Of a stretch of DNA of 64,000 nt, positions 1 through 64,000 are shown piece by piece. The first letter of the stretch is position 1. The number at the start of each line of letters is the position of its first letter. This DNA comes from Hydra vulgaris. Lineage: Eukaryota > Cnidaria > Hydrozoa > Anthoathecata > Hydridae. The translations under genes and the position numbers were made by a program. The notes beneath the pieces are model-generated. The model was not told the origin of the DNA, searched no databases, and saw only the letters and a list, made by a program, of their open reading frames with translations. The stretch spans positions 8,311,501 to 8,375,500 of the forward strand of contig NC_088922.1 of the NCBI RefSeq assembly GCF_038396675.1. The letters run 5' to 3'.

Positions 1-2762
1 TAGCAAATAAAAATATAGAAATATAGTAGGCTTTACTTGAACACATAGATAACAATGCTTAAATAGGTTACTTTTAAGTATAACAATAGAACAACACAAA
101 ATAAAATTATACTAAAAACAACACAATAGCAGTAAAAGTATAAGTACATTCATCTGGTAAATTAAAGCTTATAAACATCATCTTAAGAATAAACAATATT
201 GTCTTTAAACAAAGTCAAAATAAAAATTTATCAAAAAGTTCTAAGTAATACATAAAGTTTAGTTTATTTAATATTTAATTATTATCATAATGCAGGATGA
301 AAATATTAAAATGTGCATTTTTTCATAATTAAAGTAATAAAACAAAAAAAATAAATGTTGGCTTATTTTACTCATTAATTATTACGAAAAAACGTAAATA
401 TGTTCTACACTAATTGGTCAGAGTAACAATATGGTTACTAGCTACTTTAGACAAATGTATTTCCTTATATATTTAACTGAAACATTCCCAAATAGTTTAT
501 TCTTAAACATGCATATCTTGGAAATAAAAATACAAAAAAAATTAGTTGAGAAACATTTTTAAGATGTGATTATAACATGTTACAACGAGAGTTACTTTTA
601 ACTAATCAAAATTAACTTTTTAGTTTCATTTGTACATAACTTTTAATATGCGGAAATGACAATATGCTCCATTATTTAGTTCCTTAAAGATAAAATTTTA
701 AGGAATAAAACAAAATAGGCTAAAAATCGAAATATTTAAGAATACTATTAATATATATAAGTTAAGGGTTTGTTAGTTAAATATTTAACATAAGAAAAAA
801 AAGAGAAATGCTGAAGTAGGATATTCTCACACGCTGATGTTCATACTTTTTTTGCGAAGCGTTACTGAGTTGCATCTTTTCTTTCTTTCGTTGTTTACTT
901 TTGTTCTAACTGTTTTGTATGAGTATGGTACGAGTTCTTGAAATTTTTTTATGTAATCACGCTCTAAATAAAAATATCATTTTTATTGCTTGTTTATTGA
1001 TAAAATTTAGCTTACTCTTAGAAGTACATTAGTTAGAAATTTTATAAAAATATAGCTTTACATTTTTTAATTTGTTAAAGTTTAAAAACCGATTTTTCAA
1101 TAAAAGTCAAGTTAACTTAATATAGAAATACGATTTGTACTACTCCTAATTGAAGGATTTCATTATAACTAGTTGTTGCTAGGTAACATAAACACCAAAT
1201 TGGTATAATTGTTTTTTAGGTGAATTTGCTAAAACTTCTAATTCATTGGTTTTAAGATACTAACAATATTCTATTTAAAACTAATACCTGGCCAACCAGC
1301 TTTTTTGTCCAAGTATTTTTGAAACCATTTAAAAAACAGGTCTTCATACTCAACTGTCCAACGACAATAGTTTCTGTTTATTGCTTTATTCTCTAAAATT
1401 AAAAGCATTACTGGGGAAAATAATTTTGCATAATTTTTTACAAAGTTCAATTGATATAGTTAAATATATTTTAATATTATTATAATAGTCGCTTATACGT
1501 ATTGTTGAATGCAAAGTAAGATTTTTGACAAATGATTTAGAAAAGTCATAAGAAATCAATTTTTTGAAAAAGACTTATTTCCAGTAATTTAATTAGTAAT
1601 GAAAATGGCATGCATAGCAATTGAAATTATTATATTATTCGATGCGAAAAGTTTAAAATTTATATTGTTTTTTTTTTTTTTTTTTTTTTTATTTTTTTTA
1701 CTCTATTTTGTTTTAGAAAAAAAAACATAGTTACCATTCTCTCTGTGAATTTCATTTTTTGAATCATCTGAATCACTCGCATCTGTTTCAAAAAGTGGCG
1801 TTTTTAAATCACCCTCTGTGATAATTAACAAAATAAATTTCATCATTTCAAGTCCAAATTAGTTGAAATGTTTATTGCATATATATACACAGTTTAACAA
1901 AAATTTTGCTACTAGATAGTTATTTAACACAAGCCTGCAAAGAATCAAAAGGAACTGAGTGCTTTTGATCATGACATTCTCAAAATAAAATACCATTATC
2001 TAGTAATAATAAAAGTTTAGTATTCTCTCTTTATAAAATCTTTGTACCTAAATAATTAAATAGAATAATTAAAACAGCAAGTAAACTTTTGCTTAAGCAA
2101 CTTTGTGTAATTCTATTTACAAGATTTTGGTAAGATGGCAAATTTCTGAAGCTTTTTTTACATTCTGATGAGCTACAAGGAATCATGCGTATGAGTGTGG
2201 TGTTTAAGTTTTTGTTTACTATTAATATCAATGAAGTTCTAGTATAGAGTTTCTTTGAAAAATCAAGTTTTAAAAGAAAGTAACATTTTCTAATTTTTCG
2301 AATAAAACAACTTGTGATGCTGAAAATTGCAGTTGCTTAATTATTAAACATTTAATTGATTATTGTAAATAATAGCTTTAGGCTTTTTATATAGTGAATA
2401 ATACAGGCAAGGAAATATTAGAGAGAATTATAATATGCTGACTTGAAAATATGTCACTAGTGTTGTATACCTTTTAATTTTATAAATGTCTTCTTGTTTG
2501 TGCATATTCAAATTCTTAATGTTTATTGTCAAATTATTTGAATATTCATAAATGATGTGTTTTTGTGATGCTTCTGATATTTTTTAAGGTACATACTTTT
2601 TTTTATGTATATATATAAGATTCTGCAAATGCTTGTGCTTTTCTCATTAATCCCACTTTATGTTATAATCTCTTTTGAAGAATGGTGTATGCATTCATTC
2701 ATGAATTATACATACTCCTATGCATAATACTATGAAATATGTTTTAAAACAGCAATGCTATA

Positions 2763-2820
<58 letters not shown>

Positions 2821-3335
2821 ATAAAAAATCATACTTAATGTCATGTTTCTTAAACAAGATTGGAATTCTTTACAGGAACTGGTAATACCTATTAAAAAGT
2901 TTATATAATATAATTCAAATAATTATTGGCAAATTTCTAAATACAAATGCTGTGATAAAATATTTGTTATTTCCTGTTTATTTATTTCTTTTGTCTGAGA
3001 CTAAACAAAGTTGTCTGAGTCGTAACAAAGTAGAAGCTCTGAGACTTTGTTACGACTTCCGTTACATATATGATAAAAAGTACTAAAATAGTTAATTTGT
3101 TTATGTATAGATATTTGTTTTGTTTTAAGTTAAACTCCTGGGTGTAATTTTAAGAAAATTATTGGTTTGATAAGAATTGCATATTTACCATTATTTTCTG
3201 GAGGATGATTGATCAAACTTGTCTTTTGTATTTTTATCTGTGGTTCATTACTTGTGCTTTGTTCACCTAATGTCATATTGTTTAAACTGTAGGTATTTTT
3301 TTAAATTTTTAAAAAGAAGAAACATTTTAAATTTG
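1..3335. other. AT-rich non-coding DNA
   Basis: I see no gene here. The stretch has homopolymer runs (a long T run near 1668-1690), a TA microsatellite listed separately, and no open frame resembling a known protein. The short open frames on both strands lack recognisable motifs. A downstream part of the minus-strand gene at 3336-4973 (3' untranslated region) probably lies at the right edge. Confidence 0.6.
2764..2816. repeat. (TA)n microsatellite
   Basis: About 26 uninterrupted TA dinucleotides, in a region with no gene. Likely polymorphic in length. Confidence 0.95.
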
Positions 3336-4973
3336 TTAAAACTTAGATTGATTTTTACCTTCATCAATGGTTTGCAATCGCTTTCCTGTTTTGATGAGCT
3401 GCATGATGGCAGGTGGAGCTTGGTAAATATTTCTATTAATTGCTTCACTGTGCCCCATGTGCTCATAAAAAAGGTTGCGTTCACTCTCTATCATTGATTG
3501 TGAAGCAATAAGAGTACTCAGCCTATGTCTGTTGGTAGTGGCATTTAACCTAGTTTTATTTATTAAAGGTAATTTTTCACATATGCTTGTAAGTGCATGC
3601 CAACCAGAGCAATGGCTATCAGAACTTTTTCCACTTGCAAACACATAAGGATTATTGTTTTTAATTCCAACATCATTACAAATTTTAATGTCAGACAAAA
3701 TTTTCATTGCTGCTATTGTATCAACTGGAAAAAGAATCGGAACAAGATGATTATTACCTTTTCCAGTCTGATAGGTTATTTTCATCTGATTATCTTCAAA
3801 ATCATCACAAAAAGATTTAATTCTTTGTTGATCAACCCATGCCCCTTCATCTGCTTCCTTCCAATCAGTCAAAAGCAACCTTGCTGGCTCACCACCTCTC
3901 CTGGCATTAAATAAAGTTAACCTTGTACAAGTACAGTTCCTTAACAAAACAAATGAATGTAGATCCCACATCATGAACTTGTCGTTAACTAGTTTATCTA
4001 TTGTTTCTATAGTAAAATTTCTTAGAAGAATAATATCACTTTCAACTGGTAAGTTTGCTGGTTTTTTAAGTTTTTTATTTCTTCTATTAAGATTATAACT
4101 GGCATCACCAAAGACATTTTCTTTTTCCAGATTATATAGTTTAATAAAATTTGAAATATCTTCTGCAACACTATCATCATCATTAGCTAAAAAGTTTCCT
4201 ACTAGCTTTTCCGCTGCATTTAAAATAAGATAACACAAAGCTTGTTTTAGTCCAGATTTTTGTTGTTCATTGTTTTCAAATGATGTATAAAGACTAATTG
4301 CTTTTGTTAGATTGGTAAAGTTCTTACGGAGAAACATATCAGTTGAATTGTTAAATACTGATTGAATATCTAATGATTTAAAATTTTTGTAGAGGTGACC
4401 CAATTTCCTCATATCAGCCCTAACTGACCTTCTTACTTCTGTTCTTTTATCTTTTTTTCTTTTTATTTTATCATAGAGACGAGAACCAATCATTAAAATT
4501 GTTGGATCGCTTTTTATGAGTAGTCCAATATCATCATCTCTTAATTTGCCAACGATAAAAGATTTAAAATCATCACTATAACTTTCTAGTGATGCAGAAT
4601 CCATGGTGTTTAATGGTATACACAAAGCTGAAGCACAAGAATCTTTTGTGCATTTCATCTCATGTCTTCTAAAAAATGATCTAGCATAAAACCCAAAACA
4701 TCTAGTGCACATTACTGGATCATTTTCTAATTGAGAGTATCTCTCTCTTAGGTAAGTTGGATTTTTTTCAGATAATTGTTTTCTATTATATTGCAAAATG
4801 CCATTTTTTCTAAGTTGTTGAAATATTCTTTTTTTTTCTGTTTTATTTTTTGTGTTGATTTTTTCTAATGTCTTTTCATCTTTATGCTTCTTTAAGATGT
4901 GGCGATTCAATTTTGTATGTAGCTCACCACAAAATGGGCAAACTCTGGTAGGTTGTTTTCTGCGTATTTTTTT
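3336..4973 (-). CDS. Crypton-like tyrosine recombinase exon with N-terminal zinc finger
   Basis: This is a long open exon that ends at a stop codon and begins after a plausible acceptor (TTTTGTAG) at 4974-4976. Its first residues form a C2H2 finger (CPFCGELHTKLNRHILKKH). The C-terminal half has the pattern of a tyrosine recombinase: a catalytic-type Arg in NARRGGEPARL, a His/Arg pair in RHRLSTL, and HMGHS followed ten residues later by the candidate nucleophile Tyr (NIYQAPP). This arrangement is known from Cryptons and genes derived from them. The lack of an upstream ATG and the acceptor imply it is the last exon of a larger minus-strand gene whose other exons may lie at 5.1-10.5 kb. It could be a domesticated recombinase or a live Crypton fragment. 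I did not find flanking repeats that would mark a mobile unit. Confidence 0.75.
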   Translation of the reverse strand, partial: KKIRRKQPTRVCPFCGELHTKLNRHILKKHKDEKTLEKINTKNKTEKKRIFQQLRKNGILQYNRKQLSEKNPTYLRERYSQLENDPVMCTRCFGFYARSFFRRHEMKCTKDSCASALCIPLNTMDSASLESYSDDFKSFIVGKLRDDDIGLLIKSDPTILMIGSRLYDKIKRKKDKRTEVRRSVRADMRKLGHLYKNFKSLDIQSVFNNSTDMFLRKNFTNLTKAISLYTSFENNEQQKSGLKQALCYLILNAAEKLVGNFLANDDDSVAEDISNFIKLYNLEKENVFGDASYNLNRRNKKLKKPANLPVESDIILLRNFTIETIDKLVNDKFMMWDLHSFVLLRNCTCTRLTLFNARRGGEPARLLLTDWKEADEGAWVDQQRIKSFCDDFEDNQMKITYQTGKGNNHLVPILFPVDTIAAMKILSDIKICNDVGIKNNNPYVFASGKSSDSHCSGWHALTSICEKLPLINKTRLNATTNRHRLSTLIASQSMIESERNLFYEHMGHSEAINRNIYQAPPAIMQLIKTGKRLQTIDEGKNQSKF

Positions 4974-5567
4974 CTACAAAATTTGATAGAAATAAATTAA
5001 AATAGTCTCAAATAATTTTCTGTAATTTTTAATTTTCTTTTTTATTAAATGTTCTTATTTCGTTTTAAATAAAATGTCAAAGTAATGCCTGTAAAAAAAT
5101 ATTTCAGTATTGATTGAACTTCCTTGAATTTATTTTATTACTTAAAAAGGGTAAAAATTAATTTAACCTCTACTAAATGTGAGTTTTGTAATGTGCTACA
5201 AGCACTCAAATCAATTTCTTCTAAGTCTAAATTTAAAAAATTTTACAAAAAAAAGATTCAAACGTTTTATTTTTAAAGTCCGTTCATATATCTTTTTTAT
5301 ATGTGCTAGTACTTACCTTCAACAATTATCTTGTCTGATGAGAATTTTTCTGATGAATTAACTTCATTCTAAATCATCAACAGGAATTTTTTTATTGAAA
5401 AAAAAAATCATATAGAGTGCAATATTTTTGAATTAAATTATCCTAAGAATGACAGTTTTTTTTTATTATACTTAACTTTTTTTTTTTTTTTTTAAATTGT
5501 TAAATATCTCAAAAAAACTTCAGCACATTTTTTTTTTTTGGTATTTGAATTTTCATTAATGTGGACT

Positions 5568-5990
5568 GTAAAAATCAAGTTTAATGTTTACAGCTTTTTT
5601 CCAAGAAAACCCTTTGGAGGTATGAATATACAAAGGGAAGAGCAATTATTCAAAATTTGTCTGAAATTTAAAATTCATTGTTATATAGTTACAACTTTTA
5701 AAGATTTAACCCTCCATTGCCCCACACCTTTTTTTTTGATTTCATAATTTAAATTTGGATTCTTCAATTCATTTTGAAATATGTTTACAAATCTTGTTTG
5801 TGGCTAAAGAAAATATATATTTTTTGAAACAAGTGAATTGAAGAAGTTTTTTATCAAAATCTTAAAAATCAAATATCTTTCTTAAACAAAATGTAAACAT
5901 TTTGTTTAAGAAATTTTGCATAGTTACTCAACCATTTGCATATATTCATAGCTCCAAAAAGGTTTTCTTGGTAGTTGTACTAAGAATTAA
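5568..5990. repeat. Dispersed repeat copy
   Basis: The segment begins with a string (AATGTTTACAGC near 5581) and a following block ending in TTTGGAGGTATGAATA. Similar blocks recur near 21914 and 24568, and a partial inverted match occurs near 5940-5975 (AGCTCCAAAAAGG). This suggests a small non-autonomous element with inverted ends. No coding capacity is visible. Confidence 0.45.
5878..5913. repeat. Fold-back hairpin, 16-bp arms
   Basis: Perfect inverted repeat TTTCTTAAACAAAATG with a 4-base loop. It lies inside the dispersed repeat and has no evident gene context. Confidence 0.9.
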
Positions 5991-7156
5991 CTAGGGCTAA
6001 TTTGCAGTCCATTATTACTTAGCACTATTGTTCTTTATTAATAAAAACGACTCTGAAACATTTTGTTTGATAATATGAACTTTTTTTTATTTTTATTTTT
6101 TTTTTTGTAAGGTAAGGAAAAAATTTTAATATTTAAACTATTACCTAGAAATGTAATAATGTAAGTAATAAAACCTATAAACTAGGAAAAAGATCATCTC
6201 AACCTCTTCTAAATGTGAGTCTTGTAATATGGTTTGAACACTGAAATCAATTTCTTCTAAGTCTAAATTTTAAAAACCTTGTTTGTTTAATTTTTTTACG
6301 AAAATTTTTTCTGCGACATATCTATAAGTTTTAGAGCTTATATGAACAAGCTTACCTCTACCAATAAACTTGTCCAATAAGAATTCATCTTTTTCTGAAG
6401 AATTAGCTCTAATCTGAATCAAAAGGATATTTTATTAATGATAAAATATTTTTTTTATACCATTTAGATAGAAAGCAGTGTTTTTCCAATTAAATATTCT
6501 TAAAAATTATATTTTTCTCTTTTCTGTATTAATAATATTAAGATAGAGCAGTGTTAAGTTATTAGAAAATAATGCCTACAAAAATATTTTAGTATCGATT
6601 GAATTTCCCTGACTTTATATATTGCTTAAAAAAGGTAAAAATTAATTTAACCTCTACTAAATGCGAGTTTTGTAATGTGCTGCAAGCACTTAAGTCAATT
6701 ACTTCCAAGTCTAAATTTAAAAAAATTTTACAAAAAATAATTCAAATGTTTTATTTTTAAAGTCCGTTCGTTCATCTTTTTCATATGTGCTAGTACTTAT
6801 CTTCAACAGTTATCTTGTTTAATGAAATTTTTTCTGATGAATTAGCTTCATTCTAAATCATAAACATAAATTTTTTTATTAAAAAAAATCTTTGAGTGCA
6901 ATATTTTTGAATTAAGTTATCTTAAAAATGACAATTGTATTTTTAGTATAATTAACTTTTTTTTTTTAGTTGTTAATTAACTCAAAAAAACTTCAGCACA
7001 TTTATTTTTCTGTTATTTGAATTGTCATTAATGTGGTCTTTAAAAATTTTAATCTATTCAGAGTTTGATTTGTTTTATAGATCCAATTTTTATCATTTTT
7101 TTAAATACAAAAATATCTTGTGTAAAACAAGACTATTTTGTATTTAAAATACTCAC

Positions 7157-8233
7157 ACTCTCTGTATTTTGGTTGACATAATCATTTTTTACTGGTTCAC
7201 AATGGTTCTATAAATATTAGAATAAGTTATAATAATTTAGCATTTTATACAACCCTAGTGTCTCAGTGTTTCATCTTTTTAAACTAATATGATAACAATA
7301 TAAAAAATTAAAACAATAAAGACATATTTTTTCTTACATTTGACTTGTTTATCCAAGTAGAAGTGATAGCTTTTGTAATCTATCAATTAATCATCATTTT
7401 ATTATAAAAAAAACAACAAAACTACTAAATACTTGAAGTCAAAGTTAGGCTTAAACTTTCATTAAAAAGAACCAAATACAAAGTAAAAATTAAAAGTTTC
7501 ATCATTCATACAAATTCATCTGTAAGCATACTCAGAATATTACAAGCTGAATTCTAAAAAAAATGAAATATTATTCTAAAGTTTCTATCAATATGAGGGG
7601 ATTCTTAAGTTGAAATAGTGTTAGATGCTCAATGCAAGAGTTGATACTTTAATTACTTTTTTGTTTTTACTAAAGAACTAACTCACTTCATTTTTAACAT
7701 CATTAGAAGCGTCTTTCTTCACTGAGTCTGAGAAATTCTAAAAAACAGAAAGGATATTGTTTTGCATTTACATAAAGTTGATTACTGATTATTTTTTGTT
7801 TCATTTTCTTGTTTTGTATAGTATTTGTGTTTTCCATTTAATTTGAAAATGCACAAAAGTTTTAGAAGTAGTAATAAAAAAAGATACTTGATTTTTATCA
7901 CTAATTAAAAATAGAGGATTTTCTGCAACATTTTTTCTAAGTTTAAATTCTAACTCTTGATTTGTTTGCGACTGTTTCTGTGCCAGTTTTATTTCAGCTT
8001 TGTTTTTTTTTTATTTATTACTCTACAATATAAAAAATATTTATATAATACTATAATATATAATACTCGACTAAGTCAAATTTTACTTAGTGCATATACA
8101 GTTACTTTTTAGTAGCTAATATTTAGTAAACGTTTATATGGTATTGATCTCACTAACAGACAGATTCTCAAATAATTAGAAAAATATCATTTACCTTTGA
8201 CTCCTTAATTTGCTCTTGTTTCCTTTCTAACTC
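7157..8233 (-). CDS. Three small in-frame exons of the SET/recombinase gene
   Basis: Exons are visible at 7157-7207 (51 nt), 7687-7737 (51 nt) and 8195-8233 (39 nt). Each is open throughout and flanked by an acceptor (TTATAG, TTTTAG, TTTAAG) and a donor (GTGAGT or GTAA). All have lengths divisible by three, so any could be skipped without changing frame. The third encodes a charged, probably helical peptide (ELERKQEQIKESK). They are low-complexity, acidic or charged linkers with no domain I recognise. Placement between the SET exons and the repeated module on the same strand suggests one transcript. Confidence 0.55.
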
Positions 8234-8463
8234 CTTAAAGTATATAAACAAAACTTTAAAACTGTTTCAAATACAATATATATTAATGCAATATTTATAT
8301 AATATTTTAATCTATCTCTAGAGTTTTCAAATGTTACAAAATTTTGCTATTTAAAAAATTTTTTTCTTGTTGTTATACAAATTTTCTTTTCTTTTATGAG
8401 TAATACCGAAACTAAAAAGTAGGTTTTATTATACATTACAATCGCCAAATTGAAAAACCTTAC

Positions 8464-9070
8464 CGCTGCATGCCACGTTAAACCATCAACACCATAAAAG
8501 TATACAATTTCTTCATTAGGTTTGATTTCTTTTAATGCAAATAAACACAAATGTGGATTTCGATCTTCAGTTAAAACTTTTTTCATTACTGCATTCGGAA
8601 AGTATTTGGAGTCATTGACATACCGAGCCAAGTATTCCTCGTGAGAAGTGGCATCAATACTAAAATTTAAAAAGATTTAATATAATGCCTTTAATATCAA
8701 AATAAAATAAACAAGATAAGTTTATTACCTGTATTCAATGTTATTGTGCATAAAGTCATATACATAACTCCCAGCATTAGTTTGTTCGTATACTTTTTCT
8801 TTTTCTATCATTTCGCACTTTAGGCATAAATCCCCCCTGTACTAAACTATAAATTCTCCTTTTTGAATGTTTTTACATGCAAAAACTCCATATCCTACGT
8901 AAACCAAAAAGTTATGTTTACAATATTTGTAAATACTTTTTATATTACCTTTCCAAACTTAAAGTTATCTCCTGACCTTTTGTTTTGTTAATAAATTTCT
9001 TGTATATAAAATCAGGATCTGTCATCATTGATATATAATTTTTTGCTATTTCAGTTGGAGGAAGACGCCG
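8464..9070 (-). CDS. SET-domain methyltransferase exons (damaged)
   Basis: Three exons (8949-9070, 8729-8894, 8464-8659) encode a SET domain of the KMT5A-like type. The middle exon shows the opening GYGVFA-like turn and a YRGDL-type strand. The last exon shows IDAT, then ARYVNDS in place of the usual RxxNHS cofactor loop, and ends with EEIVYFYG, the counterpart of the EELxYDYG motif. This family transfers methyl groups to lysine. The copy is probably impaired: the middle exon has an in-frame TAG just before the YRGDL strand, and its phase does not match the preceding exon. The exons are collinear with the kinase exon upstream and the recombinase exon downstream. It may be a pseudogene, or the stops may be sequence errors. 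Confidence 0.7.
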
Positions 9071-9201
9071 CTAAAATGGTAATTGTAAAAAATCTTTTTT
9101 TTATGGTAATGTATTAAAATATTTTAAAAAATTTTAATATTAAAATATCTTATGTGTAAAAAACAATATAAGGAATAATAATAGGAAATGGAGTTACATA
9201 C

Positions 9202-9569
9202 TGATTTTTTTTCAACAGTTATTGTTGTGACATGTGGTTCTCTCGATGAACAAGAGTCTTCATGCTGAAAAATGAAACTGTAAAGTATTAGCTATTAAAT
9301 GTATTGATTATTAGCTCCAAAACATAATATACTGTAAGAAGTAGGAGATAAAGTTATAAGTTGTATGCTAAAAGTTGCTACCACTTACCGAGTCTGGAAC
9401 ATTTTCAATAATGACTTCTGGTTCATTCTAAGGAGATATTTGTATACTATCATTTTGTTAAGCCTAAGGATGAGTCGTAAAATAATAGAAAATGTTAAAA
9501 AGTGTGACTTACATTTCCATTTTCTACATCCAATCTTTTACTACTTACTAAAGTCAATTCTCTGAGAAA
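9202..9569 (-). CDS. Linking exons between kinase and SET parts
   Basis: Three exons are seen at 9513-9569, 9389-9427 and 9202-9264. Each is open in the same phase and flanked by canonical acceptor and donor sequences (TTTTTTAG/GTAAGT, CCTTAG/GTAAG, TTTTCAG/GTATGT). They join the kinase exon to the SET exons without a phase change. The encoded peptides are acidic and Ser/Thr-rich, with no domain. This phase continuity is the main evidence that the kinase and the SET region belong to a single gene. Confidence 0.6.
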
Positions 9570-9618
9570 CTAAAAAATCAAAATAAATATTTTTTTGAAA
9601 ATGAAAGTAAACAAATAC

Positions 9619-10531
9619 TTGGTAATTTAAAAAAACTTTTTTTACATCTGCCAGTGGTAATCTCTCTTCTGGTAATGTTTTCCAACCTAATGTTATTAGG
9701 TGAATAAGTTTAGAAATCTCCTTCTCATTTTCAGGATAGAGATTTGTTAATATGCTGACATCTGGTCTTTCATTGTTTTTAATTGCATCGAGAAGGAAAA
9801 CATCGTTTAATAAAGGCAGTATATTTTCCCAAGGTGAGCTAAGGTTAGATAAAATTTCAAAGCTTGAAACAGCAATAGCATAAATATCTGTCCATACAGA
9901 AAGAAAACTCGTATTTTTTTTAGCAATTTCTGGGGCTACATAGCTTATTGTTAAACCCTCTAATTTTGATCCATTTGCAGTTGTTGTGTTACTTGTTGTT
10001 GTATTTTTTATTGTTGTCATATCTCCAAAGTCTGAAATTTTTACTATGAGATTTTCTAAAGTGCCACTCACTAGCATGTTATTTGGTTTGATATCCCGAT
10101 GTATGATATTTTTTTGGTGGAGATAATCTATTCCTTTGCATGCTTGAGTTATATAGTCAACCCTTTCACTTAATTTGAAATAATTATTGTCATTTAGAAT
10201 ATTTAATAAATCTTTTAACGAATGTACAATCACATCATCAAGTTGAACACAGCAAACAAAGAGCTGTAGGGCGTAAACTAAACCCATAGAATTTAACGAT
10301 ATTTTTATGCTGGAGTTGTCTTAATTGATCAGAAACCGTCCAAACACGTTTCTTTGAAAATTGGATTTTAAAAACTTTAACTGCTGCAATTTTCTTCTGT
10401 ACAACTGACTTGTACACTTTAGCTGAACTACCTTCACCAATTAAATCAGAGAAGTTTAGAGGCAGTTCAGACAACTCGAAATTTCTCATTTTTTTTTCTA
10501 ATTCACTGTTTTTAAAAGTAAACAAGCTCAT
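9619..10531 (-). CDS. Serine/threonine protein kinase exon (one frame shift)
   Basis: The exon starts with ATG at 10531. It encodes the N-lobe (glycine-rich loop IGEGSSAKVY, invariant Lys in AAVKVF), then the catalytic loop HRDIKPNNML, the DFG motif in ISDFGD, the APE-equivalent VAPEIA and the rest of the C-lobe. These are hallmarks of an active-type Ser/Thr kinase. The reading frame changes once near 10250, in the hinge between the lobes. This is either a mutation or a sequence error, since both sides remain kinase-like. The exon ends at a donor GTATTT at 9617-9618 and is in phase with small exons leading to the SET domain. The family is not clear; it resembles stand-alone RIPK/TKL-like kinases only in general features. 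Confidence 0.8.
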
Positions 10532-11011
10532 TTTGGTTTCCTGAAAAGAGAAAGCATTTAAAAAGTATATTATATCTTTGAGTCAAGTATTATTAGTTAA
10601 AGTAATAATTAAAAACTTTTACGGTGTTACTTTTAGAAAATCTTTTTTATATTATTAATTATACATACGTTGATTTACATTGTGTTGTTTTGAATTACAT
10701 TTTTAAAAACGATGTTAAAATTTTTCAAAAAAGGATTTTTTTTTCTTTTTTTGTTTAGTACTTTTTATTAGATAGTCGAAGTTTTTTCCCCTCTTAATTA
10801 AGCGCAATATGTCTAAAGAGAACAGTATGCAAGAAGTAAGGAACTTAGACGTGGTTTGCATGCTTAGCTACCCAGTGGGCACCCAATGTCAATCTAACAT
10901 TAGAATTCAGTTAGATTTTCATTGACGACATCAACTGACAAAATCTTAAGTTGAATCGATGTCAGATGTTCGACATTAGTTATTCCATGTTATTTTGATG
11001 TCAGTCTTTAA

Positions 11012-12130
11012 TTGGTTACAAGCATTTTAATTTCCTGTCAATATGAAAATTCAACTTATTATATTGGTACTCATGATATTGGTTTTTTCCAAGGTAATTA
11101 CCCAGGTTATCAGTTAAAGAGAAGTATTCTTCTTGATTACAATATTTCTTGTGTTCAGAATTTCTTACTTGACTCTATGCATCTAGTTATGTTAGGTGTT
11201 GTTAAGCAGTAACTTTTTTTTAAAGGAAGGTCCAAGAATATGCAGGCTCTCCCAGACACAAATCAACAAGATATCAAATCAAAACAAGATATCAAAGATT
11301 AAAAAAAGTTTTTTAGAAGCTTTTAGAAGCTGCCAAGTGAATGCGCAAGGCAGCCTAGATCTTCAAATAAACTAAAAAGATGGAAAGCCACAGAATTTAA
11401 ACAGTTTCTTCTTTAAACTGGACCTGTGGTGTTAAAGGGAATTCTTAATAATCTTAATTCTTAATAATGTTTATATTAATTTCTTATTGTTGAATATTGG
11501 TATAAGAATTATGTGTTATGCTAATTTAATAAAAAGTATGCAATTATTGGAGTATGCCAAACAGCTACTGGAGTGGTTTGTCTATAATATATAAGTCTAT
11601 TGACATATATAGTCAAAATTTTTTAACGATAATGTACACCCATTAATACATATTCATGATGATGTATACCATCAAAAAGAAGATCTAATTTTAATGTCTG
11701 CTTTTCAGTGTCTCATTTGAAAATCACATGCACATATTAAAAAAGTTTGTTTGTAATGCAAAGAGTCCACTTGTTTAAATTATTAAAAAATGTTCATAAT
11801 TATAGAAAGCCCATGAGAGAATTAATCACAGGCTTTTAATTTATAAAAATCTCTTCTAAAAATAGAGATAGCTGGTTCTGTTTAAAAAATGGAGATTTTG
11901 TCTGTGTAAAAGAAAAGTTGGCTGGTGATTTTTTTTCTTGTAAATTTGTTAAGAAGACATATGAGAAATCTTTTTCTCAAACCATGTGATTCACGAGATT
12001 TAGATATTTATACAATTAGTTCAAATGGACAGCAAGAACATTTTAAAGAATGATATTCTTTGTAAAGTTGTTTGTTTACCTCGAAAGGATAGTTATATTT
12101 TAATTCCATATGTGCATGATTTAAGACAAT
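11012..12130 (+). pseudogene. Transposase-type gene relic
   Basis: The first open part ends in LLDSMHLVMLGVVKQ, matching the DxMHxxxLGVxK pattern of transposon-encoded proteins common in cnidarians and insects. After stops and frame changes, further recognisable pieces follow: around 11330 a PR-rich stretch, RWKATEFKQFLL and TGPVVLKGIL, and later fragments with MQRVHLF-like and KPMRE strings. No intact frame remains. It is an old transposon copy; I did not find its terminal repeats. Confidence 0.7.
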
Positions 12131-13619
12131 AAATTAGACTTATAGTAGATTTAGTCATTTTTTATTTATTTTCATTTTATATTTATTTTTATTTTATATT
12201 AGACAGGACTGATATAGTTTATTGATTTTTTTGATGAAATTTAAAAAAATTTAAAAGACGAAGTTTACAAGTTTATTTATTTAAATATCAGGAATGCTAA
12301 GTCCAAGATTCTCTATTGTAATTTGGAAAGTTGTGCACAAAATTTAGAATTATGAATTATTTGGATTATTGTATAAATTATTATTTCTATTGAAATAATA
12401 ATATAAATATACACATAAAAACTTTGCAAGTATATTTTTGCTGTCAAATTTGTTTTTCAAGTCAAAGTTTTAATTAAAATTTAAACATTATGAAAAATAT
12501 TTTTTTGCTCTATTAATGTATAAATATCAAAATTAAAAGTTGCAGATGCAAATGTTTAAAAAGCGATAGCCCTTAAGGTTACTAAAATAATAGTAGGTCA
12601 TACAATAGCATATAAAAGAGCTGTTTGGACAGAAAATAATCAAGAATATAAACTGTGTCATCATGCTGGATCAATTACAGCCAAAATACTTTTTATTGGC
12701 GAGATGGTTTGCAAGTAAAACATGCTTTTATGAGTTAAGAACCTCCTAAGTCTGGATGGAGCTAATTCGGGTAAAACAGAAACTTGAAGGTATGTAAAAC
12801 ATTCTTTGCAGCAGCATTTTTGCATACAGGCTAAAGGTATAAACTTTATATTAAGTTTGAAATAAAGGATTGTTAATAGTAGGTGGTTGGTAAACATATC
12901 AAAAGTAATAGTAGGGGGCTGGAAAAAATACCAAATTGTACTAATATAATTAAAAATAATCCACCATTATTGTTGTTTGCAGGTACAAAAAAAATCAGGG
13001 AAACAGGGTTTAATTTTTGAAATATCGGGGAATAAAGCTTTTAAATTTTTCCCTTTAGCTAACTAAAATTATGTCAATCAATTGCCTAATGTAAGAGATA
13101 ATGGCTATTTTTCTTTTTATTTTAGGTTTAAATTAATTTAAGGTATTTCATGAGGCTATTCAGTAATATATTAAGAAGTTATTTGAAGACACCATTAAAA
13201 AAAGTCTGCTGATTTTTTGAGGACCTTTTTATATATATTTTTTGAAAACAATTGGTGCATAGCTGTAAGAATGTTTGCGGGTGAAAAAGAATTGGTTCCC
13301 AAAAATGTTCAAAATAGCAATTAGTATTAATTTGCTTCCTAATTTCAACTGTTTGCAATACTTATGATTTGTGAGAAATTTGATTTGCTTTTTGAGTTAG
13401 TAAAATGGAAAAATTATGTTTGAACTGCATTTGTATTAATATGATTGCTGTGTTTGCATAATATGATTTTACACCATTTCTAAATTCTCTAAAGTTTCTT
13501 TTAATTGTAGACTAGAATTATGTAATAGTTTACAAGAATATACAAAAATTTTATTTTTTAACTTCATTTAAGATTTCCAATATATTGTAGTGAAACTTCT
13601 CACAAAACAAATTGAAATC
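12131..13619. other. Intergenic DNA
   Basis: No gene is supported here. The short open frame on the minus strand near 12661-12897 has no motif or splice context. Base composition is uniformly AT-rich. Confidence 0.5.
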
Positions 13620-14789
13620 GACAAGCTTTTCTACAAAATGGATCTGAGGATGCCGAAAAGTCAGCAGAAAATGTTCCTAAAAAATTCACAGATGTCGAAG
13701 AGCTTCTTAAATTAGATACAAGTTTAAATTATGATGATGAAAAATATAAACAATTGGTAAGTTTAATATTTGTAGTTCTATTTATTATCTTTTTTGTATG
13801 CATTGTCGCAATTTTAACTTATTATTTTCACTCTTTTGTCAGAATATCTCATTCCTTCTTTATGATAAAGAAGGAATGAAATAAGAATTATAATAGCAAA
13901 ATGTAATTTAAAGTATAATAAGCAAGTAAACTAATTTAAATAAAAAAGAACTTGCATTGAATAAGATGTGTAAAAAGCAAACACTTCAAAAAATCAGTTT
14001 TGGAAAAATACCAATGTAATGTTTTTTTCATAAAAGATAAGTTCTATAAATGTAGTTATAAAATTTGATTCTTTAAAATTTTTGACTAAAAATATTTATG
14101 TGTTCAATGTTTTTGTTTAAAAGCTGTTTTTCAATTACATTTTCTAAATATAAAAATTTATCAGGTCTCCCATGTCCATTTTTTCCGAATCACTAAATAT
14201 AAAGATTCCTAACAAGACATTGTTAAATCTACTAACTACTTTTCTAAACAAGTATTATTTCTTATAAACACTTTCTTTGACAAATTTTTATTATTTGTTG
14301 AATGAGTATTTCAATTAGATGGTTTTATAAAGAAATAGCCATTTTTTGAAGCCAATTTTTTTATTTTACAAACAAATAAAAAATGTTCTGTTTTTTAACT
14401 TAGAAAGTTATATTTGTATGTAAGTATTTAATACGTTATATTTATATAGGTAGTTCATCTTTCAAAGGTTGGTGGGAATTCCTTAAAAGATAATCTTAAA
14501 AACATAATGGAAAGGTAATTTTAAAGTTGTTGACTTAAATGATTTACTTCATGTAATAATGATGTATTATAGCCATTATTATTTCCATATATAAGTAGAC
14601 CAGATAATAGAAGATTTATTGGTCTATAAAGCAATCTTTTTTAATTTGTTGTTTACATTTAACTGTAAACATGTTGTTTTTTTTTATAGTCTGATGTCAT
14701 ACAAAGTGCTGATTTGCTTCAACATGAAAGGGACCAACCGCAATGATAAGAAAAAGTGTGACACAGTAACAGGAAAACGAAGCTTTTAA
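13620..14789 (+). CDS. DUF4806-domain gene, three 3' exons
   Basis: Exons at about 13620-13756, 14450-14514 and 14690-14789 are flanked by canonical sites (donors GTAAGT and GTAATT, acceptors TATATAG and TTTATAG). The last ends at TAA. Together they encode the pattern of the DUF4806 domain: an acidic lead with ELLKLD, then VVHLSKVGGNSLKDNLKNIM, and a final exon with LMSYKVLICFNMKGTNRNDK. DUF4806 proteins are abundant in cnidarians and transposon-related contexts, and the function is unknown. The upstream exons are not visible, and a stop lies just before the first exon, so its exact start is uncertain. It may be a complete gene tail or an inactive copy. Confidence 0.65.
13849..13879. repeat. 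Fold-back hairpin, 15-bp arms
   Basis: Perfect arms TCATTCCTTCTTTAT with a single-base loop, inside the first intron of the DUF4806 gene. Confidence 0.9.
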
Positions 14790-15074
14790 AAATTAAATCT
14801 TCTCGAACTTATTAAAGGTAAAAAAAAATTATTTTATGAATGATAGAACTGAATGTGAAAAAAGTTATACCAAGTTACTAATATTCTATTTATTTTATTA
14901 AATTATAAAAATGTTTTGAAATAACTATCGTATGAGAATCACAGCATAGTCAAATTTCGTCATCTGCTTTATAGTTTGTTACAAAGGTAATATTCTTTTT
15001 TACGATAATCAAAGTTATTAAAACTGTTATTTATGTCATAACAGAGGTATCAAAACGGTTAGAAAACAAACTAC

Positions 15075-15109
15075 TTTTTCAAAATATTTTAAGAAAATAT
15101 TTTGAAAAA
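15075..15109. repeat. Fold-back hairpin, 16-bp arms
   Basis: Perfect inverted repeat TTTTTCAAAATATTTT with a 3-base loop in non-coding DNA. Confidence 0.9.
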
Positions 15110-16939
15110 ACGGATTTTTGAATTGTAAAATTTTGTTAAAGCATAACTACTTTAATGCACAAAATTTTTGCATTTAAGTAGTAAAATCAAATTTTTCAAA
15201 AATCAAACCAATCAGATTGCGCCTATTCTGAGCCTGTATAAGGTTTCAAAAAATGCAGCCCGCTTCATATAAACAGCCTCTTAGTTGCGATTCTGTAAAA
15301 TACACTTTTTATTTTTAACTAAACGCGTTCCTCAGATTAGAAGTCTTTCTCATCAATAACAACAAACTAATAAGTATCATACTCTATATACAAGTTAGTA
15401 TCGTTTAATCTTAAATTATCATTTGAATCGTTAAAGTTTTATGTAAAAATGTTTAATAATTTAAAAATCTACGTTAATTTTATGTAGAAATGTTGAGATT
15501 TATGTAGAAATGCTAATAGAAATGTTTAATAATTTAAAAATCTATGTTGAAGATTTTTCGGTTTCGGCTTAGTTTTTTAGAATTAATATTTTTTTTATTA
15601 TTAGTTTAAAAGATTGGAGCATCAATAAAGCTTAAGGTTCATATCTATTTTTTAAATTGCAGTTTATATTGCATCTTCGCAGTTAACGAAAAAAATGATT
15701 TTTATGCTAAAAACCTAATGCTTTGTTTGTGTTTTTCGTTGTTTATTTATTTAATAAAATGTTGTTTTTTTTAAAAAAAAACTATTTTCTCTTTTAAAAA
15801 GTGAATTAATTTTATTATTTGCTTTCAAATAATATTTGTTAAAAGACTTGTTTCAGTTTTCTATCGAGCTTGCCAATATTTCAGTATTGCTTTTTAAGTT
15901 ATTTAATCCTTCATAAATTACTTGTGATATCAGTCAGTGGCAGTTCTTCAGTTATTTATATTAGATTAAGTTATTTACATTATATTAAGCTTATATAAAA
16001 AATTATATAAAGAAATATTTTTCTTATAAAATACAGTAACAGCAAAGTAAATTATTTTTTCCTGAAGAAATAAAAACTTATTTCTTAAAATTCGTATATT
16101 TTCTAAATTAAGAACAATTGTATATTTTTAATGGAATGAATGAGTTGTTTAATTTAAAATTTTTATTTTATAAATAAAACACTGCATTGCTATATTTAAT
16201 AGTGTTAAATATAGCAATTTAATAGTGCATAAATAAAGCATTTCTATATTTTAAACACTTCATTTCTATATTTTTAGTGCATAAATACAACACTGCATTT
16301 CTATATTTAATAGTGTTAAATATGCCTCGTTTTTCCACGAAGTCTTTGCGCATTATATGTTTGAATATGTTACTGTGTTCACATCAAATGTGTTTCATGT
16401 ATTCATGAAGTTTTTACGCGTGGAATGTTTTAATTTAGTTAATTTATTTCCTAAGTACCGTAAGATTTATTAGGTTATATAAAGATTTGTGTTATGCGGC
16501 TTTACGAAGAATACGTGATGTATACCAAATTGCCGATGCCCCCTAGTATGTCATGTATTGTATCAACAGCCATCATGGTGACATTTAATTTTAACTTAAG
16601 AGAAACAAGTGTAATGTTTTAAGTTGATTAAGGAAGACCCGGTGTCAACATTTGCTGACATTGGTCATCAAAACGGAAAAAGTTATCTTAAGTAATTGAT
16701 TTTTCCATTTTAGCAGTATGGAGTTATACCATTATTTAGTATTTTAAATTCTCTATCGTTTTATATACCACGCAAATTTAATAAATCAGTGATTAATGAG
16801 TTTTTTTAAGAATTATTTACTTCAACGGTAAGTCGATAACTTATTCAATATCTCAAAATGATGTTTTTGGACATTTTCCTTGTATACAGACGATATTGAA
16901 CTCTTCATTATTTTATTAAATTGTTTTTATAATTTAATC

Positions 16940-17030
16940 TAATCAAAACCAATAGCAAGAGTAAAATGATTTAAAATAATATAGATCATTTTAAATGTTT
17001 TTACTTTTGCTATTAGTTTTGATTAGATAA
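16940..17030. repeat. MITE-like imperfect inverted repeat
   Basis: The left part (AATCAAAACCAATAGCAAGA and on) pairs with the right part ending TTTGCTATTAGTTTTGATT, with small mismatches and a short centre. The whole could fold into a hairpin of about 40 bp per arm. This is typical of a small non-autonomous DNA transposon. Target duplications were not established. Confidence 0.6.
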
Positions 17031-20000
17031 GTTAAATGTTAAGGTGGTAAAAGCAACTTCTTTAACAAAAAATTGAGATGTATTAGTATCAATAGACTTT
17101 AAATTTTTTTAGTGATGACGTCATTGTTTATGCGCATAATTAGTGTCATTTTACCCCCAAAACTGTCTATTCTCTTATCTAATATAACTCAAAAAAGTTT
17201 AAAAATTTGAACATGAATTCTTTAATGTATTTAAAATGTTGCCTGTAAAATAGACTTTTTTTTAACATATTTAATTACCATATATTACCATAATACCAGG
17301 TTGACATTCAAACTTTAAGATATAAAAAATAAGGGAAGTTTGGCACCAAAACATGATAAAAATGAGTTTTAAAAGAATTAAAAAATTTTGCTTTATAGAC
17401 AACATTCCTAATATGTTCATCTTTAAATCTGCAAAATTCCAGCCCATTTTCTATTTTCGAGGAAAGGTTATTTCTGAAAAACTAAGATTAGCGAGAAAAA
17501 AAGTTGCAAAAAAGCTAAAACAAGTTTTAAAAAGTAATATATTGTAATTATATGGCAACATAAACGTAAACTTACAGCTTATAGCCTAATATAATATTTT
17601 AAGTGAAGTCAAACGTCTTGAGCTTTTTGGTTTTAAAGATTTCGGAGAAAAAGCGTTGCTAAGGCCTTTTAAAAAAATGCCAATTTGATTTTAATTAAGA
17701 TTTTTGGAAAAGGCATCTTAAAATAGGTAGATTAAAGAATTTAAAACATTCATTTTAGTATTTTTCAAAATTTTACCAAAAATAACCATTTTTTACCCTG
17801 GTTACCACCTTAACATATAAGACTATTGATTAATTGCATTGAGACTTTCTTGCTTCTCCATTACTTATTGTATTATATAATGCTCAATATGTTATTGATA
17901 ATTTTCTTTTTTTAGGACATTGGAAATATATAAAGATAACTTTGGAAATACATAGAGACAAACTTTGAGAAAATCTACAACTTAAATATATTAAATTTTT
18001 AAATTATCTGGCTTTGTCCTTTTTTCGATATTTTGATAGCGTAACGAATAAATATTATATATTTTGCAAATTTTTATTTTAAAATAATACTTGTTCTTTT
18101 TTTTGATGGGGTTATCCCGTCAATTAAAAAGAGAACTTTTAGCACCACCCTATTGTATATTTTGACCCTTAATTTAAGCGTTAAAAAGAGGATATATATA
18201 TATAAACAAACTTTTATATATATATATATAAACTTTTATATATATATTTTTAGTATTATCTAAAATATGAAAAAGGGATCGTCTATAAAGTACGTAAGCT
18301 CTGAGTGGAAATAGGGTTTGCAAATGGCGTATATGAAATGGAGTGGGTCAATTATAAAAGAAAGACACCTAATTAAAAAAGATATATATAATTGTTGGGT
18401 GGGTTTAAAAGCGGATGTACTCAATGCGGGGAGGGTGAGGTCGAAAACAAAGCGTTCGCGCTTTATTAATAACCCCCTAAGTATTAGTGTTTAAGTTATA
18501 CAAAAAATATGAATGAAATAATGTTTTATTAATTTAAAAATTAACAAAGCAGAAAAATTGTGAAGGTTAGTTAAACTCTAGGCACGTCCATTAATATATC
18601 ATGTAGATAAATTTAAAAATGATTAAATAAAAAATTAAAAAAAAAAAGATTTTAAACGTATAATTTATTTAAAAGCTAAAATGTTCTTTAAATCGTAATT
18701 TATGTTAATTTTCGTAACGTAATGTAAGTTGATTTTTTTTAATGTCAAATAAATGAAATTTTAATGAATGCAAATTTACTTTTTTTCTCTCTTTTTCTTT
18801 CAAAAATTGTTTTAAAATTTTTTACTTTCAGAAGTATTGGAAATTCGATTTAAAATTCGAATTTTTTTGAGCGCTTAAAGTATTCTTAAAAGGCGGGAAA
18901 TTTTAGACATTACTAAAAGAACCAATACATAACCCATTCAAAAAATTTTATTACCTTAAAATATAAAGGCATTGAGAGCAAAGTATTCGCTTTGATCTTT
19001 TTAATTGATTATTATTGAGGTTACTACTTAAAAGAAAGAAAAAAATTATGATCATTAGATAGCAATTTTAACTATAATGATAATTCAGTATAATATAATA
19101 AAAACTTTTAAAAGTACTCAATTTTACATTCAAATAATCTTAAAAAATTTATATTCGCTGGAAATTTTTTAAGTTATGACAATTAACAATTATTACAAAA
19201 AAAATCTAAGTCATGATGTAATTCACTCAAATTATTTATAACTCTTTCAAGGCGTTTAGGTACAAAATTTTTTCATAAAACTTATAAGGCATTTTTGTAA
19301 ACTAAGTGGTTTATTTTATGATATATAGCATCTGTGGTATTTTCAAATCTTTATTTAAAAAATTGAAGTTCTTTTTTTATAGTGATTTTTAAGGTGCTTC
19401 ACCATTAAATAAGTAAAAAAGTTAGGTTTTTTGGATTTTTTAAATTAAGTGAAAATTGACAGAAGTTTCACTAGGAAAAAAATGCATCTAAACTCAAACG
19501 CGTGAACTTTCATAATTATTTTGGGTCACTGGTTGTTTATTTAAAAAATTAAATGTTATAGTTGCTAAGAGGCAATTTTCTAGAAGTAGATTTTGTAATT
19601 TGTTGTGGAACTAATATTTTTAGCCTGTTGGCTAGTATAACCGATTATAAATTAATTTTTATCTTTATTTTTATTTTTTGAAAAAATAAAAAAAAATCAC
19701 TTTTTGTTCTCACAGTTTCTCAAATATTTTATGATGTTGACAAAGCGCTTTGAAATTTTTTTCCAAAAAGTTTTAAAATTAGTATGACTACAATCTAAAC
19801 CTCTATCAAACATGACATCTACTAGAATTTAATTTTTCAATTTTTTTGCTAGAGAAGTACCATTTAATCTTAATACATTTTTAACATTATTCTTGAAGTA
19901 GAAATGCCAGTTTGGACAATTAAATAATCTTGATAACTACGCATTTCATGACAAAACATCTAATGAATGAAAATTAAGTAGTTAGAATTGTAACAATGAA

Positions 20001-20388
20001 CAGCAAGGAGTGATTAGATAGCAATCAAGTATGATGCATGAGCATTTTTCTATTTTTAACCATAAAAGTTTTAAAAAAATAATTACTCTCAGATGCCTTG
20101 AATGCATTGATGCATTTTTTTATCTACATCTCTAAAGAGTTATCATTTAACCAAATTATAGGAATTTTAATTATAATTAGTCTTGTAATCCTATATCCGA
20201 CAGTTCATTTTAATACCTAACTAATGTGTCGTTTAGTCTAACAGGGGTAAGTTAACCTGATTTGACAGCAATTTAAGTTTCTCGCTATTTAATTTTTTCT
20301 CTTACGTCATTAAAGTGTAAAGGAAGGAGGCATAAATTTCCTTGTGAAATGCTCTTACGTTATATGCTTTTTTACAGAGTGGTACTTT

Positions 20389-20431
20389 GCGACAAGACCG
20401 TGAGGACTTCTTGAAGCGCTTTAAGTACCAC
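20389..20431 (+). ncRNA. Possible hairpin RNA
   Basis: GTGGTACTT at 20389-20397 pairs exactly with AAGTACCAC at 20423-20431, and inner GCG bases can extend the stem. The segment is richer in GC than its surroundings. I do not recognise an RNA family, so this is only a structural candidate. Confidence 0.2.
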
Positions 20432-20939
20432 ACAAAATATAAAAGATTTATAAACTATAGGCACGCTTACTTACGCTTAAGTTTTATATCATGCATACTC
20501 GTTTATTTATTGATACTCTGTTGGGGCAGGTTGTGCAGCTTGCTAAAAACTTTGGACAACATCTTCTCAACCAAATGAGATAAAAGTACTTTTTAAAAAC
20601 AACATTTCGCAGAATAAACTATATTTATAATAGGAAAAACTTATTTAAATTCAACGCACAGATCATCGTCTTTCTTAGATTTAGTAAAAATTTCTGAATA
20701 AGACCCCTAACCCTGGTCTTAACACGCCATAAAAAAACAAAGAAAATGGCTAGACTTAAAGTTAAAGTTCGAGTTATTGATTTTTATGAAAAACCAGATT
20801 CAAAGAAAATTTAAAAATACTTTTAGTTATCTGAAGTTTGAGGGTTATATTTATCGGGATTTTACAGTAATACTATATAAAAAAGGTTTTTAAATAAAAT
20901 ATTAAGGACTTTTTAAAGAAGAATAAACTTGGCAATCTA

Positions 20940-21072
20940 TCACAGAGTACCGTGGAAAAGCATCTAACCAGGAAGTACACGCCTTCTTTCATGTGCCGCA
21001 AGATTGTTTAACTAGAGCTAACATCGAACCACTTCATTGTGCGCCATAACTCTACCCACTGCGCCGCGGCTA
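20940..21072 (-). mobile_element. tRNA-derived SINE head
   Basis: Read on the minus strand, the segment has a box A-like string (GCGCAGTGGGTAGAG, 21050-21064) and a box B-like string (GGTTCGATG near 21022-21030) at tRNA-like spacing. That is the internal RNA polymerase III promoter of a tRNA-derived SINE. It lacks a full tRNA fold, so it is not a functional tRNA gene. Confidence 0.6.
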
Positions 21073-21274
21073 CTGTTTTATAAGTTTTATTTTTCCAATC
21101 CAGACTAAAAAATTCCTTAGTTGATTAGATATAGAAAGAAAATGTGCAATTTTAAAAGATGTTTAACTAATATTATTGAAAGTCCATCATTCATTCAATA
21201 ATGTATAATACTCGGATCAGTCAATAAATAAATATTTTTGTTAATTTTTTTTTGTACCACATAAACTTCATTAA

Positions 21275-21500
21275 CGGTAGTAGTGTAGTAATAGAGCGCT
21301 TGGATCATTAGCTTGAAGTTCCAAGTTCGATCCATACCACGTCTTTAAAAACACCGCGCTCAACTTTTGTTCGTCAAGGTTTGTGTTTCGGAGTTAAAAG
21401 AGTTGAGAGTGATTTGTTTCCACATTAAAAAAAATTAAAAACCAGGCTCCTTGACTTTAGTGGCTGTCTCGACATTGGGGAGGTGAATAACTTAACAAAA
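21275..21500 (+). mobile_element. tRNA-derived SINE
   Basis: A box A-like string (TAGTGTAGTAATAGAGCG, from 21281) and a box B-like string (AAGTTCGATCC, near 21323) sit at tRNA-like spacing. They are followed by a unique body rich in GT and CTGTCTC. The layout fits a SINE with a tRNA head. Its orientation is opposite to the head at 20940-21072. Confidence 0.6.
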
Positions 21501-21910
21501 AAAAACATTTTTCCTTTGAAAAAGTGTAGTTTTTTAAGCAATGCGATAAATTCATTTTCATTAAAACACCTGAAAAATGCTGAAACTTAATGGGAAAAAT
21601 ACAGAGATATATTTTACATTATTGTATTGTCGTATTTTAATTCAAAGTTATATCAAAATATCAGTATCATATCTATAAACAAACTACTTGTAGTAATTAC
21701 AACGAGCCTCTCAGCATAAATATAAAAATATTACACCAGTTCAAAAAGATTTATGTTCAATTTAAATTCTGTCCAACAAAAATATATCATTGTTATAAAT
21801 CAGATTGTCATGTGACATCAGATTATCCAATTATCAAATCTGATATATTACGTGTTTATCAGATTACTTGTGGTAAACCAGATTATCACTATATTTGTTG
21901 GTCTTAAGGT

Positions 21911-21975
21911 ATGTAAAAATCAAGTTTAATGTTTACAGCGATTCCTAAAAAACACTTCTGAAATATGAACTTCCA
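21911..21975 (+). repeat. Dispersed repeat copy (short)
   Basis: Shares the string TAAAAATCAAGTTTAATG followed by TTTACAGC with the copy at 5568. The downstream half is diverged. Confidence 0.45.
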
Positions 21976-22527
21976 AAATTAATAAGTTTTCAAATCTTTC
22001 AATTTTTCCAAGCCAGATCTCTGTGATTTAAACGAGTTCTTTCCAATTGAGCTGGGTTTTAACTACTGCACGGTCAAAACCAAGACATTTTTTGATGAAG
22101 TCTGAATTCTATTATTGAATTGTAATTTAGTTTAAGATAGCGTTGAAAAGATTTTTTTCCCACTCTCTGGTGTCTAGTGGTAAAAAACTTTCCAATCTCT
22201 AAATATATCTCTAATATAACGTAGTTTAACAAGTTTAACAAAGTATGACGTAATTTAACAAATAATGTTTCTTTAAACAAATAACAAAGAATGTTTCTAA
22301 TAACAAATAACAAATAAACAAATAACAAATAAACTTAAAACAAATAACAAATAATGTTTCTTTAAGAACTCAGCGTTTCTTTAAAAGTAAAAATAAAACA
22401 AAGGCCCTAGGCAGGAAAGTTTTTGGGGCCCTAAACACTTCTTAACACCACAATTTTTTTTCAACGAAATCCCATTTAAAAATTGAGCTCGCTAAAATCA
22501 TGGTACACAGGCTGCAGTCTTGTCTGC

Positions 22528-23981
22528 CTATAGGTAAATCTGGACAACTAAAGATATTATTTTGTTGCACATTACAGACAACCCTGTCTGTAATGTGCAA
22601 CAAAATAATATCTTTAGTATATTCTTTCTATTAATAAAGACTATTATAAATTTAACAAACAACAATATAAAATTGAGCTTTCTAGTTTTTGAAGATGCAA
22701 AACTATCAAAAATCTTTTTGACATTTATGATACAATCTCTATGGATATGCATCGTAACTAATCCATTTAATTGTTCTTGTCCTATATTGGATCTTGACCA
22801 AGTTTTAAGTCTTTTTAAAGTCAAAAAACTCCGTTCTCCCGAAGCAACGCTAACAGGAAGGGTGCAAAGCAATTGCAAAATACATTTAATTAAAGGGAAG
22901 ACATTACCATTACATTGCTTGTATGCTTCCAGTACACATTCAGGTAGGTCTTGTTGTTTTTTGATTGCGTCTTTCCATTTTAGCTCTCAAAATTCGAATT
23001 CTGAAGAAACTTTCATTACTTAGACATTCTCATCAACAGTGTTAATGTTGGGAAGCCCTTTCATAAAACTCAGTATATTAGTTATGGATGCACAAAATAC
23101 CATTTATTGACGATAAGTTTATATATTTTCAAAGAGTCAAAACTGAAACTGAATCTTCAAATTGGATTACCGGATAACATTGAAACCAGGAAACAATTCA
23201 AAAGATTGAATATCAGCCTACATTTTTTCCTAATTCACACACACTTCCTTTTCCTTTTTTTTATTTTTTTTTTTGCAACGATGTAAATACTATTTATCGT
23301 TATTACTAACTAATCATACGAACTAATAGTTATAATAATTATATAAATAAAAAGTCTAAAAAATATATTAGCTATTATGAAAAAAAAAAGTTTCCGAAAT
23401 CGAGATATAATCAAAATGCAAAAGGATTTTCTATAGTTAAATTACTATCATCACCAAAAAGTAAATGCTTGAGTATTCTTTTTGATTGGATAGATATGAA
23501 TATGATATTTTATTCACAGAAGCAATTCATATACGTTTATTGTTAACTCTGTCTTTGTTTTGTTTAATAAATTTCTAGGTATTGCTACATTTTATTTAAA
23601 AGAGTTTAAGGTTTCATCAGAAAATCTGAACTGTAAATCTAGAAGTGTGATATCAAGTAAAGTTAAATAAACATTGACTCTATAGTAAGTTAGAAGATCA
23701 TTGGTATTGGGGTTAGCGCGATTAGTTTGTTTTCCTGTAATTCGTGAAATCTTGATTTTTAAACCTAAGTCTTCCAGTAACTTTGATGCAGTCATAAATA
23801 TAGCATTAAAGTTTTCTTTATTCTGACGTCTTTTACTTAATATCTTTATGGTATGTTTAAGAATAGTTTTAGCATATTCATCACCTATATAAATTATACT
23901 ACAAATTAAAATTAAATTAATAAAAAAAAATTTACTATTAAAACCAAACCTATATATTATTTTTCGTAAGTTTTTAAACAC
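22528..23981 (-). pseudogene. hAT transposase relic (zinc finger MYM1-like)
   Basis: Two recognisable blocks lie in transcription order. The open part 23592-23981 carries KILSKRRQN, LLEDLGLKIKI and the KQTNRANPN-type segment, then a long-helix tail. This matches the central region of hAT proteins annotated as MYM-type 1. The open part 22528-22878 carries the hAT dimerisation domain (LPVSVASGERSF, LKRLKTWSRS, QEQLNGL, HIHRD). The stretch between them has no continuous frame. The 3' end is further disturbed by a perfect fold-back at 22548-22617, where the frame runs into an inverted copy. It is a dead transposon. Confidence 0.8.
22548..22617. repeat. Perfect fold-back, 33-bp arms
   Basis: The 33 bases ending ...CATTACAGACA are followed, after a 4-base loop, by their exact reverse complement. 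It sits in the 3' part of the hAT relic and truncates it. The identity of the arms implies a recent template-switch event or an assembly fold-back. Confidence 0.95.
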
Positions 23982-25622
23982 AGTTTTTTTAGTTTAAAAA
24001 AAGTAAATAGTTAGCTGCAGAATAATTTTTTGTATTTTGTTTTTTCTTTTACAAATTTTTCAATAATACTTTGATGTTTGATATTTCTTATGGGGGTTAG
24101 TTACCCCTTAATCCCCCTCCCCCACCACCTTATCCTTTGTGTCCGCCACTGAGTGATATATCATAGTTTTAAATGATAAATCAAGTTTTATCGATATATG
24201 ATATATCATAGGGTACCACTTTAAATAGTTAAGTAAAATCTTATTTATAAACATATATAGTCAAAAGTGCTTAAACAATATAAAGTCACATAATTTTATA
24301 TTATAAACTATATTCTTAAGTTTAATACATCGCGACGTTAGAATTATCTTATTCTATCTCCACAATTTAAACTTTTGAGATGAAACGATTAAAGGAAAGA
24401 CTTTAGGAGACGGCATATAATTTTTTTTATAATTAATGTTTTTTCCGCAACTTTTTTACTTATAACTTAGGTTTTAATTCAATAGGAAAACATTATTCTG
24501 ATTATATTCATTATTCAAATTAAAAAGTTTTAAAAGCGACATATTCAAAATTTCTATACTATATCAATGTTTAATGTTTACAGCCGTTCCCAATAAAAAA
24601 ATGCTTTGGAGGTATGAATACACATATATGTTTATATGCATACCTCCAAAGTTTTAAGGTACTAAGTTTAGAAAAATTTTCGAAATGCTTTTTATATAAC
24701 CGTTTTTAAATTTGGGACTATTTATAGTCATTTTCAACAACTAGGAATAAATCTAAACTACAAAGTTTTAGCAAACCGGGTGTTTATTAAGTCGGTTTAT
24801 TAAGTTTATTAAGCTGCGGAAAACCTTATCTAGGTAAAACAGCTTTAAATTTTATCAAGAATACTGTAAAGTGTAAAATAAGTTAAGACAGTAACTGTTG
24901 TTCCTCTAAAATATTTAGTCATAAAAAATTCCACCAAGGAGCAATAAAATGGGATACAACATAATTAGTATTTGTCTTTCAACAAACTAAAACGTTAGAG
25001 AGGTCTCAGAAATATTGAACATGTTTTAAAAAACTTAAGAAATTTTAGAAACCATTGATGCGTTTCTAAGCAATCTTAAAAACGTTATTTTAATTGAACT
25101 TAAAGGGATATTTTTATTTTTGATTTAATTAAAGACTTTGATAGGGAAAACTTTTTATCTTTTTTGTTTCGTCTATTAGTTAAATTTAGCGTTATGTAAT
25201 TTATGGACATATAAGGAATTACCTCCAAGTGTGAAAAAAGCTCTCTCAAAGAAAGATTCAAAAACAGTTTAGAAAGTTAATTCATCAAGGCCTAAAGAAA
25301 ACATTATTGTTTGCTATTGCTTTGGAGCCAAAGGTTCTATGTTAAAAGGTTATTTTGAAAGAAAAGTTCACACAGATTCCCCCCCCCCTCCCTAAAAAAA
25401 AAAAACAGTAATAATAATAAAAAAAGGTCAAGTCAATTTTTATTTTTATTAAACACCAATAACAACAATTGTGCAATATTTTTCAAATATCATTTTAAGT
25501 TTACTCTTGGCCATCAGTGATGCCAAATCATAACATCTTCATAATTAAGTGAGCTTGTCAGTGTTGATTCAATTGTTGATGACAAACAAACTTGATAATC
25601 TGTCTCTGCCTATTGAAGACCT
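23982..25622. other. Intergenic DNA with a repeat copy
   Basis: No gene is supported. Near 24568-24655 is a third copy of the dispersed repeat, whose end forms a short inverted pair (CTTTGGAGGTATG at 24604, CATACCTCCAAAG at 24639). Confidence 0.5.
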
Positions 25623-25829
25623 TTAGTAGTTTTTTATTATATTCAACTTAATAAAACTCTTTTCACAAGGTGCAACTGTCACTCGTAGTGTCAAAAATAT
25701 CCTCAGACAGATAAGCAGGTATACAGCTTTCAAAGAATATTTATGAGTTAGCTGTAAAAGATCAAGTGGATTGGCACTTTCTAAATTATCCATTAAAGGT
25801 TCTGCTTGAATTATGATTTTTGTATTCAA
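25623..25829 (-). pseudogene. hAT dimerisation-domain fragment
   Basis: The open frame contains NPLDLLQLTHKYSL and TLRVTVAPCEKSFIKLNIIK, the pattern of the conserved C-terminal dimerisation region of another hAT lineage (usually AxxERSFSKLKxIK). No other hAT parts are visible nearby, so it is a short remnant, unrelated in type to the one at 22.5-24.0 kb. Confidence 0.6.
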
Positions 25830-26519
25830 TTTTTTGACATGTCACTAAAAAGAAAAATTTCCGTTCAAAAATTATGAAATATTTATATTTTTTATATCAA
25901 TATTTCAAAACTACTAGTTAAAAAAAGTTTTACGCAGAAAAAACTTACATGTTTAACACCAAAAATACCAAAAAAACAACGCTTTACAATTAATTTTTTT
26001 TCTAATACAATGAGAATAATAATGAAATTTAAAGTTTTTAAAGTTTGAATTTCGTTGTGGGAGAGGGTATTAGAAAGTGTCATCAATTCTCCAATGGGAA
26101 AGGGAGTGGTTTAGCACAGTGTGGCGTGACACATTTTTTTAAAATTTAAAATCTTATCAAAGCAAAATTAGTGTACTTTTAGAAAAAAATTGCAAACTCA
26201 AAGATATATTTTATTTGAAAACAATGTCACGTCACATATAAGAGTAGGTGGGGGTTGATAAAAATATTACCTGGGGGAAAGGGTGTCTTAAATAAGGCCT
26301 AAAAATGTAGTATACCCTTAAAAAAAAAAAAAAATCATATTTTAGTACAACTTTAGCTGAAAAAAATCATTAATTGCAAATAATCAATTGAAGTTTTGGT
26401 AATCAAAGGTAAAATAGTTGCTATGTTAGTTAAGTGAAAAACTTTGTCTTTTTATTTCGAATATTTTTGTGTAACTACACTTGGGTGTCCCACTTTTAAT
26501 CCGAACAATAAACATTCAA

Positions 26520-26775
<256 letters not shown>

Positions 26776-27546
26776 TAATATTATAGATGCCATCTTAAAT
26801 GCAGCGATTCTTTTATTGCCAAGATTGTTTAAGGAATCGACAGATTTTTGGTTACATTTGACAGCCAGCCGACACAGCATACACCAACTATTAAAATGCC
26901 GAGTAGGAAAAAAATAACAAGACCGTCCTGTAACTGTCTGCAGAATGGCGAACACATTAAATTACAAAGAAAAAGAAACTAAATTTTTATTATTATTGTT
27001 AATATACATAAAGAGAAAGTATTCCTTTTTGATCCGAGGTTCCAAGGAATTATTAATTGAATAGAAGAAAAACTAATTTATTAATTGAATAGAAGAAAAA
27101 TGTCCATTTACAAAAATACACAAAATAACTTTTTTTCTTGTCTTTTCCAACCTCTTTTCGGTTTATTTGCAAGGAATCTACTAAAAGACCTTCGTCATGA
27201 CTTTCAGCCGCTAATTAAGATGACTTCTTTTAGACATAAGATGAGATTTTTTATACAAAAATTGATACAGTGTGTTTTCGATGAAAAACGTCTGATAATA
27301 GTGTATGTTGGAAATATTTAAGACCTCAGAAGCCATCCGTCCGAGTTGAAAAAAGGTTAAAGCAAAAACGATCAACCGGTGATAAGCAATCAACCGATGA
27401 ACCGAGCGATTGAACCGATCGATGAACCGAAAGGTGGCGATTAAAAATAAAGGTCGCGGGTTCAAAAAAAAGGAACGATGTCACGCGCATGCGCAGAAAT
27501 AAAATAAAGGATAAGGTGTAAAAAAATTTTTATATAAAAAAAACTG
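26776..27546. other. Left flank of the virus-like element, boundary unresolved
   Basis: No gene is supported. A 24-base unit (TTATTAATTGAATAGAAGAA) occurs twice in tandem near 27048-27100. Near 27365-27440 is a GC-richer tract with repeated AACCGATGAACCGA-like strings. The element's left terminus, if it has a terminal inverted repeat, should lie here. It cannot be defined because the right end is outside the window. Confidence 0.4.
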
Positions 27547-27767
27547 TTACAAATAAAATTTATTCAGTTCCCTGAAAATTGGGTAGTGTTTTTTTGCCCA
27601 ATTCTCGAACGTTATGTTTGGGTTAAGTTTTTTTCCATACGTCATGAAAGAATTGTAAATATCAAGTTCTTCAGCAAATTGTTTGTTAAATTTTCTAGAC
27701 ACACGAACAGTCCTTCTTCAATTGTCAAAACAATTTTTTTCTCCACACCATTTGATTTTTCAATCAT
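27547..27767 (-). pseudogene. Small broken gene at the left edge of the element
   Basis: An acceptor-like TTTTTTTAG at about 27778-27785 precedes ATG at 27767, as for other element genes. The frame from this ATG stops after some 40 codons. The downstream half in another frame looks coding (SFMTYGKKLNPNITFENW, ending RELNKFYL) and stops at 27547. A frame change in between splits it. No family is recognised. Confidence 0.4.
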
Positions 27768-27823
27768 TGTACTAGTTTGCTAAAAAAATAAAAAAAATTT
27801 ATTCACAACAATATTTACAAAGT

Positions 27824-28090
27824 TTAATCGTAATAAAATTTATTATTTAAATCAAATGGGGGGGGGGGGACGTCACATATCCATTCTTCTTGGAATGGGG
27901 GGTCGTCGCATATCCATTCTTCTTTGAGCTCTTCGGTTTTTTTTGTTTTAAAGTTTTTTATTTCTAATTTTTTACAATTTTGAAAATCGAGTCCTTTTAA
28001 TGGTCGTTTTAAATTCAATTCAGGTTGTTTAAATTTGTAGGGTGAAGCATAGAGTTCTTCTTCCCAATTTTCAACATTATTATTATTCAT
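27824..28090 (-). CDS. Hypothetical protein, Pro-rich acidic tail
   Basis: This 88-residue frame starts with ATG preceded by TTTCTTTAGATATAAATAAAAAA, the acceptor-plus-leader pattern of the element. The C-terminal third repeats a unit (EEWICD followed by a Pro run), the second time as PPPPFDL. It has no membrane segment and no domain I know. The Pro-rich tail could bind SH3 or WW-type domains, but this is speculation. It ends before the next small gene with a gap of about 55 bases. Confidence 0.6.
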   Translation of the reverse strand: MNNNNVENWEEELYASPYKFKQPELNLKRPLKGLDFQNCKKLEIKNFKTKKTEELKEEWICDDPPFQEEWICDVPPPPFDLNNKFYYD

Positions 28091-28233
28091 TTTTTTATTT
28101 ATATCTAAAGAAAAAAAAGAATGTTAGTATAAAGTGGTATAAAAAAAGAAGAATAAAAAGATAAAAAAATAAGGAAAAAAAAAGACAAAAAAATATAATA
28201 AAAAATATATTCTAAAATAAAAAAATACAAAAG

Positions 28234-28485
28234 TTATTTTCTAATTTGACAACTTTGGCAATTCCCGCATTTTTTAATGCAAAAGTAATGTTGGTTTAAC
28301 GTTTGTGAGTGTTTTAAGGATTCTTTATGTATTTTGTAATAGTAGGGATACATGGCTGTAAAAAAAAGAAAAAAATAGGTTAATAGAAAAAAAAATTTAA
28401 AAAAAGAAAAAAAAAATATACCTTTCATTTGTTGACGAACTTTTTTAGGTATTTTTTTATTTTTGCCATATCCATATGTTTTCAT
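28234..28485 (-). CDS. Small Cys-rich protein with one intron
   Basis: Two exons are evident: 28422-28485, and 28234-28355 after a 66-base intron. The intron starts GTATAT and ends in a long pyrimidine tract and CAG. Reading through it gives an implausible Phe-rich stretch, while splicing keeps the frame. The product is about 61 residues: a basic N-terminus (KNKKIPKKVRQQ), a Tyr-rich middle and a C-terminal Cys cluster (CIKKCGNCQSC) that could hold one zinc ion. Its ATG follows the stop of the upstream gene by a few bases. Function is unknown. Confidence 0.65.
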   Translation of the reverse strand: MKTYGYGKNKKIPKKVRQQMKGIFFFSFFKFFFLLTYFFLFFTAMYPYYYKIHKESLKHSQTLNQHYFCIKKCGNCQSCQIRK

Positions 28486-28496
28486 TATTTTTCTAG

Positions 28497-28990
28497 CTAT
28501 AAATATAAAATAACATCTTTCATATGTACAAATTGATGAGAAATAATATAATCATATTGCTGTAAAGCCCAATTTACATAATTTTTTAATAATATATAAA
28601 AATGATCATATTGTTTATTATTTAAAAAAGGTAGAATATAATGAGAATTAAAAATTTCAACAGATATATATATAAAAAAAGCTTGATCAAAAAAAAATTC
28701 CAAATGTTCTCTGTATAAAAATCGAGGACCAATTTAAGTTGACTTGTAAAAAGTTTGAGTCCAAATAATATGATCTGAATCGTAATATTCTATAGGAATG
28801 ACTTTGGCAAGTTCTTTTAAAAATGTTTCCATTTCAATTTGTATTCTTGCTAATCCCATATTCTTTTGCATAATTGTGTTAACGTAGGTACTTTTTCGTA
28901 TTTATAGTTCACTCTAGTTTGTAGACAAAACCATACCCATTCGTGATAATGTAAGTTGAATTCTTCAAAACTTTTTCTTATTAGTTGCAT
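28497..28990 (-). CDS. LCKR-family protein, copy C (broken)
   Basis: This is the third of three tandem paralogues. The N-terminal block shows WVWF then TLTQLCKR. After a one-base frame change near 28860 the helix ARIQIEMETF continues, matching the same element in the other two copies. An in-frame TAA lies just upstream of the 28497-28703 block, whose end (KNYVNWALQQYDYI, then ILYL) again matches the paralogues. All three share two helical regions and no cysteine or catalytic signature. The stop TAG is also the AG of the acceptor for the next gene. The function is unknown; the tandem amplification suggests a host-interaction role. Confidence 0.6.
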
Positions 28991-29005
28991 TTTTTATTAG
29001 TTTGG

Positions 29006-29468
29006 CTATAAATATAAAATATTGTTTTTATAATGTATGAAATTATTTTCATGAATATAATAATATTGATCTAATGCCCATTGAATGTATTTTATAATAC
29101 AATTATAAAAAAAATCAAGTTCTTCATTTTTAATATAATGATTATTATAGTGCGATCTAAACATTTGGTATAAAGAAAATATAATTTTTTTGCAACCAAA
29201 AAAATAAATTGTGATCGGTTAAAGAACTAAATTCACAAATATAAAAAAAATCATCATCAGAACTGTTTTCAGGATAACGAAAATATAAAAACCCAAGCTG
29301 ATCTTTTAATAATTCCAATTCAATTCTAATTCTTCTAACAGCTAATCTTCTTTTACATAATTCTTTTAACGTTTTCTTGTCTCGATCCATGTTATTTTTT
29401 GTTTCGCCTATAAACCAACTGACAATGTGGATAATGTCGTATTCATAAAAGTGTTTGCTTCTTTGCAT
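29006..29468 (-). CDS. LCKR-family protein, copy B (one frame shift)
   Basis: ATG at 29468 follows a leader ACTAATAAAAAA with a TTTTTTCAG acceptor. The protein shows SWFIGE, TLKELCKRRLAVRRIRIEL and an aromatic middle. The frame changes near 29165, and the rest (IKYIQWALDQYYYI, ending ILYL) matches the tail of copies A and C. The C-terminal stop TAG overlaps the acceptor of copy C. No function is known. It is predicted to be an all-alpha cytosolic protein. Confidence 0.6.
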
Positions 29469-29493
29469 TTTTTTATTAGTTATCTGAAAAAAA

Positions 29494-30221
29494 TTAAAAA
29501 AATTGATTTACAATTTGAAAATGAATAAAACAAGGTTCAGTAGTATAAAAGTATTGTTGTTTAGCCCAATTTATATATTCCATAATTAAACGATATATTT
29601 TTTGTATTAAATGTATTTCCAGTTGTTTATGTGGATCAGCAAAACAGGATATTTCTGTAAAAAGTAAATGAAATAAAGTATAAAGATATCGTCTTTGAAG
29701 ATAAAAAAATAATAAACGCCTCTTTATAAAAGGTAAATCAAAATAAATGTTTGTTCTATAATAGGTGTAAAACAATAATCGAATATTATCTTTATCTTTC
29801 CATTTCGTGAGTGGTAGTTCGGTTTTAGCAAATAAAGAAACAATTTTATTTTGTAATTGATCGAATTCAAATCGAATTCGTTGATGTGCCAAAGTTCTTT
29901 TACATAAATCTTTCAAGGTGAGTTGAGATTGATTTTCATGGTTAAATTTGTTTGATTTCTCCAATGTAATATCATCAAAGTGAAAAAGATAATAAGAAAA
30001 ATGTCGTTCTTCTGGGGTAAACCAAATTAGTGTTTGATTTTCAAAGTTTTTAATGTAAGAACGAATGTTTTCCAAATAACGACAACGTTTTTTTGTTTTC
30101 TGTCCATTTTTATGACCTTTTTTTCTCGTTTCATTTGTTTTTCACGTTTTTGTAGAAAGTAGTAAAGTGAAGCACCTTCTTTATCAAGTATATCTCCAAT
30201 ATTGCCCCAGTTGCTGCCCAT
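29494..30221 (-). CDS. LCKR-family protein, copy A (one frame shift)
   Basis: Two overlapping open frames (30027-30221 and 29494-30075) appear to be one gene split by a one-base change in an A run near 30080. ATG at 30221 is preceded by the acceptor TTTTTTTAG and leader ACAACTACTTAAAAAA. Its basic N-terminus (REKQMKREKK) is longer than in copies B and C. The family block follows: TLIWFTPEER, LKDLCKRTLAHQRIRFEF, an aromatic-rich middle, and YINWAKQQYFY near the end. It is the most complete member of the tandem family. Confidence 0.65.
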
Positions 30222-30290
30222 TTTTTTAAGTAGTTGTCTAAAAAAAGTTTACAAAATAGTTATAATAAAAATACAATAAAAAATTAATGT

Positions 30291-30347
30291 TTGGGAAAAA
30301 AATTATAGTTTTACTATACAAGTAAAAAACTATAATTTGTTTCCCAA
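30291..30347. repeat. Intergenic hairpin downstream of the DED gene
   Basis: Arms of about 22 bp (TTGGGAAAAAAATTATAGTTTT and its complement with one mismatch) are separated by 13 bases. It begins a few bases after the stop of the DED gene and may stabilise or end that transcript. Confidence 0.7.
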
Positions 30348-30355
30348 AAAAAAGT

Positions 30356-30805
30356 TTAGATGAATTCTGGTTCTTGGACACATTCAGGTGCTTCAGCTGA
30401 TTCTGGTACAGGAATATAAAAATGGAATAGTTCTTCCTGTTTTGCTTCTATAACAGCACTTGGATATACTGCGTTCGGTGGCGAATAAACAGGTGGTAGA
30501 TTTTTAATCATGCTTTCTTCATATGTTGGTAGTCGTGGTATTTTATTTTTATATTTGTTAAAAATATCATTTCGATGAATTACTTTACACATGTTGAGTA
30601 AAAATTCCAATTTACTTTCTAAGCTTTCATGAATATTTCCATTATAATCTTCTATGGCATTATCTTTGATATACTCTACAAGATCGTATGCGTTTTTTAA
30701 TTTTTATTTGATACCATGTGGAAGTATTAACACGAATCTAATACTTCTAACGTTTTCAAAAGTGAGCTCATCAGTTATTTGTCTGAAAACTTCCATTGCA
30801 TTCAT
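30356..30805 (-). CDS. Death-effector-domain protein with PPxY and LPxY motifs (one in-frame stop)
   Basis: ATG at 30805 follows acceptor TTTTTTTTAG and leader ATTAACTAATAAAAAAATG. The N-terminal ~90 codons have the DED pattern: an opening helix with ITDELTFENVRSIRFVLIL, an amphipathic middle (NAYDLVEYIKDN), and a last helix ending LEFLLNMCKVIHRNDIF, whose RND corresponds to the RxDL signature of DEDs. DEDs assemble FADD, caspase-8 and FLIP; viral FLIPs use them to block that complex. The tail carries LPTYEE and PPVY, ligands of WW-domain (NEDD4-type) ubiquitin ligases. An in-frame TAA at 30704-30706 interrupts the DED. DED identity is by eye; a Pyrin or CARD fold is less likely. Only one DED is present, unlike the two in viral FLIPs. 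Confidence 0.7.
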
Positions 30806-30933
30806 TTTTTTATTAGTTAATCTAAAAAAATAATGTATAATAATTATAGATAAAAGTACAAAAAACATATAAAAAAATAATGTATAACAATTATAGAACA
30901 AAGTCAAAATTTATTTCTTTATAGAAAAATATA

Positions 30934-32012
30934 TTATTGAATAGTAATCGTTATAAATAAATTATTGTTAATAATAAATTGTTTTAGTTCTTCGTGTGAA
31001 ATAAAATTGTTATAACCAACAGCTACATTATATTCAACGGTAGGTTTATCAAAAGAATTATCGTCTAAAATTTGAAGATAATTATTATTGGTAGTAGTAC
31101 AAGTATAAAATTTATCTTTATCTCTCAAGGTTAAATTGACATTTTTGGTAAAAGGCCATTTTAAAGCATCGTCAAGGTCACCTCGTAATAATTGAAAGTA
31201 AATGGCTAGTTTGTTTACGTCGGTACTTCGAGTATAAACTTTTATACGATAACGATAACTTTCTGATGTGTAAACGGGTTCTGAATAAAATGGTTCATTT
31301 GATAATAGTCTGATATTCATTTGATCAAGTTTGATGATTTGCGTGTCTTTAAAAACGTGTTGTATTACCTTTAGTTCTTTAGGTTGTTGAATTGAATTTT
31401 TTAAAGCTAAGAATTCTGTGCTGTTTTCTTCTACGATTTGATAAAGTTTTGTTATTTCTTGATTGAGATGTTCTGTATCGTGTTGATTGGCTAAAACCAT
31501 CATGTTGTCATAGAAGAGAATTTTTAATTCTGCCATTTCTTTGTTCATTTTTGATAGGGTTTGATGAAGTTTGACATTATCTTCTTTTAGATTTTTAATT
31601 TCTTGCTCTTTTTGTTTAGAGTCAACTATTTGTTTAGTTGAAATTTCTTGAACATTCTTCATTCCATTCATGATATGATTAATAGAAAGATTCAAATAAT
31701 GTAATTTTTTCATTTCGTCTTGAATTATTTGGTTCAAATAACGATTTTGTTGTTCTTTATAATATCGTAAGCATATAACAGAGTGTTCATAATAATCTTG
31801 ATCATCCACTTTGGTATTACAAAAAAACATATTTTTTGTATGTCTAGAAATTCATAATCACATTCGTGGTTTAACAAATCTTGTACCTTTTTCTTACATG
31901 TTAAACATTCGTGAGAGTATTGCTCTGTAGAACAATCTGTTTGATGATTTAAAAGTTCTTCTGCACTAAATTCTTTGTCGCAAAAACAGCAAGGATATAT
32001 GTTGTCTGCCAT
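30934..32012 (-). CDS. TRAF-like protein: zinc fingers, coiled coil, TRAF-C (one frame shift)
   Basis: ATG at 32012 has the TTTTTTCAG acceptor and CTACTAATAAAAAA leader. The first ~70 codons have paired CxxC..H..C fingers (CCFCDKEF, HQTDC, CLTCKKK), like TRAF-type zinc fingers. A one-base frame change in an A run near 31830 lies between fingers. Next come ~110 residues of heptad-rich coiled coil, and a C-terminal TRAF-C/MATH domain with FYSEPVYTSESYRYRIKVY, then the diagnostic DDALKWPFTKNVNLTLRD, and VGYNNFISHEELKQF near the end. TRAFs trimerise and bind TNF-receptor tails, leading to NF-kB and JNK signalling. There is no RING, so it would lack ligase activity and could act as a dominant-negative decoy. 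Identification of the TRAF-C domain is strong. Confidence 0.85.
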
Positions 32013-32080
32013 TTTTTTATTAGTAGCTGAAAAAAACATTTATTTATATAAAAAACTATAAAAAAATATACATGTCTTTT

Positions 32081-32269
32081 TTAACATAAAAGAGATAATA
32101 AATAAATAAAATGACTCAATAAAACATATAAAAGAATAAAAACATAAATGAGGTTCGTTTCAATATCTTCTTGTTCTTGTTCTTTGTTAAAAGTTACATT
32201 TTCTACTTCTTCATTTAAATAATCTCCAAATCCAGGAAACATATCTTCAAAATCATCATTATTATTCAT
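32081..32269 (-). CDS. Small single-pass membrane protein
   Basis: This 62-residue frame starts with ATG after the acceptor TTTTTTTTTTAG and leader ACAACTAAAAAATG. The N-terminal half is strongly acidic (NNNDDFEDMFPGFGDYLNEE). The C-terminal half is one hydrophobic segment of about 22 residues (LIYVFILLYVLLSHFIYLL). It would sit in a membrane with a short tail on the far side. No family is recognised. It lies between the TRAF-like gene and the acidic-repeat gene in the same minus-strand block. Confidence 0.6.
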   Translation of the reverse strand: MNNNDDFEDMFPGFGDYLNEEVENVTFNKEQEQEDIETNLIYVFILLYVLLSHFIYLLSLLC

Positions 32270-32318
32270 TTTTTAGTTGTCTAAAAAAAAAAAGATATAT
32301 TTACAGATAAAAAAATAA

Positions 32319-32739
32319 TTACAAATAAAGTTCGGGTAAATCGTCCATTTTATTAATGACGTTTAAAATATATTGCTCCCAATCCATTTCATTTAAAATC
32401 TTATGAATTTCTTTTTCTATTTCTTCCACTTCTATTTCCTCTTCTTCTAACATTTGTGATTTTAGCTCTTCAATATAATCTAATTCTTCCATTTCTTCCA
32501 TTTCTTGTACTAATTGTTCTAAATAACTTTCATAATCTTCCTCTGTTAACTCTTCCATTTCCATTAATTCTTGTAAATCATGTTCTTCTTCTTTCGACAA
32601 TAACAAGTCGTGGTAACAAATAGTTTCTTCATTGATATATTCACCATAACTAAAAGAAAAAAATATATAAAAAATATAAAAAAAATATAAAAAAAGTAAA
32701 ATAGGCTTACCATCCACATTTTTTGATATATTGCTTCAT
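32319..32739 (-). CDS. Glu-rich helical protein with one intron
   Basis: Two exons: 32711-32739, a 61-base intron (GTAAGC ... TTTTCTTTTAG), and 32319-32649. Splicing preserves the frame and joins ATG at 32739, which follows acceptor TTTTTTAG and leader CAAACTAATATATTAAAAAA, to a very acidic protein. The body is dominated by Glu/Met/Leu (MEEMEELDYIEEL and similar), consistent with long charged helices, and contains a YGEYINEETI stretch near the start. There is no recognisable domain. The canonical GTAAGC donor makes this one of the clearest introns in the element. Confidence 0.7.
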
Positions 32740-32788
32740 TTTTTTTAATATATTAGTTTGCTAAAAAAATAAAAAAGTTACAAAAAAA

Positions 32789-33103
32789 TTATTGCAATAT
32801 AAAATTTGTAATTATTTTCATAGTTATTTCTATATTTTTTTTAAGTTCTAAATTATTTTCTTTTGTTGAAATGTCAAGAGACCAATTCCATAAAGCATCA
32901 TATAAAGCACGAGCTGCTTCGATTTCTGTTCCTTTTTTTTGATATATTAAGTTTAAAAGTCTTATCATTCTTTCGTTGATATTATGGTAATCACATTGTA
33001 TACATTCGATTTCACGTTTTTTGTAGTCAAGATATTCTGCTAAAGTTTGCCATTGTGTTTGCAAATGTGCTGCTATTATTAGTTTTAATTGCATAAAATT
33101 CAT
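32789..33103 (-). CDS. Death-domain protein 1
   Basis: This complete 104-residue frame has its ATG preceded by TTTTTTAGCAAAAAATA. Nearly the whole length fits the death-domain pattern: a Trp in helix 2 (QTQWQTLAEYLDYKK), the I..I spacing of helix 3 (EIECIQCDY), the L...L of helix 4 (MIRLLNLIYQKKGTE), and the A..L..AL of helix 5 (RALYDALWNW). Death domains are six-helix bundles that pair death receptors with FADD, TRADD or RIPK adaptors. With no other domain attached, a viral copy would be expected to act as a competitor. It is adjacent to a second death-domain gene with the same order of motifs. No catalytic part. Confidence 0.7.
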   Translation of the reverse strand: MNFMQLKLIIAAHLQTQWQTLAEYLDYKKREIECIQCDYHNINERMIRLLNLIYQKKGTEIEAARALYDALWNWSLDISTKENNLELKKNIEITMKIITNFILQ

Positions 33104-33136
33104 TATTTTTTGCTAAAAAATATTATATAAAAAACA

Positions 33137-33427
33137 TTAATAATTTAATATAACTAATTTACAATGTAATAAATTAAATAAAAGTTCTTGCTTGTCGGTT
33201 TCAATTTCCCATCTTGTTAATACATAATATAAATGACTAATAGCTCTTTCTTTATTTTTGTGATGTTTAATATAAATAAATAAAATTTTTTTGATTTTAT
33301 CAAAGTTCTTGATGTAATTTATATCGAATTTTTTAATTTCGTTCTTTTTAAAATTTAAATAAATTTCCAATTGCTTCCAATGTGAGTGAAGTTCTTTTGC
33401 TATGGTATTTATTATTATTTTTATCAT
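33137..33427 (-). CDS. Death-domain protein 2
   Basis: This is a paralogue of the neighbouring gene, intact at 96 residues. It shows the same death-domain layout: IAKELHSHWKQLEIYLNFKK, a helix with EIKKFDINY, IKKILFIYIKHHKN, then HLYYVLTRW. Sequence drift is larger than in the neighbour, and the charge pattern differs, being more basic. The two genes lie 33 bases apart, probably from tandem duplication. The upstream acceptor is weaker (TATTCTATTATATATAAAATAG). It is predicted to act as a stand-alone death-domain adaptor or decoy. Confidence 0.65.
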   Translation of the reverse strand: MIKIIINTIAKELHSHWKQLEIYLNFKKNEIKKFDINYIKNFDKIKKILFIYIKHHKNKERAISHLYYVLTRWEIETDKQELLFNLLHCKLVILNY

Positions 33428-33569
33428 TTTTTATTCTATTATATATAAAATAGTTAAAAAATAGTAATATAATTGTATATCAAAATATTAATGTATATAA
33501 AAAAATTAAAAAAAGACTACAAAAAATTTATTTTCTATAAAGAAATATACAAAAAAAATATACAAAAAC

Positions 33570-33992
33570 TTTCATAAAATATCACTTTCTATATATGGAT
33601 CTGGACTCTTTAAAAAAAAGACAGAGAGAATGTTAAAAAATTATACTTTTTTTATAAAATAAAAAAGGATCAAGTTCAACTTACAAGGAGAGTAGTCCCA
33701 ATGTGATGGTACTACTTCTCTATTTCTTGTGTTTTCATGTCTTTCTCGAGCTCGATGAAGAAATCGATGAAGCTTTTCCATGTTTTTATCTGTAAAAAAA
33801 AAAAAAGTTTTTTATAAAAAAAGAATTTTTTTATTTTTATATAAAATAATATAAAAAATTACCTAATATAGGTGAATATGGTTGCACGTGAGAAAAAGGA
33901 ATTTTTTTCCCATTTTGAATGATGTAATGGTTTTTAAAAAAACCATCATGAATAACTTCATATTTGATTTTATTAATTGTAATGTATTTCAT
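33570..33992 (-). CDS. Small protein with two introns
   Basis: Three exons can be read: 33863-33992, 33685-33789 and 33570-33598. The first intron runs from GTAATT to TTTTTACAG. The second runs from GTAAGT to CCAG after a pyrimidine-rich tract. Splicing keeps one frame from ATG (after acceptor TTTTTTAG and leader TAAAAAAATG) to TGA. The product is about 87 residues: an N-terminal part with beta-like segments (MKYITINKIKYEVIHDGFF), a basic helix (KLHRFLHRARERHE) and a short acidic tail. No family is recognised. The third exon boundary is the least certain. Confidence 0.6.
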
Positions 33993-34094
33993 TTTTTTAC
34001 TAAAAAATATGAGTTGTTTTAAATAAAAAATACCGTGTTGTTTTTTGTAATAATTAAAATAGTTATAAATATAAAATTATCATTTTTTATAAAA

Positions 34095-34430
34095 ATGCCT
34101 AAAATAAGGTATACTCCTAGATCATTAAACACTGTCAATATGGCACGTACAAAAACAACAGTTCCTAGAACAAAAAAAGCAGTTCAAACACAAACAAGTA
34201 CAAAATAAAGTTCAACATCGACACAGACTGAAAATCAGTATTTACCGAGCAATTGTAAAAGAATATTATCGTGTTTACGAAGAACAAATAACAGATATAA
34301 AGATAATAAAACAAATCGTAAACTAGGAAGAGTTGGTAAAAGAATAAAACGCTGGGTTCATACTGCCGAATCTTATGTCGATATTAAACATCAATTAAAA
34401 GAAGCAAACATTAGACAAAAAAATAAATAA
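34095..34430 (+). CDS. Basic protein with histone H3-like tail (one in-frame stop)
   Basis: The frame has ATG at 34095 and an in-frame ATG at 34140. The second may be the true start, because a TAG plus ATCATTAAAC leader precedes it. From there the protein begins MARTKTTVPRTKKAVQTQT; ARTK equals the first four residues of mature histone H3. An in-frame TAA at about 34206-34208 follows. The remainder is basic and helical (RKLGRVGKRIKRWVH). It could be a chromatin-binding or genome-condensing core protein. TATA-like sequences lie upstream (TATAAATATAAA). It stands alone on the plus strand inside a mainly minus-strand region. Confidence 0.5.
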
Positions 34431-34606
34431 TGTAAATATATAAAAAATTTATAAAATATATAAAAAATATATTAAAAAATTATAATTTTAAATTAAATGC
34501 TTTGTTAATATTATATCTTAATTTCCTAACTTTCCTCCTCATTTTTCTATTGTTGTTGATTGTTTTCTAAAAAAATAAAAAAATGACTTAAAAAAATTTT
34601 ATTTTA

Positions 34607-34984
34607 TTAAAAAATTTTTTTTTTTAAAAATAACTTTTTTTTAGGTTCTTGTAAACGAGTGTTCATTGGAATTTTTTGAGGTTTTTCTAGTAATGTTTCT
34701 TGAGGTTTTTCTGGTGGTTTTTTAACTTGAAAGTCGACTCCATCTCCATCTCCATCCATATAGATTTTAAAACAAACTTCATCGTCTTCTATGACGATAA
34801 TTTCTTTTTCGTCGTCGCTTGTTTCTGTAGTATTGTTTTCTCTGAAATCCAGTTCTTGTTCGCTCTCGCTCTCGCTAACTTCTATTTCTTGTTCTGTAAA
34901 TTTAATTTTCTTCGAAATCATTTCATCGTCTTTTAAATATTTTGTCATTTTTGCTGTTTGCTTCGTAAAGCGTGTTTTTGCCAT
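34607..34984 (-). CDS. Acidic-middle protein with H3-tail-like N-terminus
   Basis: This is an intact 125-residue frame. The N-terminus (MAKTRFTKQTAKMTKYL) contains TKQTA, identical to histone H3 residues 3-7, in a similar basic setting. The middle is highly acidic (SESESEQELDFRENN; later DDEKEIIVIEDDE), and the C-terminus is basic and Pro-rich (KPPEKPQETLLEKPQ, then KKKLFLKKK). Such layouts are seen in chaperone-like and chromatin-associated proteins. I cannot assign a family. IVIEDDE resembles a SUMO-interacting motif (hydrophobic core flanked by acids). It diverges from the plus-strand core genes across the repeat-bearing gap. Confidence 0.6.
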   Translation of the reverse strand: MAKTRFTKQTAKMTKYLKDDEMISKKIKFTEQEIEVSESESEQELDFRENNTTETSDDEKEIIVIEDDEVCFKIYMDGDGDGVDFQVKKPPEKPQETLLEKPQKIPMNTRLQEPKKKLFLKKKIF

Positions 34985-35261
34985 TTGGTTTTGATAGTAA
35001 AAAACGCGCTTTTTATGAATAAAATTTAATCTCTACAGATTAGTTCGTATAAAAGAATAAGTGATGTAACTTTATGCAATGAAAAGAAAATGCTGTGTCA
35101 TGCTAGTTAAATTTAGAAAGTTTTAATACCGCTTTTATGAACAAGATTAAAGAGATTAAAATACGGAGTAAACAACTTTTAATAAACTCTGCGATGAAAA
35201 AAAACTCTATGATAAGTGTTAAAACAACATGTTAAATAAATTCAAAACTTTATGAACCAAC

Positions 35262-35345
35262 ACGTCGACGTAGCATAGTGCATTCGTTCGCCGCACTATG
35301 TTTCAAACGCAATGTCATTAGACCGTTGTGGGTTCGACTCTCGTT
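35262..35345 (+). repeat. tRNA-like (SINE head-like) segment
   Basis: A box A-like string (TAGCATAGTGCATTCG) and a perfect box B-type string (GGGTTCGACTC, 35330-35340) sit about 60 bases apart. It is either an inserted host SINE head or a tRNA-derived element of the virus itself. It abuts the 51-bp repeats. Confidence 0.5.
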
Positions 35346-35359
35346 GAAGGTAGTAGAAA

Positions 35360-35666
35360 GTTTAGAAAGTTGAATGTTAAAACGGTGGGTAGAAATACTC
35401 GTCAAGTAATGTCTAGAAAGTTATATGTAAACACGGTGGGTAGAAATACTCGTCGAGTAATGTCTAGGAAGTTATATGTAAACACGGTGGGTAGAAATAC
35501 TCGTCGAGTATTGTCTAGAAAGTTATAGTAAACACGGTGGGTAGAAATACTCGTCGAGTAAAGTCTAGAAAGTTATATGTAAACACGGTGGGTAGAAACA
35601 CTCGTCGAGTAATGTCTAGGAAGTTATATGTAAACACGGTGGATAGAAATACTCGTCGAGTAATGT
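35360..35666 (+). repeat. Six 51-bp tandem repeats with internal dyad
   Basis: The unit reads through GGTGGGTAGAAATACTCGTC and on to GTCTAGAAAGTTATATGTAA, repeated about six times with few changes; one copy lacks two bases. Each unit has the palindrome TACTCGTCGAGTA. Because 51 is a multiple of three, an open frame of 17-residue repeats results. I treat that as an artefact, since one unit breaks it and there is no leader or stop context. Confidence 0.9.
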
Positions 35667-35996
35667 GTGAGTGTGTGAGAACGAGTGAGCGCACGAGTGT
35701 GTGAGTAAGCAGGCTAAGGACTAAGGCAGGACTAAGTAAGTTAAGTAAGGATTAAGTAACTAAGTAAGTAAGAAAAAAATACGGCCGTATAAAAAATAAA
35801 CACTATAAGAATGACACAAGTAAGTAGGCCTACTAAGACAAAGTAAAGACAGAATAAGTAAAGTTGTGTCAGGGTGACACTATGTTTTTTATCTTGTAAA
35901 AAAAAGATATAAAAAAATACAAGTCAAAAAAAAAATACAAGTCAAAAAAAAGTTAAAGTCAAAAAGTTAAAGTCAAAAAAAAAGTTAGAGTCAAAA

Positions 35997-36550
35997 ATGG
36001 CTGCAGATGATATTGATTTTTCCTGTATGATTGTAAGACGGAATTTATTTTCAACACCTTCATATAAAAGCAAATTAAGACCTAGATATACATCTAAATT
36101 ACCCAATAAACGGTAGATGGAAAATGGCCTTTTCATAGGGATGCTTTTTTTGAATTTTTTGATAGGACCTCCTTTGATGAAAACGAGTTAACCGATCCCA
36201 ATAATACAGAACTAAGTGCTCTAAAACGAAGAAGAGCTAAGAAAAATTTGAAAAAAGTAAAGCGTCAATATTGTAGAAAAGCACTGATGTGTTATCGAAA
36301 AACGAAAAGTAAGTATATAAATAATAAACAAAATCGCGAAATAAATCGAGTAGGAAAACCAATATATCGTTTTGTTTTAACAAAAGTGGATCGCAATAAA
36401 CAAAGAAATGAAGTATTATATAAAAAATATTATCGTAAAAAATCAAAAAGAGGAAGAAAAAAACGCGGAAGAGGACCTGTAGCAGATCTTTATGGTAAAT
36501 TACCGTTTGGAAAAATATGGAAATCCATTGCAAAATTAGGTGGTCATTGA
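35997..36550 (+). CDS. Basic core-type protein (one frame shift)
   Basis: ATG at 35997 opens a frame rich in Arg and Lys that changes frame once near 36113 in a short A run, then continues to 36550. The first part is mixed (MAADDIDFSCMIVRRNLF). A Phe-rich acidic segment follows, then a long basic region (KRRRAKKNLKKVKRQYCRK, KKSKRGRKKRGRGPVADLYG), ending in a short hydrophobic-basic tail (LPFGKIWKSIAKLGGH). The composition fits a DNA-packing core protein, as in adenovirus-related viruses. The RGRG(P/L)xAD-like hinge recurs in the basic protein at 37970. Homology to any named core protein is not demonstrated. Confidence 0.6.
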
Positions 36551-36620
36551 AAAAAAAGAGAAACTGTTAAATTTGTAGAAAAACACTGTTGTGTTATTGA
36601 AAAACCTAAAAATAAACACT

Positions 36621-36630
36621 ATAAAAAAGA
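36621..36630 (+). promoter_or_regulatory. TATA box of the 36651 gene
   Basis: TATAAAAAAG lies 21-30 bases upstream of the ATG. The preceding string AAATAAACACTATAA recurs near 35797, upstream of the 35997 gene, suggesting a shared promoter unit. Confidence 0.5.
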
Positions 36631-36650
36631 CCTATTTTTTTCTTTAAAAA

Positions 36651-36854
36651 ATGAGACATAGAAGGCATAGAGGTCATAGAAATGCTAAAAGATATGTTTT
36701 TGTTCATCGAAAATCGAGAGCTCATCCTAGACCGTATCATTCTTTAATCGGTAAAGGACGAAAACGTATAAATAGAAAGCGTGGTAAAGGTTTCCTTGGT
36801 AACATATTAGGAGGTATTCCTTTAATTGGTGATTTGTTTAAAACTATAATTTAA
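36651..36854 (+). CDS. Small basic protein with amphipathic tail (pVI/pX-like)
   Basis: This intact 67-residue frame has a His/Arg-rich N-terminus (MRHRRHRGHRNAKRYVFVHR). It ends in a Gly-rich, hydrophobic amphipathic stretch (GKGFLGNILGGIPLIGDLFK). Small virion proteins of adenovirus-like viruses combine a basic DNA-binding part with a membrane-active amphipathic segment. The resemblance is of layout and not of proven sequence homology. It follows the core-type gene and has its own TATA box. Confidence 0.55.
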   Translation: MRHRRHRGHRNAKRYVFVHRKSRAHPRPYHSLIGKGRKRINRKRGKGFLGNILGGIPLIGDLFKTII

Positions 36855-36913
36855 TCGGATTAAAAAACATGTATAAAAAAAGCCTAACTCTGTAAAAAAG
36901 TTGATTTACAAAA

Positions 36914-37300
36914 ATGAATTCAAAAGTATGCAAACATGCAAACAGAAAAACACATATAAAAAAGTATTGCAATCAATGTTTTGTACAAAAATTTCGACGA
37001 TATGTTGAAGAAAATTCTAAAGAAATTTTATGGTTAATAAAAGACTTGAAAAAACACAACGAAAAGTTATAAAATTTAAGAACAGATACAAGCTCGCGAG
37101 GACAGTATATTTTAACTTATGAGTACGAAAATGGCATTGCCGAAATCATCAGCGGTAATAAAGATACTGGACACACAAAAATATCTACGTTTTTTGGTGG
37201 TTTTATCATGGATTTTGACATTATAAATAAATTATATTGTATTTCGCATATTAATGACGGTGTTTTTTATGTAGGTAATAAAATACCAAAAATATATTGA
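36914..37300 (+). CDS. Cys/His-containing hypothetical protein (one in-frame stop)
   Basis: TATAAAAAAAG at about 36872 precedes ATG at 36914. The N-terminal part has CKHANRKTHIKKYCNQC, a possible zinc-binding cluster, then a basic helix. An in-frame TAA at 37070-37072 separates it from a beta-rich C-terminal part (GQYILTYEYENGIAEIISG, then ISHINDGVFYVGNK) that ends at TGA. No domain is recognised. Both parts have coding character in the same frame, so I treat them as one gene. Confidence 0.5.
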
Positions 37301-37427
37301 TAAAAAAAATATTTAATAGTGTTTTTTCTGTTTTTTTTTAAAAAAAAAGTACTATAAATTTGGTTTTTTTTTGAAATAAAAAAATTTCATTTGAAGAAAA
37401 AAATTCATTTGAAATAAACCAAAAAAA

Positions 37428-37724
37428 ATGGAGTTTAAAACTTGTTTAAACGAATTTTAAAAGATTAATAATTAAAAACTTCTTCCTTTACAACGGATGA
37501 TAGTTTTAAAGCAAGTCCAGGGTAATTTTAGATAATTTTTTCGTTTGGATGGAAGTACACAAATCAAAGTAACTCGTGTTAATAATAAAGCCCATATTGA
37601 TTTTATTTACGGTGAAAACAAACACGAATTTGAAATGGGTTATGAAGACTTTATTGATGTTATTAAAGAGTCATTTAACGTTTGGTTACTCGAAGAAGTA
37701 GACATAAAAAAGGAAGCATTTTAA
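37428..37724 (+). CDS. Small protein, paralogue 1 (three in-frame stops)
   Basis: From ATG at 37428 one frame runs to TAA at 37722 with in-frame TAA codons at 37458, 37473 and 37536. The readable parts are MIVLKQVQGNFR and, after the last internal stop, TQIKVTRVNNKAHIDFIYG and EFEMGYEDFIDVI. The next gene (37726-38001) has the same IKVTR..NN pattern and strand order, so the two are diverged tandem copies. The function is unknown. TATAAATT lies near 37353. Confidence 0.5.
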
Positions 37725-37725
37725 A

Positions 37726-38001
37726 GATTATCTAGAGTTGTGTTATCCGTTTCCAAAATTACAAGATTTTTATATTTCACTATTTAAAACAAATAGTAAA
37801 TCATAGGGTGATTTTTCATTGATACATCATTACTAATGGGGAATAATTATTAAAGTAACACGTTCCAATAATGAACTTATTATTGTGTTTATATATGAAG
37901 AAGGACACAAACATACTTTTGAAGTTCCTTTGAAACATTTTTATCATATGTTTGCCGTCCTCAACAAAAATGGCATTTTAGCGAAAAAGACGAAATTTTA
38001 G
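37726..38001 (+). CDS. Small protein, paralogue 2 (TAG and TAA in frame, start unclear)
   Basis: The frame contains PKLQDFYISLFKTNSKS, then TAG at 37804-37806, then GDFSLIHHY, TAA at 37834-37836, and IIIKVTRSNNELIIVFIY with a tail ending AVLNKNGILAKKTKF. Aligned with paralogue 1, the TAG falls where the neighbour has Gln (VQGNF against stop-GDF). There is no obvious ATG, so the gene may be decayed or begin by splicing. It overlaps the start of the next gene by about 30 bases. Confidence 0.45.
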
Positions 38002-38234
38002 ATCAAAGATAGGTAAAAGTGATAGAAAAAGGATACGCAGAAGAGGAAGAGGATTAGCCGATTTTATCACCCCTAAATATGTAACTAACGCATTGCAAGT
38101 GGGTTCGCTGTTATACGGAATAAAAAAAGCGTGGAAAGGCAAAAAAAACAAAAACTGCTCCTGCTCCTATTTCTGTTGTTACAAAACCTGCCAACCCTTA
38201 TATGCCTCCGGATAAAGTGTTTGAAGTATATTAA
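37970..38234 (+). CDS. Small basic protein (early stop, one frame shift)
   Basis: ATG at 37970 is followed at codon 4 by TAG. The same frame then gives RKRRNFRSKIGKSDRKRIR and RGRGLADFITPKYVTNALQV. Near 38145 the frame changes in an A run, and a Pro-rich tail follows (TAPAPISVVTKPANPYMPP) that ends at TAA 38232-38234. The basic head plus Ala/Pro tail suits a virion core or packaging protein. It shares the RGRG-x-AD segment with the 35997 gene. Family unassigned. Confidence 0.5.
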
Positions 38235-38358
38235 AAAAATAGTTGTAAAAAAAACATTTATTCATTTAAAGAATAAATATGTACAAATAAAATAGTGTTT
38301 GTTTTTCCTTGTTCTTTTTTCTTTTTTGCATCGTTTGATGGTCAATATTTTTTTTCCT

Positions 38359-39504
38359 TTACAAGTTAAACACTGCGTCTCGTGAAGATGTATTTTGGCA
38401 GCTCTTTAATCGCGTCTCTTTGGCGGTCTTTAATCGCGTATTATTGTTTGCATAAATTCTATCCATTTCATTTTGAATCATATAATAAATATTCTCCTCG
38501 TTCATCACAGTTGGAATGGCTTGAAAATCCAATAGTGATAATTTGTCCCATGTAGCTTCATAATTTGTTTTTAAGAATCCTGCATCTTTTAAAAAACTTT
38601 TAATAGCATTTTGAGCTAATATTTGTTTTTCATAAATATCATAATTCAAAGGAACTTGTTTTGTTTTCATAGACAATAGATCACGTTCCAGATTTTCCTG
38701 TGTTTTCATATATAAATGCAAATGCATGTCTTTTTCAAACAGTTGTTTTGCAGTGTTATCAAGGTGTGGAAAGAGCTCTTGTTTAATAAATTGAAAAAAT
38801 GAATAGAGATTTATCTGAACTAGTGAAGAGGCATGAAGAGTTGTTACTTCATCAAAATAATGGTTTAACAGTCTGCACAACAAAGGTAAATATATTTGAT
38901 CTGTATATAATACATTTTCGCTGCGAAAGACTAGAGCTACAAAATAAGCGGCAAATGCTCCACATAAACTATTATCATTCCATTTCGAAGGAAATTTATT
39001 GTATAAAAAAAATACGTTTTGATTGCCAGTGATTTCGCTATATTTTAAAATAAATTTGGTACACAAATAAAATTCACAATTTTCTGATGTTCATTCTGTA
39101 GGAACCTGATTGGATTGTCTTATATAAGAATTAATTTCAATTTCGTTGTAGTTGATGTTAATAGTGTTAATTTGTATATTGCTATTGACTTCTTCTACTG
39201 CTTCAAACAAGTATTTATTAAATCTTAAATGTTTTGGAATTTGTTGCAATACACTTTATTCACCTAAACTATCAAAACAAAAAAAATGACCTTTGTCTAT
39301 TTTCATCAACACTCTCCAATGTTGACAAGCTTCTTTTGTAGATTCATTGTTGTAAATGATAAAGGAGCCATTTTTTTTCATTGGTTGAATAATATGAATA
39401 TGAGTTTTTGTTTGACTTAGTTCATCAAAAGCATATATTCCTATAAAATAATTTTTAAATTCTGAATTTTTAAAAACACGAGACAAAGATTCATCAGTAG
39501 CCAT
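38359..39504 (-). CDS. Adenain-type cysteine protease (two in-frame stops)
   Basis: One minus-strand frame from ATG at 39504 to 38359 contains both halves of a C5/C48-type protease. The first part has the catalytic His in ACQHWRVLMKIDKGHFFCFD, whose following Asp fits the acidic member. After an in-frame TAA (39256-39258) and a TGA near 39093, the second part has the catalytic Cys in NDNSLCGAFAAYFVALVF. In adenoviruses and Polintons this enzyme cleaves virion precursors during maturation. A long helical C-terminal extension (about 150 residues) is unusual for adenain. The two stops make the copy inactive unless read through or due to sequence error. It is transcribed opposite to the core genes. 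Confidence 0.75.
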
Positions 39505-39508
39505 TTTT

Positions 39509-40149
39509 TTATTCTTCTTTTTCTAAATTTAAAAAACTCCCAATAAATAGTGTTACAATAGCGTGTAATATATTAACAAATAAAGTTTTTTTATCGCCGG
39601 TTCCTTCCTTTATAATTCCTTCAATGTTTCTTTTAACTGATATTTTTTTTAAAGCACCATCTAGTTTTTCTATCCAATAAGAGACGGTAGGTATTACTTT
39701 TGTACTAAACGTATCCACGAAACCGTCAGTTTGATCACCCTCTGTTAGATCCATAGTATGTTTGATATCTCTTTCTAGTAGTAAAAGAGTTAACTTGGCT
39801 TTATAGAGTTCTATTACATAATTATCACCGTGTATTTCTTTCAAATCATCAAAGTAGTTGAGATGAATAAAACAAAGTTGAGGAGTTTCGAGTAATTTAT
39901 TAAATTGACTGTTTTTAAACATTTTGCAATACTGTCAGAATTTAATGTTATCCTTTTTGAATCGAGTACATTTTGTAAAAAGTCAAACGATTTTTTATCT
40001 GTAAAATGTTCTTCTCCTACGTGATCAGATGAAGGTGAAGAATTTCCAGATTTGTGTTCATAATGTTTATGTCTTTTAGACACTTCATCAAGCGCGCACA
40101 CTGCGCAATTGTTATGAATTTTTTTAATGATGCTATCAACGCGATTCAT
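39509..40149 (-). CDS. Tail-anchored helical protein (one frame shift)
   Basis: ATG at 40149 begins a frame with CAVCALDEVSKRHKHYEHK, a His/Cys-rich start. A one-base change near 39925 leads into a second frame ending at 39509. The latter is helical, with GFVDTFSTKVIPTVSYWIEK and then a C-terminal hydrophobic segment (LFVNILHAIVTLFIGSFL) followed by a short acidic tip. That is the topology of a tail-anchored membrane protein. The W in SYWIEKLDGAL and the terminal anchor recall Bcl-2 family proteins (BH2 and tail), but BH1 and BH3 are not clear. It could equally be an unrelated virion or membrane protein. It ends 4 bases before the protease ATG. Confidence 0.5.
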
Positions 40150-40266
40150 CTTTTAATTAAAAAAATGTAAAATATATTTCTAAAAAATTTGATTTTTTAT
40201 ACTTTTTTGTTCATTTTATTAAAAGAATACGCTTCTTTTTTTAATAAAAAAGCATTTTTTTTCTAG

Positions 40267-40931
40267 TTGTGGTTGTTAGATTTTGAATTTATAACCAATA
40301 AAGAGATTCACAAGTGGGGAAGAAACTGCATTAGAGAATTATGTTTGCGATCACTTGTTGATAAAAAGTTTTTTCACGTACAAGTTATACCATGTGAAAA
40401 GTTTGAAAATTTGGATGAGAAGGATAAAAAAGTATTTTCATACTGCTTAAAAAATATTCATGGGTTAGAGTATTATCCGTCTTTCAAGTATACTGGAGAA
40501 ATTATATTTTGCTGCTCCGTAGTGGATTTCCTAAAGACTATATTTTCGAAATTCGAATATAATGTCGTATTTTATAAAAGTGGAAACATGGAAAAAGATG
40601 TGTTGGCTACAATAAATGAGCAAAAAATTGTTACATTTGATTTAAACAAATTATTGTTTCCCAAATTGTGTAAATTGCCTTACTATTTTAACTTTGAAAG
40701 TTTGTGTTTAGAACATTATCAACATAACTATACGAAAAAACATACCCACGAACATTGTCCTAAATATGAAACATTTATGTTTGCGCACTATTTAGAAGAT
40801 TTTGCGAACGGGTTTATAGAAATATCGACGTGCAAAATTATGCAGAATTAAATGTTGAAGAATACTCGAGTTTTATTAAATTTATAAAAGACATTATCAA
40901 ATGTACTTATATATTAAAAAAAGACACTTGA
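40267..40931 (+). CDS. DEDD-type exonuclease-like protein (start unclear, one frame shift)
   Basis: The frame opens straight after TTTTTTTTCTAG with no ATG, so either an upstream exon exists or the start was lost. The first residues WLLDFEFI fit the DxE motif of DEDD exonucleases. NVVFYKSGNMEKDVL fits the second motif, and HEHCPKYETFMFA could supply the late acidic/His motif. Related proteins occur next to mobile elements in invertebrates. Near 40825 the frame shifts and continues for about 30 codons to a TGA at 40929-40931. The role would be DNA or RNA 3'-end processing. The assignment is moderate; the third motif is ambiguous. Confidence 0.45.
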
Positions 40932-41022
40932 GAATGTTTTGAAAATATATTTAAAATAAATAATCTTGTATATCAACTTTTTGATATGGAAAAAAAATAC
41001 AAAAATAAAAAGATTGTCTTGT

Positions 41023-41982
41023 TTATAATACTTCTTCCGCAGTCACATAATATTTGGTATAATTAGTATTTTTGTGTATAGGTTGTTTTGATACTATTTC
41101 GTTAGTATTGTAATTATAAACTTCGTCCTCTTTTCTGTATAATACCATCGAAATGTTAAAGTTTCTTTTAAAAGAAAAAAAACCATTGAGCAGTGGGGAA
41201 CATTCCTATTAAACTTTTTTCGTAAAAATTGCAACGTTCAAAGGCTTTGTAAATGTACACTTTATCTCCTTCTTGATGTACTTTTTTTGTATAAAATATT
41301 CATAAATAGGAACTGGTGTGTATAGGGTGTAATAACCATTATGAAAAACTTTATCGTCAAACGAAAAGCAAGGCGGTTGGTTCATGCAAGCTGGATAAAC
41401 GTAATTTAATAGTTTACAATTTTTCTTCAAGTTATCATACTCCCATTTGTTAGATAGATAAGGAAACAAAAAATAATACTTTAAAGTCGGTTTAAGTTTG
41501 CTTTTCCACGAAGTACATTTCTTTTCCATGTTTTTTGATTTGTAGTAAATTATATATAGTTTAACAAAGTCTTCTAGTTGTCTTTTTAATTCTTTGTGTT
41601 GTTTTTCTACTGTTGTTTTGGTTACATTTAAAAAATCTTCGTTTATCATGCGACATACTTCTAGCATGCTCGTTCTCCACGCTGGTGATTGTTCTGCAAA
41701 ATTCATATAAGGACGAGAAGGTTTTTCAAACAAATGAAGTCTATTTTCATAGTCTTTAGCTATAAAGATATAATACAAATCCTTGTATTTTTCTTCTTCC
41801 ATGTTTAATTCCAAGTTAAAATTTTTTAAATAAGTAAAAATAATGTCTTGCCATTCTTCATACGTTTTATTTAAATTGTGAAATTCAAACAACATAGGAT
41901 GTAATTCATTATCTGGATAAAAAAGTTGAACAGCTTTGATGAGACTTTCGTCGAGTTGTTTGTTAGTCATTTTCTTTTTCAA
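41023..41982 (-). CDS. Hypothetical helical protein (broken near the 3' end)
   Basis: ATG at 41982 lies 29 bases below a TATATAAAG box. The intact part, to 41209, is 257 residues, mainly helical, with aromatic-rich patches (AEQSPAWRTSMLEVCRMINE, YYTLYTPVPIYEYF). After its stop the downstream sequence remains coding-like in shifted frames through T and A runs, with FKRNFNISMVLYRKEDEVY and a final YTKYYVTAEEVL before TAA at 41023. I think the gene extends to there. No family recognised. Confidence 0.5.
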
Positions 41983-42010
41983 AAATGAAATAGCATTTTA
42001 TTTTTTTACC

Positions 42011-42019
42011 CTTTATATA
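42011..42019 (-). promoter_or_regulatory. TATA box of the 41982 gene
   Basis: TATATAAAG on the minus strand, 29-37 bases upstream of the ATG at 41982. Confidence 0.5.
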
Positions 42020-42101
42020 GAAAATAGAGATCAGAAAAAAAAAGTTTTTTATTGTTAAAACAGGTTTTTTTAAATTAAAATTTACAAAAACAAAAAAAAA
42101 A

Positions 42102-42809
42102 TTAATCTTCATCTTTTTCTGGTATTTCTGGTACTTCTGGTTCGACTTTAGCTTTTTTTTGTTTCGATTTCAGCAAGCTCGCCACAAGCTCTCTTAAAAT
42201 TTTGATTCAAATTTCGAGAAACACCATTTTTAATTAACGAATTGTAAAAAGACGGTTCTATAGCCAACAGTCTTGCGTATTCTGTAACATAAATTTTGTC
42301 TTCTTCTTTTGCTAATCGTATTACAAAATTAATAAAGTCAACTGTTTTTAATATGCGAGTTTTAGGGTAAGCCACTGTCATAAAGGCTTTGTTTTGAGCA
42401 TCTTGCATACTCACCATTACACTTTGCAAAACGTTTTTGGTCATTTTGTTATGATTAAATTTATATACCACATTATTAGTGAGTTCACCTTTGTTCATTT
42501 TAAATTTGTTGTCATCTTTAAATAATTTCAGTTCACTTCTAAACAAATAATTTGTTTTGTTGAGATCGCACATTTCTCTATATCTCCATGGTAACAAGAT
42601 TTCACAGCCCTTATTTTTTTGTTTGTAAATCAATTCTTTTTTATTAAAGTTAAATTGTGCCAATGGTTTAAGAGGAACAGTAGAATATTGTTTATCTTTT
42701 ATATTTTTTTCTTCTTTAAATTCAATAAGCCACAAAGTAACAGCTGCTAAATCTGCAAATTTAACATAGGTGTTATCTCGTTGCAGTAAACAGTTTCAAA
42801 CTCTGTCAT
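42102..42809 (-). CDS. Hypothetical protein with acidic Pro-Glu tail (two frame shifts)
   Basis: A candidate ATG at 42809 (MTEFETV) leads, after a one-base frame change near 42785, into a long open part with NTYVKFADLAAVTLWLIEF and a helical body (YVTEYARLLAIEPSFYNSL; NGVSRNLNQNFKRACGELAE). Near 42157 an A run shifts the frame again. The true end seems to be an acidic tail (AKVEPEVPEIPEKDED) closed by TAA at 42102. The domain is unknown; a DNA-binding, KilA/BRO-like role is possible but unsupported. Confidence 0.5.
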
Positions 42810-43111
42810 CTTTTTGTTTCGTTGTGTTGTGAATGAATTTTTAAATGAAAATGAACTATTTTCATACTGTTTGAGTTGAAAAGAAAGATTAAAAAAACAA
42901 GATCTAAACAAGTTTTTTTGAAAAAATGTTAATTCCTAATCTAGAGTCTAAAGTTCAATGTGGTGTGATGTACTTTAAACTTTGTACTTTGATACTTTTA
43001 ATTCTATTTAAATGATAGAGATAATGTTGTTATGACTACCATTGGATATAAAAAGGGTGAAAAAAAACTTGTTCAAATCATCTTCTGGTCAAGACAACGA
43101 GATAGATAAAA
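42810..43111. promoter_or_regulatory. Divergent promoter region
   Basis: This 300-base gap lies between the minus-strand gene at 42102-42809 and the long plus-strand block. It contains TATAAAAAG at 43047-43055, in the string GGATATAAAAAGGG, 57-65 bases before the ATG at 43112. Nothing else is recognised. Confidence 0.5.
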
Positions 43112-43560
43112 ATGTGTTTGAATTGTAAAATATATAAGAAAGAAAATAGTTATTATGAAAACACAAGACTGAAAATTGTAAAATTAAAGTACAAACATTT
43201 TAATGGTAATATTCAATTAAAAAAGTCTTTAGTTGTAGAAGAACACGATAGAAAATTAGTTAAAAAATTGATGATATATTTTTAAATATGTGGATAGATA
43301 CGGAATTTAATACAGGTGTACCGTTATTACCTTATATTAATGAGCTATTTAATAGACCTTTAAACAAAAACGATTTGGAACAATTTGAAGTTTATTATTA
43401 TTGGTTTGGTCATTGTGAACTTTGTGAAAAAAATATTTGTTTTGTTTTAATTGGTTTTTTATGTAAATTAAGTTTTTGTAAATATTGTATTGTTGCTCAT
43501 AAGGAAAAAAGAGAACATGTAGTTTATTCTTTAGAAAAAAAGCACAATGTATGTATTTAA
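43112..43560 (+). CDS. Cys-rich protein, first gene of the plus-strand block (one frame shift)
   Basis: ATG at 43112 opens MCLNCKIYKKE. A one-base change in the A run near 43266 moves to the frame starting visibly at 43288 and ending at 43560. The C-terminal half has CELCEKNIC and FCKYCIVAHKEKREH, suggesting one or two zinc sites, and an acidic or aromatic middle (FEVYYYWFGH). No family recognised. It is read from the TATA box at 43047 and is followed directly by the acceptor of the dUTPase gene. Confidence 0.5.
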
Positions 43561-43580
43561 ATTTTTTTTAGATAAATAAA

Positions 43581-44078
43581 ATAAAAGAGGATCAATGGTC
43601 TCTTTACGAAGTAAAAGAGTTTAAATCACTCGAAATTACAGATATTCATGAATGGCCTTTTTATGAAACAAAAGATAGTGCTTGTTTTGATCTAAAATGC
43701 GCAAAGGATGTTATACTTCAACCACATCAACGTGTTTTAGTAAGTACTGGAGTGTATATCAGTAAAATCGATTCAAATTTAGCAGGACAGGTATATTCAA
43801 AATCAGGTATAGCTTACAAAAATGGCGTGGTAGTGTTTAATGCTCCAGGAATAATAGACGCTGATTATAAAGAGGAAATTAATGTCTTATTGATGAATCA
43901 TTCTGAAGAAAATTATGTTATTAAACGTGGAGATGCTATTGCTCAAATGGGATTTGTGAAAATGTTTAAAGCTGTAAAAAATGTAAAAGAATTTCATGGT
44001 TGTTGCTGTCGTGGAGTGAAAATGACAATGATTAAAGACATAAAAAGAAAGGGTGGTTTTGGTTTCACTGGAGACTAA
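43581..44078 (+). CDS. dUTPase (trimeric type; start codon not ATG)
   Basis: The five dUTPase motifs are present in order: SACFDLKCA, YSKSGIAYKNGV, PGIIDADYKEEINVLLMN, KRGDAIAQMGF and KRKGGFGFTGD at the very end. The enzyme hydrolyses dUTP to dUMP, keeping uracil out of DNA, and is common in DNA viruses. An insert with GCCCRGVKM lies before motif 5. The coding part starts soon after TTTTTTTTAGATAAATAAA, but no ATG is in frame. The position where ATG is expected (near 43581) reads ATA, so the start may be mutated or spliced. The length (~165 codons) is normal. Confidence 0.85.
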   Translation: MKEDQWSLYEVKEFKSLEITDIHEWPFYETKDSACFDLKCAKDVILQPHQRVLVSTGVYISKIDSNLAGQVYSKSGIAYKNGVVVFNAPGIIDADYKEEINVLLMNHSEENYVIKRGDAIAQMGFVKMFKAVKNVKEFHGCCCRGVKMTMIKDIKRKGGFGFTGD

Positions 44079-44122
44079 ATTTTTTATGTAATCTTTTTTT
44101 TTTGTTTAGATTAGTAAAAATT

Positions 44123-44719
44123 ATGGCTTCATTTATTTACATTGACAATCCGAGTTTTTTATTCAATAAATTATGTATTGGCAAAATAAAGAATTTAGAT
44201 TTTCGACTATCCGTGTTGGAAGAAATGCATCATAATAATGGTCATAGTTATCATCATAGTAATCATCATAATGGTCAAGGTTCTAAAATATGGAATTTTG
44301 AAAATTTTAAAGAGCAGTTAAAAGATGAAAGCAAGGCTTATTATAGTGTTCCTTGTTATTATAAAAATTATCAATTTTTAATGAAATTGAGTATCAATAT
44401 GAAATGTGATAATCATGAAGAAGAAGAAAATGGTTTATATATAATGATACGATCTACACCTTATGATGCAATATTAAAATGGCCTTTTATCAATCGTGTT
44501 ATTACTTTTAAAATATGTGGTCCTCATGGTGAACAAATAAAAAAAAGTTTTTCGTCTGAAAACAATGTGTCTTTTCAACGACCAGTCAAAGATCAAGAAA
44601 ATGTTGGTTATGGATATTGTAACCTTATAAAGACAGCAGACATAAACGATTATTTAATTGAAAATAATTTGTATATCAAATGTAAAATTAAGTTAATCAC
44701 GATTTACAATAACATTTGA
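44123..44719 (+). CDS. TRAF-C/MATH domain protein
   Basis: This intact frame of ~198 residues starts at ATG 44123 with leader GATTAGTAAAAATT. A short N-terminal part with a His-rich linker (HHNNGHSYHHSNHHNGQG) precedes a MATH/TRAF-C domain: KIWNFENFKEQL, YYSVPCYYKNYQFLMKL, the diagnostic YDAILKWPFINRVITFKI, NNVSFQRPVKDQENVGYGY, and a closing strand NLYIKCKIK. TRAF-C domains form trimers and bind receptor tails or adaptors. This one lacks zinc fingers and coiled coil, so it would be monomeric or a decoy. It is a second TRAF-like gene, diverged from the one at 30.9-32.0 kb, and sits directly behind the dUTPase. Confidence 0.85.
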   Translation: MASFIYIDNPSFLFNKLCIGKIKNLDFRLSVLEEMHHNNGHSYHHSNHHNGQGSKIWNFENFKEQLKDESKAYYSVPCYYKNYQFLMKLSINMKCDNHEEEENGLYIMIRSTPYDAILKWPFINRVITFKICGPHGEQIKKSFSSENNVSFQRPVKDQENVGYGYCNLIKTADINDYLIENNLYIKCKIKLITIYNNI

Positions 44720-44772
44720 AACATTTATCTGTATAATTTTTTTATATTTTTTTTAGATAACTAATTAAAAAA

Positions 44773-45183
44773 ATGGATAAACAATACGTTCTTTGGAACG
44801 CATGGAATGACATTAGAAAATTAGATTCCGATCAACATACTCGTTTAGAAATCATATTAGCGTTTATAGAAGACTGTCAAGTTATTTTATTTACTGAAGC
44901 ACTTGATAATATGATTAGAATAAAAATTAAATTTTATCAAACGTTTGGAACTATTCATCAAACTATTTCATTAAATTTCTATTTGGTTATTTTTGAAAAT
45001 ATTTATCATCAATGTAAAATTACAGAAAATCAAATTAAAAACATGTTATCATCATTTACTATAATAGATTATAGTATAGAAAAATATTTAACAGATGTAA
45101 AATTTATAGAAAAAAATTTTTTAGAATTATTAACTTTTGCTTATAAACATATTGAACATACAAGATTTAGTATAAAAATTTAA
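44773..45183 (+). CDS. Hypothetical helical protein
   Basis: This intact 136-residue frame follows acceptor TTTTTTTTAG and leader ATAACTAATTAAAAAA. It is rich in Ile, Leu and aromatic residues with regular helical spacing (RLEIILAFIEDCQVILF, NFYLVIFENIYHQC, NFLELLTFAYKHIEH). No membrane segment is obvious and no domain is known. An all-alpha death-fold is possible by composition, but no signature is present. Confidence 0.55.
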   Translation: MDKQYVLWNAWNDIRKLDSDQHTRLEIILAFIEDCQVILFTEALDNMIRIKIKFYQTFGTIHQTISLNFYLVIFENIYHQCKITENQIKNMLSSFTIIDYSIEKYLTDVKFIEKNFLELLTFAYKHIEHTRFSIKI

Positions 45184-45218
45184 TCAATTAACTGTATAAT
45201 TTTTTTTAAGATTAAGTA

Positions 45219-45721
45219 ATAAGAAATATAGATAATGAAAAATGGTCTGAAGATCGCATTTGGTTTGACAAAAGTTGTAAACTACATTATTCTGAAAAGG
45301 AATTGTGGAATAATTTAGAATTATTATCACCTGTATTTTATTTTCCTTTGTTGTCCTTGAAGAATTTTTTACCAAAGATGATCATCAAGATGGAATATTG
45401 GCTCAATTTGAAAAAATAACAGAAATTATAAATAAAAATAACGACCTGATCAAAAATCATCTCAATATACGTCATTTTTTAATGGAATTGTTAAATTACA
45501 TGAATATCATTTGCAATGTTGCAATTGAAGAAGACGAGTTTATTGTAACAAAAGAAAAAGAAGAATTTGCAAGAGGAGATGATGTCGTGTTCTCTTATAT
45601 AAAATCAAACGTAGACATGAAAAATTTTCATTATATTTCAAAGCACGAAGAAAGATTATTGTTAAAAAAAACAATTAAAAATTATTTTATGGCTACTCTT
45701 ATAAATATTTTTAACGAGTAA
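45219..45721 (+). CDS. Hypothetical protein (one frame shift, no clear ATG)
   Basis: An acceptor-like TTTTTTTTAAG is followed by AATAAGAAATATAG where ATG would be expected. The coding-like part NEKWSEDRIWFDKSCKLHY leads to a frame change near 45360. The second part (45398-45721 and slightly upstream) is intact and ends at TAA. It is helical with acidic patches (EEDEFIVTKEKEEFARGD). Family unknown. The start and middle suggest the same decay seen in other genes. Confidence 0.45.
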
Positions 45722-45786
45722 CCTATTTTTTTAAAGTTTTTTTTGTACTTTAAAACTTTGTGTTTTTTAGGTAAACTAATAAAAAA

Positions 45787-46317
45787 ATGGGTTTTCTTCA
45801 AGAATTTAAATGGATTTTAAATAGAAAATACATATCTCATAAATACAAAAAGTTGGATAAACTTAATGTAGATATTGCTGACGAATATAAAATAGTAAAA
45901 TATTTTGTTAAATATGGTAAAGATTTTAAAGATTTTGTTAAAAATTTTCACGACAACATTTTAAATAAACCAATAGATGAATTGAATAAATTAATACGAG
46001 AAGATGCTGAGAAAGATGGTTTTATAGACAGATTAAAAACTTTGCAACCGTATATGCAAGCCATGTACAAATTATTTACGACAAATCAAGAAAATATCGG
46101 ATGGCTTAAAAGAGAAATAGCAGTAGATAAAGAAAAACAAAAAGAAAAAGATGTCGCTATGTTCGATTATATTGAAAAAAATGTCCCTGAATTTCGCAAA
46201 GACATAATGAATCATTTTTCTTTTGTCAATAGGACCAAAAAAACAATACGTATTCGCGAAGAATTACAACGTTCTTTTTTAAAAACAATGGAATATTTGA
46301 GTACTTTTTTTGATTAA
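45787..46317 (+). CDS. Hypothetical helical protein
   Basis: This intact 176-residue frame has leader AAACTAATAAAAAA after TTTTTTAG. It is highly charged and helical (KYKKLDKLNVDIADEYKIV; NKPIDELNKLIREDAEKD; KEKQKEKDVAMFDYIEK). No Cys cluster or membrane part. It may form a long helical bundle or coiled coil. Family not recognised. Confidence 0.6.
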   Translation: MGFLQEFKWILNRKYISHKYKKLDKLNVDIADEYKIVKYFVKYGKDFKDFVKNFHDNILNKPIDELNKLIREDAEKDGFIDRLKTLQPYMQAMYKLFTTNQENIGWLKREIAVDKEKQKEKDVAMFDYIEKNVPEFRKDIMNHFSFVNRTKKTIRIREELQRSFLKTMEYLSTFFD

Positions 46318-46354
46318 ATTTTTGTATTTTTTTCTTTAGATTACATAAAAAAAA

Positions 46355-46540
46355 ATGGTAAAATTAACAGTACGAGCAACTAATAGCTTTATGACACCTG
46401 TTGTTACCACATCACGTTATATAGAACTATGTGTAAATTCTCAAAAAACTAAAATTTTTTATGTAACGAACGAACCAACGAAAAACTTTTATAATTTTTA
46501 TTGTATTTTTTTAGATTACATAATAAAAAATGTCTTTTAA
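46355..46540 (+). CDS. Small hypothetical protein
   Basis: ATG at 46355 follows TTTTTCTTTAGATTACATAAAAAAAA. The plausible coding part is about 48 residues (VKLTVRATNSFMTPVV, YIELCVNSQKTKIFYV). The last ~15 codons run into the pyrimidine tract and leader of the next gene, so the true stop has probably been lost by a one-base change near 46485. Function unknown. Confidence 0.4.
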   Translation: MVKLTVRATNSFMTPVVTTSRYIELCVNSQKTKIFYVTNEPTKNFYNFYCIFLDYIIKNVF

Positions 46541-46778
46541 TCTTCAAGTCAATAATCTCATCACAAAACTTTTATTATCAACAGCTGTTATTCACGATCA
46601 AACTCAAACGATTGGGAGGTTATTGGATGAAGCAGAATCTTGTCCGAAAGAAACTTGTAGAGGCTTAAGTACTTGTGAATCTTGCAAAGAAACATACGAA
46701 TTTGTGCGACGTCATATTCATGAAGAAAATATTAAAAAAACTGTACTTGAAATGTTTGAAAATTATACTTTATTATAA
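46530..46778 (+). CDS. CxC..C family small protein 1
   Basis: This intact 82-residue frame has leader ATTACATAATAAAAA. A helical N-terminus (LITKLLLSTAVIHDQTQTIG) leads to a Cys cluster (CPKETCRGLSTCESCKETY) and a C-terminal helix. The same layout, helix then CxC..CxxC then helix, recurs in the genes at 47135, 47916, 48200 and 48453. They form a tandemly amplified family of probable zinc-binding miniproteins. The function is unknown. Confidence 0.6.
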   Translation: MSFNLQVNNLITKLLLSTAVIHDQTQTIGRLLDEAESCPKETCRGLSTCESCKETYEFVRRHIHEENIKKTVLEMFENYTLL

Positions 46779-46829
46779 ATTTTTTTGTAATTATTTTTTT
46801 GTCAATATTTTAGGTTACATAATAAAAAA

Positions 46830-47105
46830 ATGGATGTGGTTTGTGAATTTGAAATTGTTAAAAACAAAGAAGGAAGCTTTGACAACAACGTTGTTCGTTA
46901 CAGCAATGTTCCTCAAGATTTTACAAGACTAACTTATTTGAATTCTAAAGATTTTTTTATGAATGAAATGTCTTAAGAAGAATTTGACGAATTTGTAAAA
47001 CAAGTGCGACAAATCAAACCTAAAAAACTGAAAAAATATTCAGAAGAAAAAATTTTTAAAAAAGGAAAAAGAACTTTTATTAGAAAGTCGAATTGTTATT
47101 TTTAG
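46830..47105 (+). CDS. Small hypothetical protein (one in-frame stop)
   Basis: ATG at 46830 follows TATTTTAG and leader GTTACATAATAAAAAA. The frame MDVVCEFEIVKNKEGSF... reaches an in-frame TAA at 46974-46976, then continues with EEFDEFVKQVRQIKPKKL and a basic end to TAG at 47103-47105. Both parts have coding character in one frame. No domain recognised. Confidence 0.5.
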
Positions 47106-47134
47106 GTCGGTGATTTAGTGAAAAGGATTTTGAA

Positions 47135-47345
47135 ATGTGTGAAAAAGTATCAATAAAAATAGGAATTACAAAAACATTACTCAAAGTTATTTGTAAAATA
47201 CGTGATTTTGTTTAAGATGCTTTATGTAAAATAGCTCAATGTGAATGTTCCCTCATTGGGTATTTTGTAATTTAAATGCTTGTCACATTTATGTTGAATT
47301 AAGAAGAATTTTTGGTTATAATTTTTTCGGTAGAATTTTTAAAAA
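47135..47345 (+). pseudogene. CxC..C family copy, decayed
   Basis: ATG at 47135 opens MCEKVSIKIGITKTLLKV, reaches TAA at 47213-47215, then LCKIAQCEC. A frame change near 47255 leads to FCNLNACHIYVELRRIFG. The order of helix, CxC and later Cys matches the paralogues at 47916 and 48200, so this is a broken member. It lacks the clear leader of the others. Confidence 0.45.
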
Positions 47346-47377
47346 AATTTTTTTTTTTTTAGATTACATAATAAAAA

Positions 47378-47686
47378 ATGTCAACCTTGAAAAATTTCGA
47401 TTCAAGTAAAGATTTTGTTGAATATGCTGCCATCAAAGAATTTGTTACAAGTTACAGTGATGATTATGTCAGAACTTTGGAAGAATTTGATATTGTTAGA
47501 GAAGTAGTCAAGAAAGATCTCGATTTTGATGATTTTTTAGAATATGTTGCAAATTCTGATCCAAGTGGTGAATTAAAAAGAAAAATGCTTTCAACAGACG
47601 ACTGTGATTCTATTCCATGTAAGACTCTTCTACAACTTGTTGATTTTCAAGATAAAGCATGTGCTAGTTGTCGAGAGATATATTAA
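47378..47686 (+). CDS. Acidic small protein
   Basis: This intact 102-residue frame has the standard leader ATTACATAATAAAAA behind a long T tract and TAG. The N-terminal two thirds are acidic and helical (SKDFVEYAAIKEFVTSY; VREVVKKDLDFDDFLEYV). The end carries a loose Cys set (DDCDSIPCKTLL, DKACASCREIY). It may be a distant member of the CxC..C family. Function unknown. Confidence 0.55.
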   Translation: MSTLKNFDSSKDFVEYAAIKEFVTSYSDDYVRTLEEFDIVREVVKKDLDFDDFLEYVANSDPSGELKRKMLSTDDCDSIPCKTLLQLVDFQDKACASCREIY

Positions 47687-47797
47687 AATTTAAATATATA
47701 TATTTACGTCAACGATTTTATAATTAAATTTCAAATGGAAACTACTAAATAATTTTTATATTTTTATATTAAATTTTTTTTAGATTACATTATAAAA

Positions 47798-47860
47798 ATG
47801 GAAAAAAATATAATGTTGGCTCGTAAAAAATTGGGATTGAGCGAAATTTTTCTATATTGA
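47798..47860 (+). pseudogene. Truncated CxC..C family copy
   Basis: A standard acceptor and leader (TTTTTTTTAGATTACATTATAAAA) precede an ATG whose frame (MEKNIMLARKKLGLSEIF) resembles the start of the 48200 gene but stops at TGA after 20 codons. The gene body is missing. Confidence 0.5.
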
Positions 47861-47915
47861 ATTTTGATTAAATTTTGTATACATTTTTTTGTTTTTTTTT
47901 AGATTACATAAAAAA

Positions 47916-48152
47916 ATGGAAACTAATACAATAAAAATAAATACAACGACAATTGATACAAAGTCGGTAGCATATAAATTGGGTATACCAGAATATACGT
48001 TAATAGAAAATTTACACTGGGTTAGAAGTCAAATTTTGAGTTTGTTATCGTGTCCATGTACAAGGAACAACATGTGTTTAAATTGTCAAACGATCAAAGA
48101 TGTTATTGGATTGCATCGCTCTATTTATTTAGATAAATGGCCAAAAATTTGA
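47916..48152 (+). CDS. CxC..C family small protein 2
   Basis: This intact frame of 78 residues has leader ATTACATAAAAAA. It contains YKLGIPEYTLIENL, then the Cys core SCPCTRNNMCLNCQTIKDVI, then a short helical end. The Cys core fits a single zinc knuckle. It is closest to the 48200 gene (shared SQIL, CPC and TIKDVI strings). Tandem duplication is evident. Confidence 0.6.
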   Translation: METNTIKINTTTIDTKSVAYKLGIPEYTLIENLHWVRSQILSLLSCPCTRNNMCLNCQTIKDVIGLHRSIYLDKWPKI

Positions 48153-48199
48153 AAAAATTTATTGTAATTTTTTTATATTTTTTTTAGATTACATAAAAA

Positions 48200-48448
48200 A
48201 TGGAAAATAATATAATGATGAATGGAAAAAAATTAGATTTAACAGAAGATTTATTAAAAAAAATTATTGAATATCGTCAAAGTCAAATTTTGAGATTGTC
48301 AGTGTGTCCATGTCAAAGGTTATGTTCAAATTGTAAAACGATCAAAGATGTGATTATATTTATCGAACGCCATTTATGGATGAAAATAAACACTTTTTTA
48401 TATTTTGTTAATAATTTTTTGTTGTCAATTTTTAGATTACATAATTAA
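48200..48448 (+). CDS. CxC..C family small protein 3
   Basis: ATG at 48200 follows TTTTTTTTAGATTACATAAAAA. The family pattern is clear: KKLDLTEDLLKKIIEYRQSQ, VCPCQRLCSNCKTIKDVI, then a helix. The last ~25 codons run through the T-rich spacer of the next gene, so the normal stop was probably lost near 48385. It is likely functional up to the Cys core. Confidence 0.55.
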   Translation: MENNIMMNGKKLDLTEDLLKKIIEYRQSQILRLSVCPCQRLCSNCKTIKDVIIFIERHLWMKINTFLYFVNNFLLSIFRLHN

Positions 48449-48452
48449 AAAA

Positions 48453-48824
48453 ATGGAAATGAAACTAGATGACATTATATTAAAAGCTTCAAAAAAAATG
48501 GATTTAACTAAAGAACAACTCTTGGAAATTTATGAAAATCAACAAAAAAGGATTGATTTTTTAGCCGAATGTCAACGTCAAGAATACGACGAATATAATT
48601 TTCTTTGTTTGAGTTGTGATTATTCTGTGGATACAGTAAAAGAATTTTACAACATGATAGTATAAGCTTCTAACAAGCTTGGTTTATCGGTGGATTTATT
48701 AAACAAAACTTTTCATATTTATAAATACGAAATACGTGAGTTAGCTAGTTGTAATTGTGTTTTGGAACAAATGTGTGATGATTGTAAATTTAAAAAATTT
48801 TTGGTTTATCGATGGATTCATTAA
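48453..48824 (+). CDS. CxC..C family, two-domain copy with in-frame stop
   Basis: ATG at 48453 starts a first family unit (ILKASKKMDLTKEQLLEIY, then Cys residues in CQRQEYDEYNFLCLSC). An in-frame TAA at 48663-48665 separates it from a second unit in the same frame (ASNKLGLSVDLLNKTFHIY, then SCNCVLEQMCDDC) ending at TAA 48822-48824. The tandem units show internal duplication. The stop position aligns with Lys in the first unit. Whether the second unit is translated is open. Confidence 0.55.
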
Positions 48825-48891
48825 ATAAAGTAATCATCTGTTTTCTTTATTTCATTTTTTAACAATATTTTTTTTAGATTACATAATAAAA

Positions 48892-49347
48892 ATGGAATTA
48901 ACAGAAAATGATTTGGATTTTTAAATGAAAAGCATATACAAATTCAATCAAGTTCACCCAGCTACTTCGGAAGAAATTTGAATGTATGCGATTACTTCAA
49001 GACAAATTTTATGCCATCATTGTAAATGGTATTATTTGAAATACAAGTGGGATGGATTTTTCAATGAAGAAATGAAAAGAATACCTTTTATATTGATTTT
49101 GATGGTCTCTCAATATATTAAAACTCATTATCATGTTTATTTAAATTTAAATTTTGAAAGTTTTTATGATTTTTATAAAATGTTATCTAAAGAAGATTTA
49201 TTAAATCATGTAAAAGAAAAATGTGTAGAAATTGAAAATTGTAAACATTATTTAAACGAATGTGAAGAGTGCGATGAATATAGATATTCTGATAGGGTAA
49301 GTTGTTCGTTTATATATTGTGAAAAATGTTTTGATTCAGTATATTGA
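48892..49347 (+). CDS. Cys-rich hypothetical protein (two in-frame stops)
   Basis: The standard leader ATTACATAATAAAA precedes ATG at 48892. The frame meets TAA at 48922-48924 and TGA at 48979-48981, then is open to 49347. The open part has RQILCHHCKWYYLKYKW, a helical middle, and a Cys-rich end (NECEECDEYRYSDRVSC; CEKCFDSVY). The start suggests decay of the N-terminus, or a downstream ATG (48982) may be used. Probable zinc binder; function unknown. Confidence 0.45.
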
Positions 49348-49365
49348 TTGTAATTTTTTTTTTAG

Positions 49366-49584
49366 ATGAATAAAATAAATGAAAACAAAAACTTGTTGGA
49401 GTTATTAAACAATCATAACACACAAATAAATGTAGTAAACGAGAATGAAATGTTAGCTGTGAAATTTTTATTACTTGTTAATGGGAACAATTTTTCAACT
49501 CGATTAGAAAAACTTTTCAATAGGAGCATTATGTTTATGATACTTTTTATAAAATACGGTGTAATGTATTTATATTCCAAATGA
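49366..49584 (+). CDS. Small tail-anchored protein, copy 1
   Basis: ATG at 49366 lies immediately after TTTTTTTTTTAG. The 72-residue product has an Asn-rich helical N-terminus (NKNLLELLNNHNTQINVV) and a C-terminal hydrophobic segment ending FIKYGVMYLYSK. The next gene encodes a close relative with the same ending. Probably membrane-anchored at the C-terminus. Unknown function. Confidence 0.5.
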   Translation: MNKINENKNLLELLNNHNTQINVVNENEMLAVKFLLLVNGNNFSTRLEKLFNRSIMFMILFIKYGVMYLYSK

Positions 49585-49623
49585 AATTTTTTTTAGATAA
49601 ATAATATTAATGAAAATAAAAAA

Positions 49624-49827
49624 ATGTTGGAAAAGATCATAAATATGAATTCTTTGGTGAAAGAAAATTGCGAAACTTTAACTGCCGACGAAATAGCATC
49701 TTTAAAATTTTTGCTAAATGAAAACGATAGTGACTTTTTATTTAAAATACGAACAAATTTAAATTTTCAACTTATTTTTTTGTTCTTTTTTATCAAGTAT
49801 ACTTATATGTACTTTTATTCAAAATAA
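49624..49827 (+). CDS. Small tail-anchored protein, copy 2
   Basis: This paralogue of the preceding gene has LTADEIASLKFLLNENDSD, then a hydrophobic tail (LIFLFFFIKYTYMYFYSK). An upstream in-phase ATG near 49610 is possible. The leader is GATAAATAATATTAATG after TTTTTTTTAG. Intact at 67 residues. Confidence 0.5.
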   Translation: MLEKIINMNSLVKENCETLTADEIASLKFLLNENDSDFLFKIRTNLNFQLIFLFFFIKYTYMYFYSK

Positions 49828-49860
49828 AAATACGTTCTTTGTAAGTAAATAAAAAAAAAT

Positions 49861-51094
49861 ATGTTATCTTTGCAACAACAAAAAGCACTTCAATGGCATG
49901 ATGAAGGAAAAAACTTTTTTATTACTGGTGGCGCTGGATGTGGAAAAAGTTATATTGTCAACCAAATTGCTCAAAGTGAACAAATTTATAAAACAATACA
50001 TATTACTGCGAGTACAGGAAAAGCAGCTTATTTAATCAATGATGTCACAATACATGCTTTTGCTGGTGTATAGAAACTGGTGTTAAAAGTGTAGGTTATT
50101 ATAAACGTCATATGCATCCAGACATTAAAAAAACGTGGTTGGAAACTGATGTTTTAATTATTGATGAAATTTCAATGATTAACGCTTCAACATTTGATTT
50201 ATTACATTTAATAGCTTGTGAAATTAGACAATGTTATGATGAATTATTTGGTGGTGTACAAGTTATTGCTTGTTATGATTTTTTTCAGTTGCCACCTGTC
50301 ACAGGACAATTTGTTTTTAAATCACAAATATGGCAACACTACATGAGGGAAGTGTTGGTTTTAACTCAATGCTTTAGACAAAAAAAGGATAAACATTTTT
50401 TTGGAGCTTTAAATGAAATACGTTTTAGTTAAGTTTCAGACCAAACTATTGATTATTTTATGACGCGTTGTTTTGAAATAGATGAAAATTTAAACTCTAA
50501 CTATACGAGATTATTTTTTAGACATATTGAAGAGGATGTTTATAACAATCAAAAAATGGAGACTATCAAACAAGAAGGGTTTTGGTTTTATGCTAAAAAT
50601 GTTATTAAAAATCGAAATATTCCATGCGCGTTTCAAATTCCAGCAGCTGTTTATCTTAAATAGGTGCTATTGCTATGCTTGTAAGAAATATTAATGTGGA
50701 AGTAGGTTTGTGCAATGGTACTATTGGTACAGTCCTTTTAATAGAAAATAATGCAGTTTGGGTTAATATGAATAAAAAAGAAGTCAAAATTGAGTGTGTC
50801 AAAGAAGAAATTTTAGATTGCTCTCATGCTGTCGTAGGCTCAAGATTTGGTTTACCTTTAAAATTAGCATTTTCTTTTACTGTTCATAAAGCTCAAGGAA
50901 GAACAATGAATAAAGCCATTGTTCAATTTAATTCAAAGGCATTTATTAATAGTCTTTATTATGTTTCTTTTTCACGAGTTTGTAATATTAATGATATATT
51001 TATAATTATTAATAATAAATATGATTTACGAACACTATTTAAAAGTATTACTGTTGATTCTGATGTTTTGGAATTTTATAAAAAATACATGTAA
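49861..51094 (+). CDS. PIF1-type DNA helicase (two frame shifts, one in-frame stop)
   Basis: The N-terminal part has the Walker A motif in FITGGAGCGKSYIV and motif Ia (ITASTGKAA). After a frame change near 50070 come Walker B (VLIIDEISMI), then FGGVQVIACYDFFQLPP and VLTQCFRQ, fitting superfamily 1B motifs III and IV. TAA interrupts at 50430-50432, and a further frame change is near 50660. The C-terminal part has FTVHKAQGRTMNKAIVQF and YVSFSRV, motifs V and VI. PIF1 helicases unwind DNA 5'-3' and assist polymerases. The gene lies just upstream of the polymerase. A Helitron origin is unlikely, as no Rep domain is present. The breaks would abolish a full-length product. Confidence 0.85.
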
Positions 51095-51117
51095 ATTTTT
51101 TTTAGATCATTAAAAAA

Positions 51118-54100
51118 ATGAAATTTGAATATCAAATTGAGGAAACTCAATTTAGTAATAACAGTATATACACTGAACATTTCTTTTACATTAAAGACGA
51201 TTATAAAGATGATGATATTGTGGAAGAATCACAACTTTATTCAGAAACTCAAAGTCCTGATGAAATTGTTTATCACGTTGAACAAAAAACAATGGAAGGA
51301 TTTGAAACAGAAATGAAAAATAGTAATCTTTTTGCAGACTTGTTCCAAAATTTCTTATTGGGTTATAATATTGTTACTTTGTGTTGCAAATCTATTGGAA
51401 ATGGATATTGTAAAATAATGAAACGTTGTTACAATTCACTTGTTTATTTTATTAAACCTTTAGAAGGACCGACTAATTTACGTTTTATTCAAGATGCCAA
51501 TGTGCGAGCTGTTTTTAATATTTTAGAAAACGATAGCGGATGGAGGTTGATACGAATAAAAAATATTAAAATTAAAACTCTATCTAATCTAACAGTAAGA
51601 TCCATGATGAAATTACAAAATTTTAAATTTTCTGGTTTTAAAACAAAAATGCTCATGACAGATGAGTTGAAAAAAAGAAAAAAATCAACAAAACCTATTA
51701 CAAAAAAAATTAAAAATTACTTAATCAACGAAAGAAACAAAAAAAACAACAAAAGAGAAAAGAAGTCGACGAATGGTTTGGTGAATGGTATAGACCTCAT
51801 TTTATAACACAATGAGAAAAATCCCTAAAAAGTCTATCTTCTACTAAACACTCTTATGAACAAAAAAGAAAAATGTTTTTAGATGATAGCATTTTGTTCG
51901 AGTCAGAATAATGTTTTTATCCAGCTTTTCTCATCTCTTTGTTGATTCGCCAATGGAATATGTGCACCGTTAAAGAATGGAATAAAAAAGTGTTGGAAAA
52001 AAATGCTACCGATTTATATTCTGAAGAAATTATTTTACAGCTTCTATTTGAAGATCAAGAAGAGCAAAATATTGTAGCTTGGAAAATCGTTTTACAACAA
52101 TTTAAAGAAAAATCTAAAAATATGTCATTTCAAACTTTGATTGATTTGTGTTATTCTTTTGCTTACGAAAATACTTTTGATCGTATTAAGATTTAAAATT
52201 TTTGCCGTTAACAAAACTAACACTAAAATTCGTTTGTTGCATTCTAAATTAAAATCACAATATAAAAGTTCTCTTGCAGAATTATTAAAAGTGGTTTACG
52301 AAAGCGCAAGCATTACCAAAGACGATCAAGATTCTCAAAGAGTTTTTATTAATGACGAGGAAAGAAATAAAGCCAATCGACGAAAAAAAACAATCAACAC
52401 TATCAAAATTTTTATTTTTCAAAAAAACAATTCTTTTCACGCTATAAGCATGTTGAATGAAAAATTTTCTACTAGGTATTTTTGTTCTAACAACTCACGT
52501 GTTTTGTTTCAATGTTCAGAATGTGGACAAAAATTTACTACAGAGAAACGCAAATGTCAAGGTTATTATAAACCGGACAAATTTACACACGGCGATTTCA
52601 TTAGTCATTAATGTCTGCAAAATTCGTTCATGTGTACAAGTAGAAACTTATTTCCTTTTTTAATGACATTTGATTGTGAAACGAGTATTACAAAATCTAA
52701 AGATAATGCTACTTCTAAAGTCAAACCTTTATTTGAGTTGAATTATCATTGTCATTCTATTGTGATTCAATGCATTCATGAAAGATTATCAAGAGAATGT
52801 TTTGGTTTGGATAAAGAAGGTCACGTGATTACTCAATGGATTTTTTATTATGAAAATACGGTTGAATGTTTAGAAAGAAATTCTTTAACCTGTCTACCTG
52901 ACTATTTTCAACCAGGAGTTTCTTTACTTTAAAAGACACACCGACTTATCTTGTGGGAAAAGCTAAATTGTGAAAATAATAAAAAATTAAAAATGGAATT
53001 GCGAGTTTACGATTTAATAGCATCAGCAGATACTTTGGCTCGATTTGCTTATGAAATATGTTTACCGCGTTTTCAAAACTTAATTATATCAACTGAAGAA
53101 AGAGATTTAATATGGCAAGAAGAAAATCCATTATGTTCTATTTGTAGAACTCCCGTAGATAAAATACGCCAATCTGGTGTTTATGAAAATAAATTTTTTC
53201 ACATGACTCCTTAAGAAATTGAAAGATTAAATCATAATGAATTTCGTATTTACAACGACAAACGTTTTCAAGTTGTGAACATTGTGTATCAAAGAGTGGG
53301 TCGTTTGGAATTGTTCATGTTACCTTGTCACATTTAAAATTATTTATTCGACAACGATGCTGAAAAAATAAAGCAAGATTTATTTCGAGTATCCACTTTG
53401 TATTACATTTGTTGTAGATGGTGGGAAAAATTTCAATACTTACCTGCCACTAACGATTTGTTGAGTGATTATGTGAGAATAACCAGTGGCGAACTTGTAG
53501 ATTATATGAAACAATTGTCTTTACTTATCATGACCGAACATCAATTTGAAAACTATTTTAATCAAGAAGATATAGAGTTGCTAGAAGATCCCTACTTTTT
53601 AATCGAAATCTTTCGCAAATGTATCAACGAAAGTGGTGGTCAATATACAGATAACCTTCATTTTTTGTTTCTAATGAGAAAATTCAAGCAACCCGTCTAC
53701 GGATTATGGTATCATACCATGTTGGTTGCTTTTAATAATCAATTTGAAACAAAATTTAATTTATCTGATTTTATTCAAGATGAAAAAAATCGAGAAAAAG
53801 TTTTGAATAAATGCAATATTTTTCTCAACGCTTTTGAAGATTATCTTGTTATTGATCACGATCATTTATCAGGACAAGTGTATGGATTAGCTCACGATTA
53901 TTGCAACAAAAATTTGGGTAAATATAATCAACATTTGTGTTGTCCTATTTTTGCTCACAATGCTTCTTTTGATAATCGCATTTTGATTGATGAAGGTTTA
54001 AAAAAAATATTGGATATTCCGTTATACGGTCATTTGGCAGAATCTGAAACTACATTTTTTAACGCTTTTATAAAATATAGCAACATGGAAGATGTTTTTG

Positions 54101-56669
54101 TTATATCTAAAAATGTGAGCAAAGTCAATATTATCTGCATCGGTAAACATATTAAAATTGTGGATAGTTTAAAATTTTTAAACTGTTCCTTAGAACTAGC
54201 CAGTAGTATGTTGTCACGAAAAGCTCAAAATCAAACTGTTAACACCATGTTGCATTATTTACGACGTTTTCATCCCTAAGTGAATGTTTTAACCGACAAT
54301 CAAGAGTATAAAAACTGTTTTATTAAAAAAACATTATTCCCTTACTTGCAAATAACAGACAAACTCTTAAACGTTGAATATAAAACATTTCCACCTATTG
54401 AAATATTTGCTCAAAACGATTTAATAAAGTCTAAAAACTTACAAAAAGAAATTAAAAAAATCAATGAAGCTTATGAAGGTGTTCAAAAATTGTGGAACTT
54501 TTTAAATTTAACAACTTTAAAATCGTTGTTGCATATCTATACTGTGCTCGATACGGTCGTATTAGGTTCTGTCATGATTAATTTTAACGAAAGAACATTT
54601 GAATTTATAAAATTTCATATTCTTAATCATGTTAGCATTTTTAGTTATACCAGCAAATTAAATTCTACCATCAGTTTAATTCCTATCCAATATCCTGCGA
54701 CCAACGAACATCAAAAAATGATTGAAAAGAGTATTCGAGGCGGTATGTCAACCAACGATATACAATAATTCGCCATTTATCCAGATTATTTTGAACCTAA
54801 AATAAAAGAATTCTAATTAAACAGCGAGTTAAGAGGATGTGTAATTTTTATGGACAAAATGGACAATACGGAAGAGCTCAATTAAAACCTTTACCTTTTC
54901 ACATGAAATATTCTTTTAATTTGGAATGTATTACTTTAGACGATGTGATTCGCAAATATCATCGCGTTAATTTAAACGGATTCTCAACTAGCGCTTTAGT
55001 GCATTGCCAAATTATTATGAAACCAGAGTATCAAGATCAAGTAGGAGGTTTTCACCCATGGTAGAAAAATAAATTTTATCCTTTCAAGATTATTCTCCCA
55101 CTAAAATTGTATCCAAACGTTATCTCAAAAACAATGAAACCTGCGGTATAGAAAAAGACAAAACTATTAAATTGGTCATGAAATTAAGTTCGCTTGAAAC
55201 TTGTGAATTTTTAGATACTTTAATGTTGTTGACTACGTGTTATGGATGCGTTGTTGAAAAAATTTATAATGTACTTCCTTTATGGCGTTATCCTTTAGTT
55301 AAAAAAATGGTAAAAAGAAATATGGAAAAAAGAAAAGAAGCTATTAAAAAGGGTGACAAAGTAGTTGATGCTTCTTGCAAATTGCAAATTAACGGTCATT
55401 ACGGAATTTTGAGTCAAAAAATTGCACAAAAACTACGTACTACTTTTATTAACCACGAAGAAAAATCATTTCAAATTAGTATTGAAAATTTTTAATACAT
55501 TCGTCGTGTTTTAATTCAAGAAGGGCAAACAAATGAAAATATTAAAATGTTATTCCCTTTTTTATTTGCAAAATTTATTGTATAACGGATCCTTTTTTAT
55601 TGGTGTTTAACCTGAAAGATATAAATTGGATGTTTTTGAAAAAAAAGTATGTTTAGCTGATTACGAGACTGTTAATTTTAGTTATGATGATTATTTTAAA
55701 GAAACTCTGTTTAGTTTGATGAGTGATGTTAAAACCAAAAGTATTTTATTTCACGATGAAGACAATCATCATGAAATGAAAGACGCCTTTGAACTCTTAA
55801 AATCAAAAGATCATAAAAATGCTCTCATTTTAACAACTAGCGAAAAATGCAAACTCGTTAACACATCTTTACGTATTGTAGCTTCACAAATTTTATCTTA
55901 TGTCAAACTCAACGTAGGACGTTTTAGTTGAGAATTGGGACAAGTATTAAGAAATCATGGAGCCGAAAAACATTTGGTAGTAACAGATACTGATTTTGGT
56001 TGTTTTTTTATTAAGCAAAAGAAACTCAATATGCTTTCTTCAACGTTTCGCGAATAGGTAGAAGAATGGGTTTTCTTTTTCAAGTTTTGGAAATCGTTGG
56101 ATGGATTATTCCAATTATAAAATGACTCATCCTTTTTATTCCACTCTCTACGCCAAAGAAACGGATCATTTTCAAAACAAAATGCCTTCCCCTTATTAAA
56201 TTGCGCAAGCTTTTGCTATGGGACCTAAATGTTATACTGTTCATAGTGTCAACGGAGACGAAGAAAAAAACTATTACATAAATAGAGCTAAAGGAGTACC
56301 TAATTCTAAACTTTTACTTTCAAATTATGTTAACAGAATCGATACCTTTGCTGCAAAAAGATTGTGTAAACAAGTTCCTTTTCCAGTGATAAAAGAAAAT
56401 CAACCTATCGAACAAAATAGAATGAGTGTCAATTACAAACAAGTTAAAATACAAACACAAACTAATGATTTTTTAAAAAGATTTACAAAAAAAATTATGT
56501 TTTTGATGACGGAGTCATGACCGAAATTCGAGATCATTATCTTTTGAAACTAATACAAGAAGCCAATTTAAAAGTGTTACCCGATATGGAAAAATTTTGT
56601 AGCGACGAACACATTCAAAATTTACTTGAATTTGGAAAAAACATTATAAAACAATCAGAACGTTATTAA
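51118..56669 (+). CDS. Protein-primed family B DNA polymerase with HNH-like insert (many breaks)
   Basis: ATG at 51118 follows TTTTTTTTAG and leader ATCATTAAAAAA. Motifs in order are a Cys finger (CSECGQKFTTEKRKC), Exo I (MTFDCETS, ~52665), an endonuclease-VII/HNH-like zinc motif in two parts (CSICRTPVDK and IDHDHLSGQVYGLAHDYC), Exo II (AHNASFDNRIL), GGMS before the palm, motif A region (NFYGQNGQYGRAQLKPLP), motif B (KLQINGHYG) and motif C (VVTDTDFG). This is the Polinton/adintovirus polymerase plan, and it would copy the element with a terminal protein primer. Breaks: TAA at 51909, 52609, 52930, 53212, 53335, 54277, 54766, 54814, 55070, 55493, 55608 and 56197; TAG at 56055; TGA at 51813 and 55929; and about seven frame changes. 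At ~1,840 codons it is long for the family. Confidence 0.85.
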
Positions 56670-56728
56670 ACAATGGCCATTTTTAATCGAAAAGTTTTGA
56701 TCTCTTTATTATAAAATTCTAAAAAGAA

Positions 56729-56735
56729 TATAAAT
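56729..56735 (+). promoter_or_regulatory. TATA box of the 56753 gene
   Basis: TATAAAT in the string AAAAAGAATATAAATTAGG, about 20 bases upstream of the ATG. A near-identical string occurs at 57361-57375 before the next gene. Confidence 0.5.
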
Positions 56736-56752
56736 TAGGAAAATTTTCTTTT

Positions 56753-57345
56753 ATGAATAAAAAAATAGAGTTTTTGTTTAGATCAAAAATCAACAGCGCA
56801 ACAACTTGATAACAAATTAAAATAAATTGGTTTTAAAAAATTTTTTTTAGCAGAAAATACAGAAAACGAAATTTATTATTTTAAAAAAAAAGATTCTTAT
56901 ACCTTGCTTTTGATTCTCATTACTCTTAACGAACGAGATTTAATTCCTGAAGAATTTTTTAGTTGTTGTATCGATTGTTTGATTGATTATTTATATTTTA
57001 AGTGTCACGTTGGATGTTATGAAGAAGATTGTGTTCATTGTGAAGATTACAATAGAATTCATTATCATTGCACATGTCTTTTAGAAAATAAAAAGGATAG
57101 ATAATATATTATTAACAGAAGTGGCAAGACGAATAAATCCAGATTGGAAAACGTGTGGAAGATATTTAAAAGCATGCGAGTGTGAACTGGATCTTATTGA
57201 TGCAGATTAAAGATATATTGAAGAAAAAGCTTTAGAAATGTTAAAAAGATTGACTCGTTATGGAACCAAAGAACAATTACTTTATGCAATGAACAACATA
57301 CCAAGAATGGACATTAGAAAAATTATTTTGGACCGTTTTTTATAA
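56753..57345 (+). CDS. Two-part adaptor with C-terminal death domain (two in-frame stops, two frame shifts)
   Basis: ATG at 56753 leads through a T run near 56775 into a frame with SYTLLLILITLNERDLIPEE and a Cys/His cluster (KCHVGCYEEDCVHCEDYN; HCTCLL). Near 57095 an A run changes the frame, and a death-domain pattern follows: EVARRINPDWKTCGRYLK, ECELDLID, EEKALEMLKRLTRYG, LLYAMNNIPRMDIRK. The W in helix 2, the I..I of helix 3 and the terminal RxDI are all present. In-frame TAA codons fall in the N-terminal part and inside the death domain (about 57208). The layout, an unknown N-terminal module plus death domain, recalls FADD-type adaptors. The DED of true FADD is not evident. Confidence 0.65.
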
Positions 57346-57366
57346 AAAAAATTTTGATAAAAAAAG

Positions 57367-57374
57367 GATATAAA
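57367..57374 (+). promoter_or_regulatory. TATA box of the 57417 gene
   Basis: GGATATAAATTT 40-50 bases before the ATG. The same sequence type occurs before the genes at 43112 and 56753. Confidence 0.5.
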
Positions 57375-57416
57375 TTTAAAAAAAAAGTTGTTGTTTTTTA
57401 TTCGTAGTTAAAAAAA

Positions 57417-58319
57417 ATGGTAGAAAAAGAAGAAAAACCTCTTGAACACAAATTGGAGACTGTAGAATAACCTATAGAAAAACCCTTAGAAAAAGAAGAT
57501 GGTAGATCTATAAATTTATATTCAGTAATACAGAGAACCACTGGTTTTTCCAAAGATAAATACGATATTCAAAATAGCGATTACCGTTTATTAAAAACAA
57601 TACTTTTATTAGATGATATTAGCGCTTTTTGCTTAAAAAGTCAACAATACACGAGCGCATGTTTTAGCGGATCTATTCACGGAGTAGGTACCATTACCGT
57701 TTTTTATTCCGTACCTTCTAAAGCCAGTCAATGTTGGGACAATTTAGGGTCTCATTACAAATGTATTATTTCTTTTGATAACAACAGCGAGATTGAAAAA
57801 ATATTAAAAAATGATTTTCCTTCAACTGGCAAAATGCATCATCACGTTATAAGCGTTTTGTTAAATAAAGAAACTTCTAATCAACACGGACATTTGGCTT
57901 TATTTAAAAGAAACGCTTCTCTTGCACGCTTAAGAACTCAGATTACGATTAAAGAACAAAAAGTATTTATTCCAGTGGACGCTCAAGGTAAATTGGACTT
58001 TGATTATAAAGACATGAGCGTGAACAAAAATATTGTTAGTTTTCAATCCTTTTCCTATGTAAAAGCGCCTAATCTAAAAAATCATTATTATCTCAAATCA
58101 CATCACAACAACTAAAATCAAGATAAGGAAAATAAACCCGACGAAGAAGATAAAATCGTTATAAATAAGGAAAAGAAAATCCTTATAAAAAAAAGAAAAT
58201 GGAGTGAAAGCGACAGAGCAACACAGCTACTCAAAGAAATTAAAAGACAAAAACGATATAGATTGTGCGAATCTTTAGATGAATCTATAGACGGTGGACC
58301 CAGTTCTGATTCTGAATGA
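57417..58319 (+). CDS. Hypothetical replication/virion protein with acidic-basic tail (two in-frame stops)
   Basis: A frame of ~300 codons runs from ATG at 57417 to TGA at 58317-58319, with TAA at 57468-57470 and 58113-58115. The main part is compact and beta-rich (YTSACFSGSIHGVGTITVFY; IEKILKNDFPSTGK; MHHHVISVLLNKE; RTQITIKEQKVFIPVDAQGK). The tail is charged (KPDEEDKIVINKEKKI, then KRKWSESDRATQ) and ends in an acidic GGPSSDSE. It could be a single-stranded-DNA-binding protein by position, after polymerase, and by composition, but I have no motif to prove it. Its TGA overlaps the ATG of the next gene. Confidence 0.5.
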
Positions 58320-58973
58320 TTGGGAAAGCGAAAATTTTTTACGAATTTTTCTAAACGATTACGAATTATGCAGTCCATCCAACAAAGCGAGTAAACGTCA
58401 AGCCATGAGACAAAAGTTCGCTGTTCGAGGACAAATTTTATTCCCAAAATAAATAGAACAAAAGACATTGACGAAAACGAAATTAAAATATGGATGAAAG
58501 AAATTTTGACACGTTTTAATGCTGTAAAAATGTTAAAATGCGAACTTTTATCCGATCACGAAACGACTACAAATAAAAAACGCTTTCAAGAATACGTTTG
58601 TATAGAAATTAAACTCTTTGTCAAAGAATATTTGTATCCGTATCCAAAATTAAACGAAAACGGAAAAGTCATCATGAAAAAAAAAAAAATGAGAGATAAA
58701 AATCAAGCTATATCAGACTTTGTTTATCACAATTACGACGTTTTAAAAAAATATTTCAACTCTATTCGTTTTAAACTCTATCACGAAATTATAAATTATT
58801 ACGCTAATAAATTAATCTCATTCGACACTATACAACCTACAAAAACTGAAATCGATTTATTTAGACAACAGTTTGACGTTGATTATTGTCAAAAAGAATT
58901 GTATTTTCAAAATAATTTGTATTTTTATGAAACATCAATAGATATAGACCTTATCACAAGTCTCCTTTATTAA
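58316..58973 (+). CDS. Hypothetical protein (two frame shifts)
   Basis: ATG at 58316 overlaps the previous stop. The coding-like frame begins immediately after with ESENFLRIFLNDYELCS, so a one-base change sits at the start. A second lies near 58448 in an A run. The remaining 58494-58973 part is open and helical (FQEYVCIEIKLFVKEYL, ISDFVYHNYDVLKKYF, QKELYFQNNLYFYE). No domain recognised. The position between the polymerase and integrase suggests a late or structural function. Confidence 0.5.
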
Positions 58974-59008
58974 CTTTACGTAAGGTATTAGCCAAAAACA
59001 CCTACAAC

Positions 59009-59566
59009 ATGGATGTTTTAATCAAAAAATTATTACAAATAAAGGATCAAGAAAACGGACAAGTAAACTTAGAACCTGAAGAAACAAACACCTCAAATGT
59101 GTCTGAGCTTATTCAAGGATATGATTTACCTTCTTCTCTCAATTATGCCGATCCCATCAATCTGGAAAATCAAATTGCTAATGAAGTGAGCTTTAAACAA
59201 AATTTAAATGCTTTGTTACCTCTAGACACTATGCTCGACAGTGATATAGCTACAAGTTTAATCAGCGATCAAGAAAAATGGAAAACCTCACGAAACCTCA
59301 ACGATAGAAACTAAAAAAGAGGAAGAACCTATTAAAACAACTGCATCTACTGAAACTGCTCCCACATTATTAGGATCTACTGCTTTACCTAAAACAACTG
59401 AATCACCATTTGAACCATCAGCTGCTTCTGCTAGTACTGAAACTCCAATGTTAACTAAAAGTGGTCTTTAGGATTAAGACCAAAAAAACAAACTACTAGA
59501 TCGTCATCTACAAATATAGAAGAAAGAAAAAGAAAAGCTCCGATATCAAAATATTCCGGCTTTTAA
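59009..59566 (+). CDS. Thr/Ala/Pro-rich protein (two frame shifts)
   Basis: ATG at 59009 starts an acidic helical part (LIKKLLQIKDQENGQVNLEP). After a one-base change near 59282 comes a low-complexity region (TTASTETAPTLLGSTALP; SPFEPSAASASTETPML). A second change near 59470 leads to a basic end (RPKKQTTRSSSTNIEERKRK) closed by TAA at 59564-59566. Disordered, Thr-rich proteins of this sort are often virion tegument, scaffold or fibre-associated. No family is assigned. Confidence 0.45.
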
Positions 59567-59568
59567 AA

Positions 59569-60867
59569 AAAATTGACAATGTCTTGAGAGATGCTATTGA
59601 CAACCTTGTAGAAGATTAACTGACTAAATTATCGAGTCGTTTGTTTGCTTTGACAGGCGTACCCAAAATAAAAAAAGTTTTATTACAATTAGACACCTAA
59701 AAAAAAATCCAACCTATTTAAAAATTTTTTGATCAACTCAAAGCGCTTTTAGAAAGTTCCATATATGCCAAATGGAACGGTCTCATCACCGCTTGGTCAC
59801 ACGTTACATTGTTTTTTAAAAAAACAACAGATGTCAACGCTAAAAAACAAGCACCTCGGAAACCTTATGTTTACGAAACACATCAATATTCGTACGATAG
59901 ACCCCGCCAATAATTTCAAGCTGTTTTGGCCGACATGAACAGTTTTAATTTAAATTTTGCTCCTCATCGACCTGAATTTTGTTTAGTTGTGGTTGATGGA
60001 GTATCTAAAAAAATGTATTTGAGAGTCACTAGTAAAAAAACAGCCGACAAAGTGCTGAGAGGTTTTAAACATATTTTTGAAGACATTACAAGAGACGATA
60101 AAACTTTTATCTACTTGCAAACGGATCAAGGTGGTGAATTTTTTTAACAATAAAATGGAAGAATGGTGTTACGAACAAAACATTGTTTATTTTAGTTCTA
60201 AAAATTATGGAAAAGCTTACTTGGCCGAATCAACCATAGGACGTTTAAAACAACTTTATTAAAAATTAAGAAAACAAGGCGAACTTCAAAAAAACAATTG
60301 GAGTTTTTATATCGAGGACATGGAACAAAAACTCAACGAAAAAGAACGAGTCACGAGTGGAATCGCTCCTGATGAATTGGATGCTGACGATGCCAAAGGT
60401 AAAGCTCTTCGTTTAGTCGATCAAAACCGAGACGACAAAAGACGAGGTCATCATTTTTCTTCCAACATGTTACATCGAGTAGAAAAAGAATACAAAAACG
60501 AAAAGTTAAAAATATACAAACCTCTCTCCGCTGGAACCGAATGTTATTTAAAAAATATAAAATAGATCCCAAAGACACTTTTATCAAAACGACTACTCGC
60601 GATCAACCGAATTGGGACACTACCAAAAAAGTAATTGTTATCAAAGTCTCTCAGTGCTCTTACCCTTCAGTACAAGGTTATTTACCCGTTTATATTTATA
60701 AAGTGGGAATAGTGGACGATATAAATACGACTTTTAAAGTAAATCGAGAAGATTTGCTACCTATTAACGAAGAAGAAAAAGACATTTATTTTAAAAATTT
60801 TAACAAATATGTTACTACTTTTTTAGAACCTTTGAAGAGAAGAGTGCAAGAAAAAAAGAAAAAATGA
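59569..60867 (+). CDS. Retroviral-type (rve/DDE) integrase (five in-frame stops, two frame shifts)
   Basis: The catalytic core shows the first Asp in CLVVVDGVSKKMYL, the second in YLQTDQGGEF, and the Glu in AESTIGRLKQLY. A basic C-terminal part (DDKRRGHHFSSN) and a beta-rich end (GYLPVYIYKVGIVDD) fit the SH3/chromo-like tail of Polinton integrases. The N-terminal helical part has SRLFALTGVPKIKKVLLQL. The enzyme inserts element DNA into chromosomes. Breaks: TAA at 59617, 59698, 59719, 59911 and 60260, and frame changes in a T run near 60142 and an A run near 60553. No clear ATG is seen. The order DNA polymerase-integrase-capsid supports a Polinton-type element. Confidence 0.85.
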
Positions 60868-60871
60868 AAAA

Positions 60872-62240
60872 ATGAACAATTTAACGTTTGACGATGTTTT
60901 GGATGTAAATAAATATGATTGTAGCACGTATTATTTTAGCAAAATTAAAAACAAAAATGAAGCTAGCGAGCATTATAATGTCTTGAACGATTTTAGTTTA
61001 CCGTTAACTCCTAACGATATTGACAAACCCACATTTAAAATTAACACCATTTTACATTTAGCCAGTATGGACGTACCTACCAATTTAACTCGAGTAGATG
61101 AAAACCTATCCTTCTTAGAAAACAATTATGGTTTAAGAATGGAATCCAATCCTTCTTTCAAACAAATGTTAACACACATTCAAAATAATATCATTAGCAA
61201 TCCGAATAGAAAAATTCCATTTTATCGCGTAACAAAAAATGTTGTTTTATACACCGATTTTTAAACTTTACCAGTTGACACATTTTTAAGTTTTGATATT
61301 TTGAATATGGAAAAAATGTCATCGTTTCATCAAGAAGCAATGGCGAGTATATTGTCTGCGGTAAAAATTTTTGGTAATTGTAGTCCAAGTCCTTATCAAG
61401 ACGATTTTTTAATTAGACGTTTGAAACTTTTTAATACTTCTTTAAATAGAAAACTTTATTTTACGGACTTTTTTCTAAGTTATCAAATTAAAATTAATGC
61501 TATATCCAATCGAAAATATTTAAATTTAAAATATTTGTTCGATTCTAATAAACACTTCCGTTATGTAACTAACAACGAAAATACTATCATTTCAAAATTA
61601 AATATAGATTCAAACATGAACATCAAACAATATATACAAGCTAATTCTAATATTAGCGTTCCGAATTATAATTTTTTTGGTATTATAAACCAAAAACAAA
61701 TGAATTTATTAATAACCCTTCTTATATTTACCCTATAAGATCGAGTATTAGAAACAAAACCAACGAAAGAGGACTATCCTATTTTTGTTTTTTTCAAACA
61801 GAACAACCGCAGATCAATACACTGTTCAAGATTTTACATTTTCACTGCAATATGATTATCTTTCTCACAAATCAAGATATGATAATTTACATATCTTCTC
61901 TTTATCAACTCGAACTAGCAAAAATTTTTTCCTTCACATAAATCATCCAGAAGTAGCTCCAGGTGATATAGCAAATCTAACACCTCAAAGAGAAATCATT
62001 TTAAACAATGTAGAAGAAACTTTTGTACGTTCTTTTATTCATGTCATTGTAACACCAAAATATGGTTGAGCACTTATTCAAAACTCTCTGACAAGTCCTA
62101 TTGTTCCAGACACACGCGATGCTTAAATTTTAAGCGTTGATGTAGATATTTATATTATTAATCTTTTACCTACTACAGTAAGCGTAAAAACAACTAAAAT
62201 GAAACATGTTATACCATGGCAAATTGCTTTTTTTAATTAA
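60872..62240 (+). CDS. Candidate capsid or virion protein 1 (two stops plus TGA, frame shifts)
   Basis: ATG at 60872 starts 5 bases after the integrase stop. The frame is open to TAA at 61262-61264, continues in the same frame from 61265 to 61738, then changes frame twice (near 61700 and 61800) and runs to TAA at 62240. TGA at about 62067 and TAA at about 62123 interrupt the last part. Readable pieces include LPLTPNDIDKPTFKINTILH, PYQDDFLIRRLKLFNTS, HINHPEVAPGDIANLTPQRE and VSVKTTKMKHVIPWQIAFF. The beta-rich, Asn-rich composition and place beside the next two genes fit a structural protein, perhaps a penton or minor capsid. Homology is not shown. Confidence 0.45.
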
Positions 62241-62245
62241 AAATA

Positions 62246-62665
62246 ATGACCAACTCAAACACAACAAAATCCGAAGGTAAAATATATAATTTAGAAACCA
62301 AACTCATTGATATTCCTATCAAAATTAACGCTTTATTGAAAATTTGGAACGATCATGTCAATGTTAGAGACACTAACGGAAACTATACACAAAAAAAAAT
62401 GACCTTAGAAGGTTTTGTAGAAGTTTTTAGACTTGCCATTATAGGAGCGTATGGAAGTATAGCAACAAAATTCCTTTACGTTTATGGAACAGGTATAGGT
62501 GTCTAACATAAGGAAATCTTTACAAGTTTTTATCAAATTTTTTTTCCGAATACAAGTCAAAGAAAATATTATCGATTTACTTTAAAGAACATACCATTAT
62601 TATCTTTACCAATACCTTTTTTTAATGTTGAACAAATCATATGGCCCAAAAACAAAAATTGTTAG
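62246..62665 (+). CDS. Candidate virion protein 2 (one in-frame stop)
   Basis: ATG at 62246 is open to TAA at 62504-62506. The same frame continues to TAG at 62663-62665, which lies inside the fold-back at 62656-62716. The first part has IYNLETKLIDIPIKINALLK and TLEGFVEVFRLAIIGAYG. The second has YQIFFPNTSQRKYYRFTLKN. It may be the N-terminal part of the capsid protein that follows, separated by the fold-back, or a gene of its own. Function unknown; a structural role is inferred only from position. Confidence 0.4.
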
Positions 62666-62716
62666 GTAGTTGATAGTTTATACTGAAAGTATAAACTATC
62701 AACTACCTAACAATTT
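62656..62716. repeat. Perfect fold-back, 29-bp arms, at the start of the capsid-type gene
   Basis: The 29 bases ending ...GATAGTTTATACT are followed after 3 bases (GAA) by their exact reverse complement. The right arm is in the reading frame of the next gene (INYQLPNNLL), so the left arm is the inverted copy. It displaces the true start of that gene. Confidence 0.95.
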
Positions 62717-63938
62717 ACTCAAATTAAATTTAAACAATATCACTTTTTCTGATTTTGTCTATGAAGGATCTTATCGTTATACTTACAATAAACTAATAAC
62801 AAGTCAAGAATATGAAATCGCTTCTTACATTCCTAAAGACGGTTTAAATAATTATTACACTTTTTGGTGTTTGCCGTCCTTTGAAAGACAATTATCATCA
62901 CCGATACAAATAAGTAAAGCCTTAATTAATTCAAATAACTCTCTGTATTTTGAAATGAAAACAAATTATATTTCTCCATATCATCGACAACTTGGAACAT
63001 CTATTACTTTTCAAACTTTACCTTCCAATTTGCCTGACGATATTTATAAATTAATTTCAGCAAATTTGAGTTTAATAGGGAAATATAACGCGGAAACATT
63101 TATTGAAATTTTGCTATATTGCGAACAAACCAAACCCATTTTTTCAAATACCATAAAAGTACCTCTTGTCAGAACAAGTACTTTAAAAAGAGCTACTACA
63201 CCGACTCATAAAACATGGTTAAATAGTGTCAAAGCTATATTACAAGGAAATAATCTAGCAAAATTGGTATTTTATTGCACTTCGCTTAACGGTGAATTCA
63301 TTTATCAAAAAAAGAGCGATGGTACGATTATACAATCTTGGACAGTCAGTTTGCCTTTAAAAAATATCATTTTAAAAATGTATCAACCTGTTGGAAACAA
63401 TCCTAAACCTTATATTTTACTTTTACAAAGAGATCAATACAGTTTAACTCAACAAATCAATCCCTTTGTTATGCAAGTGGATCAAAATATGCCCAACACC
63501 ATGTCACTCGATTTTAAAATTCAAAAAAAAAGACTCGCTTTCTTAAGATGTGCTCTTGTACAAATTTGTAATTTTAATAACACCATTTTCAATTTTCCTT
63601 TTACTACAGACGCTTACATTTTTATCAAATGCGATCAAGCTGTAAATTGTAGAATGTATATGAACAAAATTTATGTTCCCGGTATTGTTGCTTTTTTCAA
63701 TTTATTAGACTACACCAATTCTACTCAAGTAACCACCAATATTGATTTTACAAAAAATCGTAATACTTCTATTCAAGGACAATTATCCACCTTTGATATC
63801 AACGATGTAGACGATTGGAAACAAACAAGATGGTTGTTTCTCAATTCAAAATCTGAACCGCTTACCTTTAATAATCTTAGTTCTACTGTTTTTTTTAATC
63901 CTACGTTAAAGATTCAAATGGTTCCGTTTTACAATTAA
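62688..63938 (+). CDS. Candidate major capsid protein (start lost to a fold-back)
   Basis: An open frame of over 410 codons ends at TAA 63936-63938. It is the longest intact virion-type gene. The open frame can be extended to a TTG at 62670 inside the fold-back; the first residues there are produced by the inverted copy, so the genuine start is missing. The sequence is beta-rich with many Asn, Pro and aromatic residues (YYTFWCLPSFERQLSSP; RQLGTSITFQTLPSNLP; AYIFIKCDQAVNCRMYM; TLKIQMVPFYN). Size, composition and position downstream of the integrase fit a double-jelly-roll major capsid protein, but I cannot confirm the fold by eye. No in-frame stop occurs in this stretch, unlike most neighbours. 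Confidence 0.5.
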   Translation, partial: SINYQLPNNLLKLNLNNITFSDFVYEGSYRYTYNKLITSQEYEIASYIPKDGLNNYYTFWCLPSFERQLSSPIQISKALINSNNSLYFEMKTNYISPYHRQLGTSITFQTLPSNLPDDIYKLISANLSLIGKYNAETFIEILLYCEQTKPIFSNTIKVPLVRTSTLKRATTPTHKTWLNSVKAILQGNNLAKLVFYCTSLNGEFIYQKKSDGTIIQSWTVSLPLKNIILKMYQPVGNNPKPYILLLQRDQYSLTQQINPFVMQVDQNMPNTMSLDFKIQKKRLAFLRCALVQICNFNNTIFNFPFTTDAYIFIKCDQAVNCRMYMNKIYVPGIVAFFNLLDYTNSTQVTTNIDFTKNRNTSIQGQLSTFDINDVDDWKQTRWLFLNSKSEPLTFNNLSSTVFFNPTLKIQMVPFYN

Positions 63939-64000
63939 CTAGTTTGATTAGTATAAAATAATGTCTTTTATTTTTTATTATGATTAAGAAAATATAAAAA

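Follow-up and report, generated by a model that had tools for sequence, protein, structure and literature searches.

A virus-like element of Hydra vulgaris with TRAF-C and death-domain genes that may once have jammed or hijacked host death and alarm pathways

What is a set of genes for the adaptor domains of death-receptor and TNF-receptor signalling doing within a virus-like element in the genome of a cnidarian? The locus lies in a 64,000-nucleotide stretch of Hydra vulgaris DNA (the window, here always the whole stretch that was analysed). A sequence-only reading of it had assigned DED, death or TRAF-C folds to six genes. Four of the six lie above the curated cut-offs of Pfam (two TRAF-C/MATH and two Death segments) and a fifth, a third death domain, stands out by rank, but the DED is suggestive only. 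Profile searches, an empty result from which had been named as grounds for rejecting the reading, returned matches for both Death and MATH. The placement of such a gene set inside a virus-like element of a cnidarian is supported.

The ORF listing shows an ORF-rich stretch from ~27.8 kb up to the window end, and the element would span more than 36 kb if it is a single element. Its right end seemingly lies past the window, the edge of which truncates it. We identified a dUTPase (43572..44078, plus strand; PF00692, 2.7e-21) and a PIF1-like helicase broken into several open pieces (49849..51094, plus strand; PF05970, 2.7e-9 and 6.7e-18), with an additional match to the 2B domain of such helicases (PF21530, 1.2e-7). 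A putative family-B DNA polymerase, broken into many open pieces and including an endonuclease VII-like stretch, lies at 52612..56520 (plus strand). Specifically, the region carries an ExoI-type FDCET at 52669, an ExoII-type HNASFDN near 53959 and a motif-B-type KLQINGHYG at 55379, and it matches Endonuclease_7 (2.3e-5) and, below cut-off, DNA_pol_B_2 (0.029). Pattern searches of the polymerase region, where the gene is heavily broken, found no match for motif A or motif C, and a polymerase piece had no relevant match in the PDB. Broken pieces of a putative rve-type integrase follow at 59765..60867 (plus strand), with an LQTDQGGEF-type motif in the raw frames and an rve match on 59914-60147 that falls below cut-off (0.0076). 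Polymerase, helicase and integrase are all in pieces. Further pieces at 38359..39522 (minus strand) bear the motifs HW...FDSLG and ...LCGAF, which we take, by eye, to indicate a candidate adenain-like cysteine protease; Pfam gave no match for it, and the PDB no relevant match for 39256-39522.

An open 422-aa ORF at 62670..63938 (plus strand) is perhaps a virion protein. It had no homologue in a protein search or an IMG/VR scan and no relevant match in the PDB, and its structure model is uninformative (pLDDT 31). A tblastn search of phages gave two matches, both insignificant. This ORF, without homologue or usable model, is a candidate for a double jelly-roll major capsid protein, which was not found in the window. 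Nor was an FtsK/HerA-type packaging ATPase found: a six-frame search of the window gave three P-loop pattern matches, with only the PIF1 helicase falling in the element. The packaging ATPase gene might be broken or lie past the window. No terminal pair occurs among the 25 listed of the 62 inverted pairs in the window. IMG/VR searches with the 422-aa ORF, the TRAF protein, a helicase piece, two polymerase pieces, a TRAF alignment and the start motif described below yielded no confirmed relative; Rfam gave no match and a tRNA search found none. Recoding of stop codons was dropped by reasoning, since neither the 422-aa ORF nor the intact accessory ORFs would require it.

Overall, the element is plausibly what remains, after partial decay, of an integrated Polinton/adintovirus-like DNA virus or self-synthesising transposon in Hydra. 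Since the analysis identified neither a capsid protein nor a packaging ATPase nor terminal repeats, we name it Polinton/adintovirus-like and do not file it as a member of that class. The Polinton-type assignment of the sequence-only reading is plausible but falls short of proof. With Polintons/Mavericks and adintoviruses it would share family-B polymerase motifs, an rve-like integrase piece, the candidate adenain-like protease and the character of a large, gene-rich element of animal genomes. It differs in its battery of adaptor genes and in its length of more than 36 kb, and searches of the window detected no capsid, ATPase or terminal repeats. The contrast is drawn with the class as a whole; a Hydra vulgaris polinton 1 (P1-HM) is named in a legend of PMC11071308.

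Two of the adaptor genes encode TRAF-C/MATH domains. The gene at 30934-32012 (minus strand), for which zinc fingers, a coiled coil and a TRAF-C domain had been proposed, kept its TRAF-C domain: 30934..31851 matches PF21355 (1.2e-18), PF22486 (6e-17) and TRAF structures in the PDB. The coiled coil ahead of it is a candidate by heptad count, with 0.57 versus 0.32 hydrophobic in the best register (a simple count with no control). The fingers lie in another frame, in the N-terminal part of the gene (31734..32039, minus strand, start at 32012), where two CxxC...H...C finger-like motifs score below the Pfam cut-off (zf-Di19, 0.0022; zf-C2HC_2, 0.028). The gene starts at the fingers and shifts frame between them and the TRAF-C part. 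The gene at 44123..44719 (plus strand) is open and encodes a TRAF-C/MATH-only protein, in agreement with the fold read from the sequence (PF21355, 2e-16, on segment 44036-44719; TRAF structures in the PDB). Pfam found no RING, as occurs in canonical TRAF2-6, in 31734-32039, 30934-31851 or 44036-44719. The two MATH proteins are 25% identical over 128 columns. Among 23 candidates drawn from ~5.8 billion proteins, two relatives of the 44123 protein had E values of at most 0.001. Both are from Hydra vulgaris, are named TRAF1-like and TRAF2-like, and are TRAF-C-only proteins of 178 and 180 aa, with identities of 80% and 70% (BLASTP) or 85% and 75% (alignment). Such relatives make a Hydra host very probable, perhaps of a different strain or species, and would fit a multi-copy gene.

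The death domains predicted at 32789..33103 and 33137..33427 (both minus strand) proved sound. Each is an open gene for a death-domain-only protein, with PF00531 matches of 4.3e-8 (segment 32789-33112) and 9.1e-6 (segment 33137-33430). Against the PDB, the 32789 protein matched the death domains of THOC1 (0.00067) and ankyrin-1 (0.039); the 33137 protein matched no death domain and had a single unrelated match (E 0.92). The second gene is a tandem paralogue of the first, with 26% identity over 73 aa (E 9e-8 in a single comparison). Given identities of 25% and 26% within pairs, the MATH pair and the death-domain pair are each old or fast-evolving.

The third death domain (57085..57342, plus strand) is broken by an in-frame stop at 57208-57210, and the upstream part of its gene (56753-57345) lies in another frame. 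Because of in-frame stops, this gene and the candidate DED gene were searched as separate open pieces. Neither piece of the third death-domain gene matched Death in Pfam. For piece 57097-57207, the death domains of RIPK1 and FADD were the best two of three PDB matches (E 0.43 and 0.83, alone not significant). Profiles of five host death domains and eight host DEDs, built from stretches of proteins that match Death or DED in Pfam, served to rank every stop-to-stop segment of 30 aa or more in the window (883 in all). With the death-domain profile, hhalign placed 32792-33112 (88%), 57085-57207 (82.7%) and 33140-33430 (74%) on top, the fourth segment reaching 5.5%. The same three led in hmmsearch (32792, E 1.6e-6; 33140, E 2.3e-6; 57085, E 0.0024). 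The second piece of the third gene, 57211-57342, ranked 63rd of 883. The claim of a death domain here is thus upheld by rank for one segment, but without a Pfam match and in a broken gene.

The candidate DED gene (30356..30805, minus strand), proposed from motif resemblance, is split by an in-frame stop at 30704-30706 into open pieces 30707-30805 and 30356-30703. In hhalign with the DED profile, the pieces ranked 2 and 5 of 883, at complementary profile positions, each where its half should fall. In hmmsearch they ranked 5 and 7 of 883, with E values of 0.27 and 0.47, neither significant alone. Segments 60403-60864, 49597-49824, 11741-11836 and 41120-41209 ranked above both pieces in hmmsearch; in hhalign, 49597-49824 stood above both, and 60403-60864 and 41120-41209 above the shorter one. 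Neither piece matched Pfam, the long piece matched nothing in the PDB, the short piece matched only unrelated esterases there (E 0.8), and a protein search found no relative. The structure model of the longer piece is of low confidence (pLDDT 61, pTM 0.26). A DED at 30356-30805 is thus suggestive from its ranks, and we do not count it as shown because other segments of the window score equally or higher. In total, three of the six adaptor genes are broken or interrupted (the DED gene, the 30934-32012 TRAF gene and the third death-domain gene), which gives this copy the look of a decayed one; those at 32789, 33137 and 44123 are open.

Most of these genes sit in two accessory arrays with a common signal at gene starts. 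The left array (27824..34050) is on the minus strand. The right array (43572..51807), on the plus strand, holds the dUTPase, a TRAF-C gene, small Cys-motif proteins and the PIF1 helicase. ORFs of both arrays start 8-22 nt downstream of a T-rich tract followed by AG, often TTTTTTTAGATTACATAATAAAAAATG or TTTTTTTAGACAACTAATAAAAAAATG, which resembles a splice acceptor. On the left this motif precedes starts at 28090, 29468, 30221, 30805, 32012, 32269, 32739, 33103, 33427 and others, and on the right starts at 44123, 44773, 45787, 46355, 46530, 46830, 47378, 47798, 47916, 48200, 48453, 48892 and others. A strict form of the motif occurs five times in 27800-34100, always on the minus (coding) strand (0.28 expected), and eight times in 43200-51200, always on the plus (coding) strand (0.285 expected); this amounts to 13 matches versus ~0.6 expected, the expectation being the mean of 200 order-2 Markov simulations per region, in which the largest count was 2. 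The strict form is absent from the core blocks (34100-43200 and 51900-64000) and occurs twice in the left flank (1-27000; 0.77 expected). None of its 13 array matches coincides with an adaptor start. A looser form gave 17 matches on the left, 16 of them minus (3.3 expected, never more than 10 in 200 simulations), and 19 on the right, 18 of them plus (3.7 expected, never more than 12 in 200 simulations), so that 34 of 36 lie on the coding strand. The core blocks had 1 and 5 matches to it (3.2 and 3.0 expected) and the flank had 11 (10.8 expected). It is present at five of the six adaptor starts, the exception being 56753, which fits neither pattern. A consensus form has 11 occurrences, 10 within the element and one elsewhere, versus 0.27 expected for the whole window. 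All of these patterns were devised after inspection of the sequence, the looser one after the strict one and after the adaptor starts had been seen.

Spacing within the arrays is mostly tight. The two death-domain genes at 32789 and 33137 are 33 nt apart, and ten listed ORFs of the right block are separated by 53, 37, -11, 51, 47 and 4 nt, and also by 603, 401 and 229 nt. Most gaps among listed ORFs offer scant space for promoters, with three of nine exceeding 200 nt. We infer that the arrays may be spliced-leader trans-spliced operons with the T-tract and AG as acceptor sites; alternatively, the start motif belongs to promoters or reflects the copying of upstream sequence. Passages of PMC3273482 describe a Hydra operon (RFC140-flp) in which a T-rich stretch precedes the downstream gene and expression of that gene needs the trans-splice AG. 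The likeness extends to the acceptor ahead of the downstream start codon and to a short intergenic region (417 nt in RFC140-flp); the difference, on the same passages, is that RFC140-flp is a host operon tested with transgenes, whereas our arrays belong to a mobile element and are predicted from sequence alone. According to PMC12220107, spliced leaders occur on ~30% of the Iso-Seq reads of Hydra TEs, and Maverick is absent from the most expressed TE types of that study. New here are the adaptor genes in two one-strand arrays with a common T-tract and AG start motif, as spliced-leader trans-splicing would predict.

The composition of the adaptor genes suggests that the element once jammed or hijacked host cell-death and alarm pathways. 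All the adaptor ORFs are short, being either domain-only or RING-less with finger-like motifs, and Pfam found no caspase, kinase or RING domain in them or in the selection of other element ORFs scanned. A TRAF that lacks its RING can act as a dominant negative, as can a protein with a lone DD or DED. Potentially, host-derived modules were cut down to their docking domains, giving two TRAF-C proteins, three proteins with a death domain and, probably, one with a DED. A few promoters would transcribe the arrays, and trans-splicing of a spliced leader at the T-tract and AG sites would yield single mRNAs. The products would then bind host TNFR and death-receptor adaptors (TRAF trimers and FADD-like DD and DED assemblies), and death and NF-kB signalling may be dampened during replication of the element. 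A decoy role is proposed because neither a RING-less TRAF-C nor a DD or DED on its own can relay a ubiquitin-ligase or caspase signal, although each is able to dock. We regard a decayed Polinton/adintovirus-like element with docking-only adaptors, acting as effector-less decoys against death-receptor and TNFR adaptors, as the likeliest reading, somewhat favoured over all others combined. The 'combined programme' against apoptosis and NF-kB of the sequence-only reading is likewise a putative function. A fuller proposal, that a Hydra DNA virus lineage carries a complete bare TRAF/death/DED kit, expressed as two opposite-strand spliced-leader operons with start motifs restricted to accessory genes and aimed at death-receptor signalling, is more tentative and falls short of an even chance.

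The same element could instead carry adaptors that activate, nucleating death or NF-kB complexes and so killing the host cell or stimulating it, with release or proliferation as the outcome. We rank this unlikely reading next after the decoy role because an iridovirus TRAF, ORF111L, is described in PMC3352826 as binding TRADD and inducing caspase-8-dependent apoptosis. The lack of caspase, kinase or RING in the selection of element ORFs scanned counts against activation, and a combination of different bare docking modules suits decoys at least equally. If, on the other hand, the adaptors were captured cargo co-opted against competing elements or viruses, or already domesticated by the host, rather than weapons against it, one might expect what is seen at 44123, 32789 and 33137, which have stayed open in an element whose polymerase, helicase and integrase are in pieces; against this, one TRAF gene, the DED gene and the third death-domain gene are likewise broken or interrupted, and we give this reading little credence.

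It is also improbable that the TRAF, DD and DED genes are host Hydra genes beside, or misassembled into, an unrelated decayed transposon. The two homologues of the 44123 protein in Hydra vulgaris carry TRAF-gene annotations and lie on contigs of 45.7 and 73 Mb, and neither the right end nor the terminal repeats of the element are seen in the window, which would suit such an origin. Those homologues are, however, TRAF-C-only proteins of 178-180 aa, as further copies of the element would be predicted to encode. Moreover, the adaptor genes both flank and interleave element genes, and the looser acceptor-like motif, found at five of six adaptor starts, also lies ahead of unknown element ORFs. The shared start motif and the tight spacing disfavour misassembly, and 32789, 33137 and 44123 are each a single open ORF. 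Least probable of all, in our view, is an integrated large DNA virus of another type (nucleocytoplasmic) instead of a Polinton. The dUTPase and PIF1 helicase count in its favour, as both occur in nucleocytoplasmic-type large DNA viruses too. Inserts of such viruses are reported for Hydra vulgaris in a passage of PMC5294986, but the rve-like piece (0.0076, below cut-off) and the order of the polymerase motifs suit Polintons better.

How far do docking-only decoys in such an element depart from known systems? The vFLIPs of gammaherpesviruses and poxviruses are DED docking domains without a caspase and have two tandem DEDs, whereas the Hydra element has at most one candidate DED. ORF111L of ISKNV, as presented in PMC3352826, is likewise a TRAF-like protein of an animal DNA virus; it is a single gene of a fish iridovirus, whereas the Hydra genes are two TRAF-C genes accompanied by death domains in an integrating element. 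According to PMC11071296, most mammal-associated adintoviruses appear to have genes for anti-apoptotic homologues, candidate oncogenes or both. Full-text literature searches found no paper that mentions a death domain together with adintovirus or polinton, and they brought up no Polinton reported to carry a comparable set, in agreement with the sequence-only reading, and a search on polinton, Hydra, apoptosis and capsid gave nothing about such an element, judged by title. Anti-death cargo in itself is already known; what is new is the set of several adaptors.

If the decoy reading is true, viruses of an early-branching animal were already aimed at TNF-receptor and death-domain signalling, using several captured modules in combination. 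If the reading of the start pattern is also true, this would be a DNA virus-like element that uses spliced-leader operons. Hydra is a laboratory host, in which the anti-death-signalling reading is testable.

Among the 883 stop-to-stop segments of at least 30 aa in the window, the top hhalign match to a DED profile built from host domains was 49597–49824 (+), at 25%, and this segment is perhaps half a DED. It belongs to a pair of short ORFs at 49366–49824 (+) that resemble each other; its partner, 49366–49581 (+), ranked 559th of the 883 against the same profile.

Tandem families occur in the accessory arrays. Small proteins of one family, starting at 46530, 47378, 47916, 48200, and 48453 (46530–48665), carry CxC...CxxC-type motifs, and none of the four scanned against Pfam matched above the cut-off. 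Tandem paralogues at 28700–30141 (−) have the motif T-L-K-[DE]-L-C-K-R in common; the two scanned gave no Pfam match. Within the element there are also a direct tandem repeat (35325–35717; units of ~51 nt) and, where the open 422-aa ORF starts, an inverted repeat whose 29-nt arms match perfectly around a loop of 3 nt (62656–62716). The left flank contains a protein kinase domain fragment (9541–10287, −; PF07714, 1.6e-23 in Pfam).

By eye, apparent GT...AG introns lie within two accessory genes, at 32650–32710 and 33790–33862 (−). A gene-start motif, comprising a T-tract, AG, an A-rich spacer, and ATG, is clustered on both strands in the accessory blocks (27824–34050 and 44123–51118), and this concentration suggests that the blocks are trans-spliced operons.
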